51,082 bases of DNA, from positions 1 to 51,082 of the forward strand of contig PKCN01000400.1 in the NCBI GenBank assembly GCA_002862205.1, given 5' to 3'. Source of the DNA: Planctomycetaceae bacterium. GTDB lineage: Bacteria; Planctomycetota; Planctomycetia; Pirellulales; Pirellulaceae. Every line of letters begins with the position of its first letter. The first letter of the stretch is position 1. This document shows positions 1 through 51,082 of the stretch, piece after piece. The notes under the pieces were generated by a model that saw only the letters and a program-made list of their open reading frames with translations, searched no databases and was not told where the DNA came from. A program made the translations under genes and the position numbers.

Positions 1-32
1 ATCTGTGTCTTAAGTTCGGAGATCTGTGAGCA

Positions 33-269
33 TCATTTTGTTTCGGTTGGAATGACTTCCATGTCCTTGAGAGACTTGCCCAAGCGTTTGCGACCACTGC
101 TGGCTCTGCTCTTTTTGGGTTTCGGCGTTTCTTGCAGCATGGCAGTAAGGTTGGGGTGCACTTGATCCGCGTCGTTGGGCGCGCCAATTTGTTCAATAGC
201 GTCACTGACACCGAGCAAAACGGACTTTCGAACACCCTCGCGAATCCATTCGAAGAAATTAACGTTCAT
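33..269 (-). CDS. small hypothetical protein (78 aa)
   Basis: I do not recognise a named family with certainty. The reading frame is open further upstream (to 473), but the conserved-looking part starts at Met MNVNFFEWIREGV, so I place the start at 269. The protein has an N-terminal amphipathic stretch (FFEWIREGVRKSVLLGVSDAIEQIG) and a Lys/Arg-rich C-terminal tail (PKPKKSRASSGRKRLGKS), which suggests a soluble or nucleic-acid-associated small protein; that is inference. Only a weak AGGAA lies upstream of the ATG. It follows the ApbE gene on the same strand after about 257 bp, so co-transcription is possible but not shown. The longer 146-residue reading is the alternative. Confidence 0.5.
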   Translation of the reverse strand: MNVNFFEWIREGVRKSVLLGVSDAIEQIGAPNDADQVHPNLTAMLQETPKPKKSRASSGRKRLGKSLKDMEVIPTETK

Positions 270-526
270 GTTTTTGCACGATTCCTGATCAGCCTTGATC
301 TCGGGGGGACTGTCCAATTTTCCATCCCGTGTCCCGTGATGGATCGATTTCGCGATGATCAAAAATTCTTGTAAATCACTGCGTTCTCTTGTGGCTTGTA
401 GTTGGTTCACGAGTTGAAGTCCAGATCGATCAATCTTCAGAGCCAAAATGGGCGTGAAACACAGACTCGACAAAGCATTTCACGAGTGTCAGAGTCAAGA
501 GAGGGAAACCGTTTCTGGTTCGAGAT

Positions 527-1717
527 TTAGGCAGTGTTCTGGTCGGTTGGTGGGTCTGCCCACTCGATTTCGCCATGGCAGCTGATTTCGACCTCGTCCT
601 GACGTTTGCCTTGTCGGATCAGCACTGCATGGGGGAACCATGGCTCAGTGTTGAGTTCTTCAATTTCATTTTTTCCCGACACAAACAGGCCCGTGGCGCA
701 GGCGTCGGCGTCTGCTGCCGAGTCCATGATGACGGTCAGTGAGGCGAGGTCACCGCTTGGAAAGCCTGTCCTGGGGTCGATCACGTGGCCGAATCGTTTT
801 CCGCGGTGATGAAAAAATTGTTTCCCGGAGCCACTGGTGGCAATGGCCTGATCCCGTAGCCAAACGCCAGCCAGTCTTCGTTTGGGTTTCGTCGGGTGGG
901 CAATTCCTACGGCCCATCCCAGGCCGCTGTTGGCTGTTTGGTCGCCAGCTGCCAGCACGCTGCTGTTGCCGCCATGCAGCAGGAAATCGTGTAGACCACC
1001 GCGATGCAGTTCATTTGCGATCTGATCCAAAGCGTCGCCTTTGCCGATCCCCCCTAGGTTGATCGACATTTCGGGCAAGGCAAACCGAATCGTTTGTTGG
1101 TCACGATCCAGTTGCAGGTTTTGATAGCCCACTTTGGCTAACGCTGACTCAACTTCCTCAGAGGTTGGCTTTCGGCCGCTTCGCTCCGTGAAGCCCCATG
1201 CTTTCACAAGAGGTCCGGCGGTGATGTCAAAAGCGCCTCGAGTGCGATGGCTCCATCGCAACGCACGCTCGATGAGCTGAAAGGTAGAATTCGAGGCAGG
1301 AACTGGCCTCTCACTGGCCATCTGGTTGATTTGCGAGACCTCGCTTTCCTGATTGTAAATGGTCAGTTTTTGCTCAATTTGATCAAGGCGTTCCAGACTG
1401 GTAACTGCCAATTCCACAGCTTCAAGACTTTGCGGGGGCAGTAGAATTGCAAATTCGGTTGCCATCGCCTTGCGGGTTACCTCGGTAAGTAACGAATTTA
1501 CCGCTCCTGCATCCTGCGGGGATCTGGCAACCCTTGCGGTGTCGCATGGTGGGGAAGCTGGTGTGTCGCAGTTCTGCGTCTGATTGGCAGCAGGACCACC
1601 ATCATGGCTCTGGGGGTTGCGACGTTTGTGATTCTTGGATGTTTCGCTCAATGACTCGGCTCCGTGGGCAGCAGTGTACACCCTATGGATTGTGATGGCG
1701 TGAACAGGTGAGGCCAT
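527..1717 (-). CDS. apbE: FAD:protein FMN transferase, ApbE family
   Basis: ApbE enzymes hydrolyse FAD and attach FMN covalently to a Thr/Ser of target proteins such as NqrB/RnfG. The family blocks are all visible: GAFDITAGPLVKAWGF (161-176), INLGGIGKGDALDQI (219-233, the GGxGKG block), LLHGGNSSV (247-254), AIATSGSGKQFF (291-302), HVIDPRTGFP (311-320) and the metal-binding end block DADACATGLF (337-346). The first 84 residues are not part of the family: they are polar, low in hydrophobics and lack a signal peptide or lipobox. The ATG at 1717 may therefore be too early; an internal start before MATEFAILLPPQ (Met85) would give a normal-sized enzyme of about 312 aa. No flavoprotein target (nqr/rnf) is in the window. 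Confidence 0.93.
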   Translation of the reverse strand: MASPVHAITIHRVYTAAHGAESLSETSKNHKRRNPQSHDGGPAANQTQNCDTPASPPCDTARVARSPQDAGAVNSLLTEVTRKAMATEFAILLPPQSLEAVELAVTSLERLDQIEQKLTIYNQESEVSQINQMASERPVPASNSTFQLIERALRWSHRTRGAFDITAGPLVKAWGFTERSGRKPTSEEVESALAKVGYQNLQLDRDQQTIRFALPEMSINLGGIGKGDALDQIANELHRGGLHDFLLHGGNSSVLAAGDQTANSGLGWAVGIAHPTKPKRRLAGVWLRDQAIATSGSGKQFFHHRGKRFGHVIDPRTGFPSGDLASLTVIMDSAADADACATGLFVSGKNEIEELNTEPWFPHAVLIRQGKRQDEVEISCHGEIEWADPPTDQNTA

Positions 1718-1947
1718 GGATGTGTCGAGTTTTCTCGGCGGTCAACTTCTAATTGTCAGGGTGAAATGAGATCCTCTCGGGCAGAGATGCGAAAAAACCC
1801 GTGAAAAACGCTTAAAGTGCAAGTTTTTTGGAGGCGATAAACAGAGGGTTGCGTGAACTGCGAGTTTGCAGCACAATCACTCCCGTTGAGAGTGCAAGAA
1901 GATCGTTGTCGAAGCGATTTTTTGCACCTTCAACCTGACCGATGCAA

Positions 1948-2036
1948 GGAGCGGTGGCTGAGTGGTCGAAAGCGCCGGTTTGCTAAATCGGTGAGCCGGG
2001 CAACCGGCTCCGCAGGTTCAAATCCTGTCCGCTCCG
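1948..2036 (+). tRNA. tRNA-Ser(GCT)
   Basis: The 89-nt sequence folds as a class II tRNA: acceptor GGAGCGG pairs with CCGCTCC, discriminator G at 2036, the T-arm loop is TTCAAAT, and a long variable arm (gagccgggcaaccggctc) is present as expected for tRNA-Ser. The anticodon loop TTGCTAA gives anticodon GCT, decoding AGC/AGU. CCA is not encoded. tRNA-Lys follows 70 nt downstream on the same strand, so the two may share a transcript. Confidence 0.96.
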
Positions 2037-2106
2037 TTTGAATTTCGCGCTATCGTTGTTCCGGCAGGATGGTCGCGGATACAGGGAGGGGTCTGTACTT
2101 CTTCCC

Positions 2107-2179
<73 letters not shown>

Positions 2180-2470
2180 CTTCTTTTTTGGCACGCATCC
2201 GGCGTTGTGGGCGTCAAGCCCACCGCCGATGGTTCCGCCCACCGTGTCGCAACATTTGATTCGCAGCGTGCACGATCACTTGCAGTTCTGCGCTTGCACT
2301 GTTCGGATTCGCAGCCAGGTTGATGTCTCGCCAAGTTGATGCTTTGGTCGGGCGAGTAGTGACCGTGGTGTTGAATTGCCGGTGCTTACAAACGGTCCTT
2401 CTGGATGCCAGTCGCGGCAGATCCATCGGTTGATTGAGGCCAATCTTATCAAGCTTCACGGTTGCCTCGA

Positions 2471-2854
2471 TCAGACGACATCGCTACCGGGAGTGCCTTT
2501 GCGGTCGAGCGAAAACTGCTGCACTGCTGTTTCAATATTTGGGTGCAATTCGAATAGGCGATCGAAATTCACAAGCTGAAACACCTCAAGGGCCGCACCA
2601 TGGACGTTGGCGATTCTCAGGGCACCATCGAGTTTGCTCAATCTGCTTTTTGACTGGACCAGGACTGCCAAGCCCTCGCTGGAAACCGCATCAAGTTCTT
2701 GAAAGTCGATGATGATTTCGTGATCGCCGGCTTCGATTAGTTTTTCCAGGGATCCCAAGAGTGCGACCGAGCCGTGCGAATCAAGTCGACCGGCGACCCG
2801 AAGCACGACTGGTGCATTCTTATTTGGCGTGGAGCAGGATGTGATCGTGATCAT
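2471..2854 (-). CDS. STAS-domain protein, anti-sigma-factor antagonist type
   Basis: A single STAS domain spans nearly all 127 residues. The core matches SpoIIAA/RsbV-like anti-anti-sigma factors: first beta strand VVLRVAGRLD (16-25), helix GSVALLGSLEKLI, strand EIIIDFQEL (46-54), then AVSSEGLAVLV (56-66). Aligned with the canonical DSSG block, Ser59 takes the place of the phosphoacceptor serine, the Asp before it is Ser58, and the next Ser is Glu60. In the family an unphosphorylated antagonist binds an anti-sigma kinase and frees the sigma factor. No kinase, phosphatase or sigma gene is adjacent, so the partner is unknown. It stands alone between tRNA-Lys and the S51 gene; ATG at 2854. Confidence 0.9.
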   Translation of the reverse strand: MITITSCSTPNKNAPVVLRVAGRLDSHGSVALLGSLEKLIEAGDHEIIIDFQELDAVSSEGLAVLVQSKSRLSKLDGALRIANVHGAALEVFQLVNFDRLFELHPNIETAVQQFSLDRKGTPGSDVV

Positions 2855-3054
2855 TACTTATCGCTGGAGAAACGCTGTGTTCGAGCGAACTGAGGGGGGA
2901 GGCTCAGCCCCGATGGTCGCTCGAGGTGTACCGTTTTGCAAGCGTTTTTCGGTAGATCAGCCTCAGTCTTGTGCCCTTTGGCAGGGTTGTATGGCTCACT
3001 GAAGAATCTGCGGTCACCTGTACCGACCGAGGCTGAGGATGATCGGCAGTCATG

Positions 3055-4755
3055 TTAATCTTTCTCGGGTTTGACGACCTCGCGAGTCTTCAGGTCGTAG
3101 ATCTGCCCCTCTTCGAGTCGCGACTCCTTGTCTGCGGCAGGGTCGAGAAAGAACACCGCATTTTTTCCAAGTACCTGTGCTGTCGAATTCTTGACCAGGA
3201 TCCCGGTGGTCTCATCAAGCCCGATGCCTAGCAATTGCGGAAAACGTTTCACAACGGAACGCAAGTCATCCAATCGACCGCGTTGTGTCAGGTGCTGGTC
3301 AATGGCTACACCTTTGAGGAACCCAAGCCCACGTTCATAGCCTTCTGCCATGACGACCTGGTTTCCCAGTGGATCGCCCCTCACCATATACTCGGCTTGA
3401 ATTGATGCACCTGCCGAACTTCCTGCGATGATCCCTCCGCGTTCCAGAACCTTGTTGAAGAGTTCGATGGCCTTGGTGTTTTCATAAGCATCAACAAAAC
3501 GCCATTGCCGTCCCCCGCCGAACCAGATACCGGTTGCCTTTTTCAGAGCAGCTTGAAAGGTAGGGCCATTGACTTCATCTCGCCAGCGTTGCGGCAGGAC
3601 TGTGATACTCTTGACGCGTTGGCTTTCGAGGAAAGAAGGAATCCCGCTTTGACGAGCAGCCCTGTCATCGATCGCGGTGGGTAGCACCACCAGATGAGCA
3701 TCTTCGCCCCCTGCTGACTCCACAAAGCTGGCGATCATGTCATCGGTGACACCACCTCCACCAATGATCAGCAATGCCCCATGGTCCACTTGTGGGGTGG
3801 ATGTTCTGGTGGCGGGAAATTGCGGGCCAGCGCGGGCGATCGCAGCACGCCTTAGACTGGTCAGATCAATCACAGTATTGGCGGGAGCTGCGGTGGTACT
3901 TGCATCTCGGAACGCTGAAGGGCCAAGCGTAATGGTAACCGTTGATTTTCCGAGAACTCGCATCCGCCTTCCGGTAACTTCCAGTGCGGTGCCCTCGTCG
4001 ATCCCCAGCCCAAAACGACCCGGGTGTTCTTTCACGGCTTTCAGCGATCGTGCTTGCCGATTCCTCGCCAAGAAATGTTGGTCGATAATCGCGTACGGCA
4101 GGAAACCAAAACCTGTGCCCATCTCTGGGGTCTGCTTGCCTCTGGCAATCATGTCACGTGACATGATTGCGGCACCGGCGGATGTCCCGCCGATCACTCC
4201 ACCTCGTGCCAGTAATGCGTGTAACTCTGTTTCAACTTGAGTCCCGACATAAGCATCGGCCAATCGGGATTGACTGCCGCCCGAGAGCCATACGGCTGTT
4301 GCAGATTTCAGAGGTTCCACGAACTTGGGGTCATTGGCTGTTTTGCGATCACGTGTGTGGAGCACCGAGATTGAGGAAGCATTTGCGTCTTGCCATGTCA
4401 AACGGTGGTCTTTGTCTGGGTCGTCAGCGGTGATGCTCGCGGTTGGGATGATGACCAAGTTGGCTTCGGAATCTCCGGCCAACGCGATGAACTGTTGTTT
4501 GATAATTGGGGCAGGGTTCCCACCGCCAGAGATGATCAGTGATCCACGAATGCCACGAGAATCAAGCTCACCTGAGACGGGTTGCGGGGAAGAGACGGTT
4601 GGCGGGGAAGTTGGGGCTGCCGCGTTTTGACCGAAAAGATCAGCAGGGCTAGCGAACCCGAGCGCAAAGCATGTCGCGAGAAAAAAATGGAGTTTGGGCA
4701 GTCGCGTGTTCCGCGTCAGTCGGCAGCGAACGTGGTGATGGGAAATTGAAGTCAA
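3055..4755 (-). CDS. secreted tandem peptidase S51 (cyanophycinase-like) protein
   Basis: Two peptidase S51 domains are fused in one 566-residue chain behind a signal peptide (hydrophobic LHFFLATCFALGFASPADLFG, cleavage near residue 43). Domain 1 (about 52-280) has the nucleophile elbow GGTSAGA with Ser192 and DQHF with His227; domain 2 (about 325-550) has GSSAGAS with Ser447 and DQHL with His488. Both halves also keep the GLGIDE / GIGLDE strand. S51 enzymes are serine peptidases; cyanophycinases release beta-Asp-Arg from cyanophycin and relatives cleave other Asp peptides. The export signal points to an extracytoplasmic substrate, which is inference. The start codon is TTG with GGAA about 8 nt upstream; no ATG precedes the signal peptide. 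Both halves look active, unlike many fused duplicates. Confidence 0.88.
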   Translation of the reverse strand: MTSISHHHVRCRLTRNTRLPKLHFFLATCFALGFASPADLFGQNAAAPTSPPTVSSPQPVSGELDSRGIRGSLIISGGGNPAPIIKQQFIALAGDSEANLVIIPTASITADDPDKDHRLTWQDANASSISVLHTRDRKTANDPKFVEPLKSATAVWLSGGSQSRLADAYVGTQVETELHALLARGGVIGGTSAGAAIMSRDMIARGKQTPEMGTGFGFLPYAIIDQHFLARNRQARSLKAVKEHPGRFGLGIDEGTALEVTGRRMRVLGKSTVTITLGPSAFRDASTTAAPANTVIDLTSLRRAAIARAGPQFPATRTSTPQVDHGALLIIGGGGVTDDMIASFVESAGGEDAHLVVLPTAIDDRAARQSGIPSFLESQRVKSITVLPQRWRDEVNGPTFQAALKKATGIWFGGGRQWRFVDAYENTKAIELFNKVLERGGIIAGSSAGASIQAEYMVRGDPLGNQVVMAEGYERGLGFLKGVAIDQHLTQRGRLDDLRSVVKRFPQLLGIGLDETTGILVKNSTAQVLGKNAVFFLDPAADKESRLEEGQIYDLKTREVVKPEKD

Positions 4756-5018
4756 AGTTGATTCCGAGAGAGGAGGACCGAGAAAAACACGAATGGAAAA
4801 TCAGTGCCTAATCGTACTCGCTGGACCGGCCAGAAATGGGCTGATTCAGCTATCTGGTTGGGTTTTTATGGGATCAGGATGGTAAGCCTGACTTCGAAAA
4901 TTAAACGTGATTTTCAAAAGTTTTTGTACGGTGCATGGGGCTCGGTGTCACTAACCAAGTGATGAGGTGCTGTTTTGTAACCCGTTTTTGAGTTTTCCAA
5001 GTTGCCTGGAACTGTCTG

Positions 5019-7544
5019 ATGAGATTGACGCTGCGAACCCTGCTGGCATACCTCGACAACACATTGGATCCCCAAGATGCCGAGATTTTGAAAAGCAAGC
5101 TTGCTGAAAGCGGCTTTGCGACGCAAATGGTCCAGCGGATTCGTGATTTATTGACGCGATCGGACCTGTCCGCGCCTTCACCGTTAGCACGTGGACCGGT
5201 CGAGGAAGCGAACGTAATTTGTGAGTATTTGGATAGCACGTTGCCTGTGGAGCAGGTGGCTGAGGTGGAGCGTGCTTGTCTTGATTCGGATCCACACCTC
5301 GCTGAGGCGGCTGCTTGTCATCAGATATTGACCATGGCGTTGGAAAATTCTGCCAATGTGACTGTGGTGCTCCGTGATCGTATCTATCAGTTACCCAGTG
5401 AACAGAAACGGACAGCCGAGACAGGCGCCAGTTTCTCCGCGCTTGCAATTCCTGAGTCTGTCAACAGTTTCGATTCCCCGTCCAGTCATGTGCTATCCGC
5501 GGAGGTTCCGCCACCGCCAGATCAAGAGCCTGTGAGGCCTGTCGGTGTAGGTGATTCAGGCGTAATGGCAGCTCCGGCTCGATTCAGGCAGAGAGAGTTG
5601 GAAGATGATCAAGCGGAAAAGGCGGAACCCGCAATCGCTGGTTCTCGGCCAATCAATCACCACTCAGAAAGCAGCATCTTCGGAGGACATGTTCGCCCAT
5701 CACGCATCACACCGTGGTTGGTCACGCTGGGGTTGGCCGGCGTTCTGTTGTATGCACTGTCGCAGATATTTCAGCCGCTGTTGGATTCAGGTGAAACGGC
5801 GGATACGGTTAACACGAATGGTCAAGCTGTGACCGGGGAAGATGGACCGCAACAGCTTTTTGAGCAGGTTGAAGCTGATGCGGTCAACGCGAAACCTGCC
5901 TCTGACTCGAATGAAGGCCAGCCTGACTCGAGTATCTCGGATCGCGATGCAGGTAATGAAAATCGCAACTTGCAAGGTCAGACTGGCTCCATTCCGGCTG
6001 GCAGTGATCTTGACAATGCAGCGGGCGAATCACCCGTGCCTGTTATCCGTGATCCCGCATCCTCGACTGAAGAGGCGACCAAGACTGATACTGCAAAAAC
6101 CGATGCGAGCGATGGAAGTGAACCGGCGAATCCAAAGCCCGAAATGGACCAGGGGGGGGCTGTTGTCGACGATGCAGAACCCACTGCACCGGGGGCGGCA
6201 CCCAGCACTGACTCTGACGCGGAATCTGGCACTGTGGGGAATGATCCCGCTTCCGTGGTGCCGCCACCTGTGCTGCCACCTGTGCCGCCACCTGTGCCGC
6301 CACCTGCGCTGCCACCTGCGCTGCCACCTGCGCTGCCACCTGTGCCGCCAACACCTGCAGCCAACAAGTCACCGTCTGGCGATATGGAAGAAAAGGACTC
6401 CTCTGACGACAATGTCGAGCCTTCATCCGAAACAGCAAAGATTCTTAGCGAGAACACCTTGATTGCTGTTGAAAAAGAAGGCCAATGGCAGCGTTTGGAT
6501 AAAGATGCAGACGTTGCATCAGGTGAGTCATTGGCTGTGGCTCCTGGTTTTCGTGCAACCTTGGCTCTCGCCGATTCCGAGCTCACACTCGTGGGGCCTG
6601 CCGCGGCAAGTTTGCTGCCCAATGGTCAAGGAAGTTTGGTAGTACGCCTTGCTTCAGGCCGTTTGCTGGTTTCTTCGACAAAACCGGAATCGTTCGTTGA
6701 AATTCAATTGGGCGATGAGAAATGCAGTCTTGAATTAGCAACTCCCGAGACGATTGCAGCGATCCAGTTGAGTCACACTCGAAAGCCGAGCCTTGATCCT
6801 TTGTTGGCTGAGAGTCACGTGCCAGTGCGTCACGTGATCGCGTTGCAGGGAGCTGTGAAGGTTGATTTTGGAGGAGCTTCGCAGACGCTCGACCCAGGTT
6901 CCCAGTGGACTCAAGTGGGTGGCGGTGAACCCGGGGTCGAGGCTTTGGATTCGGTGCCGGTTTGGGCAACTGAATCAACCGCCGATGCGGACACGCTTGC
7001 GGTGACAGCCCGAAACGACCTGTTGTCATTGCTTGATGGTGTGTCATCGCTGGAAATCGCATTGCGTGAACTATTGGGATTCCGACGTTCTGAAGTGGCT
7101 GCCCTGGCTGCTCAAACACTGCTTGGTCTTGGACGGTCGGATGTCTATTTTGGAGGTGCTGGCGTTTTTAACGATCCAAAGCAGCGAGCTTACTGGTCGC
7201 AACATTACGACGCCTTACTGTCCCAAGTTGATAGCGGAGCTGAGTCTGCGGCCAAGGTTCAGCAAGCGATCAGAAAAATGGACGCAGCAGCGGAATTGCA
7301 GTTGTTTCGGATGTTGACCGGATATACCGACGAGGAATTGGCCAGTGGCAGTGATGCGCAGTTGCTTGAGAATCTGGACTCGGCTGAAATGTCAGTGCGT
7401 GTGCTGGCATTCGAAAACCTGCGTCGGATTACCGGGGTAACTTTCAACTATCGGGCTGAGCAAGATAGCCAGGGTCGGCGAGAACCATACTTGAAAAGGT
7501 GGCAGGTGCTGCAGCGAAAAGGTGAAATTCGCTGGAAAGAGTAG
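5019..7544 (+). CDS. single-pass membrane protein, zinc-free anti-sigma-like N-terminus and FecR-like domain
   Basis: 841 aa, a family I associate with Planctomycetes, without a known function. Residues 1-105 form two repeats of a helical unit (LRTLLAYLDNTLDPQDAEIL; VICEYLDSTLPVEQVAEVE) resembling cytoplasmic anti-sigma N-domains. One membrane segment lies at about 230-252 (WLVTLGLAGVLLYALSQIF). Residues 255-410 are acidic and polar; a proline hinge of PPxP/PPAL units covers 414-444. Residues 475-640 resemble FecR-type domains (GESLAVAPGFRATLALADSEL; LASGRLLVSS; VIALQGAVKVDFGG). The C-terminus (650-841) is helical. The topology, cytoplasmic N-terminus and periplasmic FecR-like part, fits a transmembrane sensor; the partner sigma factor is not in the window. 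ATG chosen; no strong SD. Confidence 0.75.
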   Translation: MRLTLRTLLAYLDNTLDPQDAEILKSKLAESGFATQMVQRIRDLLTRSDLSAPSPLARGPVEEANVICEYLDSTLPVEQVAEVERACLDSDPHLAEAAACHQILTMALENSANVTVVLRDRIYQLPSEQKRTAETGASFSALAIPESVNSFDSPSSHVLSAEVPPPPDQEPVRPVGVGDSGVMAAPARFRQRELEDDQAEKAEPAIAGSRPINHHSESSIFGGHVRPSRITPWLVTLGLAGVLLYALSQIFQPLLDSGETADTVNTNGQAVTGEDGPQQLFEQVEADAVNAKPASDSNEGQPDSSISDRDAGNENRNLQGQTGSIPAGSDLDNAAGESPVPVIRDPASSTEEATKTDTAKTDASDGSEPANPKPEMDQGGAVVDDAEPTAPGAAPSTDSDAESGTVGNDPASVVPPPVLPPVPPPVPPPALPPALPPALPPVPPTPAANKSPSGDMEEKDSSDDNVEPSSETAKILSENTLIAVEKEGQWQRLDKDADVASGESLAVAPGFRATLALADSELTLVGPAAASLLPNGQGSLVVRLASGRLLVSSTKPESFVEIQLGDEKCSLELATPETIAAIQLSHTRKPSLDPLLAESHVPVRHVIALQGAVKVDFGGASQTLDPGSQWTQVGGGEPGVEALDSVPVWATESTADADTLAVTARNDLLSLLDGVSSLEIALRELLGFRRSEVAALAAQTLLGLGRSDVYFGGAGVFNDPKQRAYWSQHYDALLSQVDSGAESAAKVQQAIRKMDAAAELQLFRMLTGYTDEELASGSDAQLLENLDSAEMSVRVLAFENLRRITGVTFNYRAEQDSQGRREPYLKRWQVLQRKGEIRWKE
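6258..6350 (+). repeat. 12-bp in-frame tandem array coding a proline hinge
   Basis: Nearly eight units of a 12-bp sequence: gtgccgccacct (units 1, 3, 4 and a partial 8) and gcgctgccacct (units 5-7), with gtgctgccacct as unit 2. It encodes V/A-P/L-P-P tetrapeptides that connect the acidic stretch to the FecR-like domain. Runs of identical units (5-7) indicate recent slippage expansion. Confidence 0.95.
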
Positions 7545-7704
7545 TTGTCCAATTTTCTTGTGGATGCCCGTTCTGCCGCCGATATCATGCCAACGCGGTT
7601 GTATCGCGTTCTGCCGTACCTTCCCCTGTTGCGTTCCAGTCCCGTAAGCTTGGGCGACGCAAACCGGTGTCTGCCCATTCACGTCTATTTCGAAGGTTAG
7701 GAAG

Positions 7705-9177
7705 ATGGCTGATTCAATCGTAATCTTTGGTGCTTCCGGGGATTTGACCAGTCGTAAGTTGATTCCGGCTCTTTATCAGCTGTCTGTCAAAGGCCGGTTG
7801 CCACAGGGTTCCAGAATCATTGGAGTCTCGAGAAGTGATTTCGAACATCAGCAATGGCGTGATGCACTTCGCGGGACCACGGCCCAGTATGCAGAAGATG
7901 CTTTTGATGAAGCAATGTGGGATGCATTCAGTCAATCCATCTTTTACCAACGTGGTGATATCACGAACCCTGACGATTTTGTTTCCCTTGGCAATTTTCT
8001 CAATTCCATCGAGCTTGATGATGCGGGGAACCCGGGTAGCGAGTGTGGGCGTGTGTACTATCTTTCAACCATGCCACAGCTATACGAAACAGCCATCAGG
8101 AATCTCGGAGATGCTGGTCTGTCCAATGATTCGAATGGTTTTCGACGTGTCATTATCGAAAAACCTTTTGGGACTGATCTGAAAACTGCTCAGGCATTGA
8201 ATCAATCAATCCACAGCTCTTTTCGTGAAGATCAGATCTATCGTATCGATCATTACCTTGGCAAGGAAACAGTGCAGAATATTTTCGCACTTCGTTTTGC
8301 AAATAGTATTTTTGAACCCATCTGGAATCGCAACTACGTCGACCATGTGCAAATTACGGTTGCGGAAGAGGTTGTGATAGGGCGGCGAGCCGGGTATTAC
8401 GACACGTCTGGAATTCTGCGGGACATGTTCCAGAACCATCTGCTGCAGTTGATGATGATCACGGCAATGGAGCCACCTGCCAGTTACGATGCCGCATTGG
8501 TGCGTGACGAGAAGGTGAAGGTTTTGCATGGTGTACGTAAAATGACGGGTGGGGATTTCGCATCCGATACCGTGCGTGGGCAATATACAGGTTACCTCGA
8601 CGAGGAAGGCGTGCCCGCCGGCAGCGCAACTGAAACATTCGCCGTGCTGAAATTGTTTTGCGATAATTGGCGATGGCAGGGTGTGCCCTTCTATCTGCGA
8701 AGCGGAAAAGGCATGTCCTGTCGCACTACACAAATAGTCATTCAGTTCAAACAGGTGCCTTACATTCTGTTTGAAGATATGCCAAAAGCGCCCATCGGTA
8801 ATCGGCTTGTCATTCAAGTCCAGCCCGCTGAAGGTATTCAAATGCATTTTGAAACCAAGGTGCCAGATTCAGGAATGAGGACTCGCACAAGCACGCTCGA
8901 TTTCAGTTTCCAGGGAACCAGTGGTGGTAAGTCTTTGCCAGATGCGTACCAGCGTTTGTTGCTCGATGCCCTGAATGGAGATGCCAGCCTCTTTGCTCGC
9001 AGTGACGAAGTTGAGCTGGCTTGGGGAATCATTGATCCCATCATTGCGGCTTGGAAAAGCCCTGCTGCACCCGCGTTGCATCACTACGAGTCAGGTGTGT
9101 GGGGGCCGGAGGAAGCATCGCAATGGATGCGGCAACAGCAACGTGAGTGGTTTGATGTCTGTCCTGTGCTGCGATAA
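7705..9177 (+). CDS. zwf: glucose-6-phosphate 1-dehydrogenase
   Basis: Catalyses NADP(+)-dependent oxidation of glucose-6-phosphate to 6-phosphogluconolactone, the first step of the oxidative pentose phosphate and Entner-Doudoroff routes. The N-terminal nucleotide-binding motif GASGDLTSRKLIPALY is at residues 9-24, the active-site block RIDHYLGKE at 180-188 (catalytic His is two residues after the Asp-containing block in the family), and the conserved EKPFGTDL segment precedes it. The C-terminal block FYLRSGKGM is also present. 490 aa is the normal length. ATG has AGGAAG 3-8 nt upstream, one of the better SD sites here. No pgl or gnd gene is adjacent, so it appears monocistronic. Confidence 0.97.
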   Translation: MADSIVIFGASGDLTSRKLIPALYQLSVKGRLPQGSRIIGVSRSDFEHQQWRDALRGTTAQYAEDAFDEAMWDAFSQSIFYQRGDITNPDDFVSLGNFLNSIELDDAGNPGSECGRVYYLSTMPQLYETAIRNLGDAGLSNDSNGFRRVIIEKPFGTDLKTAQALNQSIHSSFREDQIYRIDHYLGKETVQNIFALRFANSIFEPIWNRNYVDHVQITVAEEVVIGRRAGYYDTSGILRDMFQNHLLQLMMITAMEPPASYDAALVRDEKVKVLHGVRKMTGGDFASDTVRGQYTGYLDEEGVPAGSATETFAVLKLFCDNWRWQGVPFYLRSGKGMSCRTTQIVIQFKQVPYILFEDMPKAPIGNRLVIQVQPAEGIQMHFETKVPDSGMRTRTSTLDFSFQGTSGGKSLPDAYQRLLLDALNGDASLFARSDEVELAWGIIDPIIAAWKSPAAPALHHYESGVWGPEEASQWMRQQQREWFDVCPVLR

Positions 9178-9238
9178 TGTGATCATCCTGCGGCCGTGAT
9201 GCAAATGTGGTGTGTTGGGCTGCTTGCCGTCGGATGCA

Positions 9239-9266
9239 ATTTAAGAGTTGTCATTTAAGAGTTGTC
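9239..9266. repeat. 14-bp tandem duplication
   Basis: Two perfect adjacent copies of atttaagagttgtc, 60 bp after the zwf stop codon. Confidence 0.95.
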
Positions 9267-9442
9267 TGAGGGGGGGCGTTCGTGCATTTCCGAACCAACG
9301 GCCGTGCACTCGCTCGGTTCCACCTCACCGATGCTTGATGCAAATCAGACCTGGAGCATTGCATCAACCAATCGTAAGTTTGCGTGTCAACGGAAATCCG
9401 AGTGTTGGCGTAGGTTTCATAGGATGTACACTGACAAGCATG

Positions 9443-9476
9443 CAAGCAGCGAGGCACAGCAAGCAGCGAGGCACAG
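9443..9476. repeat. 17-bp tandem duplication
   Basis: Two perfect adjacent copies of caagcagcgaggcacag in the zwf/EF-hand gap. Unit sequence is unrelated to the neighbouring arrays. Confidence 0.95.
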
Positions 9477-9568
9477 AAGCTTGCTTTGTTTTCGGGTGGG
9501 ATTCGTTGTGACTGCGAAACATCGTGTCTGACCGGTCAAACGCTTGCTCGCAGGCCGACATCAATTGA

Positions 9569-9626
9569 ACCACTCAGATTGTTTACCACTCAGATTGTTT
9601 ACCACTCAGATTGTTTACCACTCAGA
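9569..9626. repeat. 16-bp tandem array upstream of EF-hand ATG
   Basis: Three perfect copies of accactcagattgttt followed by a 10-nt partial copy (accactcaga). The partial copy runs into AGAGG (9624-9628), which sits 7 nt before the ATG at 9636 and is the apparent ribosome binding site, so the array ends inside the translation start region. Confidence 0.95.
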
Positions 9627-9635
9627 GGCTGCACT

Positions 9636-10550
9636 ATGTGTCCATCCACTTATGCTCGAACTGGGCTTTCTGCGTTATCAGTGCTTTTTGCCGGCTCAAT
9701 ACTTCTGGTGGGGGTTGTTGTCGCACAGCCACCGCAACGGACACGAGGGAGTCAGGACGGACGCTCCCAAGGGCGGAGTCCCGAGTTGCTGTTGCGTTCT
9801 CTGCCGGTGCTGATTGCGTTGGATTCCAACTCGGATGGTGTGATCTCGAAGTCGGAAATCGAAAATGCGAGCAAATCCCTCCAGTCGCTCGACAAAAACA
9901 AGGATGGCCAGCTGACGAGTGACGAGATGCGTCCCGATTTCTCTGTGATTCGACGTCGTTCCAGCGATCCCAGTGGCTTGGGAGGGGGCGATGATGGCAG
10001 TTCTCGAGCTGGAGCTTCCGTGAAAGGTCGCGAAAATGAGATGGTGGCTCGATTCATGAAAATGGATGAAGACAAAGATGGCAAGTTGAGTTCAGGCGAA
10101 GTGCCTGAACGACTACGAGCTTTTTTCGGGAGAGCTGATCAAAATGAGGATGGATTTGCAACACGTGAAGAGCTGCTTGCCGCGGCATCGCGCGCGATGC
10201 GCACGAATGGAAAGAATGCACCGCCTATGCAGCGTGAGGCAGGTCAACGAGGGCGGCAGCGTGATTCCGAGCAGTTTTTTGCCCGTATGTTTGAACAGCG
10301 AGATGCTGATAAAGATGGCAAACTGAGTGCCGACGAAATGCCAGAGCAAATGGCAGGACGGCTGCAGCAGATTGATACTGATGCCGATGGCTTTGTTTCG
10401 CGAAAAGAGATGGAGGCAATGGTGTCCCGATTCGGGAGTCGTGGAGGTGGGCAGAAAAATCGGGCAGGAGGAAAATCCAGTTATGGTGCCGATGGTTCCA
10501 GTGGTGGACGCCCAGGTGGCGAAGTGCCACGCCGCCCCGAGGCCGAGTGA
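9636..10550 (+). CDS. secreted EF-hand calcium-binding protein
   Basis: 304 aa with a signal peptide (about 1-32: GLSALSVLFAGSILLVGVVVAQ). Six EF-hand calcium loops occur as three pairs: DSNSDGVISKSE (~62), DKNKDGQLTSDE (~86), DEDKDGKLSSGE (~145), DQNEDGFATREE (~168), DADKDGKLSADE (~224) and DTDADGFVSRKE (~248). Each has Asp at loop positions 1, 3 and 5, Gly at 6 and Glu at 12, so all should bind calcium. Linkers are Ser/Gly/Arg-rich, as is the C-terminal tail. I chose the ATG at 9636 because AGAGG lies 7 nt upstream and the signal peptide starts there; the open frame extends back to 9486 through repeat sequence. Function beyond calcium binding is unknown. Confidence 0.88.
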   Translation: MCPSTYARTGLSALSVLFAGSILLVGVVVAQPPQRTRGSQDGRSQGRSPELLLRSLPVLIALDSNSDGVISKSEIENASKSLQSLDKNKDGQLTSDEMRPDFSVIRRRSSDPSGLGGGDDGSSRAGASVKGRENEMVARFMKMDEDKDGKLSSGEVPERLRAFFGRADQNEDGFATREELLAAASRAMRTNGKNAPPMQREAGQRGRQRDSEQFFARMFEQRDADKDGKLSADEMPEQMAGRLQQIDTDADGFVSRKEMEAMVSRFGSRGGGQKNRAGGKSSYGADGSSGGRPGGEVPRRPEAE

Positions 10551-10583
10551 GAGCTTGTTGTGATCAACGACTCTCGGGTTTTT
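10549..10583 (+). terminator. intrinsic terminator of the EF-hand gene
   Basis: Interrupted stem GAGAG-ctt-GTTG / CAAC-ga-CTCTC with a tgat loop, followed by ggg and TTTTT (10579-10583). The left arm begins inside the TGA stop codon of the EF-hand gene, so the hairpin forms flush with the end of translation. It lies between convergent genes. Confidence 0.7.
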
Positions 10584-10696
10584 ATTCAGATGCGTGCGAA
10601 TTTCAACACGCATGGATTTAGTGCGTGAGCACAGCAGTCATGTCCCCATCAGGACAAGTTGCCAATGATGAAGGCTGTTGGCAAGTTATTGACAAA

Positions 10697-11659
10697 CTAC
10701 TCGCCCAACGGTTCGCTGAGGCTTGCGTTTGTCGATTCACTGATGCTTTGCGGCAGTGTGTTGAATGCGCCTTCGCTGCGGATCGGGATAGGCCGGCTGG
10801 ATACTGTTGATGAAGAGTCGGCTGCTTGTGGAGCAGCACCTTGCTTCTCAGACGCAGGGAATGTTGCATTCTTCGGTTTCAGAGTTTCTGGTGGCAGCAC
10901 TTCAGGAATCTGCTCGGTTTGCTCGCCAGCTTTTCCCGATTCACCTTTGTCGGGGCTAAGGTCGATTACTCTGGTCGGGGAACGATCAGTCTGGGTTTCA
11001 CTTTCAGACTCGCTGTTGCGTGAATCATTGCCGCCAAATTCCGGTGTTTCGGGGCCGCGGTCAAGGTTGGGATTGAGTGTCACTTCGAGTTGTTCAGACG
11101 CCCAGTCCCGCCAATCCGAACGGGTCTCAATCAGAATCAGATCTTGCAGTTGCGCGATCACATCCGGGCCACTCTCGCCTAGTCTACGTTTCAAACGGAC
11201 GAGATTGCCCAGGAAGTGTGGCTCAGTAGGATCAATTTCAACGGCTTGGCTGTACAGTTCAAGTGCTTGGGATTTCCGCCCTGCTGTCTCAAGTGCCAGT
11301 CCCAGATTGTAGTAAACCGCGGGATCTGACGGCATCAATTCCATCGCGCGTTCAAATGACAGAACGGATTGATAAAGCTTGCCATCGTCAAATTGCAGTA
11401 GTCCAAGGTTGTTGTGAGCTGGGCCATACTCGGGATCAGCGTCGATCGCTGACAGCAGCTTTTCCAGTGCGTAGTCTCGTTTACCGTTCTCCAATGCGTT
11501 GACGCCAGCCAAGGTCAATCGTTGAGCCTTGACAGGATTTCGGCTTGACTCAATTCGGATGAGTGAACCTTCGTGGTCATTGAATGTCGCGCAACCAACC
11601 GTTCCCACCAGCAGCAATGCGGTGGCGAATGCTGAACAGGGGATGCATCTTGCCCTCAT
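10697..11659 (-). CDS. TPR lipoprotein closing the type II secretion operon
   Basis: 320 aa. The N-terminus is a lipoprotein signal with lipobox ALLLVGTVGC (lipidated Cys about residue 24). Residues 60-175 hold at least three TPR-like repeats (GPAHNNLGLLQFDDGKLYQSVLSFERA; PAVYYNLGLALETAGRKSQALELYSQAVEIDP). The C-terminal 120 residues are acidic, Ser/Pro-rich and probably disordered. I chose ATG 11659 because the signal peptide starts there; a GTG at 11761 would overlap gspM. It is the last gene of the minus-strand secretion operon, 91 bp after the gspM stop. A pilotin- or PilF-like role in secretin assembly is a reasonable inference from position and TPR content, not shown by sequence. Confidence 0.75.
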   Translation of the reverse strand: MRARCIPCSAFATALLLVGTVGCATFNDHEGSLIRIESSRNPVKAQRLTLAGVNALENGKRDYALEKLLSAIDADPEYGPAHNNLGLLQFDDGKLYQSVLSFERAMELMPSDPAVYYNLGLALETAGRKSQALELYSQAVEIDPTEPHFLGNLVRLKRRLGESGPDVIAQLQDLILIETRSDWRDWASEQLEVTLNPNLDRGPETPEFGGNDSRNSESESETQTDRSPTRVIDLSPDKGESGKAGEQTEQIPEVLPPETLKPKNATFPASEKQGAAPQAADSSSTVSSRPIPIRSEGAFNTLPQSISESTNASLSEPLGE

Positions 11660-11750
11660 CCGTGAATTGCCCGAAGAATGTGACGACGGAAAGCCGTTGC
11701 TTCTGGATTGTTCCCACCTGAATTTGAATCGCGACGGGTGGGAGGTGTAA

Positions 11751-12290
11751 TTACCTGGCACTTTTCGGGGAAAAGATCATTTGGGTCAATACCAAAGTCG
11801 CCTTCCATGATTCAGCACGGCTTCCTTGAGATCCATTTCGCGGCTCAGTGAGCGTTAAATCTCGTACCAAGGTCCCTGTCTCTTCATCCCTCAGGTTTTC
11901 GCAGAATGCGACGATTTGGGACAAGCTTGCCGGAGCGAGATCAATTGTCGTGGCTCGAAGTTCAAAATCTGAGCGATCGATGCGTTGAGGGGCAATGGGT
12001 TCCTCACGCAGTAAACTCGATTCAGGTAATCCGGCAGCCGTTCTTGCCTCAGCAATGCGATTGGTAATCTCAGCGGGCGACTCAAGCCGCAGAGCGGCGA
12101 CTTTGGGAATCGTCTTCAAGCGATTGATATCATTTAACATCGCTTGAATCTCGCCCAAATCATGCACTGATTGCTCCAAGCGTTTCTGCTTTGCTTTCGT
12201 TTCCATGAAGCCAATTGCCGCATAAATACCCATGACCACAAGGGCGATGGAAATCAATCGGCGTTGGCGTGTGGCATTCACTCTTGTCAT
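11751..12290 (-). CDS. gspM: GspM-like type II secretion protein
   Basis: 179 aa with one N-terminal membrane anchor (LISIALVVMGIYAAIGFME, ~11-29), a short coiled-coil-prone helix (KAKQKRLEQSVHDLGEIQAMLNDI, ~32-55) and a ferredoxin-like periplasmic region, ending in a family-like strand (WKATLVLTQMIFSP). GspM partners with GspL on the inner-membrane platform. Sequence similarity in this family is low, so the call rests mainly on architecture and on position directly after gspL, with ATGA overlap at 12287-12290. Confidence 0.7.
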   Translation of the reverse strand: MTRVNATRQRRLISIALVVMGIYAAIGFMETKAKQKRLEQSVHDLGEIQAMLNDINRLKTIPKVAALRLESPAEITNRIAEARTAAGLPESSLLREEPIAPQRIDRSDFELRATTIDLAPASLSQIVAFCENLRDEETGTLVRDLTLTEPRNGSQGSRAESWKATLVLTQMIFSPKSAR

Positions 12291-13762
12291 CTCGAGGCGA
12301 ACTCCCGTGCATGGTTGTGGTGTCGCGAGTTGTCGGGATCGCTATTCCAATCAGACGCCTTCGGTGTATGAAGTGATTGTGGCCTCTCTTGGTTTTCGAC
12401 AGGATTCGATTGTGTCTGTGGTGACCTGTTGGTGCCTGCTGAATCTCTCTCTTGCCACTGGGCTTGAATTATGGAATCGAAAGTTTTTGCGTCTTTTTGA
12501 GTGGTTACCGGTGGTGAAACATCGAACCCGGCTTGCGACAGTGCTTCAGCGATAGCACCAGCATCAACGGTGCGTTGAACCTGAAACGTAAGATCCAGCT
12601 TTCCGTTTCGGATATCAATCGAATTGATTCGAACACGAATGTTTGTCGGAAGTGAAGCAAGCAGCGCGCCCATGACTTCTGCTGCTGAGCCAGGTGCTTC
12701 GATCTGCTTGGACGCATTTCTTGACCCCATGATTCGAGAGTGTTCACTGCGAACTCGGCGTAACAGAGAAGAAGGGACACGTGTGTCAGGGAATGATTTT
12801 TTGAAGGCAGTCGCTTGGGCTCCCAATGTGTCTGATATTCGCTCTTCGATTCTTGTCGAACGCCACCAACTGCCAGCGATGATCAAGCAGAGCAAGGTGG
12901 CAACAGCAAAACCCAACCACGACAGTTGCCGGCTGATGGGACGCAGTGGATCTTCGGATGCAAGTTTATCGCGTCGCAGGTTGAAGTGGATGGAAGTGGG
13001 TTTGCAGATGGCAGCGTTGGCACCATGGATTTGGTGAGTTAGCAACGCAGTTGATTCATGCTTTGCCGTTCCTGCATTCTCACGAACCAATGCGATTTGG
13101 GATTCTGTGCCGCCAACGACAAGTATCTCATCGGATTCCGGGATTTCCAGAAACTTGTGCCGCTTCAGACTTGCTGCATCAAGCTTCGAATACTTCCATG
13201 ACAGAATCCGATCATCGTCAAGCGTGATCATGTCTGCGTGACCAGCATGGCATAGAATGATATTACTAATGCCTGACAGCGAGTTGTTTTCATGAATGGA
13301 AGTGACAGCCAGTGCAACACTCGGAATGATGTTGGTGACCGGAATGCCTTCGGTCTCCAATTTGTCTGCAAGTGGTTTCCAGTCGTTCACTTCAACCGCA
13401 ACAGCCGACACTGACTTTCTGGTTGACGACGGCTCGTTTTTCGCTGGTAAGGGCAGCGTTGCAAAGTCGGCCGACATTGACTCCGCGTCGATGGGAAGAT
13501 GATTTTCGAGTTCGTATATCAGCGTGGTTCGGTCACGGATATCAAAGTCGGGCTCAAGATCAAGCAGTGAGAAAAAACAGGAGTTGGATGCAGGAGCAAT
13601 GATGCAGCCTGCGTTCGCACCTTTTGAGTTTGCGAGCAGTTCATTGACGGTCGCAACAAGTGTGTCAATCCCGGATGTCTTCGCAAGCGAACGGGTTTCA
13701 TTGGCAAAGACAATGCACCACTCATCTTCACCTTCGACAATGAGGCAGCCACGAGCGCTCAT
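12287..13762 (-). CDS. gspL: GspL-like type II secretion platform protein (PilM+PilN fusion type)
   Basis: 491 aa. The N-terminal ~280 residues have an actin-like/PilM-type cytoplasmic fold typical of GspL (DIRDRTTLIYELENHLPIDAESM; SGISNIILCHAGHADMITLDDDRIL). One membrane segment follows (LSWLGFAVATLLCLIIAGSWW, ~288-308), then a periplasmic PilN-like domain (MGALLASLPTNIRVRINSIDIRNGKLDLTF). GspL links the GspE ATPase to the inner-membrane platform. It overlaps gspC at its start and gspM at its end by ATGA, which indicates translational coupling. The C-terminal 45 residues are polar and look disordered. Confidence 0.82.
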   Translation of the reverse strand: MSARGCLIVEGEDEWCIVFANETRSLAKTSGIDTLVATVNELLANSKGANAGCIIAPASNSCFFSLLDLEPDFDIRDRTTLIYELENHLPIDAESMSADFATLPLPAKNEPSSTRKSVSAVAVEVNDWKPLADKLETEGIPVTNIIPSVALAVTSIHENNSLSGISNIILCHAGHADMITLDDDRILSWKYSKLDAASLKRHKFLEIPESDEILVVGGTESQIALVRENAGTAKHESTALLTHQIHGANAAICKPTSIHFNLRRDKLASEDPLRPISRQLSWLGFAVATLLCLIIAGSWWRSTRIEERISDTLGAQATAFKKSFPDTRVPSSLLRRVRSEHSRIMGSRNASKQIEAPGSAAEVMGALLASLPTNIRVRINSIDIRNGKLDLTFQVQRTVDAGAIAEALSQAGFDVSPPVTTQKDAKTFDSIIQAQWQERDSAGTNRSPQTQSNPVENQERPQSLHTPKASDWNSDPDNSRHHNHAREFASR

Positions 13763-14379
13763 TTTAAACTCCGCTTTCGATTGTTGTTGCGATTCCCGCC
13801 CGGACCTTTGTTCTTCTTCTGTTTGCGTTGAAGCATCAAGACTGTCGATTTGCCGCGGTAGGTGAGCGTTACCTGTTCGGATTTGATGCTCGCGATTGCA
13901 ACTCCGTCGGGATCGACTTGCAGGATGTCACCGACTCCTTTGACATCAAATTGACCGTTGGCATCAGCGATAATGGCGAGGCTGTTATTGGACTCGATGA
14001 TCGTTCCCACTAAAGTCAAGTTGAGTTTGGGCTCGGGCTTGGGGCGTGGAACTGCGGGAGCAACAGGTTTTGTTGAAACGGGCGGTGCTGGTTCAGGATC
14101 GTACAGGGGTGCACGCAGTTGCCGCTGTGTCATTGCCGCAGTGATTTTCAAATCAGTTTTCTCGGTAGTGTTTGAGTCTGTCGTTGGACCGGATTGCACT
14201 TCGGGTAGGACGGGCTTGGATTCGCTGATGGCTGAAACTGACCAGTAAATGACAGCAGCAGAAAATACCAGCAAGCAGGCTGTTGCAAACGTCAGGTACT
14301 GTCGTTGTCGTTGCAGTTCCATTTGGGAATTGGACTCGCTAGAGAGAAAAACGTTGTTTCTGTGCGACGCCGTCTGCAT
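13759..14379 (-). CDS. gspC: GspC-like type II secretion protein (HR domain)
   Basis: A short cytoplasmic tail, one membrane anchor (YLTFATACLLVFSAAVIYWSV), a Pro-rich linker (APPVSTKPVAPAVPRPKPEPK) and a small beta domain resembling the HR/PilP domain (LNLTLVGTIIESNNSLAIIA; VGDILQVDPDGVAIASI; VTLTYRGKSTVLML). The HR domain connects the platform to the secretin. There is no PDZ domain; the chain ends in a basic tail (KQKKNKGPGGNRNNNRKR). Start is uncertain: GTG/ATG at 14382/14379 overlap gspK by about 40 nt, while ATG 14322 (MELQRQRQYLTF) lies just after the gspK stop. None has a good SD. Confidence 0.72.
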   Translation of the reverse strand: MQTASHRNNVFLSSESNSQMELQRQRQYLTFATACLLVFSAAVIYWSVSAISESKPVLPEVQSGPTTDSNTTEKTDLKITAAMTQRQLRAPLYDPEPAPPVSTKPVAPAVPRPKPEPKLNLTLVGTIIESNNSLAIIADANGQFDVKGVGDILQVDPDGVAIASIKSEQVTLTYRGKSTVLMLQRKQKKNKGPGGNRNNNRKRSLK

Positions 14380-15343
14380 CACGTTTCATCACGGTGAATG
14401 TTCGGAGCGACGGACCGGTCTTTGATTGAGCATCAATCCAGATCGAAAAGTTTGTGCTGGTTTCAGACAAAATCGCCTGCAGTTGACGTTGTTCCTGCTG
14501 GTTGGAAACTTCACTTTGTAGCAGTATCGGGAGCGTTGCTGTGGGGTTGTCCCGGTATCGTTGCAGAATTCGTCGAGCTCTTCCATCCTGAACCACAACG
14601 CTGGTCAATGCGAGAATCGCGTTGTCGGATGCTCGGCGGAGGTTGAGTTGTCCGCTCCCCCAGCAGGTCAGGTTTGTCGTCATTGCTTGCAGTGCCGCCT
14701 GATCGCTCGTTGTTCTATTCACCGTAGCCAAGTCAAAAACCTCTCCCCAACTGCGAAATGCATCAGGTAAATCCTGTTCGATTTCCTGATCCACGTCATC
14801 GTTGATGGATGCCCGTCTTTTTTCACGGGCAATTTGCCCAGGTCTGACTGCAGGATTCAGGCGAGTCGCAAATTGTGCATTGGAACCAGCAATCTGGTTA
14901 ATTCCTTCTTCTGTTTTCTTTTGACCTGCGTAATGGTAGAGCGTGTTCAGTGGCAGTTTGGCATCTTCGTCTGCAAGCAACAGATCAAAGGTCACTTCGC
15001 CGAGGGCGAACTTCATTCGGATCACTGGTGGCGGTGGCGTCTTGGCAGGCGAGAGATTGGCTTGTTCTTCGCGCTGCTCAAAAATTCGATCAGCATTTGT
15101 CAGGAATACTTTTTGCAGCGTCACTGTTCCCCAGCGTTGTTGCAGCATTCGTTCTTCATCCGCAGCCCGTAGCCCCATTTTCAGGCTTTGGCGTGCAAGC
15201 ATGCTGAGGCAAGTGATGACGAGAATCGAAACTGCGATGACTGTCATCAGGACGTAGCCGGATGCTGGTCTGCGTTGGGGCAGACGACATCGCTTCGATG
15301 AACCTATGTGCGAGCCATATGGTCGCCGGCGTTCAGCTTTCAT
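14339..15343 (-). CDS. gspK: GspK-like minor pseudopilin
   Basis: 334 aa, the length class of GspK. A long positively charged leader is followed by SGYVLMTVIAVSILVITCLSMLARQSLKMG (~28-57), a prepilin-like hydrophobic helix that lacks Glu at position +5, as is usual for GspK. The remainder is a globular helical domain (LPLNTLYHYAG; LNPAVRPGQIAREK). GspK caps the pseudopilus tip with GspI and GspJ. The gene overlaps gspJ by 11 nt and precedes gspC. Confidence 0.82.
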   Translation of the reverse strand: MKAERRRPYGSHIGSSKRCRLPQRRPASGYVLMTVIAVSILVITCLSMLARQSLKMGLRAADEERMLQQRWGTVTLQKVFLTNADRIFEQREEQANLSPAKTPPPPVIRMKFALGEVTFDLLLADEDAKLPLNTLYHYAGQKKTEEGINQIAGSNAQFATRLNPAVRPGQIAREKRRASINDDVDQEIEQDLPDAFRSWGEVFDLATVNRTTSDQAALQAMTTNLTCWGSGQLNLRRASDNAILALTSVVVQDGRARRILQRYRDNPTATLPILLQSEVSNQQEQRQLQAILSETSTNFSIWIDAQSKTGPSLRTFTVMKRDADGVAQKQRFSL

Positions 15344-15884
15344 GGTGATGGATCACCTCTTTCCAAATGATCGTGCCATCATCATTGCGGATGGTCACTC
15401 GAAAAGACTCTGGGATTTCTGGTAGTCCCCCAGTCTCAGCCAGTGGCAATGTGTCTTCGTCACGTTCGGTGAAAGCCAATGGGTCGATTGATAGGGCACC
15501 AAAGCCGATCCACAGTGGTTCCCATTTGTTACCATCAATCGTTCTGGCCAACAGACGCTTGCCGTTCACTTTGCGAAGAGCATATTGGACACGCCCTGCA
15601 CGCAGTGAAATGGCGCGGCCTGAAGGTTCGCGGGATAGAAAACCATGGAGCGTTACTCCATTGGCGTCGACTTGCATGCCCCTCGCATTTATAAAGTCCA
15701 TTCGTAATTGTCTGGTCAATGCAGCAGGGGAAGATTGCCGCGATTCGTCACGCTGCAGTTGTTGTGTCTGCTTCAGGGTCGACCAGACGATTCCAAGAAT
15801 GGCTGTCATCATCATTGACGTGAGAAGGGCCGAAACGACCAGCTCAATCAGAGTAAATCCGGTGTGCTGTTGGCGGTGCCTCAT
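15333..15884 (-). CDS. gspJ: GspJ-like minor pseudopilin
   Basis: 183 aa. Type IV prepilin signal HTG-FTLIELVVSALLTSMMMTAILGIVW: cleavage after Gly9, Glu at +5, short six-to-nine-residue leader rich in basic residues. The C-terminal part is a beta-rich globular domain as in GspJ. The ATG overlaps the gspI stop as ATGA (15881-15884). Part of the tip complex with GspI and GspK. Confidence 0.82.
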   Translation of the reverse strand: MRHRQQHTGFTLIELVVSALLTSMMMTAILGIVWSTLKQTQQLQRDESRQSSPAALTRQLRMDFINARGMQVDANGVTLHGFLSREPSGRAISLRAGRVQYALRKVNGKRLLARTIDGNKWEPLWIGFGALSIDPLAFTERDEDTLPLAETGGLPEIPESFRVTIRNDDGTIIWKEVIHHHES

Positions 15885-16348
15885 GGCTCAAGTGCCTTCA
15901 CCACACGCGTTGATGCAAGCAGGTTCAGTTGGGAGTCAGCCTGCCGCTGAATGATCTGCAACTGAATGATAAGCACTGGGATTTGGGCGAGCGTTGTTTC
16001 CGCAGTTACGCGTGTTCGCCAAGTCCAATTTGGATGTTCAGGGATCGTTCCTGTTGCAAACGGCGGAATTCCGCTACGACTTGCTGACATGCGGTTGAGT
16101 AAGTCATCTGAAATTTGCAATGCGGCAATTTTGGATCGAGCTTGCCGGATCTGTTTTTGATGGGCCGAGAATGCCAGTAAGGATGCTACGACAACGGTTG
16201 CCATCAGGGTTAAGCCAACGACCACCTCGATGAGGGTAAAAGCACGACTGTGGTGAGAGTGCAATGATTTATGGTCCGAGGATTTAAGGTCCGCGGATTC
16301 AGCGTCCGAGGATTTAGAGTGCGAGGATTTAGAGTGCGAGAATCTCAT
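15881..16348 (-). CDS. gspI: GspI-like minor pseudopilin with repeat-encoded leader
   Basis: 155 aa. I chose ATG 16348 because GGAAGAGG lies 3 nt upstream, the best SD of the operon; the frame also opens at a GTG at 16393. The prepilin core is SRA-FTLIEVVVGLTLMATVVVASLLAF with cleavage after Ala36 rather than the usual Gly and Glu at +5. The leader is unusually long, 36 residues, and 30 of them are six pentapeptides (RFSHS, KSSHS, KSSDA, ESADL, KSSDH, KSLHS) encoded by a 15-bp tandem array. The mature part is a normal minor pseudopilin. Overlap with the gspH end is 20 nt and falls inside the array. Confidence 0.83.
   Translation of the reverse strand: MRFSHSKSSHSKSSDAESADLKSSDHKSLHSHHSRAFTLIEVVVGLTLMATVVVASLLAFSAHQKQIRQARSKIAALQISDDLLNRMSASRSGIPPFATGTIPEHPNWTWRTRVTAETTLAQIPVLIIQLQIIQRQADSQLNLLASTRVVKALEP
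16256..16345 (-). repeat. six-unit 15-bp array inside the gspI leader and across the gspH stop
   Basis: Six 15-bp units in the gspI frame, plus-strand forms agagtgcgagaatct, agagtgcgaggattt, agcgtccgaggattt, aaggtccgcggattc, atggtccgaggattt and agagtgcaatgattt. On the coding strand units start AAATCC or GAATCC and read KS/ES-xxx. The gspH stop codon (TAA, 16329-16331) lies at the first unit junction, and the following four junctions also contain a stop in the gspH frame (TAA, TGA, TAA, TAA). Divergence among units shows the array is not brand new. Confidence 0.95.
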
Positions 16349-16823
16349 TAACCTCTTCCGATTGGTTGGTTTGGATGATTTGGCCGCTTGCACCCAGAAC
16401 GATGATCCATCTGCTTTGGGATCCCCTGATCAGTTTGATTGCGTAGCTTGGTGAGATGCCGTAGCGGTTGTATCTGATGTCAAAATTGCTGGTTGCAACT
16501 GTCTGCTGGCGAAATTTCGTCTCACCGATACTGACTCCTTTTGGCAATTTGAATGAGCGAATTGACGACTTTGGTGACATACTGACTCGCAGTAGGTTGG
16601 CCAGTCTGGCAACCGAAGTGTTGACAGGTTGTCGTTGATGACTCGCTTGTCTTCTTGCAAGGGCGTCGGCGCGTCCGATGATCTCGGTTGCCTGTGTTAA
16701 TTGGTAATCACCGACTCTGCCGGCGAGAGAAGTGATCGCAATGGTGGACAGTATGCCAAGGATGACGAAGACGATGACAAGTTCCAGCAGCGTGAATCCT
16801 TGCCTCAATTTACCTTGGGCCAT
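16329..16823 (-). CDS. gspH: GspH-like pseudopilin
   Basis: 164 aa. Prepilin signal RQG-FTLLELVIVFVILGILSTIAITSL: cleavage after Gly9 with Glu at +5 and an eight- to nine-residue basic leader. Downstream is a variable beta-rich domain typical of GspH/FimT (NFDIRYNRYGISPSYAIKLI; RWIIVLGASGQI). I chose ATG 16823, which leaves a 14-nt overlap with gspG; a GTG at 16874 would give a longer leader. The last codons and stop lie in the 15-bp array that forms the gspI leader. Confidence 0.82.
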   Translation of the reverse strand: MAQGKLRQGFTLLELVIVFVILGILSTIAITSLAGRVGDYQLTQATEIIGRADALARRQASHQRQPVNTSVARLANLLRVSMSPKSSIRSFKLPKGVSIGETKFRQQTVATSNFDIRYNRYGISPSYAIKLIRGSQSRWIIVLGASGQIIQTNQSEEVNEILAL

Positions 16824-17262
16824 CTTCGCCACCCAGCGATTCACTGGTGTAATCACGATTTTCACCCTCGCCACCCTCTCGGCCGTCTGCTCCCAGGCAG
16901 ATCACCTCGTAGGGTTCAGAAGATCCGGGACTCACATATTCGTAAGCGTTTTTCCACGGGTCCAGCGGTGACTTGTTGAGGAATCCATCGGGCCATGAAT
17001 CCGTCGCAACTAACAGAACATCAATGCCTTCGTCGGTTGTCGGATAGCGGCTTTGGTCCGCATAAAACGTCTCGACCGCTTTGACGATATTCGCAATTTC
17101 TGCCTTGGCAGCGTTTTGCTTGGACGAAATCAGATAGCCTCGGGTTCGGACTGCGACCAGTCCTGCAAGCATCCCCAGAATTACCATTACCACGATCAAT
17201 TCCACCAGCGAGAAACCGCGGGGCTGATGTGTGCTTGATTTAGACGCTGGTTTACATGACAT
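16810..17262 (-). CDS. gspG: GspG major pseudopilin
   Basis: 150 aa, the standard size. Prepilin leader of about 15 residues ending in PRG, then FSLVELIVVMVILGMLAGLVAVRTRG with Glu at +5. The C-terminal region holds the GspG hallmark: RYPTTDEGIDVLL, then WPDGFLNKSPLDPWKNAYEYVSPG and an acidic loop DGREGGEGENRD that in GspG binds calcium. It polymerises into the pseudopilus that pushes substrates through the secretin. It overlaps gspF by 11 nt. Confidence 0.95.
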   Translation of the reverse strand: MSCKPASKSSTHQPRGFSLVELIVVMVILGMLAGLVAVRTRGYLISSKQNAAKAEIANIVKAVETFYADQSRYPTTDEGIDVLLVATDSWPDGFLNKSPLDPWKNAYEYVSPGSSEPYEVICLGADGREGGEGENRDYTSESLGGEDGPR

Positions 17263-18460
17263 TTCCCGCCTCCAGAATAGGAAGGATCGTTGCTAATAAT
17301 AGGAAGCCGACCGCAGCGGCCAGGATCAGGATTAATGCGGGTTCCAGCAATGCTGTGAGCCGGGCAGAGGCAGTCGCCACCTGTTCATCATAGTCATCTG
17401 CCAGCTGGAAAAGCATCTCATCCAGTTTACCAGACTCCTGCCCGACCGAGAAAACCCGTACTGCCAGAGGTGGAAATGCTCCACTTTCCGCCAGGGCATC
17501 GGAAACATCTTCTCCGGCCGCGATACGTTCGCCAAATTGCTTCAGGGCACCCTTGAATACGCGATTGGATGTTGAGCGTTCTGCCAGTTCCACCGCTTTG
17601 GTCAATTCGATGCCACTTCGGGACAGGGTGGCAATGATCATGGCAATTCGTGAGACACCCTGCTTGACGGCGATCGGACCCAAAATTGGTGTCTTTAGCA
17701 GTTTTTGGTGCCAGTAGAGTTGTCCCCGTTCTGTGCGGCTGGTCGAAACGAGGGTGAAAAGTGTCAGCACCAACAGGCAGGCAAGTAACCAACCATAGTT
17801 CAGAAGGAGGTTGCTGAGTTGCTTCGCGACCTGAGTTGGCCAAGGCAGGACTTCGATTGTCTCCTCGAGATTCTCCAACAGTGGGGGCAGGACTGATGTC
17901 ATGAGAAACACAGCAGCAGCAGTGCCAAAACAAACCAGAAACATGGGATAGACCAAGGCTGTGGTCACAGAATTGCGTAGCGTGAGTTGCTTGCGTTTGA
18001 ATTGTGCCAGTTGCTGGAGAACAGTGTCCAGCGTGCCTGAGTTTTCACCGACTTCTACCATGTGTACAGAGGCGGCATCAAATAGCTTCGGTTGTCCGGC
18101 AAGAGCGTCAGCGAGCGACGAACCTGATGCAACTTGATCGCGAACATTGAGCATTGCCACACGAAACGAGCCGCGATTTTGATCAGCAATGGTGTCCAAC
18201 GCATCGAGGATAGGGATGCCTGCATGAAGCATCATTGCCAGTTCATGGACTGCAGTTGCCCACTGAACACGAAATGAGTGGAACGACAGAGGCAACAAAG
18301 TTTTTTTGCTGGTTGTGTCCGTGCTGGCTTCACCAATCTTTTTTACACGCACGCCCTCCCCACGCAATTGATCACGAGCTTGACGGGGGGTGTCCGCAGA
18401 GACGGTTCCGCGAATAATCGTGGAGTCCGGTCTGACGCCTGTGTAATGAAATACTGCCAT
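17252..18460 (-). CDS. gspF: GspF inner-membrane platform protein
   Basis: 402 aa, normal for GspF/PilC. N-terminal VFHYTGVRPDSTIIRGTVSADTPRQA resembles the family start (F.Y.A.d..G....G...A). Two T2SSF domains follow: LAMMLHAGIPILDALDTIADQ ... VHMVEVGENSGTLDTVLQQLAQF and IATLSRSGIELTKAVELAERS ... VRVFSVGQESGKLDEMLFQLADDYDEQV, separated by membrane helices (TALVYPMFLVCFGTAAAVFLM; WLLACLLVLTLFTLV; ALILILAAAVGFLLLATILPI). It starts 51 bp after the gspE stop. Confidence 0.95.
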   Translation of the reverse strand: MAVFHYTGVRPDSTIIRGTVSADTPRQARDQLRGEGVRVKKIGEASTDTTSKKTLLPLSFHSFRVQWATAVHELAMMLHAGIPILDALDTIADQNRGSFRVAMLNVRDQVASGSSLADALAGQPKLFDAASVHMVEVGENSGTLDTVLQQLAQFKRKQLTLRNSVTTALVYPMFLVCFGTAAAVFLMTSVLPPLLENLEETIEVLPWPTQVAKQLSNLLLNYGWLLACLLVLTLFTLVSTSRTERGQLYWHQKLLKTPILGPIAVKQGVSRIAMIIATLSRSGIELTKAVELAERSTSNRVFKGALKQFGERIAAGEDVSDALAESGAFPPLAVRVFSVGQESGKLDEMLFQLADDYDEQVATASARLTALLEPALILILAAAVGFLLLATILPILEAGNVM

Positions 18461-18511
18461 CTGAAAAGGATAACGTCGTGATCGATTGATTCGAGTGTTG
18501 TATTCAGTCTA

Positions 18512-20329
18512 TTAAAGTGTTGTTACTCGCATGACCTCATCAAGAGTGGTGACACCCTGATGCACTTTCAGTAAACCGTCTGTGGCAAGCAAGTGCATTC
18601 CTGCTTGCATTCCTGACTCGCGAATCTGGGATGCATTGCCTCGCGACTGCACAAGTTCCCGGCAGTTATCATTCATGACCAGTAGTTCGAATAGTCCGAC
18701 ACGACCGCGGAAACCAGTGCCTCGACACAATTCGCAACCCACTGGAGCGAAAGCACCGGGGAGCTCAGAAAGTATGATACCCTGTTCTTTCAGCAGTGAT
18801 GATGGTGGTGCAGCAAGTGATGCTGTGCTCGCTGGTGCAGGTTGTTTGCATGTCTTGCACAGTCGGCGTACCAGCCGTTGTGCAAGTGATGCAACTAGCG
18901 AACTGCTTACCAGATAGGGTTCAATGCCGAGGTCCAGGAGTCGGGTGACGGCGCTTGCGGCATCATTGGTGTGCAGGGTACTGAAAACGAGATGCCCTGT
19001 AAGCGATGCCTGAATGGCCATCACGGCTGTTTCTCCATCACGAATCTCACCCACCATGATAATGTCAGGGTCCTGACGCAAAACGCTACGCATGCCTGAG
19101 GCAAACGTCATTCCCTTCTTTTCGTTGATTTGGGTTTGGCTGATCCCATCCAGCTGGTATTCGATAGGGTCTTCGAGGGTCAGTACATTCAGATCAACCG
19201 AGTCAATTTCCTGCAATGCACCATACAGTGTCGTGCTTTTTCCACTGCCCGTAGGGCCGGTGACAAGAATCATCCCGTGATCACGCTTGATCAATTCGCG
19301 AAACGTCTGCAGGTAGTGGGGTGGCATCCCCAGTTCACCAAGTGTGTAGAGCCGGGCACTCTTGTCAAGCAATCTGATTACGATTCGTTCATTGTGGCTG
19401 GTGGGCAACGAAGCAATTCGCAAATCAACATTGCGGTCACCCAGTTGAACCGTAGCACGTCCATCCTGGGGCAAACGCTTCTCCGCGATGTTCATGCGTC
19501 CCAGCACCTTGACTCGAGTCAGGACTTCCTCTTGCACGGATTTTGGTATTTCGAAACTGTCAAAAAGAACACCGTCGATTCGTTGCCGGACAACGACTCT
19601 ATCTTCATAGGGTTGGATGTGTACATCAGATGCACCTGCTTTGACTGCATCAAACAGCAGGTGGTTGACGAGTTGAATGATTGGCGCGCGTCCTTCTGTA
19701 TCTAACAGGTCCTCTCGACCGGCCATGGCACTGACTTCACGTAACAGGGTTTCCTGATCCATGGTGTCGATGACTTGCTGCGCTTGACTGGAACGGTCAG
19801 CGTAAGCAGCATTGATTGCTTTGAGGATTGCATCTTTGGTTGACAGGAAGGGGGCGGCGTCTGCCTTGCACGCCCGGCCGATGATGTCAACGTGGTCATA
19901 TCCGTTGTGATCACAGACTGCAACAAGGATGCCTGATTCATGCTCGAATCCCAACACCAGATGTGTTCTGGCATAAGCGATCCCAAATCGCTTCAGGAAA
20001 GCAGTCGATGGACGCAAATCAGAAAGCTCGTGCTGAGCCGAGCCTCCCAACACTTCGGCGAGACGGGTGTTCTGAATCCGAGCGTGATCAGTCACAGGGC
20101 TATCGACAGACTGAATTTCTGACGCTTGCCTGCTCGCAGAACTATGTGTGGTGGACGCCTTGTTCGAAGCTGATGCTTGAGGGTCATCGGTAGTACGAGC
20201 GATTGGGTCTTCTGGCACACTCAATCCCGCAGTGTGCTTTCCACTGGTCCCATCTCCTGCAGCGGTTCCGCCATCGGGTACCGTCCGCTGTACGGAAGGG
20301 CTCGGTGTTGAGTTGGCGGATTCTCGCAT
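18512..20329 (-). CDS. gspE: GspE type II secretion ATPase
   Basis: 605 aa. MshEN/T2SSE N-domain (LSDLRPSTAFLKRFGIAYARTHLVLGFEHE), then the ATPase: Walker A GPTGSGKST (358-366), Asp box, Walker B IIMVGEIRDGETA, His box HLVFSTLHTNDA. A zinc tetracysteine element, C491-x2-C494 and C532-x2-C535, is complete as in GspE. The first ~85 residues are Ser/Thr-rich and polar, with no family match. The ATG at 20329 overlaps gspD by 109 nt; a GTG at 20218 or TTG at 20224, right at the gspD stop, is an alternative that would remove about 36 residues. It powers pseudopilus assembly. Confidence 0.95.
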   Translation of the reverse strand: MRESANSTPSPSVQRTVPDGGTAAGDGTSGKHTAGLSVPEDPIARTTDDPQASASNKASTTHSSASRQASEIQSVDSPVTDHARIQNTRLAEVLGGSAQHELSDLRPSTAFLKRFGIAYARTHLVLGFEHESGILVAVCDHNGYDHVDIIGRACKADAAPFLSTKDAILKAINAAYADRSSQAQQVIDTMDQETLLREVSAMAGREDLLDTEGRAPIIQLVNHLLFDAVKAGASDVHIQPYEDRVVVRQRIDGVLFDSFEIPKSVQEEVLTRVKVLGRMNIAEKRLPQDGRATVQLGDRNVDLRIASLPTSHNERIVIRLLDKSARLYTLGELGMPPHYLQTFRELIKRDHGMILVTGPTGSGKSTTLYGALQEIDSVDLNVLTLEDPIEYQLDGISQTQINEKKGMTFASGMRSVLRQDPDIIMVGEIRDGETAVMAIQASLTGHLVFSTLHTNDAASAVTRLLDLGIEPYLVSSSLVASLAQRLVRRLCKTCKQPAPASTASLAAPPSSLLKEQGIILSELPGAFAPVGCELCRGTGFRGRVGLFELLVMNDNCRELVQSRGNASQIRESGMQAGMHLLATDGLLKVHQGVTTLDEVMRVTTL

Positions 20330-22725
20330 GGGATCAACATGGGGCGGCTGACGGGATCATTGGCAGGAATCTCCATATCCCTGATGTCGTTATCAGATAA
20401 GTATTGCAGATCCCGGAACTGGGAGTCGCGAAGAATTTTGGGTCTGATGAACAGGAAAAACGAGGTGCACTTGTCCTCAGAGGACGTTTTGCTCGTCAAT
20501 TCACGTAGCACGGGGATTTTTTCGATCCATGGTACACCAGAAAAGGACTCCGACGCAGAACCTCGTTTGAGGCCTCCCACGACTACTGTTTTCCCATCAG
20601 GAATGGTAACCACGCTTCCGACTCGATCAATCTTTCTTTGCGGGGGCAGGAGTCCGGGGTTGTCGCCGCCCGTGGAAATCTGTTCACCTTCAAAGGAGCT
20701 GAACTCGACATCGAATTCGAGTTGCAGGTGGTCATCTTCGTTGATGTGCGGGGTGACGGTGATGATCGTCCCAGCTTGTTGATTTCCACCCAGACTTTGT
20801 GAACCCACGGTGTTGATGACATTCACGCTGTTGAATGGAAAGCTCTCGACGCTCTCTAGTGTGCCCGTCTGATTGTCATTGACGAGAATTTTAGGGGATG
20901 CCAGCACACGGCCGCGGTTGTGACTGGACAGGGCGCTGACGATCACATCAGCAACTTCAGGATCAAGCAAAACTCCATTGAAACCCGCAAAACCTTTCGG
21001 GGTAAGCATCCCTGTCGATGCGTCGACTTCACTGAGCCCGAAAGAATTGAATTTGAACAGCTTTGTGTCTCCGGTCCGGTCCCCCATGGAAACTTCGACG
21101 CCAAGCGAAAAGTTCCCGCTGGTGTTGACGGCAACGATCTCCGCTTCGATCATCACTTGTGGACGTCGCTGATCCAGTGAACGGATCAGTTTTGCGTACA
21201 AGCTTTGAACGTTCGATGGTGCATAAACAATCAAACTGTTGGTTGCGACATCCGCAGAAACTCGTGCGCCACCAGGCAGTGTTGCCACTTGTCCCCCACC
21301 GAATCCCGCCGTTTCAACCGAACTGAACTCCATTCCACCTCCGCCGATCAGCGGTCGCAATGCTGCATTCTCGTTTTGTAATGCTGTGGTGGGAAAGTTG
21401 TCTGTGTTGCCGTCGTTAAAAGGCATGCGAATATCTCGACCACCGGTTTGGCCCCGGTACACGGGAAACGCTCCACCAAATGCTGATTGCCGATTGCCAC
21501 CCATGCCAAATGCTGGAGCCAGGCCTGTGAAGCCATTGCCTGCCGAGGTAATGGTTGTATCGAATCCACTCGCCTGTGAGACTTGGCCACTGCCGGCGGC
21601 CTGTTGCAAGGCGAGCAACGAATACAGCACCTCAACGGCCTTAGCATTCTTCAATTTGTAAAATTGGATCGGGCTCTCGTTTGAAGCGACGGGTTGATCC
21701 AATTCACGAATCAGTACCTCGACTTGTTGCTGAATTTCAGGGGATGCCCGCACAATCAGCAAATTGCCGTCAGGGTCGAGGGTGGTTTCAATGGCATTTT
21801 CACCGTCATCCGGGCTGACCAGACCGAGAACCAGTTTTTGGACTCGATTGGCTGCTATGCTTCGCAAACGGTAAACGCGGGTCTGAAATCCCATCCCTGT
21901 GTCAAGTTGCTTTAGTAATTGCAGCACGCGTGCGACCTCGCTCGATTCGCCAGCGACCACGACACGACGGTCAGAACTGTCATTGAAGAGCTTTACATTC
22001 TTGGGGCTCTTGTTCTCAGCTGATTTGAGGATCAAGGCCTCTGCCTGTTGAATCAAAGCACCCGGCGTGCGGTGCTTCGCTTCATAAAAGTCAATCGTTG
22101 CCTGTCCCACAGGAGCATCAATCAGTTTCAATAGCTCCACAATCGTTTTCACGTTTTGGGCATAGTCCGTCACGATAATCAGACGGTTTTCAGGCAATAC
22201 CAGAAAGTTTGCTCCCTTGGAAAGAAACGGCCGCAGTGACTGAGCCATATTTGTAATGTTGGCGTTCTTGATCGGAATCACTTGCGTCACCGGAGCGGCA
22301 GGTCCGTCTTTGGCAAGGACCTCGGTGGAATCGCCAGCGGTGGCATACGGAACCATGTCCGCAAAATCGACAATCCGCTTCCAGCCAGCCACGTCGGACT
22401 CCACAATGGCGAGATTCTCACCTTTCAATAAGCTGCCAAGCAAAGCAGGCAACGCACTCTTGGGTAGTTTGGCGGGTGTATAGATTGTGACTTGCCGATT
22501 GGCGAGATCGGCGCTGTAAAGAAAACGCTCATCCATTTGCTTCGATACCGCCTCGACCAGACGTGGAAGGCTCACGGTACCGGTCAAATTCAGTTCTACC
22601 AGCGATTCATTATTGTTCTGACTGCTCGCAATTTGCGGTTGAATCAGGAACAGGGTCAACGCAAAAAATGACATCGCCAAGTGGAAACGCAGGGGGCGTC
22701 GGTTATGTTGGCATAAGTAAAGCAA
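20221..22725 (-). CDS. gspD: GspD type II secretion secretin
   Basis: 834 aa outer-membrane secretin. A signal peptide (RRPLRFHLAMSFFALTLFLIQPQIASSQ) is followed by N0/N1-N3 modules (IPIKNANITNMAQSLRPFLSKG...RLIIVTDYAQNVKTIVELLKLID; RVYRLRSIAANRVQKLVLGLV; LIVRASPEIQQQVEVLIRELD) and a Gly-rich insert (~385-480). The secretin core has VMIEAEIVAVNTSGNFSLGVE, VLASPKILVNDNQTG and VVTIPDGKTVVVGGLKRG. The start is TTG with GGAAG about 6 nt before it; the first ATG (22674) would leave the signal peptide without its basic n-region. It heads the operon, and any promoter lies in the 22726-22855 gap. Confidence 0.94.
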   Translation of the reverse strand: MLYLCQHNRRPLRFHLAMSFFALTLFLIQPQIASSQNNNESLVELNLTGTVSLPRLVEAVSKQMDERFLYSADLANRQVTIYTPAKLPKSALPALLGSLLKGENLAIVESDVAGWKRIVDFADMVPYATAGDSTEVLAKDGPAAPVTQVIPIKNANITNMAQSLRPFLSKGANFLVLPENRLIIVTDYAQNVKTIVELLKLIDAPVGQATIDFYEAKHRTPGALIQQAEALILKSAENKSPKNVKLFNDSSDRRVVVAGESSEVARVLQLLKQLDTGMGFQTRVYRLRSIAANRVQKLVLGLVSPDDGENAIETTLDPDGNLLIVRASPEIQQQVEVLIRELDQPVASNESPIQFYKLKNAKAVEVLYSLLALQQAAGSGQVSQASGFDTTITSAGNGFTGLAPAFGMGGNRQSAFGGAFPVYRGQTGGRDIRMPFNDGNTDNFPTTALQNENAALRPLIGGGGMEFSSVETAGFGGGQVATLPGGARVSADVATNSLIVYAPSNVQSLYAKLIRSLDQRRPQVMIEAEIVAVNTSGNFSLGVEVSMGDRTGDTKLFKFNSFGLSEVDASTGMLTPKGFAGFNGVLLDPEVADVIVSALSSHNRGRVLASPKILVNDNQTGTLESVESFPFNSVNVINTVGSQSLGGNQQAGTIITVTPHINEDDHLQLEFDVEFSSFEGEQISTGGDNPGLLPPQRKIDRVGSVVTIPDGKTVVVGGLKRGSASESFSGVPWIEKIPVLRELTSKTSSEDKCTSFFLFIRPKILRDSQFRDLQYLSDNDIRDMEIPANDPVSRPMLIPCENPPTQHRALPYSGRYPMAEPLQEMGPVESTLRD

Positions 22726-22855
22726 CGGATGCTTCCATGATCATCAGTGAAGCAATGTCTTGGCTGGCAATTGGCCATGAAAACACTGCTTGCGGAAGTG
22801 AGGCTGGTTCTTTGGTTGTGAATGTTGGCACGCGGCTGTACACCTGACTCGCCGG

Positions 22856-22879
22856 GGACGCTATGGAGGACGCTATGAA
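22856..22879 (+). repeat. 12-bp duplication creating an SD-ATG pair
   Basis: ggacgctatgga is followed directly by ggacgctatgaa. The first copy supplies GGAGG (22865-22869) at 5 nt from the ATG in the second copy (22875), so the duplication makes a good ribosome binding site for the leader ORF at 22875. Confidence 0.85.
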
Positions 22880-22961
22880 AAGCAGCCTGCGGGCGTCAAC
22901 GTTGCTTTCGTGTTATGCCAGCTTCTCGCCAATCATCTCCAGTTTCACGCAATTCAAATGA
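22875..22961 (+). CDS. putative leader peptide (28 aa) coupled to the next gene
   Basis: ATG 22875 has GGAGG 5 nt upstream. The frame reads MKSSLRASTLLSCYASFSP then IISSFTQFK and stops at TGA 22959-22961, which overlaps the ATG of the next gene as ATGA (22958-22961). The next gene has no SD of its own, so it could be translated by re-initiation after this leader. The peptide has no recognisable family; it may matter only by being translated. Supported by SD and overlap, not by homology. Confidence 0.45.
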   Translation: MKSSLRASTLLSCYASFSPIISSFTQFK

Positions 22962-23308
22962 TTTCGTTTCACTTGTATCTCTACGGTGCTGGCAAAGGAC
23001 CGTTGCAAACCAGTTTTGAAGCGGTCGAGGAACGACTCCACCAGTTGGAATCGCTGTATTTCGAGCCTGATGGGTCCTTTGTTCTGAGCCGCGAATCGGG
23101 CAGCGAGCAAGTGTTTGGGATGCTCTACGACGCGGCAGGGCAGCTCCAGTACTGTGATCTACGTGGTCATTGTGGGATTACCACTTGGAAAGCGATTCGA
23201 ACCGCGATTCTGGGGGATGACGTCGCTGATCACGAGGTCTTATTACTCCCTGACCAGGAATTGCAAGATTTGCAAAGCTTTGAAAGCTGTCTCATAAAGA
23301 GCGGATGA
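22958..23308 (+). CDS. conserved-looking hypothetical protein (116 aa)
   Basis: I do not recognise the function. The protein starts MISFHLYLYGAGKGPLQTSF and has a compact alpha/beta look (VEERLHQLESLYFEPDGSFVLSRESG; VFGMLYDAAGQLQYCDLRGHC), without signal peptide or membrane segment. The C-terminus is rich in Leu, Asp and Gln. I chose ATG 22958 because it overlaps the leader ORF stop (ATGA); the frame also opens at 22910. It is divergent from gspD and sits upstream of a structured leader on the same strand. Confidence 0.65.
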   Translation: MISFHLYLYGAGKGPLQTSFEAVEERLHQLESLYFEPDGSFVLSRESGSEQVFGMLYDAAGQLQYCDLRGHCGITTWKAIRTAILGDDVADHEVLLLPDQELQDLQSFESCLIKSG

Positions 23309-23382
23309 AGCATTTCCGGGTGAACCGCTGAAAAAGTCTTTTTGAAAAATAATGCGGCCTAAACACCGGTTTCGACGCGTAC

Positions 23383-23515
23383 ATTATAGAATCGGTCGTG
23401 TCGATTCTGCCGATTGGCACGCTGCTTGCTCTGTAAGAGCCTTTAGCAAAGCCAATGTGGCCGATTAGCAAGATGCCCTACTAAAGGGCGAGTAATTTTC
23501 AGGAGGAATCCTCAA
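23383..23515 (+). promoter_or_regulatory. structured leader with three consecutive hairpins
   Basis: Three helices lie in a row. (1) AGAATCG/CGATTCT at 23388-23394 and 23402-23408, loop of 7. (2) A nested hairpin: ATTGGC/GCCAAT (23413-23418, 23451-23456), TGCT/AGCA (23423-23426, 23445-23448) and GCTCT/AGAGC (23428-23432, 23436-23440) with loop gta. (3) GCCCT/AGGGC (23475-23479, 23485-23489). The decanucleotide ccgatt(g/a)gca occurs twice (23410, 23461). A TATAGA-like -10 element overlaps 23385-23390, though no good -35 is visible. AGGAGG (23501-23506) follows, 9 nt before ATG 23516. It could be a regulatory 5' UTR or a small RNA; it matches no riboswitch class I can name. Confidence 0.45.
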
Positions 23516-23722
23516 ATGTTGACCTTAACGAACCAAAACAACGTCTCGGAACGAGCCTCAGTGACTCAAAATGAGACACTGCCCTCGGATGCTGAAATTT
23601 CACGCCGTGTGATGCGTATCAGGTCCGGCTGGAGTGTTGGTGAGCGAGTTCGCCGACGCCGCGAGGCAGAGGAACGATTCGCAGATCTGATGGATAAACT
23701 TGTCGGTGATACCGCTGCCTAG
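23516..23722 (+). CDS. small basic protein (68 aa)
   Basis: Well supported start: AGGAGG 9 nt before the ATG, the strongest SD in the window. The N-terminal 25 residues are polar; the rest is a charged amphipathic helix (ISRRVMRIRSGWSVGERV then RRRREAEERFADLMDKLV). The Arg cluster suggests nucleic-acid or membrane-surface binding, which is inference. I do not recognise a named family. It follows a structured leader and is convergent with ruvX. Confidence 0.65.
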   Translation: MLTLTNQNNVSERASVTQNETLPSDAEISRRVMRIRSGWSVGERVRRRREAEERFADLMDKLVGDTAA

Positions 23723-23794
23723 AATCTGAGTCTGGCGAGCGAAAGACTGGTGGTCTCGACCTATGGCAGGTGTTCTCGCTTCGCCTCAAGTCGA

Positions 23795-24316
23795 TCATGC
23801 ATCCAAGCTTTCGCCGCCATTGGGGTCTGCGTTGAGCGATTCGCCGGCCACACTTTGGCGATACCGACAGGCTTCGATGAAAGATTCCAGTAAGACGAAC
23901 GCCGCAATTGCATCGACGCGTTGTTTTTTCTTCGCTCTGGTGAAATTTCCGCCGATCCGACGGTTTGCGTCCGCCGTGGTGAAACGTTCATCGAACATCC
24001 GCACGGGTAGCTGAGTCTCCTCTGCTAGCCACTTCGCGAATTCTCTCGATTCCTTGCTTTTTTCGCTCTCCCCCCCATCGCAGTGGATAGGAAGGCCAAC
24101 GACGATTCCCACAATCCTCTCCGATTTGACCAGTGAGCGGAAGTAATCACCATCTTCTCGCCAGTTGGCGGCTGGATGGACCTCCAGTGGGCTCGCCAGA
24201 ATCCGGTCCGGATCGCAAACAGCAATTCCAATCCGCACCGTTCCGTAATCAAACGCAGCAATCCGGCCGGTGATTGGGAACTGATCATCTGCTTGATTTG
24301 GGGTCGCGGAACTCAT
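23795..24316 (-). CDS. ruvX: RuvX/YqgF Holliday-junction resolvase-like pre-16S rRNA nuclease
   Basis: 173 aa. RNase H-like fold with the family motifs: IAAFDYGTVRIGIAVCDP (18-35, catalytic Asp in FDYG), IVGIVVGLPIHCDGGESEKS (about 86-105), VRMFDERFTTADAN (about 125-138, second acidic site) and RVDAIAAFVLLESFI (third Asp). YqgF proteins act in 16S rRNA 5' maturation and have been proposed as Holliday junction resolvases. It appears monocistronic; the 247 bp upstream hold no gene I can support. Confidence 0.93.
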   Translation of the reverse strand: MSSATPNQADDQFPITGRIAAFDYGTVRIGIAVCDPDRILASPLEVHPAANWREDGDYFRSLVKSERIVGIVVGLPIHCDGGESEKSKESREFAKWLAEETQLPVRMFDERFTTADANRRIGGNFTRAKKKQRVDAIAAFVLLESFIEACRYRQSVAGESLNADPNGGESLDA

Positions 24317-24563
24317 GCACGATTCCTGATGAGGTCTCAGATGTCAAAGTTTCGAGACCTTAACCAGCTTGTCGTTACTTCACAAGTCTTCCCTCTACCA
24401 GCAAGTTGTTTTTAGGTTCACTGTCTGTCTTGTCTCGCGGGTTGATTGGAGTTGTCAGAATGGTTGGCAAGACCACAACCCTGGTTGATGGTTCAACGCA
24501 TCAGGCATCGAAAACGAGGTCGCCAGTTCCGCGTCGCATCATGACGGACCCTCAGTTTGCCAA

Positions 24564-26693
24564 TCAGTCATCGTCGTTGGATCGCCGCGCACGCAATTTT
24601 GGAGTGATTTGTGTGAGTGGATTTGAAAGGTCGACTCCCATTTCGCGGGCAAGTTGACGGCACAAGGCGATGGGACTTCCCCCTTCATTTAGTTCCGTTT
24701 CTTCAATGCGGTTCTTGACGTGGATGCGATCCAGCGAATCGGGTAGCAGTTCATAAGCCTGCAAATACCAATACACGGCTCTATCTCGACATGGCTGCCG
24801 ATATGTCATCGACTTGGCACGCTGACCCAAATCCCACCACAGGTCGGCAAGAGCCGTCTGTGCTTGGGGGTCAGAATCAGATCCGCGTTGCAGATCTTCG
24901 CGAGCCATTTCACGAAGTGCTTCGTTGTCGCCTTCCTGCAGAAGAGGCAAGCCGGTATCCCAGTCCCCTTTCGTAAAACAAAGAAACATCCCAAACGCTG
25001 CTGCCGCTTCTGGATTGTCCGGGTTTTTTCGATAGGTATCCAGATCCGACAAAGCCTCTTGGAATTTTTTCTCGGCAGCGGTCAGCGAAGCCTTCAATTG
25101 GTTCATCAGGTGAGGAAGTCGTTCCTCATTGTTCTTACTCGTAAATTGATACGCGATTCCAATTGTTTTTGCTGCTTGGGAAAAATCATTTTCCATGATT
25201 CCCAACTGCGTGACCAACAGAGCCCGCTGCGAAAGCCGCTTGTTTTGTTTCGTCGTTGAATCACGCGTGCGCCTGCCCGCTGAAATCTGCTGTAGCCAGT
25301 TGATGTTTTCCTGATATGGGTCAACATCGAACCGGGCAACACGTTGATCGATTGCAGTAATCAACAAGTCGACATCGACCGCTTCAAGAGCAAGTCGCAT
25401 TGCTGCTGTCTGCAGGACATAGGAACCGGTTGGGTCCAAGGTGGACTTCGCTGCATCGGCTAGCATCATTCGCGCGAGTTTGCTCTTGTCAGATTTTTCC
25501 TTGGCAAGACGCAGTTTGTCGGAATAGATTTTTTTGAGTTTCTCTTGCGCTTCGGCGATATCTGATGCATTGGGGACAGCCTGTCTCACCGTCGTTTCAT
25601 CCGAGCGTGAACTTGAGTCACGGATGTTTTTTGTTGCGGGTGTTGGGTCGGTCTGCGACTTGGTCACTGTGTTAATGATTTCGCCGATGTCACGGTGGAT
25701 GTCACCAGCCCGCAGTGCTTCGCCTTTTTCATGCGTTGTGGCTTGATAAATTTTTTCGTTGTTCAAGGTTTTTGATAGCAGCACCGGGAGTCCGTTTGCC
25801 CACGCCGCCAAAGTGCCATTTTCCCGAAGATCGCCAATTGCTGCGGCAAGCTCATCGCTGTTGTTTGCGTTCAAATCCGCTGGCTTCGTCCATGGCACTG
25901 CCTGGTCATCGTTGGCCTCGAATAGCATGAGCGTATTGCCCATGCCATCTTCAACCGTTTTTTCCCGTGGAACGCGATTTTCGCCAAAGATAAAGTACTT
26001 GCCTGTGGGTAGCAGGTAATTTGTATTGGTATCGAAACGCTCAGGTGAAACGTAGGCATCAGGAATGTACTTGAGGAGTGATTTATTCGACTCGACATTC
26101 CATGGTTTTGAAAAATCGAACTGTTTGTGCAAGTCTTCGTGGCCGAGGTAAGGCAGCAAGGCAACGCGCCAAGAGAGTGTTGGTAGATTGCTCGAATTGA
26201 TGGCGTATGAACGTGGTAGCCTCTTCGTGTCCGCGAAGTGTTGTTGCAGTGCGGTTGCCAACGTTTCGATGTTTCGTTGTGCTATCTTGTTCCGTTCCGT
26301 TGCATCAAGTTTGGCAGCAGGTTGTCGCGTTTCAATGGGACTGATCGAGAAAGTCGATTCTTGCTCCGAGGCTGCTGGCGGTTTGGATGTCGATTCCTCT
26401 GGTGGTGACACTGGGGCCTGATCTAGCTGGGAGCCCACAGTGGAAGCAATGCTGGCGGATGGCGCTGCAGTCTGCTCAGCCGAGTTTTGAGAGGGCTGCT
26501 TTTGCTCCGTGCTGGTTTTCTCGGCTTGTGCCTTGTCTGCTGGATCTGGGGTGCGGCGGCGTTGAGCCGCTCGCATCAGCATCTCTTCCTGACTTGGACC
26601 GCAGCCAGGCAAGCAGCTGCAAACGAACAAAAAAGTCAGGATCGTTAAGTGCCAAGAACGCAAGTTCAAATAATCGATGATTGTAATTTTCAC
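24564..26693 (-). CDS. lipoprotein with DUF1559-like domain and helical C-terminus
   Basis: 709 aa. The start is GTG 26693: it has AGGAG 8 nt upstream and overlaps the stop of the upstream PilM-like gene as GTGA, so the two are translationally coupled. Lipobox LFVCSCLPGC gives a lipidated Cys at about residue 30. A Ser/Pro/Gln-rich spacer (40-110) leads to a DUF1559-like domain (about 120-310: NIETLATALQQHFADTKRLPRS; LSWRVALLPYLGHEDLHKQFD; NTLMLFEANDDQAVPWTKP) without the pilin N-terminus. The C-terminal 350 residues are helical with TPR-like parts (AAAAFGMFLCFTKGDWDTGLPLL; YWYLQAYELLPDS). Function unknown; it is the surface-anchored member of a DUF1559/DUF1573/PilM cluster. Confidence 0.75.
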   Translation of the reverse strand: MKITIIDYLNLRSWHLTILTFLFVCSCLPGCGPSQEEMLMRAAQRRRTPDPADKAQAEKTSTEQKQPSQNSAEQTAAPSASIASTVGSQLDQAPVSPPEESTSKPPAASEQESTFSISPIETRQPAAKLDATERNKIAQRNIETLATALQQHFADTKRLPRSYAINSSNLPTLSWRVALLPYLGHEDLHKQFDFSKPWNVESNKSLLKYIPDAYVSPERFDTNTNYLLPTGKYFIFGENRVPREKTVEDGMGNTLMLFEANDDQAVPWTKPADLNANNSDELAAAIGDLRENGTLAAWANGLPVLLSKTLNNEKIYQATTHEKGEALRAGDIHRDIGEIINTVTKSQTDPTPATKNIRDSSSRSDETTVRQAVPNASDIAEAQEKLKKIYSDKLRLAKEKSDKSKLARMMLADAAKSTLDPTGSYVLQTAAMRLALEAVDVDLLITAIDQRVARFDVDPYQENINWLQQISAGRRTRDSTTKQNKRLSQRALLVTQLGIMENDFSQAAKTIGIAYQFTSKNNEERLPHLMNQLKASLTAAEKKFQEALSDLDTYRKNPDNPEAAAAFGMFLCFTKGDWDTGLPLLQEGDNEALREMAREDLQRGSDSDPQAQTALADLWWDLGQRAKSMTYRQPCRDRAVYWYLQAYELLPDSLDRIHVKNRIEETELNEGGSPIALCRQLAREMGVDLSNPLTQITPKLRARRSNDDD

Positions 26694-28837
26694 GACGTTG
26701 TCTCCTGTGCCACCACAAGACGCATCCATTGATGTGTCAGACTGCCACCGCCCATGCACCATGTTGATGTGATGTTGATTTGCTCGTTGCGATTGAGCAT
26801 GTCTCTCAATGCTGTTTCAAGCCTGGCGCGAACTTCCAGAAAATTTTGTTCCACCATTGAATACTGCTTGGCAGGGTCTGAAAGTTCCGCAGGGTTGCGT
26901 TTGAGCTCTTCTGCCTTTTCATGGGTTACCTTCGCGTGTCGGGCGATGAGCGAATTTGCTGTTTCGCTTCCTTTCTCAATAGTCCAGTGCCAATGTGATC
27001 GGTTCGAGACCACCAGCAGAGTTGTGGATGACGCACCACAGTCAATGAACGCAATCGAGTTTTCCTTTTCATCGATTGTGTCAGAGTCGCTCGTTTCGGC
27101 TTCGCGTAATTCAGCGAACTCGAAGGATGCAAAGTTCAACAACGCCAGTGAATCGCATTGCAAGCCAATCACATCAATTCCTGCGGTAGAAAACATTTCA
27201 GTGTATTCGTTGAGGTATTGTTTTCTCGCGATTGATAGTGTTACCGGCTTGCCTTTCAGATTTGCTGGATCTGCTTCTCCAATCCATTGAACGACTTCAA
27301 TTTCAGTTCTTGGCAACGGCACTTTTTGAGCTAATTCCTTGTCAAGTACCTGCTGGGTCAGTTTTTCCTTGAGTGTTGGTATCGCAACGAAATGTGTCAC
27401 GGTTTGGCTGGCTGGGAACCCAGCCCACACGCTGTTTTCGCTTGTGTCTTTTTCCTCGGCGAATTTCATCAGGCTGGGGAGCAGTAAGGTGGTTGCGGCA
27501 CTCTTTTCCGCCGATTTGCGGCAGGTCGGTGTTGGCAGAGTTTCGAAGAAAGTATCGGCGATCGTGACTCTGCCATCGTGCTCCTCCAGTAAGACTGCTT
27601 TGATGGTTGCTGAACCAATATCAAGTCCCCAGCAACGGGCTGTTTTCTTTCGGCGGGAGCCAAGGAGCTTCTTTTTTTTGGTAGCGAAATCACCTTTGAT
27701 CCGTCCTCGCCCGAGTCCTTGAAGAGCAAGGCCGATGGCGACATTGAACTGACCAGGATTGGTTCTGAGCGATTCGTGTTTTCCCAGGTCATCCGTTTGC
27801 GGCAGTCCCAGCAGTGAAAATTCTCCCCCAAGCCAGCTTTTGTTCGACGATTTCCAACGTGGCAGCGGGCATCGATTGGAGAGTTGATAAGACTTGATGC
27901 GTGATGCCATTTCCCTGACATCTGTTTCTGCGGTTTGAGATTTTGAGGCCGATTTTGCGTAGTCCAGAGCGATGCGGCCAAGCATCCCAGTCGCGAAGGG
28001 TTCCTGTTGCACTTGTTCAGCGCACCAATGAGCCTTATTGGCCCGAAGGCTCAGTTGCTCTACCTCCTCCGTTGAGGCAATGGTTGGAATGGCGCTGAGT
28101 GATTCAATCGCGGAGTTGAAGTTACCTTTCGTGGCATTACGTTTGGCATTCTGTATCAATTTCTCCGCCACTTTGTGAGCGAGTTCCTTGTATTTCAATT
28201 CACTGGGATAGTTGGCGACCAATTGGTCGAGAAGGACTCCAACCCGAGGCCAGTTTTTTTCAGCGATTCCCGTTCGAAGTTCGCTCTGAAGGACCTGATT
28301 TTCCCTTACTTTCCTTTGAGCCCGTTGAAGAATGGATTCAACCTCAGTGTCCCGGAATGTCTTGGGCACATTTTCCAGCAGGTTGACAACGGTTGGGTTG
28401 TCATCCTTTTCCGCTGCTTTTTTTGCCTCCTCGATTTTCCGCAATGCATCTTCTGTGACGCGGTCACGTAAGGCTAGGATTTTGCTTACTGCCTGCTCTG
28501 CCTGATCGGACACTGACCGAAAACGGTAGTCATTCAACTTGCGGACGCTTTCTAGTAACGCAATCGCATGTTCGTACTCATGCAGTTTTGTTTGCTTGAC
28601 CGCCTCAGCAAGTTTCTTTTCGTATCGTTCATGAAGTTGCTGGTTGGATTCCTCCAGGTTGCAACCGCATTTACCACAGAATTTTTGGGAGAGCGATACG
28701 ATCGTTCCACACCTGATGCAGGGTTCGGAAAGATGGTGGCCACAACCCTCGCAAAACTTTGCCTCAGACGAGTTTTCCGTTTTGCAGTTGTCACACGTAT
28801 AGGTTGTTGCCTGCGTTGTTTCTTGTGGTGCGTTCAT
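26690..28837 (-). CDS. zinc-ribbon, coiled-coil and PilM-like ATPase fusion
   Basis: 715 aa with three parts. Residues 15-58 are two zinc ribbons: C15-x2-C18, C29-x2-C32 and C40-x2-C43, C54-x2-C57. Residues 60-310 are charged helices, probably coiled coil. Residues ~398-715 are an actin-like PilM fold: ARCWGLDIGSATIKAVLLEE (phosphate-1 strand), TQQVLDKELAQKVPL (family helix), IDVIGLQCDSLALLNF, then ENSIAFIDCGASSTTLLVV (phosphate-2) and STWCMGGGSLTHQW (adenosine motif). PilM is the cytoplasmic ATP-binding scaffold of type IV pili and recruits PilN. No pilN/O/P/Q, pilB or pilC lies nearby. It is cytoplasmic, without a membrane segment, and coupled to the downstream lipoprotein gene. Confidence 0.82.
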   Translation of the reverse strand: MNAPQETTQATTYTCDNCKTENSSEAKFCEGCGHHLSEPCIRCGTIVSLSQKFCGKCGCNLEESNQQLHERYEKKLAEAVKQTKLHEYEHAIALLESVRKLNDYRFRSVSDQAEQAVSKILALRDRVTEDALRKIEEAKKAAEKDDNPTVVNLLENVPKTFRDTEVESILQRAQRKVRENQVLQSELRTGIAEKNWPRVGVLLDQLVANYPSELKYKELAHKVAEKLIQNAKRNATKGNFNSAIESLSAIPTIASTEEVEQLSLRANKAHWCAEQVQQEPFATGMLGRIALDYAKSASKSQTAETDVREMASRIKSYQLSNRCPLPRWKSSNKSWLGGEFSLLGLPQTDDLGKHESLRTNPGQFNVAIGLALQGLGRGRIKGDFATKKKKLLGSRRKKTARCWGLDIGSATIKAVLLEEHDGRVTIADTFFETLPTPTCRKSAEKSAATTLLLPSLMKFAEEKDTSENSVWAGFPASQTVTHFVAIPTLKEKLTQQVLDKELAQKVPLPRTEIEVVQWIGEADPANLKGKPVTLSIARKQYLNEYTEMFSTAGIDVIGLQCDSLALLNFASFEFAELREAETSDSDTIDEKENSIAFIDCGASSTTLLVVSNRSHWHWTIEKGSETANSLIARHAKVTHEKAEELKRNPAELSDPAKQYSMVEQNFLEVRARLETALRDMLNRNEQINITSTWCMGGGSLTHQWMRLVVAQETTS

Positions 28838-28875
28838 GGTGGGATGCGCTGGTTGTTGGTGGCGTACTTGGTGTG

Positions 28876-30063
28876 TTATTTGCGTAACTCTACAACTGCA
28901 CCATGGATTGGAAACCAGTTTGAGAAGTGCTGCTTGTCCGCAGGGTCTCCGACTTGCACGTAACCGTGTTTTTCAGGCATGTTGAAAATTGTCGTCGGAC
29001 TGCCCTTGGGAATCTCGAGATTGAGGCGGTAGTTGCCAGGCGTTTTCAAGGGCGTCAAAGTTGCCTTGATTGTTTTTGGCTCGATGTCAAGGACTTCGAT
29101 TTGCCGTGATGTATCGCCATTTGTTCGTACCACCAAATTGAAATGGTGTGATTTTTTATTCGTCAGAGTTCCTATGTCGAGTCCCTCCTGGAAATGGATG
29201 TCCCGGCTATAAAAACTGACAGGTGCACGTGTTTTTCCGGCATAGGCAATGGTTCGCTCAAGCGTTTTTGTTCCGTCCTCGGAACGAATTTGGATTTCCA
29301 GATTGCCGGAAAAACGACCATGCTTGAGGGGAGTTGTGAGAACGTTGATTTCAATCGCGAATGCTGATTCTTTGTCAGCTAATCTTGGATCACTTGGGTC
29401 AACAGGTTCGGTGTACCATGTGAATCCTTCCGCGGCACATTCTATTTTCTCGACCTCGAATTTGTTCCAGATCTGACTGCAGACAACGAAACGAGTACGA
29501 GTGGTTTCGGCAAAATCTGTTTGTCGAAAGGTGATCGTTTCGGGGGTCAGCAGTTCGCCCTTGATTTCTCCTTTAACCTTGAGTTCGATTTGGGGCGAGG
29601 TGGGGTCATTGGTCAACAGAAAGGCTGACTGCTCATAGGTATCCACTTTGTAGCCCGCATTCCATGTCAGTTCGACGGTGGTTTGTTCGCCTGGTTGAAG
29701 CAGACTTGAGCCCAGTTTGCCTGCTGTGCATTTGCAGGTTGTGGTTCCCATTTTCAGAGCCAAGGGAGCAGCTCCCTTGTTGTGAATTGCAAATTGGTGG
29801 GATGCGGTCCCATGGGGGTCAATCATGCCAAAGTCGTAGGTCGTTGTTGGCAGGAAAGCGATTGCTTCGTCGAGTTTATCGGCGTTCTCAAGCAGGTACT
29901 CCCGCTCTTTTATGTCGGCAACCTTGCTTTCATATTCCGCACGCAGCACATCAGGAACCCCGTAGGGTTTGTACTGTACGCTGAGAGAGACACCGGAAGC
30001 CACGGTGATCATGACCGCCAGGCCGCCAATGATTCCAAGCGTACGTTTTGTGGAGGGACTCAT
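28876..30063 (-). CDS. membrane-anchored DUF1573-domain protein
   Basis: 395 aa. One N-terminal anchor (TLGIIGGLAVMITVASGVSLSV, ~7-28). The DUF1573 domain (about 75-165: TTYDFGMIDPHGTASHQFAIHNKG; LKMGTTTCKCTAGKL; LQPGEQTTVELTWNAG) carries the typical CxC pair and has an Ig-like fold. A second, degenerate Ig-like repeat follows (VVCSQIWNKFEVEKIEC; GRFSGNLEIQIRSEDG). I chose ATG 30063 because the anchor starts there; upstream frame to 30165 runs through a hairpin. The PilM-like gene begins 38 bp downstream, so they are probably one transcript. In the family the role is unknown; periplasmic protein-protein contacts are likely. Confidence 0.83.
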   Translation of the reverse strand: MSPSTKRTLGIIGGLAVMITVASGVSLSVQYKPYGVPDVLRAEYESKVADIKEREYLLENADKLDEAIAFLPTTTYDFGMIDPHGTASHQFAIHNKGAAPLALKMGTTTCKCTAGKLGSSLLQPGEQTTVELTWNAGYKVDTYEQSAFLLTNDPTSPQIELKVKGEIKGELLTPETITFRQTDFAETTRTRFVVCSQIWNKFEVEKIECAAEGFTWYTEPVDPSDPRLADKESAFAIEINVLTTPLKHGRFSGNLEIQIRSEDGTKTLERTIAYAGKTRAPVSFYSRDIHFQEGLDIGTLTNKKSHHFNLVVRTNGDTSRQIEVLDIEPKTIKATLTPLKTPGNYRLNLEIPKGSPTTIFNMPEKHGYVQVGDPADKQHFSNWFPIHGAVVELRK

Positions 30064-30103
30064 GTTGATGTGTTTTTTGCGATGAGTTGGTTGTAAGTGA
30101 AAT

Positions 30104-30131
30104 GCCCTTGCAGTGTTGGAACTGCAAGGGC
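30104..30131 (-). terminator. perfect hairpin after the DUF1559 gene (attenuator or terminator)
   Basis: GCCCTTGCAGT and ACTGCAAGGGC form an 11-bp perfect stem with a 6-nt loop, between the DUF1559 stop (30190) and the DUF1573 start (30063). On the minus strand it is followed only by atttcacttac, a poor U tract. It may limit read-through from a highly expressed pilin-like gene into the downstream operon, or protect the 3' end of its mRNA. Confidence 0.55.
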
Positions 30132-30189
30132 TTTCGACGTTGGCGGGAAGACCGCCAAACTCCATTGGCCTATCCGTGTGGGCGGTCGA

Positions 30190-31470
30190 TCACTCGAACG
30201 CACCTTTGAAGTAAGCGTCGTCGATGAAGATGCCACCAAAGAATTGGTCACTTGCCATTTCCTGGCGGTCGTCAGCGTAGCCAACACCACTGATTTCGCC
30301 ATCAGTCAGACCGTCAGCAATGTCGAAGCCGGGGTTCAGGAAACCATCGCTGTTGAGGTCCTGAAATGACTTGACGCTTCCATCTGCCATCAAGATGTTG
30401 CACGATCCCTTGTGGATTGCGTACCAGTCACGTGTGTCCTGAAGGTAAACACCGTTTCCACTGCCAGGGCCAGTGGGTGCAGCACAGGATGCCGTGGTTG
30501 GCTGTGCTCGCTCGCAAGCGATCTGGAGCATCAAGTTCGCTCCGTTTCCAATCAGGTTGATTTCCTTGTTCGAGGAAGCCGTGTCAACGTAGGCAGGACC
30601 ATCATTGAAGGCTTCGGTGAGCAGGGAACCAGCTGCGATGTATTCCACAGAGTCATCGGTGCCCTTGGCCCAGTTGCCTGCAGGACCGTGTCCAATGGTT
30701 AGTGACAGGATTGCCTCGTCGATGTCACCAGGAGCTGCACAGCCAATCATGCCGATGTTGCTGCTGGAAAGTCGTGACTTGGACATGGTAGGCTCTCGCA
30801 GTGGTCCGGTGGTTCCACTGAGTCCTTTGAAGCCACCGGCCGCTGCAGTGAGCAGGGAGATTGGAGTGGTCGAGTCATCGAAAGTCGTGCGAACCATTCC
30901 TCGGACCAAGTGCCAGCTGGCTGCATAGTTCGTGTTGTAGCCATTGGTCACGAAGTGCCTCGATACCAACTCGGCTCGTTGAGCCGTATCGACGTCAGTG
31001 TTGCCGAATGTACCTGAAGTACCAGTGCCGGCGACTCCTGCCCAGGTTGCGTCACCGCAGACACCTGTGGTGAGACGTGCGGCTGGGGCACCATCTTTGG
31101 CATCAGTTGTGTCTTTGCCCAGCAGGTCATTGAGCTTTTCTGAGCCACGCAACGGATTGCTTGGATCAAGCGACTCGTTCATGTTGCCATTGCCGCTGTT
31201 GACAATGTCAGCAACCCAGCCGTAGGTATCCATGCACCCATCACGACGAAAGTCAGATGCACCTGAGCAGTAAGCTCCACTGGGACTGGAAGTGCTGTAA
31301 CGGATCAACCCGACACCAATGTTCTTGAGGTTAGCTTGGCATTGAGCTGAGCGTGCGGCCTCGCGGGCCGAAGTGATTGCAGGCAACAGGAGTGCAGCCA
31401 GAAGGGCGATGATCGAAATGACCACCAAGAGTTCAATCAGGGTGAAACCTGAGTTTCGCGAACGCGACAT
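30190..31470 (-). CDS. DUF1559 pilin-like protein (H-X9-DG)
   Basis: 426 aa. ATG 31470 has AAGGAA upstream at good spacing. Prepilin signal [27 protein letters not shown] with cleavage after Gly and Glu at +5, followed by the DUF1559 block [27 protein letters not shown]. The C-terminal signature [21 protein letters not shown] is the H-X9-DG motif (His, nine residues, Asp-Gly). The large middle (about 60-370) is a secreted beta-rich domain with several Cys. Such proteins are abundant in Planctomycetes; their structure and function are not settled. Paralogue of the gene at 31867-33114 in tandem orientation. Confidence 0.93.
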
Positions 31471-31866
31471 TGAGTTTCCTTTTTTTGCTCTGGACTGAAT
31501 GCTCATTCAAGTCCAGAATAGAAATGTGAATGTGAAGGAGTGATGTGGTGTTCCGTGAAGATTTTCCTTGATCGTTGCTGCGATCAAAGTTGACAGGAGC
31601 ATCACTCACCTCTTCCTGATATCTAATATGTTTTGTCTCTCAAAACACGGCACCTTGGCTACTGACCGGAAAATGCACGTGTCTACCCATTCAATTGCTT
31701 GAATGGTCCTCCGGTTGCAACGCAACCGCAGCTTGACGCGTTTGTTTTGACGCGTGGCCTAAGCTTTATCGAATGCGAATTTGGTTAGGTCACCGAGTCT
31801 CCTTGTAAAATCGGGGCGTGCAAGATTCGGTAGAGTCTCGCAACGAGAACGGAGAATAGATCATCA
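31471..31866 (-). promoter_or_regulatory. 396-bp DUF1559 leader region with several hairpins
   Basis: No gene. On the minus strand this is the 5' region of the 31470 gene. It has a 12-bp stem with a one-base bulge, ctggactgaatg (31490-31501) with cattcaagtccag (31504-31516), placed directly before the SD; CCATTCAA/TTGAATGG with a 4-nt loop (31687-31706); CGGTTG/CAACCG (31712-31728); GTTTTG/CAAAAC (31630-31646); and a 14-bp-period repeat of ttgacgcgt (31733-31755). The stem at the SD could protect the mRNA; the 31687-31728 pair may end transcription of the upstream paralogue. I cannot place a promoter with confidence. Confidence 0.5.
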
Positions 31867-33114
31867 TCAGTTCTGATTTCCCTTGGAAAGAAGAGAATAG
31901 AAGCTGGCGAGTTGCAGGGCTTCTGCTTCGACCTCAGATGAAGTCCAGTATCTCGATGAATTGCTGGCCCCGATGTCGAAACCGTTATTGATAAATCCGT
32001 CGTTGTTGATGTCGGTTAGCACTTGCACGGAGCCGTCAGCCATCAGGACGTTGACCGTACCCTGATGATGCGCTTGCATGCCCCGGTAATCTTGCCGGGT
32101 GTCAAAGCTCCATGTCTTCAGCCAACCCGCAGCGCCGGCCTTCGGTGTTCCGCTGAAAACGGGCGTCTGCAGGAAGCGTGCTGATTTGTCGACATTACGA
32201 ACGCCATCACCACTTTCATCTACGAGAAGCCGATTACGAATCGGGGCTCCAACAATGGGAAGTGAGTAAAACGAACCAGAGGTTAAATCGCCCACTGCAG
32301 TGCTGAGCTGCCCCGTTGCCGAAGCATCGCAAAGCAGCGGTACGGTATGTGCGGCCGCCTGCCCACTGTCCAGCAGTCGGGTCGTCAATGGTCCGATGGT
32401 CAGGTTGCGACCCTTGGGATCCGTACTTGAGCAGGCAAGGTTGTTTTTGGCCGGGTTGCCGTCAGTGCCGAGCCGATAGCCGGACCGGACAAAGAACCAT
32501 GTGGCTGCGTAGTTGGTGTTAAAACCATTTTCCAGCATCTTTTTCGAGATCACTTCGGCTCTCGCTGTCGAGCCGGGGGGAAGATTGGCCTCGTAGATCG
32601 TGCGGGAGATGTTTTTCACCGTTTGTCCCATCTCGTCGGTGTAACTGGCTGTTCCCAACCGATCCACGCACTCAGTCGCCGCGAAGCTGGCTGTCGGGGC
32701 TGACAGCATTTGCTGATACGCCTTGGATGTTGTATTGGTACTGCTCGGGCACAGCATTTCACTGGCGATCGTCTTTCTCGAGACGACATCCGATACCCAG
32801 CCAATCTCCGTTGGAATGCCGTCACGTTCCAGATCAAATGCACCTGAACAGAAACTTCCGTCTGGCATCGTGGTTGTGCGAGCGATGAAGGCCACACCGA
32901 AATTCTTCAAGTTGTTTTGGCATTCAACGCCACGAGCCGCTTCGCGAGCCCTTGAAATTGCCGGCAGCAGTAATGCAGCGAGTGTGCCGATAATCGAAAT
33001 GACGACGAGCATCTCAATGAGCGTGAAAGCGTTGCGCCTCGCAGAGGCAAGGTGAACACGCAATGTCGTTTCCTTCGCGTTGCTGCTGGCTTGGCTGCTG
33101 TGAGGTAATTTCAT
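31867..33114 (-). CDS. DUF1559 pilin-like protein, second paralogue
   Basis: 415 aa. The 29-residue leader ends RRNA, then [24 protein letters not shown], so the residue before the cleavage site is Ala instead of Gly. DUF1559 block [25 protein letters not shown] and the H-X9-DG signature [22 protein letters not shown] are both present. The middle domain is similar in plan to the 30190-31470 paralogue ([17 protein letters not shown] versus [28 protein letters not shown] versus [11 protein letters not shown]) but diverged, so the duplication is old. ATG without a clear SD. Confidence 0.92.
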
Positions 33115-33480
33115 CGTTGGTCGTCATGAAGAATCAAGGTGCGAGTGGAGGAAAACGTTCGATTCCTGACGCTTCAGGAGTGCAGCCTGTAAAATACAAA
33201 TTGCAACCCAAACGTTTCTTCCTGAGTGCGAATAATTGACAAGCTTCAACCCCTTTGCAACCTGCATTGAGACACCTCGCAAACTCTTCATCATTCCTAC
33301 TCATTTGTGATTTGGCAGGCTGGTGTAGCGGGGATAGCTTTGGTGGGTTGTATCCGCCCGAAATGGTGCATTTTTGGTGCAGCAGACATCTGTTGGCCTC
33401 GCTTTGGTAGAGTGGTGGCTGTGATCCGCTTCACGAATTCTTAATTTGTGTTTTTGTGCACTCAGACCTGATTTCTTCAC
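33115..33480. other. 366-bp divergent intergenic region
   Basis: Separates the DUF1559 gene (minus) and the PaaK-like gene (plus), so it should carry both promoters. I find no gene, repeat or clear -35/-10 pair. A weak inverted pair (gcggggata ... tatccgc, about 33327-33357) has a 2-nt bulge and no U tract. Confidence 0.5.
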
Positions 33481-34755
33481 GTGACCAGCAAAATCTCACA
33501 AGAGCATCCATTGTCTCGCCATCAGATTGAGTCAATGCAATTGCAACGACTCAATGAATTGATTCGGGAGGTTCAGGATCGCCCTTTTTATCGTGAACGC
33601 CAACTCTGTGATCGCTATCCCCTTGAATCGCTCGATGATCTGGCTTCGTTGCCTTTGTTGACGAAGGAGCAAGTGCTTGGAGAGGCTGCCGGCCATCCTG
33701 CACGAATCTTCGATTTGTCGCGAACTGCTTACACACGACTGCACCAAACGAGTGGAACCAAGGGGTTTCCGATGACGGTGCTGGACACGCCGTCAGACTG
33801 GGACTGGTGGTTGTCTTGCTGGGATTACGTCCTTGACGCCGCGGAAGTTGAGCGGAGCGATGTGGCGATGATGGCGTTTTCCTTCGGACCCTTCATTGGA
33901 TTCTGGACAGCCAATGATGCGCTGGTTCGTCGTGGAACAACCGTGGTGCCCGGTGGGGGGATGACCAGCCAGCAGCGGATTCAGATGATTTTTGACCACC
34001 GATGCACCGTGCTGTGTTGCACGCCTACCTACGCACTGCACTTGGGTGCAGTCGCTGACAAGCACGGCGTCGACCTGGCCAAGTCGGACATCCGCCGGAT
34101 CATCGTGGCAGGCGAACCGGGGGGATCGACGTCAACTGTTCGTGCTCGGTTGGAAGCAATCTGGGGAGCCAGTGTGGTAGACCATACAGGAGCCAGTGAA
34201 ATAGGGGCGTGGGGGTTTGGTAACCCGACTGGGACTGGAATACACGTCATCGAAAACGAATTTATCGCGGAACTGCGGCGTTTTGATGTCGAGAGCCCAG
34301 AAGGCGTTGAGGTGGACGATGGTGAGCAAGCTGAGTTGGTATTGACGAGCCTTGGCAGGTTTGGCGGGCCAGTGATTCGCTATCGGACGGGTGATGTTGT
34401 TCGTGGATATCGGGAGCATGATCAGGCCTGTCGTTTTCTGTTTTTGGAGGGGGGAGTGCTCGGCCGAGTTGACGATATGATGGTGATTCGTGGAGTCAAC
34501 GTGTTCCCCAGCAGCATTGAGTCCATGGTCCGGGAAATTACACCACTGGCAGAATTCAGGATGATTGCGACTCGCGTTGACGAAATGGATCAGCTGGCTA
34601 TCGAGCTGGAAGCGGATGAGCGAGATGCGGCCAGACTTTCCGACTTGATACGCGACCGATTGGCGATGCGAGTGAGTGTTGAGGCAGTCGGTGCGGGAAA
34701 ATTGCCGCGATTTGAAGCCAAAGCGAAACGACTAGTCGATCGCCGTAGAATGTAA
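33481..34755 (+). CDS. phenylacetate-CoA ligase-like adenylate-forming enzyme
   Basis: 424 aa, the PaaK length class. N-terminal LNELIREVQDRPFYRERQL matches the PaaK start. ATP-binding P-loop HQTSGTKGFPM (~87-97), the HTGASEIGAWGF block (~237-248, family Y/HxxTE/AS), YRTGDVV (~302-308) and the C-terminal GRVDDMMVIRGVNVFPSSIE (~329-348) are visible. Members activate aryl or other carboxylates as AMP then CoA thioesters. The substrate cannot be read from sequence, and no phenylacetate genes are nearby. The start is GTG at 33481 without SD. A DUF971 gene follows after 45 bp. Confidence 0.9.
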   Translation: MTSKISQEHPLSRHQIESMQLQRLNELIREVQDRPFYRERQLCDRYPLESLDDLASLPLLTKEQVLGEAAGHPARIFDLSRTAYTRLHQTSGTKGFPMTVLDTPSDWDWWLSCWDYVLDAAEVERSDVAMMAFSFGPFIGFWTANDALVRRGTTVVPGGGMTSQQRIQMIFDHRCTVLCCTPTYALHLGAVADKHGVDLAKSDIRRIIVAGEPGGSTSTVRARLEAIWGASVVDHTGASEIGAWGFGNPTGTGIHVIENEFIAELRRFDVESPEGVEVDDGEQAELVLTSLGRFGGPVIRYRTGDVVRGYREHDQACRFLFLEGGVLGRVDDMMVIRGVNVFPSSIESMVREITPLAEFRMIATRVDEMDQLAIELEADERDAARLSDLIRDRLAMRVSVEAVGAGKLPRFEAKAKRLVDRRRM

Positions 34756-34800
34756 GTGCATGCGGTAGCAACGTTGTTACCTCTTGTTCCGTGAATCTTC

Positions 34801-35193
34801 ATGAAAGAACGCAACTCCGAAATGTCAGAGCCCGTTTTTAAAGAACCCAAGTTGAGCTTGCCCGATGGTGTTGTGCCGGTGGGGCTGGGGCGTGATGGGA
34901 ATGCTGCGATTACCATCAGTTGGAGCGATGGCGTCGAAACAAAATGGACCGCTGAGCAGCTGCGCAAACATTGCCCATGTGCAACATGCCGGGAAAAAAG
35001 ACGGGGCAAACAAAACAAATTGGTCGCCAGTGAGGATAAGCTCGCTGTGCTGCCGGTGTTGACTGCTGCTGAGGCACAGCCTCTTGCAATCGTTGGGATG
35101 AAGCCTGTTGGATCCTACGCCTACAATATTCGCTTCAGCGACGGGCATTCGTCCGGGATCTACCCCATGGAATTGCTGAGAACATCAAGTTGA
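34801..35193 (+). CDS. DUF971-domain protein
   Basis: 130 aa. DUF971 (GBBH-like N-terminal) fold: AAITISWSDGVETKWTAEQLRKHCPCATCREK with the family's CPCATC cysteines, and the C-terminal VGSYAYNIRFSDGHSSGIYPMELLR. Similar domains occur in gamma-butyrobetaine hydroxylase N-termini and in proteins tied to Fe-S/Mrp assembly; the cysteines could bind zinc or iron. The first ~15 residues are polar. It lies 45 bp after the PaaK-like gene and may be co-transcribed, though a functional link is not evident. Confidence 0.9.
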   Translation: MKERNSEMSEPVFKEPKLSLPDGVVPVGLGRDGNAAITISWSDGVETKWTAEQLRKHCPCATCREKRRGKQNKLVASEDKLAVLPVLTAAEAQPLAIVGMKPVGSYAYNIRFSDGHSSGIYPMELLRTSS

Positions 35194-35259
35194 TGCTTCA
35201 TGGCTATCCAAAGTCCAATCTTGCCCTTGAAGTTCGCCCGGTGTTTTGGCGATCGCGAA

Positions 35260-36369
35260 TCAGACTTTGATCAACTTGCTGACACGTCCTCCACGAACCC
35301 ATTCAGTGACGAAAATATTACCATCTGCATCAAAACATGCATCATGTGGATGAACGAATTTTCCGGGGATCCATTTTTTGGGACTGGTCCGCATCGCTTC
35401 TTTCTTGTCGAGGACTCGGTTACGCCACGCTTCATCATCGCCGAGTTGGGCTAGCGTTTTGTTGTCAGGCCCCAGAATCGTAATCCGCGCATGTAAGTCT
35501 GGCACGAGTAACAGATCACCTTGGCTGTCGATGTCAGCGGGAAACAGAAAACCATTCTGGGTGCGGAGGTGGTTGCCGTTCATGTCGAACCATTGAAGTC
35601 TTGAATTGGCACGGTCAGCAACGACGAGTTTCGGAGTCCCGTCCCTTGCATCAAGCCATTGTCCATGAGGTGTGCGGAACTGTCCGTTTTGTTGCCCCGG
35701 TCCGCCAATTGCTTTTATGAAGTTGTCCTTTGCGTCGTACTGGTAAAGGTAGGCGCTGCCGTAACCGTCGCCGAGATAATAACCCCCGTCAGGGCGGAAA
35801 CTGATATTGGTGGGACGGAACCCAAGTTTCTTGCCCGCGAATCCAGCGTGCTCGAAAATCTGATCTCGATCGCGTGTCCATACAAGTTCACCTGTGAGTG
35901 ACATCTTGGCGAAAGACTTTTTCGCGTACGAGGCAGAAAGGTAAATGAACTCTTCGTTTCCTTCGCTTCGAATGTCGATGCCATGGCCACTGGCTGCAGA
36001 CGAGTCACCTTTTTTGACGCTATGGAATCCAGCAAGACTTTTGACGAATTTTCCCTCAGGGTCAAACACGTAAACAGAGTCGGGTGTGCCTGTGTGCGTG
36101 ATATAGACATATCCCCGACTGTCAACGCAGACACCATGCGATGCATTGCCGTAATCGTGGGTCGAAGGCAGATTGTGTCGCCCCCAGTGATGAATGACCC
36201 GGTAGGTGTGTTCTCCTGACCCAATGACGGGCTCTTGGCTACCCGACTTGTCATCGGCGTTGAGGATCAAAGGGGCTGCCATGGTCGAAAGTGCAGCGGT
36301 CGCCCGTGTGGTGCTGGACAGGAAGTGTCGGCGGCTTGTTGAATGGCGGCTTGTTGAATGATTGGGCAC
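35260..36369 (-). CDS. Tat-exported NHL-repeat propeller protein
   Basis: 369 aa. Twin-arginine signal SRRHFLSSTTRATAALSTMAAPLILNA. NHL-type blades follow (GVCVDSRGYVYITHTGTPDSVYVFDPEGKFV; ISFRPDGGYYLGDGYGSAYLYQYDAKDNFI; LVVADRANSRLQWFDMNGNHL; CFDADGNIFVTEWVRGGRVSKL). Similar to 6-bladed propellers of the peptidylglycine lyase type, but no lyase activity can be claimed. Start is GTG at 36369; codons 4-13 are a perfect 15-bp duplication encoding HSTSR twice, extending the Tat n-region. It follows the cytochrome gene by 147 bp on the same strand and may receive electrons or substrate from it (inference). Confidence 0.87.
   Translation of the reverse strand: MPNHSTSRHSTSRRHFLSSTTRATAALSTMAAPLILNADDKSGSQEPVIGSGEHTYRVIHHWGRHNLPSTHDYGNASHGVCVDSRGYVYITHTGTPDSVYVFDPEGKFVKSLAGFHSVKKGDSSAASGHGIDIRSEGNEEFIYLSASYAKKSFAKMSLTGELVWTRDRDQIFEHAGFAGKKLGFRPTNISFRPDGGYYLGDGYGSAYLYQYDAKDNFIKAIGGPGQQNGQFRTPHGQWLDARDGTPKLVVADRANSRLQWFDMNGNHLRTQNGFLFPADIDSQGDLLLVPDLHARITILGPDNKTLAQLGDDEAWRNRVLDKKEAMRTSPKKWIPGKFVHPHDACFDADGNIFVTEWVRGGRVSKLIKV
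36331..36360 (-). repeat. 15-bp in-frame duplication in a Tat n-region
   Basis: Two perfect copies of gcggcttgttgaatg (plus strand), codons 4-13 of the NHL-protein gene, encoding HSTSR-HSTSR right before the Arg-Arg pair of the Tat signal. Confidence 0.95.
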
Positions 36370-36484
36370 AGTGTTTGCCTGCGGGGATAGAGAGCGGTTG
36401 ATTGTGGGGATTGGATCGAAATGCTTGATCAGGATTGCCGGGGGGGTGTGCTGATGACCGAGTTTCGGTTTCTAACCGACAAAT

Positions 36485-36525
36485 GTTGATCGAGGGCGTG
36501 TTGATCGAGGGCGTGTTCATCGAGT
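36485..36525 (-). repeat. 15-bp array across the cytochrome-gene stop codon
   Basis: Two perfect copies of gttgatcgagggcgt (36485-36499, 36500-36514) plus a partial, slightly altered copy gttcatcgagt (36515-36525). The partial copy contains the TGA stop (36517-36519) of the large heme-binding protein gene, so the array grew outward from that stop codon. Confidence 0.92.
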
Positions 36526-39500
36526 TGGAACGTGGTTGATCGTCCAGTAGAGTTCTTCTGCGAAATCAGTTCCGTCCGCTGCTTTGATGCGGATCTTGAG
36601 TTGAACTTGGTCAGCAGGAATCATATCTCGGATGTTCAGTTTTACACTTCTTGCGTCCGATCCTAATGTCACGGATTCAATTTTGATGCGTTCGCTGCCA
36701 CGTTTGTCGGTCAGGGGCGAATAACGATCTGAACCATAACTGCTTCGCCAGTGATAATTCCAATGCTCGGCCTCGTATGACCCGACATCGGTGACGCTGT
36801 TTGGTTCAAGAGGGAAGTTGAATTTTATCAGCAATCCATCTTTCTCAACCTTGCAGTCGGTGACCATGTGCCATGGCTTTCCGGTGTAACGCACGCGTTG
36901 CAACCCGCCGTCCAGTAAACCGGCGCGGCCCCCGCCGTTCCAGCCTTGCAACCCCGTTGCATAGACCTGCCCATCCATGGGGTTGACTCGAGCACGCATG
37001 ATTCCAGTACGAAAATCAAACGGCAGTTTGGCAATCGCGGCCTGGGTGTGACCCTCGATATCCTGAATCATCATGTAGGACATCCAGCCCTTGCCAAAAC
37101 TGGTGTGCAGCAGGTGCCCGGATAAGGGGCCCCAGCGATCGTCGTCGACCCAAAGTTGACCGCCGGATGAGTTGTCGAAATCCTGCGGCATCCAGACGAG
37201 CGGAGGATCAAACGAAGACGGGGGTACCACCTTCTTGACGTCAATCGTTCCGCCGCCCGGTTCCCACATACCGGGAATGGAATACGTTTGCACCCAGCCA
37301 TAAAATCCGTCGGGTTTGAGCAGGCTCACTTTGGATGCGGGGGTCCATTGACCCTGATTGTCGCTCGCTGTGGGGCGCCCGTCTGGAAGCATTCCCATTC
37401 CATTGGGTGTGCGGAAGCCTGTGCAAAAAACTTCCCGGTGTTTTCCGTCAGGTGATATTTTGATCACAGCACCAGGCAGTTTAGAGTCTGCGCCGTGGCC
37501 ACTTTTGCTGTAGTAGAAGTTGCCTTCTGCGTCTGTTTGAAGATCAAAGTTGAAAGCATGGAAGTTGACAGAAACATCCATGTCCGGACTGAAACTTTCA
37601 TGGAAGTCTGCTTCTCCATCCTGATTGAGATCATGTAACTTGATGATCCGGTCCTTGCAGGTGACAAAGACCTGGTTGTCCACGACCTTCACGCCGAAAG
37701 GTTCATATAAGCCCGCGGCAAACCGTTTCCAGCGAATGTCGGTTAGTTCATTGTCGATCCCGGAGACAATCCAGATGTCCCCGCCGTAAGTCGATAATGC
37801 CATGCGACCATCAGAAAAGAAGTCGAGTGCCGATGTCCGAAACCAGGTGTTCCACGGATTCGATTCCGGTAGTGTCAGCGTATCCAATGCGTAACCGTAT
37901 GGCTGCAGACCTGGATAGCCCACTGTGTGCAGAACTTGTGGCCACCGCGCGGGCCCACCGGAAATCATGCCAGCGGGAATGACCGCATGTGGTTGATTGT
38001 TGGATCGCAAGGATGAAAGCCATCTCACTAGTTCTGGTTTCTTTTTGCCCTGTGACCGATGGATCGTGATGTTGCGTGTCTTGTGGTCCTCTGGTAATCG
38101 AAGACAAAGGCGTTGCTTTTCATCAATATCCCACTTCAAACCAGCAGCATCGCCCATTACCACCGCTGCCGTATAGCGAATTACCCGGCCTTGGTCATGC
38201 TGATAGCTGATCACGAAGCAGTTTTCCGCTGTGCTGCTCGACACGGTCGGAGCGTCTGGTTTCAAGCCATCGCTCAGCTTATGGATGGTGTTGCGTGTCT
38301 TGACTTGCGTGGCTGGATCAGCCGGGTTTTGCGCCTCGGCAACTGACAGAACCAAAGGGACACCACCCATGATCTGCATCGTGTGGGCCAGCCCTTTCTC
38401 AGATCGAGTTGGGACTTCCAGGATTTCTCTGCCATCAATCGAATAACTCAGCACAACCCGCTCAGCATGGTTGTAATGCCCCTTGTAGTCCATCCAGCGA
38501 GTTGGCATCGGTCCTCGAGGTAGTAGTTGGTCTCGGGGGTAATCGAGTGATCCATCGTGTCCCCATGCCCAGCCAGACCAGGCTTCAATCGTTTTTCCCG
38601 CTGGGGTGACTGTGCCTTCTCCGCGATCCCGCGTGTGTTGGGTTTGGGTAAGGTTGAGTCCACCGGGCCACACGCCCGCTTGATCCATCGAATGCAGGTC
38701 ATAGGAAATCGTGGTGCCGCCGAGATCCACGTTCAAGACACTGCTACGCTCACGTCCCAATTGTGATGCCAGAGTATTGCCGTAATCACGCCGGATTTCA
38801 GGCTGTTCCGAGCCATTGCGTGTCCCCTCGGGCAGGTTTTCCAAGTACTCCTTGTCGACTTTGAAATAGTCGGGGTTGGAGGGTTTCATGAATTGTTCGC
38901 GAATGTAATGCACGACCTGATAACGCTCTTTGGGAGTCAGGTGGCGCATTGCAGCCATGAGGCCCTTGCCGTTGGACAGTGTCATGAACATCTGGAAGGG
39001 ATCAGAGCCATAACGCATCTTGTCGGTACCAAAAGCACGCGCGGTGGGAAGCGAAGGTGTGTTGCCGTCGTTGCCGTGGCAATTGAAACAATAGCCATGG
39101 TAGATGCCCTTACCCGTTTCATAGTCGCGACTGCGCAGTTTGCCGATGATGCCGGCATGGTCAAGATCAACCGTGTCATCCTTGAATTGGAGTTGGTCGG
39201 GGCGTGGCATCAACTCCCCGGCCCGAGTAGCGCCTCCCTCTGCAAGTTCGATCAGATAACGTGTGAGATCAAGAAAGTCACGGAGGTTGCCGATGGTTGC
39301 GACCAAGCCGTCAGGCATCATTGATTGCGTGTTCGTCTTGATTGCTTCAATGTCGTCTTTGGCGATCACACGAGTTCGATCCAAGTCGTTCGCAGAGCGT
39401 ACGCTGATCGTGTCCTCGTTCTCGCTGGTGACAAGAGCGACAATGACTTCACCATTTGTTGTCAGGATTGATTTTGTTTCATAGCCTTTGTGGATGACTT

Positions 39501-39837
39501 TCGAGGGATTCAGCAGCGATTCGATCAAATGTGTATCAGAGACCTTTCTGATTGCTGTCAGGTCAGGACCCAGGGGTGGAGCGTGCTTGCTTGCCGCTGC
39601 ATTGCGTGCTGTGTGGCAGTGAACGCAGGATGCGGCTGATGTGTAAAAAACCAACGCGCCCCGTTTCGCATCACCACGTTGTCTCGCTTGAGCAGCCAGA
39701 TCCTCGTAGGACGTCATTTTCAGTTGTGTCACGAAAGGCATCGGTGATCGGACTGTTTCAGACAATGCCTCGAACTCGGCTACACAGACTGACAGGCAGG
39801 CGATGAAGACGATTTTTGTGTTCAACAGGAGATGCAT
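36517..39837 (-). CDS. large secreted c-type cytochrome / heme-binding propeller protein
   Basis: 1,106 aa. A signal peptide starts at ATG 39837 (MHLLLNTKIVFIACLSVCVA). Two heme c sites: C71-VH-C74-H75 and C250-FN-C253-H254. Between them is the planctomycete heme-binding domain (LGPDLTAIRKVSDTHLIESLLNPSKVIHKGYE). Residues ~330-600 are a jelly-roll-like region (DLHSMDQAGVWPGGLNL; TRWMDYKGHYNHAERVVLSY). Residues ~640-1010 form a beta-propeller resembling sugar dehydrogenases (WFRTSALDFFSDGRMALSTYGG; GFRTPNGMGMLPDG). It probably oxidises a sugar-like substrate in the periplasm, passing electrons to its hemes (inference). The frame opens further to 39894 through a purine array. Confidence 0.87.
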   Translation of the reverse strand: MHLLLNTKIVFIACLSVCVAEFEALSETVRSPMPFVTQLKMTSYEDLAAQARQRGDAKRGALVFYTSAASCVHCHTARNAAASKHAPPLGPDLTAIRKVSDTHLIESLLNPSKVIHKGYETKSILTTNGEVIVALVTSENEDTISVRSANDLDRTRVIAKDDIEAIKTNTQSMMPDGLVATIGNLRDFLDLTRYLIELAEGGATRAGELMPRPDQLQFKDDTVDLDHAGIIGKLRSRDYETGKGIYHGYCFNCHGNDGNTPSLPTARAFGTDKMRYGSDPFQMFMTLSNGKGLMAAMRHLTPKERYQVVHYIREQFMKPSNPDYFKVDKEYLENLPEGTRNGSEQPEIRRDYGNTLASQLGRERSSVLNVDLGGTTISYDLHSMDQAGVWPGGLNLTQTQHTRDRGEGTVTPAGKTIEAWSGWAWGHDGSLDYPRDQLLPRGPMPTRWMDYKGHYNHAERVVLSYSIDGREILEVPTRSEKGLAHTMQIMGGVPLVLSVAEAQNPADPATQVKTRNTIHKLSDGLKPDAPTVSSSTAENCFVISYQHDQGRVIRYTAAVVMGDAAGLKWDIDEKQRLCLRLPEDHKTRNITIHRSQGKKKPELVRWLSSLRSNNQPHAVIPAGMISGGPARWPQVLHTVGYPGLQPYGYALDTLTLPESNPWNTWFRTSALDFFSDGRMALSTYGGDIWIVSGIDNELTDIRWKRFAAGLYEPFGVKVVDNQVFVTCKDRIIKLHDLNQDGEADFHESFSPDMDVSVNFHAFNFDLQTDAEGNFYYSKSGHGADSKLPGAVIKISPDGKHREVFCTGFRTPNGMGMLPDGRPTASDNQGQWTPASKVSLLKPDGFYGWVQTYSIPGMWEPGGGTIDVKKVVPPSSFDPPLVWMPQDFDNSSGGQLWVDDDRWGPLSGHLLHTSFGKGWMSYMMIQDIEGHTQAAIAKLPFDFRTGIMRARVNPMDGQVYATGLQGWNGGGRAGLLDGGLQRVRYTGKPWHMVTDCKVEKDGLLIKFNFPLEPNSVTDVGSYEAEHWNYHWRSSYGSDRYSPLTDKRGSERIKIESVTLGSDARSVKLNIRDMIPADQVQLKIRIKAADGTDFAEELYWTINHVPTR

Positions 39838-39856
39838 GAGGAGGGCAAACAATCGA

Positions 39857-39929
39857 GGGGAAACAAAGAAGGGGAAACAAAGAAGGCGAAACAAAGAAGG
39901 GGAAATACAAAGAAGGGGAAATACAAGGA
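39857..39929. repeat. purine-rich tandem array, 14- and 16-bp units
   Basis: ggggaaacaaagaa twice, ggcgaaacaaagaa once (14 bp), then ggggaaatacaaagaa and ggggaaatacaagg (16-bp form). It lies 20-90 bp upstream of the cytochrome-gene ATG and, as minus strand, is a pyrimidine tract that could affect its 5' UTR. Confidence 0.9.
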
Positions 39930-40573
39930 GGAGCAGGAGGTAAATGAGCGTGAAGAACTAGAGTTTACACCTAACGGACCTACCTTGGCTGATCTTTGGG
40001 ATGACTGACATCCAAGGGCATGAGTCAGCGATCGCTTGATGGGGGCGAGCATTTTTTGCGATAGGTTCTTGCCGCGGTTTTGATTTTTATTTGGTCAGCG
40101 ATCAATCCAGAAAGGTGTTTTCCGATCGGGGTCATATTGAAACTTTGGCAGTTTGCGTGGTTTTCTGGGCAAGGGTCCGGAAGCCTCGATCACAGCAAAC
40201 TGGATCAAGCGTTGAAATTGAGTGATGTCAGCCACAGGCTCGGCGCGACTTGTTTTTCATGCCTGGGCTTTCCGCGGGTTGGGTGGCGGCTGTGCTTCCC
40301 GGCCTTCCCTAAAAAGTTGATTTTAACGTGAGCGTTCTGGTCGTCGGGGAGAGATGCTGACCCCCCTGTGGAGCTATCTGGGGTCTGTGTTTTTGAGAAA
40401 AAGAGGTTATTCCCAGATAAAAAACTTGGACCGCTACGGTGAACCGCTAGTCTATGACGCCAATGAATCGCAGTCGTGAAGGATGCGTTTATGCGGTTCT
40501 TCTCTTCTCTCATCATGTTCAAAGAACGCTATTCAACCTCCAACCTTCGTTCAGAAGGAACACGGGACTAAAC
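39930..40573. other. 644-bp divergent region between cytochrome and giant-protein genes
   Basis: No gene that I can support. It must carry the promoters of two divergent large genes. It holds a paired segment near the giant gene (see 40375-40419). The frame of the giant gene is open from 40454, but the peptide before 40574 has no export-motif character. Confidence 0.5.
40375..40419 (+). promoter_or_regulatory. stem-loop in the 5' region of the giant gene
   Basis: TATCTGGG (40375-40382) pairs with CCCAGATA (40412-40419); the enclosed sequence contains a second small hairpin, TTTTT-gag-AAAAA, and the outer stem is followed by aaaaaac. It may be a 5' UTR element of the giant surface-protein mRNA. 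Supported only by base pairing. Confidence 0.35.
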
Positions 40574-43500
40574 ATGCGGCAAACATCCAAAACCAGAGAA
40601 CGATTGAACCGGCGGGTGGCCACAAGACGGCGACTGTTCGAATTATTGGAGTCGCGCCGGCTTTTGGCAGCCGATGGTGCTTTTGATTGGATGAGTCCGG
40701 GGCATTGGCATTCTGGATGGGAGATGAGCTATGCAGAGTTTGTTCATCATTCGCCACAGGGTCCGATGGCTGAGAATGCCTATGACGACTATTTGAATGA
40801 CCTTGGCGGTAACAGCTGTGGTGATGGCGACGGAGACGATCCGCCTCACGGACCTGGTTGCGCTTGTGGTCCATGCACTGCGTCTCAGGGTTCGACCTTG
40901 TTTGTTGAACGTCCTGAGCAGGCCTTTGATTTTATTGTGGGGGGTGGAGGTTCATCGGGGGATTCTGCGTCTGCCGCGTTAGCAGACACGTTTTTGTTAC
41001 ACAGCCTTCCGGCCGCCAATCATACGATTTATCTCGATTTTGATGGGCATGTAACCGAGGGGACGACATGGAATTCGCAGAGTGGGTATTCAAGCATTGT
41101 TTCTCCCGCTTACGACCCGGGAGGTAATGGCGCAAGTTTTACGGACGCCGAACTGGCTCAGATTCAGGGGATTTGGAAACGCGTTGCGGAAGATTTTGCA
41201 CCCTTTGAAATCAACGTTACAACGGAAGATCCCGGCGCCGCGGCGCTGAGTAAGACGGGAGGGTCAGACGCCCAGTGGGGATCACGCGTGGTCGTGACTG
41301 AGGATTGGGACAATTGCGGATGCGGTGGATTCGCCTACCTGACCAGTTTCAACGACTCGGTCGATGAGCCTGTTTTTGTTTTCACGACGAGTGCGACTGG
41401 TGTCTCTGCTGCTACCACCCATGAAGTTGGTCACGCTCTCGGTCTCAGTCACGACGGCACGACTGCAGGTGCTGAGTATTACAACGGACATGGATCGGGC
41501 GATGTCGGCTGGGGCCCGATCATGGGGAGTGGTTATTACAAGAACATGACCACTTGGGATACTGGACAATATTATCAGGCGAACAATGGTCAAGATGATT
41601 GGCAAATCATCACCAACAATAATGGGTTCGGCTTTCGTCAAGATGATCACGGAGGAAGCGGTTCGAATTTCAGTTCGTTGGTGATTGAAGGCACCAATAG
41701 CAGCGATTCGAGCCTTTCAGATGTAAGTGGTTTTGGCGTCATTTCACAGGCAAACGATCAGGACTGGTTTGAGTTCAAGACGGGTTCCGGGGCGATCAAT
41801 CTCACGGTTGATTCCTATGTGCAGGAAACTTTTGTCAGTAATGGTGTTGGTTTCACTCGATCCATTGAGCCATCGCCGGAGGGTGATCAGGGTTCAAATC
41901 TGGATGTTTTGGCAACCATCTACGACAGTAATCTGAACGTCGTTGCTACAAGCAACCCAGCGACCGGTTTGAGTGCCTCGTTCAATAATCTTTCGTTGAC
42001 TGAGGGAACCTATTACATCGCGGTCGACGGGACTGGTTATGGCAACTGGGCTGCCAACCCACCAACCGGGTTTGATCAATCTGTCAGTCGTGGTCAGTAT
42101 CTGATTGCTGGTACCGTCGTCTCGGTCGATCAGACACTCAATGCTGGGAATGATTTTGCAACCACCCAAGTCGATACTCCCGTCGATATCAATGTGTTGG
42201 AAAATGACTCCGATCCACAAAACGGATCATTCAGCATCACTTCGATGACTGACCCCAGTAATGGTCAGACGAGCGAGGTCAATGGTGTGGTCACCTACAC
42301 GCCGAATGCAGGTTTTGTTGGCACGGATACTTTCACGTACACGATTACTGACGATCAAGCTGAAACCGCAACCGCAACCGTGACGGTTACCGTCGTGCCG
42401 CCATCGCCACCAGTACTGTTTGTTGACGATGATCAAGGACAGACGTTTGAACGCTTTTACACGGCTGCCTTGGATGCAAATACGACTGCTTACGATACCT
42501 GGCAGGTGTCCTCCCAAGGGTTGCCTGTTGCTGCTGATCTTGCCCCTTACGACGTCGTGGTTTGGAATACAGGTTTTGATTACTCGGCGGCTGAGGCAGG
42601 GTTGTCGACAAATGAGCAAGTGGCATTGTCAAGCTATCTCGACGGTGGAGGAGGTTTGTTCCTCGTCGGACAGGATATTCTCTACAACGGCGTCAGTTCC
42701 ACTTTTCAAACCGATTACCTCAAACTTGCCACTTTCACCAGCGATGTGCGCAATCTGAGTCAGTATGTCGGGGTCAGCGGGAGTTCCATCAGTGATGGCA
42801 TGAATTTGAGTTTCAGTCTGCCTTCAGACTTTAATGCTGATTGGAGTGATTCTCTGTCACCCACCGCCGCGGGCGAGGGCGTGTTCTACCGGAATTCGGT
42901 GAATACCGCCGCCGAGCCTTTCAATACGATTGCTTACGGTGGCGAAGATTTCCGGGTTGTCTTCATGGCGTCGCCCTTTGAGGGAATCAGTACCACGGCA
43001 GGGAATCCGAATAATCAGGCCTTCGTCATGCAGAAGGTTGTTGATTTCCTGATGCCACCAACAGCGCCTGCAGGCGATGTGATTGTTACAGAACCGACTC
43101 CTTCGGCAGTGACGACAGAGGCGGGTGGCAGTGTTTCATTCACCGTGGCTCTGACCCAAGAGCCTGTTGCCGATGTGAGTTTTGATGTTTCATCGAGTAA
43201 CGTCAACGAGGGGACGGTTGATGTGAGTCAGCTGACCTTCACTTCTGGCAATTACAGCGTTCCCCAAACTGTCACTGTGACCGGAGTCGATGACTCGGTT
43301 GTGGATGGTAGTGTGAGTTACACGGTTGTGCTTGGGACCGCGAGTACCACCGATAGCAATTACGTTGGTTTGAATCCTGACGACGTGAACTTGACCAACG
43401 TAGACGATGATGATCCCGTTTTGATCTTGACGTTGAGCGGGACGGAGGTAGCCGAAACCGGAACTCTCTCAGCAACCGTCACCCGCAATACCACGACGGG

Positions 43501-46500
43501 TTCGCCACTGATAGTCAACTTGGCCAGTAGCGATGCAGGGGAAGCGGTCGTTCCGGAAACCGTGACGATTGCCGCTGGTGCGACTTCAGCTGAATTCACG
43601 ATCACGGGAGTTGATGATTCGGTTGTCGATGGTGATCAACCAGCGACGGTCAGTGTCGATCTTTCAGGTTATCAAGGCGATTCGGCAGGCATTATCGTCA
43701 CAGATTCAAATCAGCCAGCGTTGAGCTTGTCGCTTGCTGAGGCGTCCATTAGCGAATTTGGCGGTAGTACGATTGGTACCGTGACGCGAAATGGAGCGGG
43801 ACCAGAACTTGCGGTGCAAGTCTTCAGTAGCGACGAGAGTGAAGCCATCGTAGGGAGTGTGACGATTGCGGCAGGTGCCACGACTGGTGATTTTACCATC
43901 TTGGCAGTCGATGATTTCATCGTTGATGGAGACCAGACCTCGACGATATCCGTAGGAGCTGCGGGTTACGTTGGTGCCAGTGAGGTGCTGACTGTGACAG
44001 ACAATGAGGTCGCCCGCCTGTCGGTGACGATTGCGACAACGGATGTTGCAGAAGGCTCTACAACCACAGCAGTGGTGACACGTAACACGGGAACCTCGGG
44101 CGAATTGCTGGTGACACTCTCAAGTAGCGATTTCGGCGAAGCGAGTGTCCCTGCGACGGTGACGATTGCTGATGGGCAGGACAATGTTGAGTTCGCCATC
44201 TCCGGTGTTGAAGATGGGATCGTTGATGGTGACCAAACGGCCACGATCACTGCAAGTGTTGCCGGTTATGTCCCGGGAAATGAAGTCGTGACGGTTGTGG
44301 ACACGGATGGACCCACCTTGGCTCTGACCTTCTCTGCATCCTCGGTTTCCGAAGCTGGGGGCGTGATCACTGCGACTCTCAGCCGTAACACGTCGTCGTC
44401 CGCATCACTCGAAGTGGCGGTTTCCAACGATGACCCGACCGCTGCCAGTGTGCCAGCAGCGGTGACCATTCCCGCCGGGCAGTCGAGTGTCACCTTTGAA
44501 GTTACAGGTGTGGATGACGATCTGGTTGATGGTGACCAAACGGCGGTCATCACTGCCAGTGCTGGTGGTTTCGTTGCTGGTTCGGCATCGGTGCTTGTCG
44601 TTGATGATGACATCGCAACGCTTTCGTTGAATATCGATATCGATTCCATCAGTGAGGCAGACGGAAGTACCACCGCAATCCTGTCCCGAAATACACCAAC
44701 GGACGATCCTCTCGTTGTCCAATTGCAAAGTAGTGACGAATCTGAGGCAACTGTGCCCGCGAGTGTGACGATTCCTGCGGGGGGCACGAGTGTCACCGTC
44801 GAGATCAGCATCATTGATGATCAGGAATATGACGGCACGCAGAATGTTGTTGTAACAGCCACCGTGGATGGATTTGTCGCAGGTGTCGATTCCTTCGATG
44901 TGACAGACGACGATCCGCCACCACCAGATCCACTGATTTTGTTCGTCGACGATGACCAGGGGGCTGCCTATGAACGTTTTTATACAGCTGCCTTGGATGC
45001 CAACGCCCTCAATCATGACACTTGGGACGTGAACTCGCAGGGCTTGCCCACCGCATCTGATCTCAGCGACTATCTGGTCGTCGTCTGGAATACCGGCTTC
45101 GAGTATTCTGCTGCGGGGTCTGGTCTGGCCACCGCCGAACAGGCCTTGTTGTCAGCTTACCTCGATGGTGGCGGAGGTTTGTTCCTGGTCGGACAGGACA
45201 TTCTTTACAACGGGGTCAGCTCCGCTTTCCAGTCGGACTACCTGAAACTGTCATCCTTCACCAGTGATGCGCGTAATCTCAGCCAGTATGTCGGCGTCAG
45301 TGGCAGTGCCATCAGTGATGGCATGAACCTCAGCTTTAGCCTGCCGTCTGATTTTAGTGCCGACTGGAGTGACGCGTTGGCACCCGCCCCGGCGGCAGAG
45401 GGTGTCTTCTATCGCAACTCGGTGAACAACGAGTCGCAGCCCTTCAATACGATTGCCTACGGGGGTGAAGATTTCCGTGTGGTATTCATGGCATCGCCTT
45501 TCGAGGGAATCAGCGCGAGTGCCGGCAATCCCAATAACCAGGCTTTCGTGATGGACAAGGTGATCGGTTTCCTCATGCCACCGGCAGTGGCTACAGGGGA
45601 TGTGATCGTTTCCGAGCCAACGCCGTCCGCGGTGACCACCGAAGCGGGTGGTGCTGTCCAGTTCACGGTTGCCCTGACTGAGGCACCCACCGCAGATGTC
45701 AGTTTCAGTGTGTCTTCGAGCAACGTGGATGAAGGTACGGTTGATGTGGGGCAGTTGGTCTTCACACCCAGCGACTGGTCGTCGCCGCAAACAGTCACCG
45801 TCACGGGAGTTGATGATTCGGTGGTGGATGGTGACGTCGGTTACTCCATTATCCTCGGTGTTTCCAGTACGACGGATTTCAATTACGCCGGACTGGATCC
45901 TGACGATGTTGCTCTTGATAATGCAGATGATGATTCTGCAACCCTGACTTTGGACCTCGGGGATCAAGTGGTTGCCGAGGGTTCGACTCTTGGCGGGGTT
46001 GTGTCGAGAAATACTGACACTGGTTTGCCGCTCACGGTGAATCTGGGCAGCAGCGATGTGGGTGAGGCTTCGGTTACCGCGACCGTCACGATCCCAGCGG
46101 GTTCGTCATCCGCCCAGTTCCTGATCACTGGAATTGATGATGCTTTTGTGGATGGTGATCAGCAGGTGCTGATCAGCACTGAGTTGTCCGGTTACGCGGG
46201 GGCTTCGGGTACCGTGACCGTAGTTGATGCAACCGTTCCTGCCCTCAGTTTGGCCCTCGCTGACGCCGCTATCAGTGAGAACGGAGGTGCGACCACTGGT
46301 ACTGTCACCCGCAATGGTTCGGGAGATGCTGTCACATTGGTGGTTACCAGTAGCGATCCGTCCGAGGCGCTCGTTGGCAGTCTGACCATTGCCGCCGGTG
46401 AGACGACGGGGACTTTTGAAATCACGGCCCAAGACGACGCCGATGTCGACGGAGACCAGGAGGTGGTGATCACAGTCGACGCTGGGGGTTATACAGCTGA

Positions 46501-48160
46501 CAGCGAGGTTCTGACCGTCATTGATGATGAGGCAGCGTTGTTGATCGTTTCGATTGCACCCTCTGATGTGGCTGAAGGAACAGTCGCGACAGGAACCGTT
46601 GAACGTAACACTGGAACAGTCGGTGCGTTGGTAGTGACGTTGTCCAGTAGTGATGACGGCGAGGCAAGCGTGCCAACAACGGTAACGATTCAGGATGGTC
46701 AGAGCAGTGCGCAGTTCGTGGTCACTGGCGTTGAAGATGGCTTTGTCGATGGAAATCAAACGGTCGATATCACTGGATCTTCTGATGGGTTCAATTCAGG
46801 GGTCGGCACTGTCAGTGTGCTTGACGTCGATGTTCCCACTTTGATTGTCGAAATTGTTGCTGACGAAGTTGCCGAGAACGGAGTGGTGACGGCCACCGTC
46901 ACCCGCAACACCGATACAGGTACTGCCCTGACTGTTGACCTTGCCAGTACAGATAGTCAAGAAGCGTATGTTTCTCCGAATGTCGTGATCCCAACCGGAG
47001 CTGCAAGTGCAACCTTTGATGTGTACGGGCAGATTGATGGTATTGTGGATGGCACTCAAACGGTGCTCATCACAGCCAATGCCACCGACTTTGTTCAAGG
47101 GAGTGATTCCATTGATGTCACGGACATCGATTTCGAGGAAACAGACCTGTTTTACTTCTCACGCAAGAACAGCGGCAACGTTGACGGTGTCCTGTTCCAA
47201 AATGAAGACATTGTCGCTTATGACGGCAACGAATTTCGAGTCTTCTTTGATGGGACGCCGTGGGTGAGTGGGTACACACTGGATGCGTTCTACATTCAGG
47301 ATAATGGCGATATCCTGATGTCCTACAGTGTTGCTGGCTCAGTTTCAGGGGCTTCTCTTTCCTTTGATGATTCAGACATCGTGAAGTTCTCGCCAAGTAC
47401 TCAGACCTGGGAAATGTACTTCGATGGAAGTGACGTGGGGCTGACCAGTAATGGTGAAGATGTTGATTCAATCGGTTTTGCACCGGACGGTCGACTCGTG
47501 ATTTCGACGAGCGGGTCCAGTTCGACAAATGGACTCAGTTCCCGTGATGAAGATATAATTGTGTTCAATCAAAGTTCACTCGGCGCGAATACCGATGGCA
47601 GTTTTGAGATGTACTTCGACGGCAGTGACGTGGGATTGTCGACCTCCTCGGGTGAAGATGTGGATGCGATCTCGATCACCCGTGATGGAACGATTTACAT
47701 GTCAACGGTTGGCAGTTTCAGTGTCACTGGTATCAGTGGCCGCGATGAAGACGTGTTTGTTTTTGAACCCTCAACTCTGGGATCCAGCACCAGCGGCACA
47801 TTCCGACCAGAGCTTTACTTCGATGGTAGTGCTTACGGTTTTGGAAATGATGTTGGAGGACTGCAGGTAGCAAATCCGCCGGGCAGTGGTTCGGGCAACG
47901 TTGCGGCGGCTCCTGGGCCGGGAAGCGGAGTTCCCGATGGTCTGATGGTGCTGATGGATTGGGAGCCTGAGGTGCCAGTTTCTGCCCCTGCTGAGGTTGT
48001 GGGACCACTGACCTTTGCTCAGTGGAAATCTCTGGCGAACAGCGAATCTGCACTTGAGACAGTGACTGCCATTAAACAACCAACTTCCAACGATAAGGTA
48101 TCCGAAGAGGAGACCCTCTTGATGTGTCTGGATGAAGTACTCGCCGAGTGGGGAATTTAA
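40574..48160 (+). CDS. giant surface protein: metzincin-like protease, GATase-like blocks and Calx-beta repeats
   Basis: 2,528 aa from ATG 40574 (AAGGAA upstream). N-terminal basic motif RRLFELLESRRLLAADG is the LE(S/P)RxLLA export motif of large planctomycete proteins. A metzincin-like domain (~150-380) has HEVGHALGLSH (283-293) and a candidate Met-turn GPIMGSGYY. A pre-peptidase-like module and a cadherin-like repeat (INVLENDSDPQNG; VTYTPNAGFVGTDTFTY) follow. A GATase-like block LFVDDDQG...LFLVGQDILYNGVSS occurs at 615-829 and 1456-1670; it is followed by Calx-beta-like repeats with VDGDQ calcium motifs, one plus five and one plus four. The C-terminus has four FDGSDVGL-type repeats. The two halves are an 841-residue (2,523-bp) duplication. 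A cell-surface or secreted adhesin/protease is the likely role. Confidence 0.9.
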   Translation: MRQTSKTRERLNRRVATRRRLFELLESRRLLAADGAFDWMSPGHWHSGWEMSYAEFVHHSPQGPMAENAYDDYLNDLGGNSCGDGDGDDPPHGPGCACGPCTASQGSTLFVERPEQAFDFIVGGGGSSGDSASAALADTFLLHSLPAANHTIYLDFDGHVTEGTTWNSQSGYSSIVSPAYDPGGNGASFTDAELAQIQGIWKRVAEDFAPFEINVTTEDPGAAALSKTGGSDAQWGSRVVVTEDWDNCGCGGFAYLTSFNDSVDEPVFVFTTSATGVSAATTHEVGHALGLSHDGTTAGAEYYNGHGSGDVGWGPIMGSGYYKNMTTWDTGQYYQANNGQDDWQIITNNNGFGFRQDDHGGSGSNFSSLVIEGTNSSDSSLSDVSGFGVISQANDQDWFEFKTGSGAINLTVDSYVQETFVSNGVGFTRSIEPSPEGDQGSNLDVLATIYDSNLNVVATSNPATGLSASFNNLSLTEGTYYIAVDGTGYGNWAANPPTGFDQSVSRGQYLIAGTVVSVDQTLNAGNDFATTQVDTPVDINVLENDSDPQNGSFSITSMTDPSNGQTSEVNGVVTYTPNAGFVGTDTFTYTITDDQAETATATVTVTVVPPSPPVLFVDDDQGQTFERFYTAALDANTTAYDTWQVSSQGLPVAADLAPYDVVVWNTGFDYSAAEAGLSTNEQVALSSYLDGGGGLFLVGQDILYNGVSSTFQTDYLKLATFTSDVRNLSQYVGVSGSSISDGMNLSFSLPSDFNADWSDSLSPTAAGEGVFYRNSVNTAAEPFNTIAYGGEDFRVVFMASPFEGISTTAGNPNNQAFVMQKVVDFLMPPTAPAGDVIVTEPTPSAVTTEAGGSVSFTVALTQEPVADVSFDVSSSNVNEGTVDVSQLTFTSGNYSVPQTVTVTGVDDSVVDGSVSYTVVLGTASTTDSNYVGLNPDDVNLTNVDDDDPVLILTLSGTEVAETGTLSATVTRNTTTGSPLIVNLASSDAGEAVVPETVTIAAGATSAEFTITGVDDSVVDGDQPATVSVDLSGYQGDSAGIIVTDSNQPALSLSLAEASISEFGGSTIGTVTRNGAGPELAVQVFSSDESEAIVGSVTIAAGATTGDFTILAVDDFIVDGDQTSTISVGAAGYVGASEVLTVTDNEVARLSVTIATTDVAEGSTTTAVVTRNTGTSGELLVTLSSSDFGEASVPATVTIADGQDNVEFAISGVEDGIVDGDQTATITASVAGYVPGNEVVTVVDTDGPTLALTFSASSVSEAGGVITATLSRNTSSSASLEVAVSNDDPTAASVPAAVTIPAGQSSVTFEVTGVDDDLVDGDQTAVITASAGGFVAGSASVLVVDDDIATLSLNIDIDSISEADGSTTAILSRNTPTDDPLVVQLQSSDESEATVPASVTIPAGGTSVTVEISIIDDQEYDGTQNVVVTATVDGFVAGVDSFDVTDDDPPPPDPLILFVDDDQGAAYERFYTAALDANALNHDTWDVNSQGLPTASDLSDYLVVVWNTGFEYSAAGSGLATAEQALLSAYLDGGGGLFLVGQDILYNGVSSAFQSDYLKLSSFTSDARNLSQYVGVSGSAISDGMNLSFSLPSDFSADWSDALAPAPAAEGVFYRNSVNNESQPFNTIAYGGEDFRVVFMASPFEGISASAGNPNNQAFVMDKVIGFLMPPAVATGDVIVSEPTPSAVTTEAGGAVQFTVALTEAPTADVSFSVSSSNVDEGTVDVGQLVFTPSDWSSPQTVTVTGVDDSVVDGDVGYSIILGVSSTTDFNYAGLDPDDVALDNADDDSATLTLDLGDQVVAEGSTLGGVVSRNTDTGLPLTVNLGSSDVGEASVTATVTIPAGSSSAQFLITGIDDAFVDGDQQVLISTELSGYAGASGTVTVVDATVPALSLALADAAISENGGATTGTVTRNGSGDAVTLVVTSSDPSEALVGSLTIAAGETTGTFEITAQDDADVDGDQEVVITVDAGGYTADSEVLTVIDDEAALLIVSIAPSDVAEGTVATGTVERNTGTVGALVVTLSSSDDGEASVPTTVTIQDGQSSAQFVVTGVEDGFVDGNQTVDITGSSDGFNSGVGTVSVLDVDVPTLIVEIVADEVAENGVVTATVTRNTDTGTALTVDLASTDSQEAYVSPNVVIPTGAASATFDVYGQIDGIVDGTQTVLITANATDFVQGSDSIDVTDIDFEETDLFYFSRKNSGNVDGVLFQNEDIVAYDGNEFRVFFDGTPWVSGYTLDAFYIQDNGDILMSYSVAGSVSGASLSFDDSDIVKFSPSTQTWEMYFDGSDVGLTSNGEDVDSIGFAPDGRLVISTSGSSSTNGLSSRDEDIIVFNQSSLGANTDGSFEMYFDGSDVGLSTSSGEDVDAISITRDGTIYMSTVGSFSVTGISGRDEDVFVFEPSTLGSSTSGTFRPELYFDGSAYGFGNDVGGLQVANPPGSGSGNVAAAPGPGSGVPDGLMVLMDWEPEVPVSAPAEVVGPLTFAQWKSLANSESALETVTAIKQPTSNDKVSEEETLLMCLDEVLAEWGI

Positions 48161-48530
48161 TCCCAGCCGCTGTGTTGACCGGTGATGCGACCTACGCGTG
48201 GGTTGGGTGAAACTCGCGGCGATAATAGTGCCCGCTCGCTGTTGCTTGAGGTTGCAATCGAACGTTCGTTGAGTGTTTGCGAGTGATCTGACGCGTAACC
48301 GCGGTGGCATTGGTCAGAGTAAGTATTGTTCATCTCGGACCGCTGCACTGTCGAGGGACCATTGCATCACATGACAGAGCTTGTTTGCGGTTGCGGAACC
48401 GCAGGTGCAGTGTCTTGCCTTGAAATCGCAAGTCCTGTCGGCGCCGCCGAAATGTTCGTTGGCTGTGCCAGTTTCCCCAAAAATCTGTCTGATGCCTGTC
48501 CATCACCGCAGAGATTTGGGAAGGGGTTTT
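48161..48530. other. 370-bp convergent intergenic region
   Basis: No gene that I can support; short overlapping frames only. A hairpin TGCGGTT/AACCGCA with loop gcgg lies at 48386-48403, without a U tract. No clear terminator for the giant gene. Confidence 0.5.
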
Positions 48531-48797
48531 TCAACAGCACTGGGTGAGTGCTTCGTCAACGATTCGATCATGTTCCTGCTTGGCTTCGATCAGGAATTCG
48601 AGTTGTTCGGTTGTGAGGAACCCCATTTGTTTTGCGAGTTCACCAAACAGTATTTTGCAGTCCTTCTGTTCGTCGCATACGCGAACCACCTGTTCGGTGG
48701 TGAGCAGCCCGTTTTGTACCGCTATCTCACCGATGGGTTGAACCCTGAGCCGAATCGACAAAGGTACTTCTTGCTGATTTGATTTGTGGAAAACCAT
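48531..48797 (-). CDS. small MshEN-like protein
   Basis: 88 aa from ATG 48797. The core IGEIAVQNGLLTTEQVVRVCDEQ ... FGELAKQMGFLTTEQLEFLIEAKQEHD contains the paired G(E/x)...GLLT.EQ repeats of MshEN/GspE N-terminal domains, which in some proteins bind c-di-GMP. The motif is a half-domain, with two short repeats instead of the full ~54-residue MshEN unit twice. The frame is open upstream to 49118, and that extra part (GKVHFRRAGLLIQQDFFS) has no clear character. No SD at either start. It may be a free-standing regulator related to secretion/pilus ATPases. Confidence 0.55.
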   Translation of the reverse strand: MVFHKSNQQEVPLSIRLRVQPIGEIAVQNGLLTTEQVVRVCDEQKDCKILFGELAKQMGFLTTEQLEFLIEAKQEHDRIVDEALTQCC

Positions 48798-49276
48798 CGC
48801 ACGCTGCCCCGAAGTTGAAAAGAAGTCTTGCTGAATCAACAGCCCTGCCCGTCTGAAATGTACTTTGCCAATCGGGGCTGGGACGGCATCAACATTGGTT
48901 TTTCGAGAAAAACGTTCAGGTTGGGGAAGCCATATGTTTTCGATATTCAACCCTGTAATATTTTCAGCTTTTCGCTCTGCCCAGCAAACGCTGGCGATCC
49001 TTGCTTTGCTTGTGTTGTGAACCGTCCGTGTCGTCGTTGAGATGGGACGCTGGTATCGCATGCATTTCCCGAGGTGAATGAACTGACCATTCATGCGGAT
49101 GCGTCGTTGGTTCAGCAACGTTATCTTGGCAGTGAGGACTTACCTTCAAGTCACATCGATGCACGTGGGTTGTTTGTCTCTTGTGTCAACGCACAGAGCT
49201 CAACTTGCATTGGTTTTTCATTCATGTATGCCGAGGCAGAGATGAGTCTACGAGTCAAAAGAATTGGGAACAGAAA

Positions 49277-50560
49277 GTGAATCGAGATTTATTGCATCCG
49301 CGGGATGAAATCATGAAAACGATGGAGCGGATCTATCGGTATCGAATGACCACAACATCGGGCGGTAACTTGTCGATTCGAGATCAGACTGGGAATATCT
49401 GGATCACTCCAGCGAGGGTCGATAAGGGGAATTTACAGCGAGGTGATATCGTTTGTGTTCGGTCGGATGGAACGGTTGAGGGAAAACACCCACCCTCTTC
49501 CGAGTTTCCGTTTCACCGATCCATCTATGATGTCCGACCTGATGTGAATTCGATCGTGCATGCCCATCCGGTTGCACTTGTCGCTTTCAGTATTTGCCAG
49601 CAGATACCCGAGACAAGATTGTTTCATCAGGCGCATGCAGTATGCGGACGCACTGGTTTTGCAGAATATGCATTGCCCGGCAGTGAGGCGTTGGGCAATG
49701 TCATCGCTGAACAGTTTCGTGCAGGTTGCGATAGCGTCATTTTGGAAAATCACGGAGTGGTGGTAGGGGGAGATTCCCTGTCCCATGCATTTCAGCGGTT
49801 CGAGGCGTTCGAGTTTGCAGCCAAGACAATCATCAAGGCCAAACAATTGGCGGAAGTGCGTTATTTGTCAGAGAGCCAATTACAGCAGGCGCATGAGAGG
49901 ACTGTCAGAATTGAGTCATTCACCCCACTTGATGCATCAATCGGGGAGCGGGAGTTACGGAAGGATTTGTGTGAGTTTATTCAGCGAGGCTGTCGGCAAC
50001 GCCTGTTGATCAGTACAGAGGGAAGCTTTTCTGCGCGTGTCGATGATCAATCATTCTTGATCACTCCGACGCATCAGGATCGGGAGAGCCTTGCAATGAA
50101 TGACTTGGTTTTAGTCAAACAGGGGCAGATGGAGGATGGGAAAAAAGCAAGTCGTGCAGTGGTGGCACATCAGGCCATTTATCAGCGGCATCCAGCGGTT
50201 CAAGCAATCGTCTTTGCTCATCCAGTCAATGCCACCGCATTCAGCGTGACTGGAGCCTGTTTTGATGCACGGACCATTCCCGAAAGCTATGTATTTCTGC
50301 GTGATGTTGCAGACGTGCCCTACGGAATTCAGTATCGCAATGATGGCCAGATTGCTGATCATGTATCCAGTGAAAAGCCAGTTGCCATTTTGGAGAATGA
50401 TGGTGTCTTGGTGACGGGAAGTACCGTTCTTGACGCCTTTGATCGTTTGGAAGTATTGGAGGCAACAGCCGAGGCGGTGATCAATTCCAGAGCAATCGGT
50501 GATGTTTCTTCGATGTCATCTGAAACAATCACTGAATTGCGGAAAGCATTCAATCTTTAA
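49277..50560 (+). CDS. tandem class II aldolase/adducin-domain protein
   Basis: 427 aa from GTG 49277; the frame extends upstream to 49181 without family residues. The first domain (about 8-205) is complete: [10 protein letters not shown] (substrate loop), PPSSEFPFH with the catalytic-position Glu, zinc ligands in HAHPVAL (His95, His97) and LENHGVVV (His159). The second domain (about 225-425) keeps the fold ([19 protein letters not shown]) but not the site: FAHPVN has Phe313 in place of the first His, LENDGVLV has Asp375 in place of the third, and the Glu loop reads KASRAV. So one active half and one degenerate half are likely. Substrates in the family are sugar phosphates; the actual one is unknown. 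Confidence 0.88.
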
Positions 50561-50599
50561 TGAAAGGGGACTCGGTCTTTAATGAAAGGGGCCTCGGTT
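50556..50599 (+). repeat. 22-bp duplication spanning the aldolase stop codon
   Basis: Two adjacent 22-bp copies beginning tttaatgaaagggg and ending ctcggt(c/t), with two mismatches. The first copy contains the TAA stop of the aldolase gene (50558-50560); the second repeats the same sequence downstream. Confidence 0.92.
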
Positions 50600-50683
50600 T
50601 TGAAACCGCGATCTCGTGGTCCGGTAGCTGCAGGTGGAGGTCGAGGGGGCACGCCAACTTTGGGGACCGCACTCGCATACAAG

Positions 50684-50758
50684 AAATCCACACACTTGAA
50701 ATCCACACACTTGAAATCCACACACTTGAAATCCACGAGTTGGAAATCCACGAGTTGG
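50684..50758 (+). repeat. five-unit 15-bp array related to the gspI array
   Basis: Three copies of aaatccacacacttg followed by two of aaatccacgagttgg. Aligned with a gspI unit on its coding strand (AAATCCTCGCACTCT), 11 of 15 positions match, and the shared frame reads KSTHL / KSTSW against KSSHS. The array lies 124 bp after the aldolase stop. Confidence 0.93.
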
Positions 50759-50868
50759 AAATCTCAGGCCTCTTGAAGTTTTAGCTGCTTGGCAGGTCAA
50801 CAAGATCGATAATCACTGCACCAAACACCTGCCAGCCAAGTATTTCCAACAAGACACATGAGTTGCCT

Positions 50869-50904
50869 GCGATCTTGGTTCGGCGGGCGATCTTGGTTCG
50901 GCGG
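50869..50904. repeat. 18-bp tandem duplication near tRNA-Cys
   Basis: Two perfect copies of gcgatcttggttcggcgg followed by a partial copy (gcgatc to 50910). It lies 60 bp downstream of tRNA-Cys on the tRNA's strand. Confidence 0.95.
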
Positions 50905-50965
50905 GCGATCCAGCGTCGCCGCCCAGCAGAATTTCGCAGGAAAACCCTGTTCCTGACTGAAAGAG

Positions 50966-51038
50966 AGGCGACGGTGGGATTCGAACCCACGAATAATGGA
51001 TTTGCAATCCATCGCCTTAGCCACTTGGCCACGTCGCC
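50966..51038 (-). tRNA. tRNA-Cys(GCA)
   Basis: On the minus strand, acceptor GGCGACG pairs with CGTCGCC, discriminator U at 50966, as typical for tRNA-Cys. Anticodon stem ATGGA/TCCAT around loop TTGCAAA gives anticodon GCA. T-arm GTGGG-TTCGAAT-CCCAC is perfect. CCA is not encoded. A hairpin (CAGGAA/TTCCTG, 50937-50955) follows downstream without a strong U tract. Confidence 0.97.
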
Positions 51039-51082
51039 TTTGTCTGCGCAACCTAGAGAAAGGTTGTTGATCAGTCAAGATC

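Follow-up and report, generated by a model that had tools for sequence, protein, structure and literature searches.

Short tandem arrays with a preferred unit length near 15 bp and an excess at stop codons in a planctomycete genome

The window, by which we mean the whole 51,082-nt stretch of DNA analysed, contains three tRNAs together with genes for T2SSG and glucose-6-phosphate dehydrogenase, and is related to planctomycete records. The gene names gspH, gspI and Tat come from a preliminary description of this DNA; Pfam assigns N_methyl to the first two, which adjoin the T2SSG gene, and NHL repeats to the gene called Tat. The secretion cluster also includes a 605-aa gene. Gene starts are approximate, and stops are firm where the gene is real. 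Running Tandem Repeats Finder (TRF) on the whole window, with a score of 50 or more as the main cut-off, returned the following arrays, two of which abut and share a line.

4574..4610, no strand: 18-bp unit, 2.1 copies, a multiple of three, within the called CDS 3055-4755 (-) (TRF, gene call)
6258..6350, no strand: 12-bp unit, 7.8 copies, encoding a Pro-rich repeat within CDS 5019-7544 (+) (TRF, translation)
9239..9266, no strand: 14-bp unit, 2 perfect copies, 61 bp 3' of the stop of the glucose-6-phosphate dehydrogenase gene 7705-9177 (TRF, Pfam)
9442..9480, no strand: 17-bp unit, 2.4 copies, intergenic (TRF)
9569..9626, no strand: 16-bp unit, 3.6 perfect copies, ending 9 bp 5' of the called ATG of EF-hand gene 9636-10550 (TRF, Pfam EF-hand)
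16256..16340, minus strand: 15-bp unit, at least 5 copies; copy 1 includes the final codons and the stop of gspH, and the repeats are read in frame within the gspI prepilin leader (ATG 16348) (TRF, translations, comparison with congeners G007, G002, G010, G008 and G005)
36330..36360, minus strand: 15-bp unit, 2.1 copies, duplicating HSTSR in frame (HSTSR HSTSR) close to the N-terminal end of the NHL-repeat protein (TRF, alignment, translation, Pfam)
36484..36524, minus strand: 15-bp unit, 2.7 copies; the TGA stop of gene 36517-39894 lies in copy 1 and later copies lie 3' of the stop (TRF)
39842..39921, no strand: 14-bp A/G-rich unit (also a 28-bp row), 4.6 copies, close to the tentatively placed start of gene 36517-39894 (TRF)
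50554..50598, plus strand: 22-bp unit, two copies, with copy 1 containing the TAA that ends the class II aldolase-like gene 49181-50560 (TRF, Pfam)
50683..50763, no strand: two abutting 15-bp arrays (3.6 and 2.4 copies), with GAAATCCAC common to the units of both (TRF, sequence)
50869..50910, no strand: 18-bp unit, 2.3 perfect copies, intergenic (TRF, sequence)

The preliminary description had listed twelve arrays, six of them touching a translation start or stop, and this picture held in part. TRF recovered eleven (6258, 9239, 9442, 9569, 16256/16266, 36330, 36484, 39842/39856, 50554, 50683 and 50869) and added two unlisted arrays scoring at least 50, at 4574 (unit 18) and 50728 (unit 15, abutting 50683). 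The twelfth, at 22856, is a pair in which visual inspection finds about 10 bases matching at lag 12, is absent from the TRF output even at a score of 30, and is so short that it could be a chance match. Contacts with gene ends stand at 16266, 36484, 50554, 36330 and 9569, with that at 22856 unconfirmed. Arrays with 15-bp units number five rather than four (16266, 36330, 36484, 50683 and 50728). As had also been claimed, unit sequences mostly differ; they are largely unrelated and share no strong motif. The protein carrying the 6258 array matched no Pfam family at E 0.001, and the site matching 50554..50598 in relative L116 has no array.

We extended TRF beyond the window and into relatives, as the preliminary description had proposed, and found that the arrays are real and reach far past it. 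In 1,238 kb (1.24 Mb, 16%) of the genome, here G000, there are 228 arrays with units of 12-30 bp (score at least 50), or 18.4 per 100 kb. Chance as a source of this set is excluded by counts of exact-match runs: runs of at least 13 bp number 55 at lag 15 alone in the G000 sample, against a total of 0-1 over lags 4-120 after shuffling (one mononucleotide shuffle for each of four sampled genomes). Congeners vary widely, with 14.3 per 100 kb in G008 (8 in 56 kb), 13.5 in G003 (54 in 400 kb), 7.9 in G005 (7 in 89 kb), 5.0 in G011 (10 in 200 kb) and 3.5 in G001 (7 in 200 kb); the excess in G000 is significant against both G001 (p=2e-8) and G011 (p=1e-6). Longer arrays, of at least 3.9 copies, occur at 61 per Mb in G000 and 40 per Mb in G003, with none in 200 kb each of G001 and G011. 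Among other families, G017 and G018 have 1.5 arrays per 100 kb (3 in 200 kb each), and G016 (8.1; 6 in 75 kb) and G013 (7.0; 7 in 100 kb, all coding) reach 7-8 in small samples, which we counted against a raised rate specific to the lineage. Perfect matching is found in 62 of the 228 G000 arrays, and 107 have fewer than three copies.

Unit lengths in G000 form a hump at 13-18 bp with a mode at 15, in line with the 15-bp preference first suspected from the window. This range holds 109 of 158 non-coding arrays (13 bp, 11; 14, 16; 15, 29; 16, 18; 17, 19; 18, 16), with a further 11 at 19 bp. The hump persists among arrays of at least 2.9 copies (13 bp, 5; 14, 10; 15, 16; 16, 14; 17, 10; 18, 9; and 0-3 at each period from 6 to 12), where the score threshold cannot create it, supporting a preferred unit length. 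The supply of short direct repeats as substrates does not mirror it: exact 4-7-bp repeats do not cluster at spacings around 15 bp, their number declining slightly as the spacing goes from 7 to 40, with small counts for 7-bp repeats. These unit lengths recur inside genes, where they are filtered by reading frame, the unit being a multiple of three in 65 of 70 coding arrays and in 62 of 158 non-coding ones.

Comparison with relatives resolved individual events. At gspH/gspI the array carries a lineage-specific insertion of exactly 75 bp (5 x 15) relative to all five congeners with a match spanning the site (G007, G002, G010, G008 and G005), and the nearest of them carries a single copy, ending in the gspH stop, as the ancestral seed. 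The 36330 array adds 15 bp relative to four of four congeners, and an FDVCL duplication on another contig adds 5 residues relative to all five homologues reaching the site, so that insertions of exact unit multiples are seen at three sites. Copy-number change by whole units between relatives, a feature of VNTR slippage, was found at gspH/gspI and 36330 and not at locus L051, where a KKADE duplication showed no clean insertion, with gaps of 0, 0, 1 and 4 residues rather than 5 in the four spanning relatives. A tblastn search with 77 coding arrays (score at least 45) against the available loci gave alignments across 7 of them, most being degenerate repeats within conserved domains. The stretch 9239-9626 is missing from three relatives (G005, G008 and G010).

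Across the G000 sample, the proposed anchoring of arrays at gene ends proved true of stops and false of starts. Intergenic arrays within 30 bp of a stop numbered 30, against 13.2 expected, and those within 30 bp of a start numbered 7, against 15.4 expected. Consistent with this asymmetry, density was highest in convergent spacers (1.55 arrays per kb), followed by codirectional (0.81) and divergent ones (0.64). Where arrays lie over stops, the gene-proximal unit (unit 1) holds the stop in 15 of 18 cases. Among 13 arrays in codirectional spacers of 600-1500 bp, only 5 were nearer the stop, and no stop bias was seen among 22 non-coding arrays of congener G003.

Unit sequences gave no indication of a strong common motif or a mobile unit, which we rejected after comparing 4-6-mers in units with background and finding weak words only; the best 5-mer, CCCAG, occurs in 19 of 158 non-coding units against 5.4 expected. 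Array pairs sharing a 10-mer numbered 25, against 14.8 expected on uniform composition, and among the matches extending past about 12 bases are those between adjacent arrays at locus L018 and those within a single array that is divided between contigs C3 and C7. A word is common to three neighbouring coding arrays at L018; otherwise there are no families. There is thus a degree of bias in composition: besides CCCAG, coding units have a G+C of 0.585 against a coding background of 0.525. Contigs C3 and C7 both start in 123 bp of one 15-bp array, which is only suggestive of copy-number polymorphism within the species.

Finally, we examined the flanks of 36 clean perfect duplications, pooled from G000 and five congeners and restricted to non-repetitive flanks by removing 17 of 53 whose flanks resembled the unit. 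Microhomology (h) of at least 3 was present in 16 of the 36, against about 6% in simulation; in the other 20, h was 0-2, so microhomology is not required in every case. A count based on exact runs was set aside because decayed outer copies inflate h.

Together, these patterns probably reflect a raised rate of short duplication in this lineage by slippage or template switching, often at microhomology and with a step near 15 nt, followed by selection. A stretch of mostly 13-18 nt (mode 15) would be copied twice, frequently with short direct repeats of 3-11 nt at its borders, the simplest act being slippage of the nascent strand or template switching during replication or gap filling; once two copies are present, further slippage would add whole units. 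Such arrays would be born at many sites, whatever the local sequence. Within genes, most would then be purged by selection, except units of 3n length in tolerant stretches; many upstream of genes, in the territory of promoters and leaders, would go too. Arrays lying on a stop codon or beyond it would be spared, since the first copy retains the original stop and leaves the protein as it was. What we infer from these patterns is that the act is slippage, that arrays form faster instead of being lost more slowly, and that selection and not mutation underlies the stop bias, along with any reason for a step near 15 nt. The preliminary description had likewise proposed a duplication process with a preferred unit length whose survivors are kept where they cost little, and this much of its interpretation is supported by the hump, the absence of a matching substrate peak, the three sites in relatives and the 15 of 18 stops in unit 1; anchoring at starts and regulatory use at gene ends were not borne out.

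Regulatory use belongs to a wider reading in which the arrays are functional elements at gene ends (protein-binding arrays, transcription-end signals or small-RNA sources) with a constant pitch under positive selection. Enrichment at stops and in convergent spacers and the pitch near 15 bp fit such a role, and roles of this kind are proposed, in the available parts of those reports, for constant-size repeats of Bacillus (PMC8161180) and for Borg repeats (PMC9879509). We nevertheless consider it improbable here, with units mostly unrelated and lacking a strong motif, similar unit lengths recurring inside genes, and all three closely compared arrays missing from relatives. A hairpin or terminator reading was rejected, as the folding of doubled units was no stronger than that of shuffled ones (mean z 0.15, 143 units; 3% below -2). 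That the arrays are sequencing or assembly artefacts is scarcely credible, even though the draft has 451 contigs and 4 of 28 presumed contig ends fall in arrays: retention of frame in 65 of 70 coding arrays speaks strongly against assembly noise, many arrays also occur in the single-contig genome G003, and the gspH/gspI array is an exact in-frame multiple.

Other routes to duplication can be weighed against slippage. Staggered double-strand breaks followed by fill-in and end joining would leave blunt duplications of overhang length, as the duplications with h of 0-2 might suggest, but the excess with h of at least 3 opposes this and no Ku match emerged from any of the 13 genus genomes (among 14 controls, Bacillus subtilis alone gave one), weakening end joining to a very unlikely source. 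Dedicated machinery, an integrase-like or polymerase system actively adding units by a ruler of about 15 nt, could account for the sharp contrast in long arrays within the genus and for a length hump that substrate supply leaves unexplained; ordinary slippage that favours a certain length accounts for these observations too, however, and no candidate gene was found among four repair families, so we hold such a system to be unlikely. Somewhat less doubtful, though still speculative, is the thought that in certain Rhodopirellula/Rubripirellula-group planctomycetes duplication can be switched on and off and is measured by a ruler of about 15 nt. Such an activity, gained or lost between congeners, would continually seed repeats in spacers and leaders as well as in protein tails and disordered regions, as a bacterial counterpart of the process that fills Borgs. 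An enzyme defect that would explain the raised rate was not found among PolA, RecJ and Exo VII in 13 genus genomes. PolA with its 5'-3' exonuclease domain and RecJ were each matched in 13 of 13 (the G010 PolA is cut short and the G007 RecJ lies below the cut-off) and Exo VII in 12 of 13; all three are present in G000, ruling out, as the cause, simple loss of any of these flap or single-strand nucleases.

In this bacterial lineage, newborn short tandem repeats can be observed one event at a time, a congener still displaying the ancestral seed, and the suggested rule of survival is a place over stop codons, after genes or in frame in tolerant protein stretches. Because array-rich and array-poor species share one genus, the missing genetic cause becomes a tractable comparison. 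The findings are also relevant to the constant repeat lengths reported in Bacillus, which lack an explanation, and to how Borg repeats arose.

These two are the closest described systems. In the available account of Borg tandem repeats, from archaeal elements (Schoelmerich et al. 2023, PMC9879509), arrays are scattered, have essentially unique units and arose recently and independently, with flanking partial repeats (our h, of at least 3 in 16 of 36 and not in all arrays), unit lengths inside ORFs that are multiples of three, and first units placed in gene ends, all as here. The same account describes Borg units as perfect and A-enriched, whereas 62 of 228 arrays here match perfectly and sense-strand units of 79 codirectional arrays have no A-bias (A 0.23, or 0.227; G 0.27; C 0.27; T 0.24). 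Borgs are archaeal extrachromosomal elements; here the arrays lie in a bacterial genome, unevenly within one genus, with a 13-18 bp hump, measured stop enrichment and start depletion, and a single-copy seed in a congener. Constant-size, variable-sequence bacterial repeats, as the accessible part of that study presents them (Subirana and Messeguer 2021, PMC8161180), likewise have a species-specific preferred length and little conservation between arrays, but measure 20-21 or 52 nt rather than spanning a broad hump, form within-genome families with conserved short words, of which none were found here, and were sought with at least 4 repeats, whereas 107 of 228 arrays here have under three copies. 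Yeast rad27 (FEN1) mutants, as excerpted, accumulate duplications mediated by short direct repeats (PMC5677150); they are eukaryotic flap-nuclease mutants, unlike the present case, in which the PolA 5'-3' nuclease domain is present and 20 of 36 duplications have h of 0-2. We found no report of the trait in these planctomycetes in the open-licence literature beyond a count for the related Rhodopirellula baltica, given in the available part of its source as 4.06 satellites per Mb (Subirana and Messeguer 2019, PMC6749651), against about 61 per Mb for arrays of at least 3.9 copies called by TRF in G000, a ratio that is rough because the programs differ.

Named records encoding its relatives place the organism among planctomycetes of the Rhodopirellula/Rubripirellula group. 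Its genome, G000, was sampled in 60 pieces, none longer than 20 kb, drawn from the first 60 kb of its 20 longest contigs, to which the window was added (1,238 kb, 16% of 7.77 Mb). Genes were called with our own small Markov caller, which returned 819 genes at 85% coding, with firm stops and approximate starts. Using Tandem Repeats Finder (TRF), we recovered 11 of the 12 arrays that the preliminary description had listed in the window, with no report for the one at 22856, and found two unlisted arrays scoring 50 or more (4574 and 50728). At the same score, the G000 sample contained 228 arrays with a period of 12–30, or 18.4 per 100 kb, which extrapolates to some 1,400 in the whole genome. Exact-match runs of at least 13 bp peaked at lag 15, with 55 in G000 and 24 in 400 kb of the congener G003; shuffled sequences gave only 0–1 such runs over all lags. 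The arrays are a genome-wide trait of G000.

Comparison samples came from congeners, of which only small samples were used, and from other families of the same order. TRF densities per 100 kb were 14.3 (G008), 13.5 (G003), 7.9 (G005), 5.0 (G011) and 3.5 (G001) in the five congeners sampled and 8.1 (G016), 7.0 (G013; seven arrays, all seven in genes), 1.5 (G017) and 1.5 (G018) in other families, the values for G005, G008, G013 and G016 resting on just 56–100 kb each. Arrays with at least 3.9 copies and a period of at least 10 numbered 76 in G000 (61 per Mb) and 16 in G003 (40 per Mb); the 200-kb samples of G001 and of G011 contained no such array. Among 51 named loci (797 kb), 47 had 0–2 arrays; the 'Pirellula' locus L158 had eight in 21 kb, with units of 14–16 plus one of 22. 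Given this uneven density among congeners and named loci, the trait seems to appear and disappear from one related species to another.

The arrays were concentrated outside genes, with 136 wholly intergenic, 24 across a gene end and 68 wholly within genes, compared with 27.9, 14.5 and 185.7 expected from uniform placement. The preliminary description had the arrays anchored at both translation starts and stops. In G000 the association with stops was borne out, with 30 intergenic arrays within 30 bp of a stop versus 13.2 expected (0 of 400 random intergenic placements reached 30), whereas that with starts was not, 7 lying within 30 bp of a start versus 15.4 expected. Arrays per kb of spacer fell from 1.55 in convergent to 0.81 in codirectional and 0.64 in divergent spacers (p=0.001 for the convergent–divergent difference). 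Of 77 arrays in codirectional spacers, 51 were closer to the upstream stop (p=0.006), with 12 overlapping a stop and none a called start; where the spacer was longer than 600 bp, only 5 of 13 were closer to the stop. No such stop bias was seen in the 22 non-coding arrays of G003. A tandem duplication across a stop would preserve copy 1, so that the protein would stay as before at any unit length, which is the simplest account of the apparent anchoring at gene ends. Among 18 stop-covering arrays with a period of 12–30, the stop fell in the gene-proximal unit in 15, and units were multiples of three in 8.

Arrays were also compared with the corresponding sites in relatives, three of them closely as clean insertions and two less closely; one tested array failed. 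The window features concerned are:

16256..16340, minus strand: gspH/gspI array, 15-bp unit
15881–16348, minus strand: stretch with the gspI leader
36330, 36484 and 50554: three further arrays

We keep the gene names of the preliminary description, gspH, gspI and Tat, for which the Pfam matches are N_methyl, N_methyl and NHL, respectively; a T2SSG gene (Pfam) adjoins the two N_methyl genes. Five loci in the genus span the gspH/gspI site, and in all five comparisons the window sequence is exactly 75 bp longer (three more congeners match parts of the query elsewhere only and fall outside this comparison). In the congener G007, 82% identical to the window in gspG/gspH, the 15-mer is present once, as the final four codons and stop of gspH. 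Window gspH ends in NEILAL-stop, and reading on without a change of frame gives ILAL-stop, ILGR-stop, IRGP-stop and ILGP-stop. Because the gspI start lies within gspH, the array is in frame in the gspI prepilin leader, giving 36 residues before FTLIEV. Counted from the equivalent ATG, G007 has 11, and another in-frame ATG lies further upstream there. The residue directly before FTLIEV is Ala in the window and Gly in five relatives. The 36330 array adds 15 bp, in frame, relative to four of four congeners. In both the 36484 and 50554 arrays the stop sits in copy 1, and no array was found at the former site in G007 or at the latter in the named relative L116. A methyltransferase-like protein (our label, from sequence) encoded outside the window contains FDVCLFDVCL, which makes it five residues longer there than all five homologues reaching the site, among them a paralogue from G000 itself; a sixth, weak match, in G003, stops short of it. 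The KKADE array of locus L051 was rejected as a clean insertion, four spanning relatives having gaps of 0, 0, 1 and 4 residues.

The unit was divisible by three in 65 of the 70 arrays lying at least 90% within genes, compared with 62 of 158 outside genes. Such frame keeping argues strongly against assembly noise and in favour of selection. The 15-bp coding arrays translate to varied peptides (SGASQ, FDVCL, KKADE, ASQQA and others). G+C was 0.534 in non-coding units versus 0.513 in the background, and 0.585 versus 0.525 for coding units. No strong word was found among the units, CCCAG being only mildly raised, and among all array pairs 25 had some 10-mer in common, versus 14.8 expected on uniform composition. 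Doubled units folded no better than shuffled ones, giving no excess folding.

Among the 158 non-coding arrays, 109 had units of 13–18 bp (11, 16, 29, 18, 19, 16 and 11 arrays at 13 to 19 bp). A score threshold could conceal short units, which does not apply at 2.9 copies or more; among such arrays there were 0–3 per period at 6–12, then 5, 10, 16, 14, 10 and 9 at 13–18, and 2 at 19. Exact 4–7-bp direct repeats, the possible substrates, showed no peak near 15 bp spacing, their number dropping slightly from spacing 7 to 40, with few of 7 bp. As the hump survives the threshold control and the substrates have no 15-bp peak, the length preference is a property of the duplication process, with 15 as its mode and no fixed length. 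Overlooked genes may inflate the 15-bp class outside called genes.

We examined 53 clean perfect duplications (period at least 12, non-periodic flanks; 46 from G000 and 7 from five congeners) for excess match beyond whole units, h, a measure of microhomology. An h of at least 3 was found in 30 of 53, in 16 of 36 after dropping 17 with unit-like flanks, and in 10 of 23 two-copy duplications alone, compared with about 6% in simulated random duplications. Since h was 0–2 in 20 of the 36, microhomology helps, yet is not present every time. In 8 of 15 coding duplications h was not a multiple of three (1, 7 or 11), which is more consistent with whole units inserted between short repeats than with breakpoints at random. 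Slippage or template switching would best fit as the birth mechanism. Exo VII and RecJ are present in G000, as is PolA with the 5'-3' exonuclease domain, and no Ku match was found in 13 of 13 genus genomes. In G010 (C31:25538-27298) the PolA frame is open for just 603 amino acids, leaving most of the polymerase domain uncovered and reflecting a contig end, a frameshift or a real break.

The nearest described system is the archaeal Borg tandem repeats, in which each array has its own unit sequence, partial repeats flank the arrays, units within ORFs are divisible by three, and the first unit lies in the end of a gene (PMC9879509). Borg repeats are A-rich, extrachromosomal and mostly perfect (PMC9879509), whereas the G000 arrays are none of these. 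Bacillus repeats of 20–21 and 52 nt likewise combine a preferred length with variable sequence but fall into families (PMC8161180), unlike the G000 arrays. For R. baltica, 4.06 satellites per Mb have been listed (PMC6749651). We file the G000 arrays as slippage-born repeats, a known kind, distinctive in their unusual frequency, short preferred unit and measured pattern of stop-side survival.

Several further observations concern individual sites. The EF-hand gene (9636–10550) and arrays of window 9177–10700 are seemingly missing from the corresponding position of G005, G008 and G010, where a short spacer follows the glucose-6-phosphate dehydrogenase gene before the next match; a G002 stretch matches part of the region. 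At 50683–50763 two 15-bp arrays abut, with GAAATCCAC common to both and the remainder of the unit differing, as would be expected had an altered copy re-seeded one of the arrays. The G003 sample L030–L049 has numerous exact repeats at lags 65–69 and 101–103, a spacing that we take to suggest CRISPR arrays. Among 28 sequence ends treated as contig termini, the window's right end provisionally, four fall in arrays. G000 contigs C3 (L012:1-123) and C7 (L016:1-123) both start in 123 bp of one perfect 15-bp array, on opposite strands, and the assembly may have broken within one long array.
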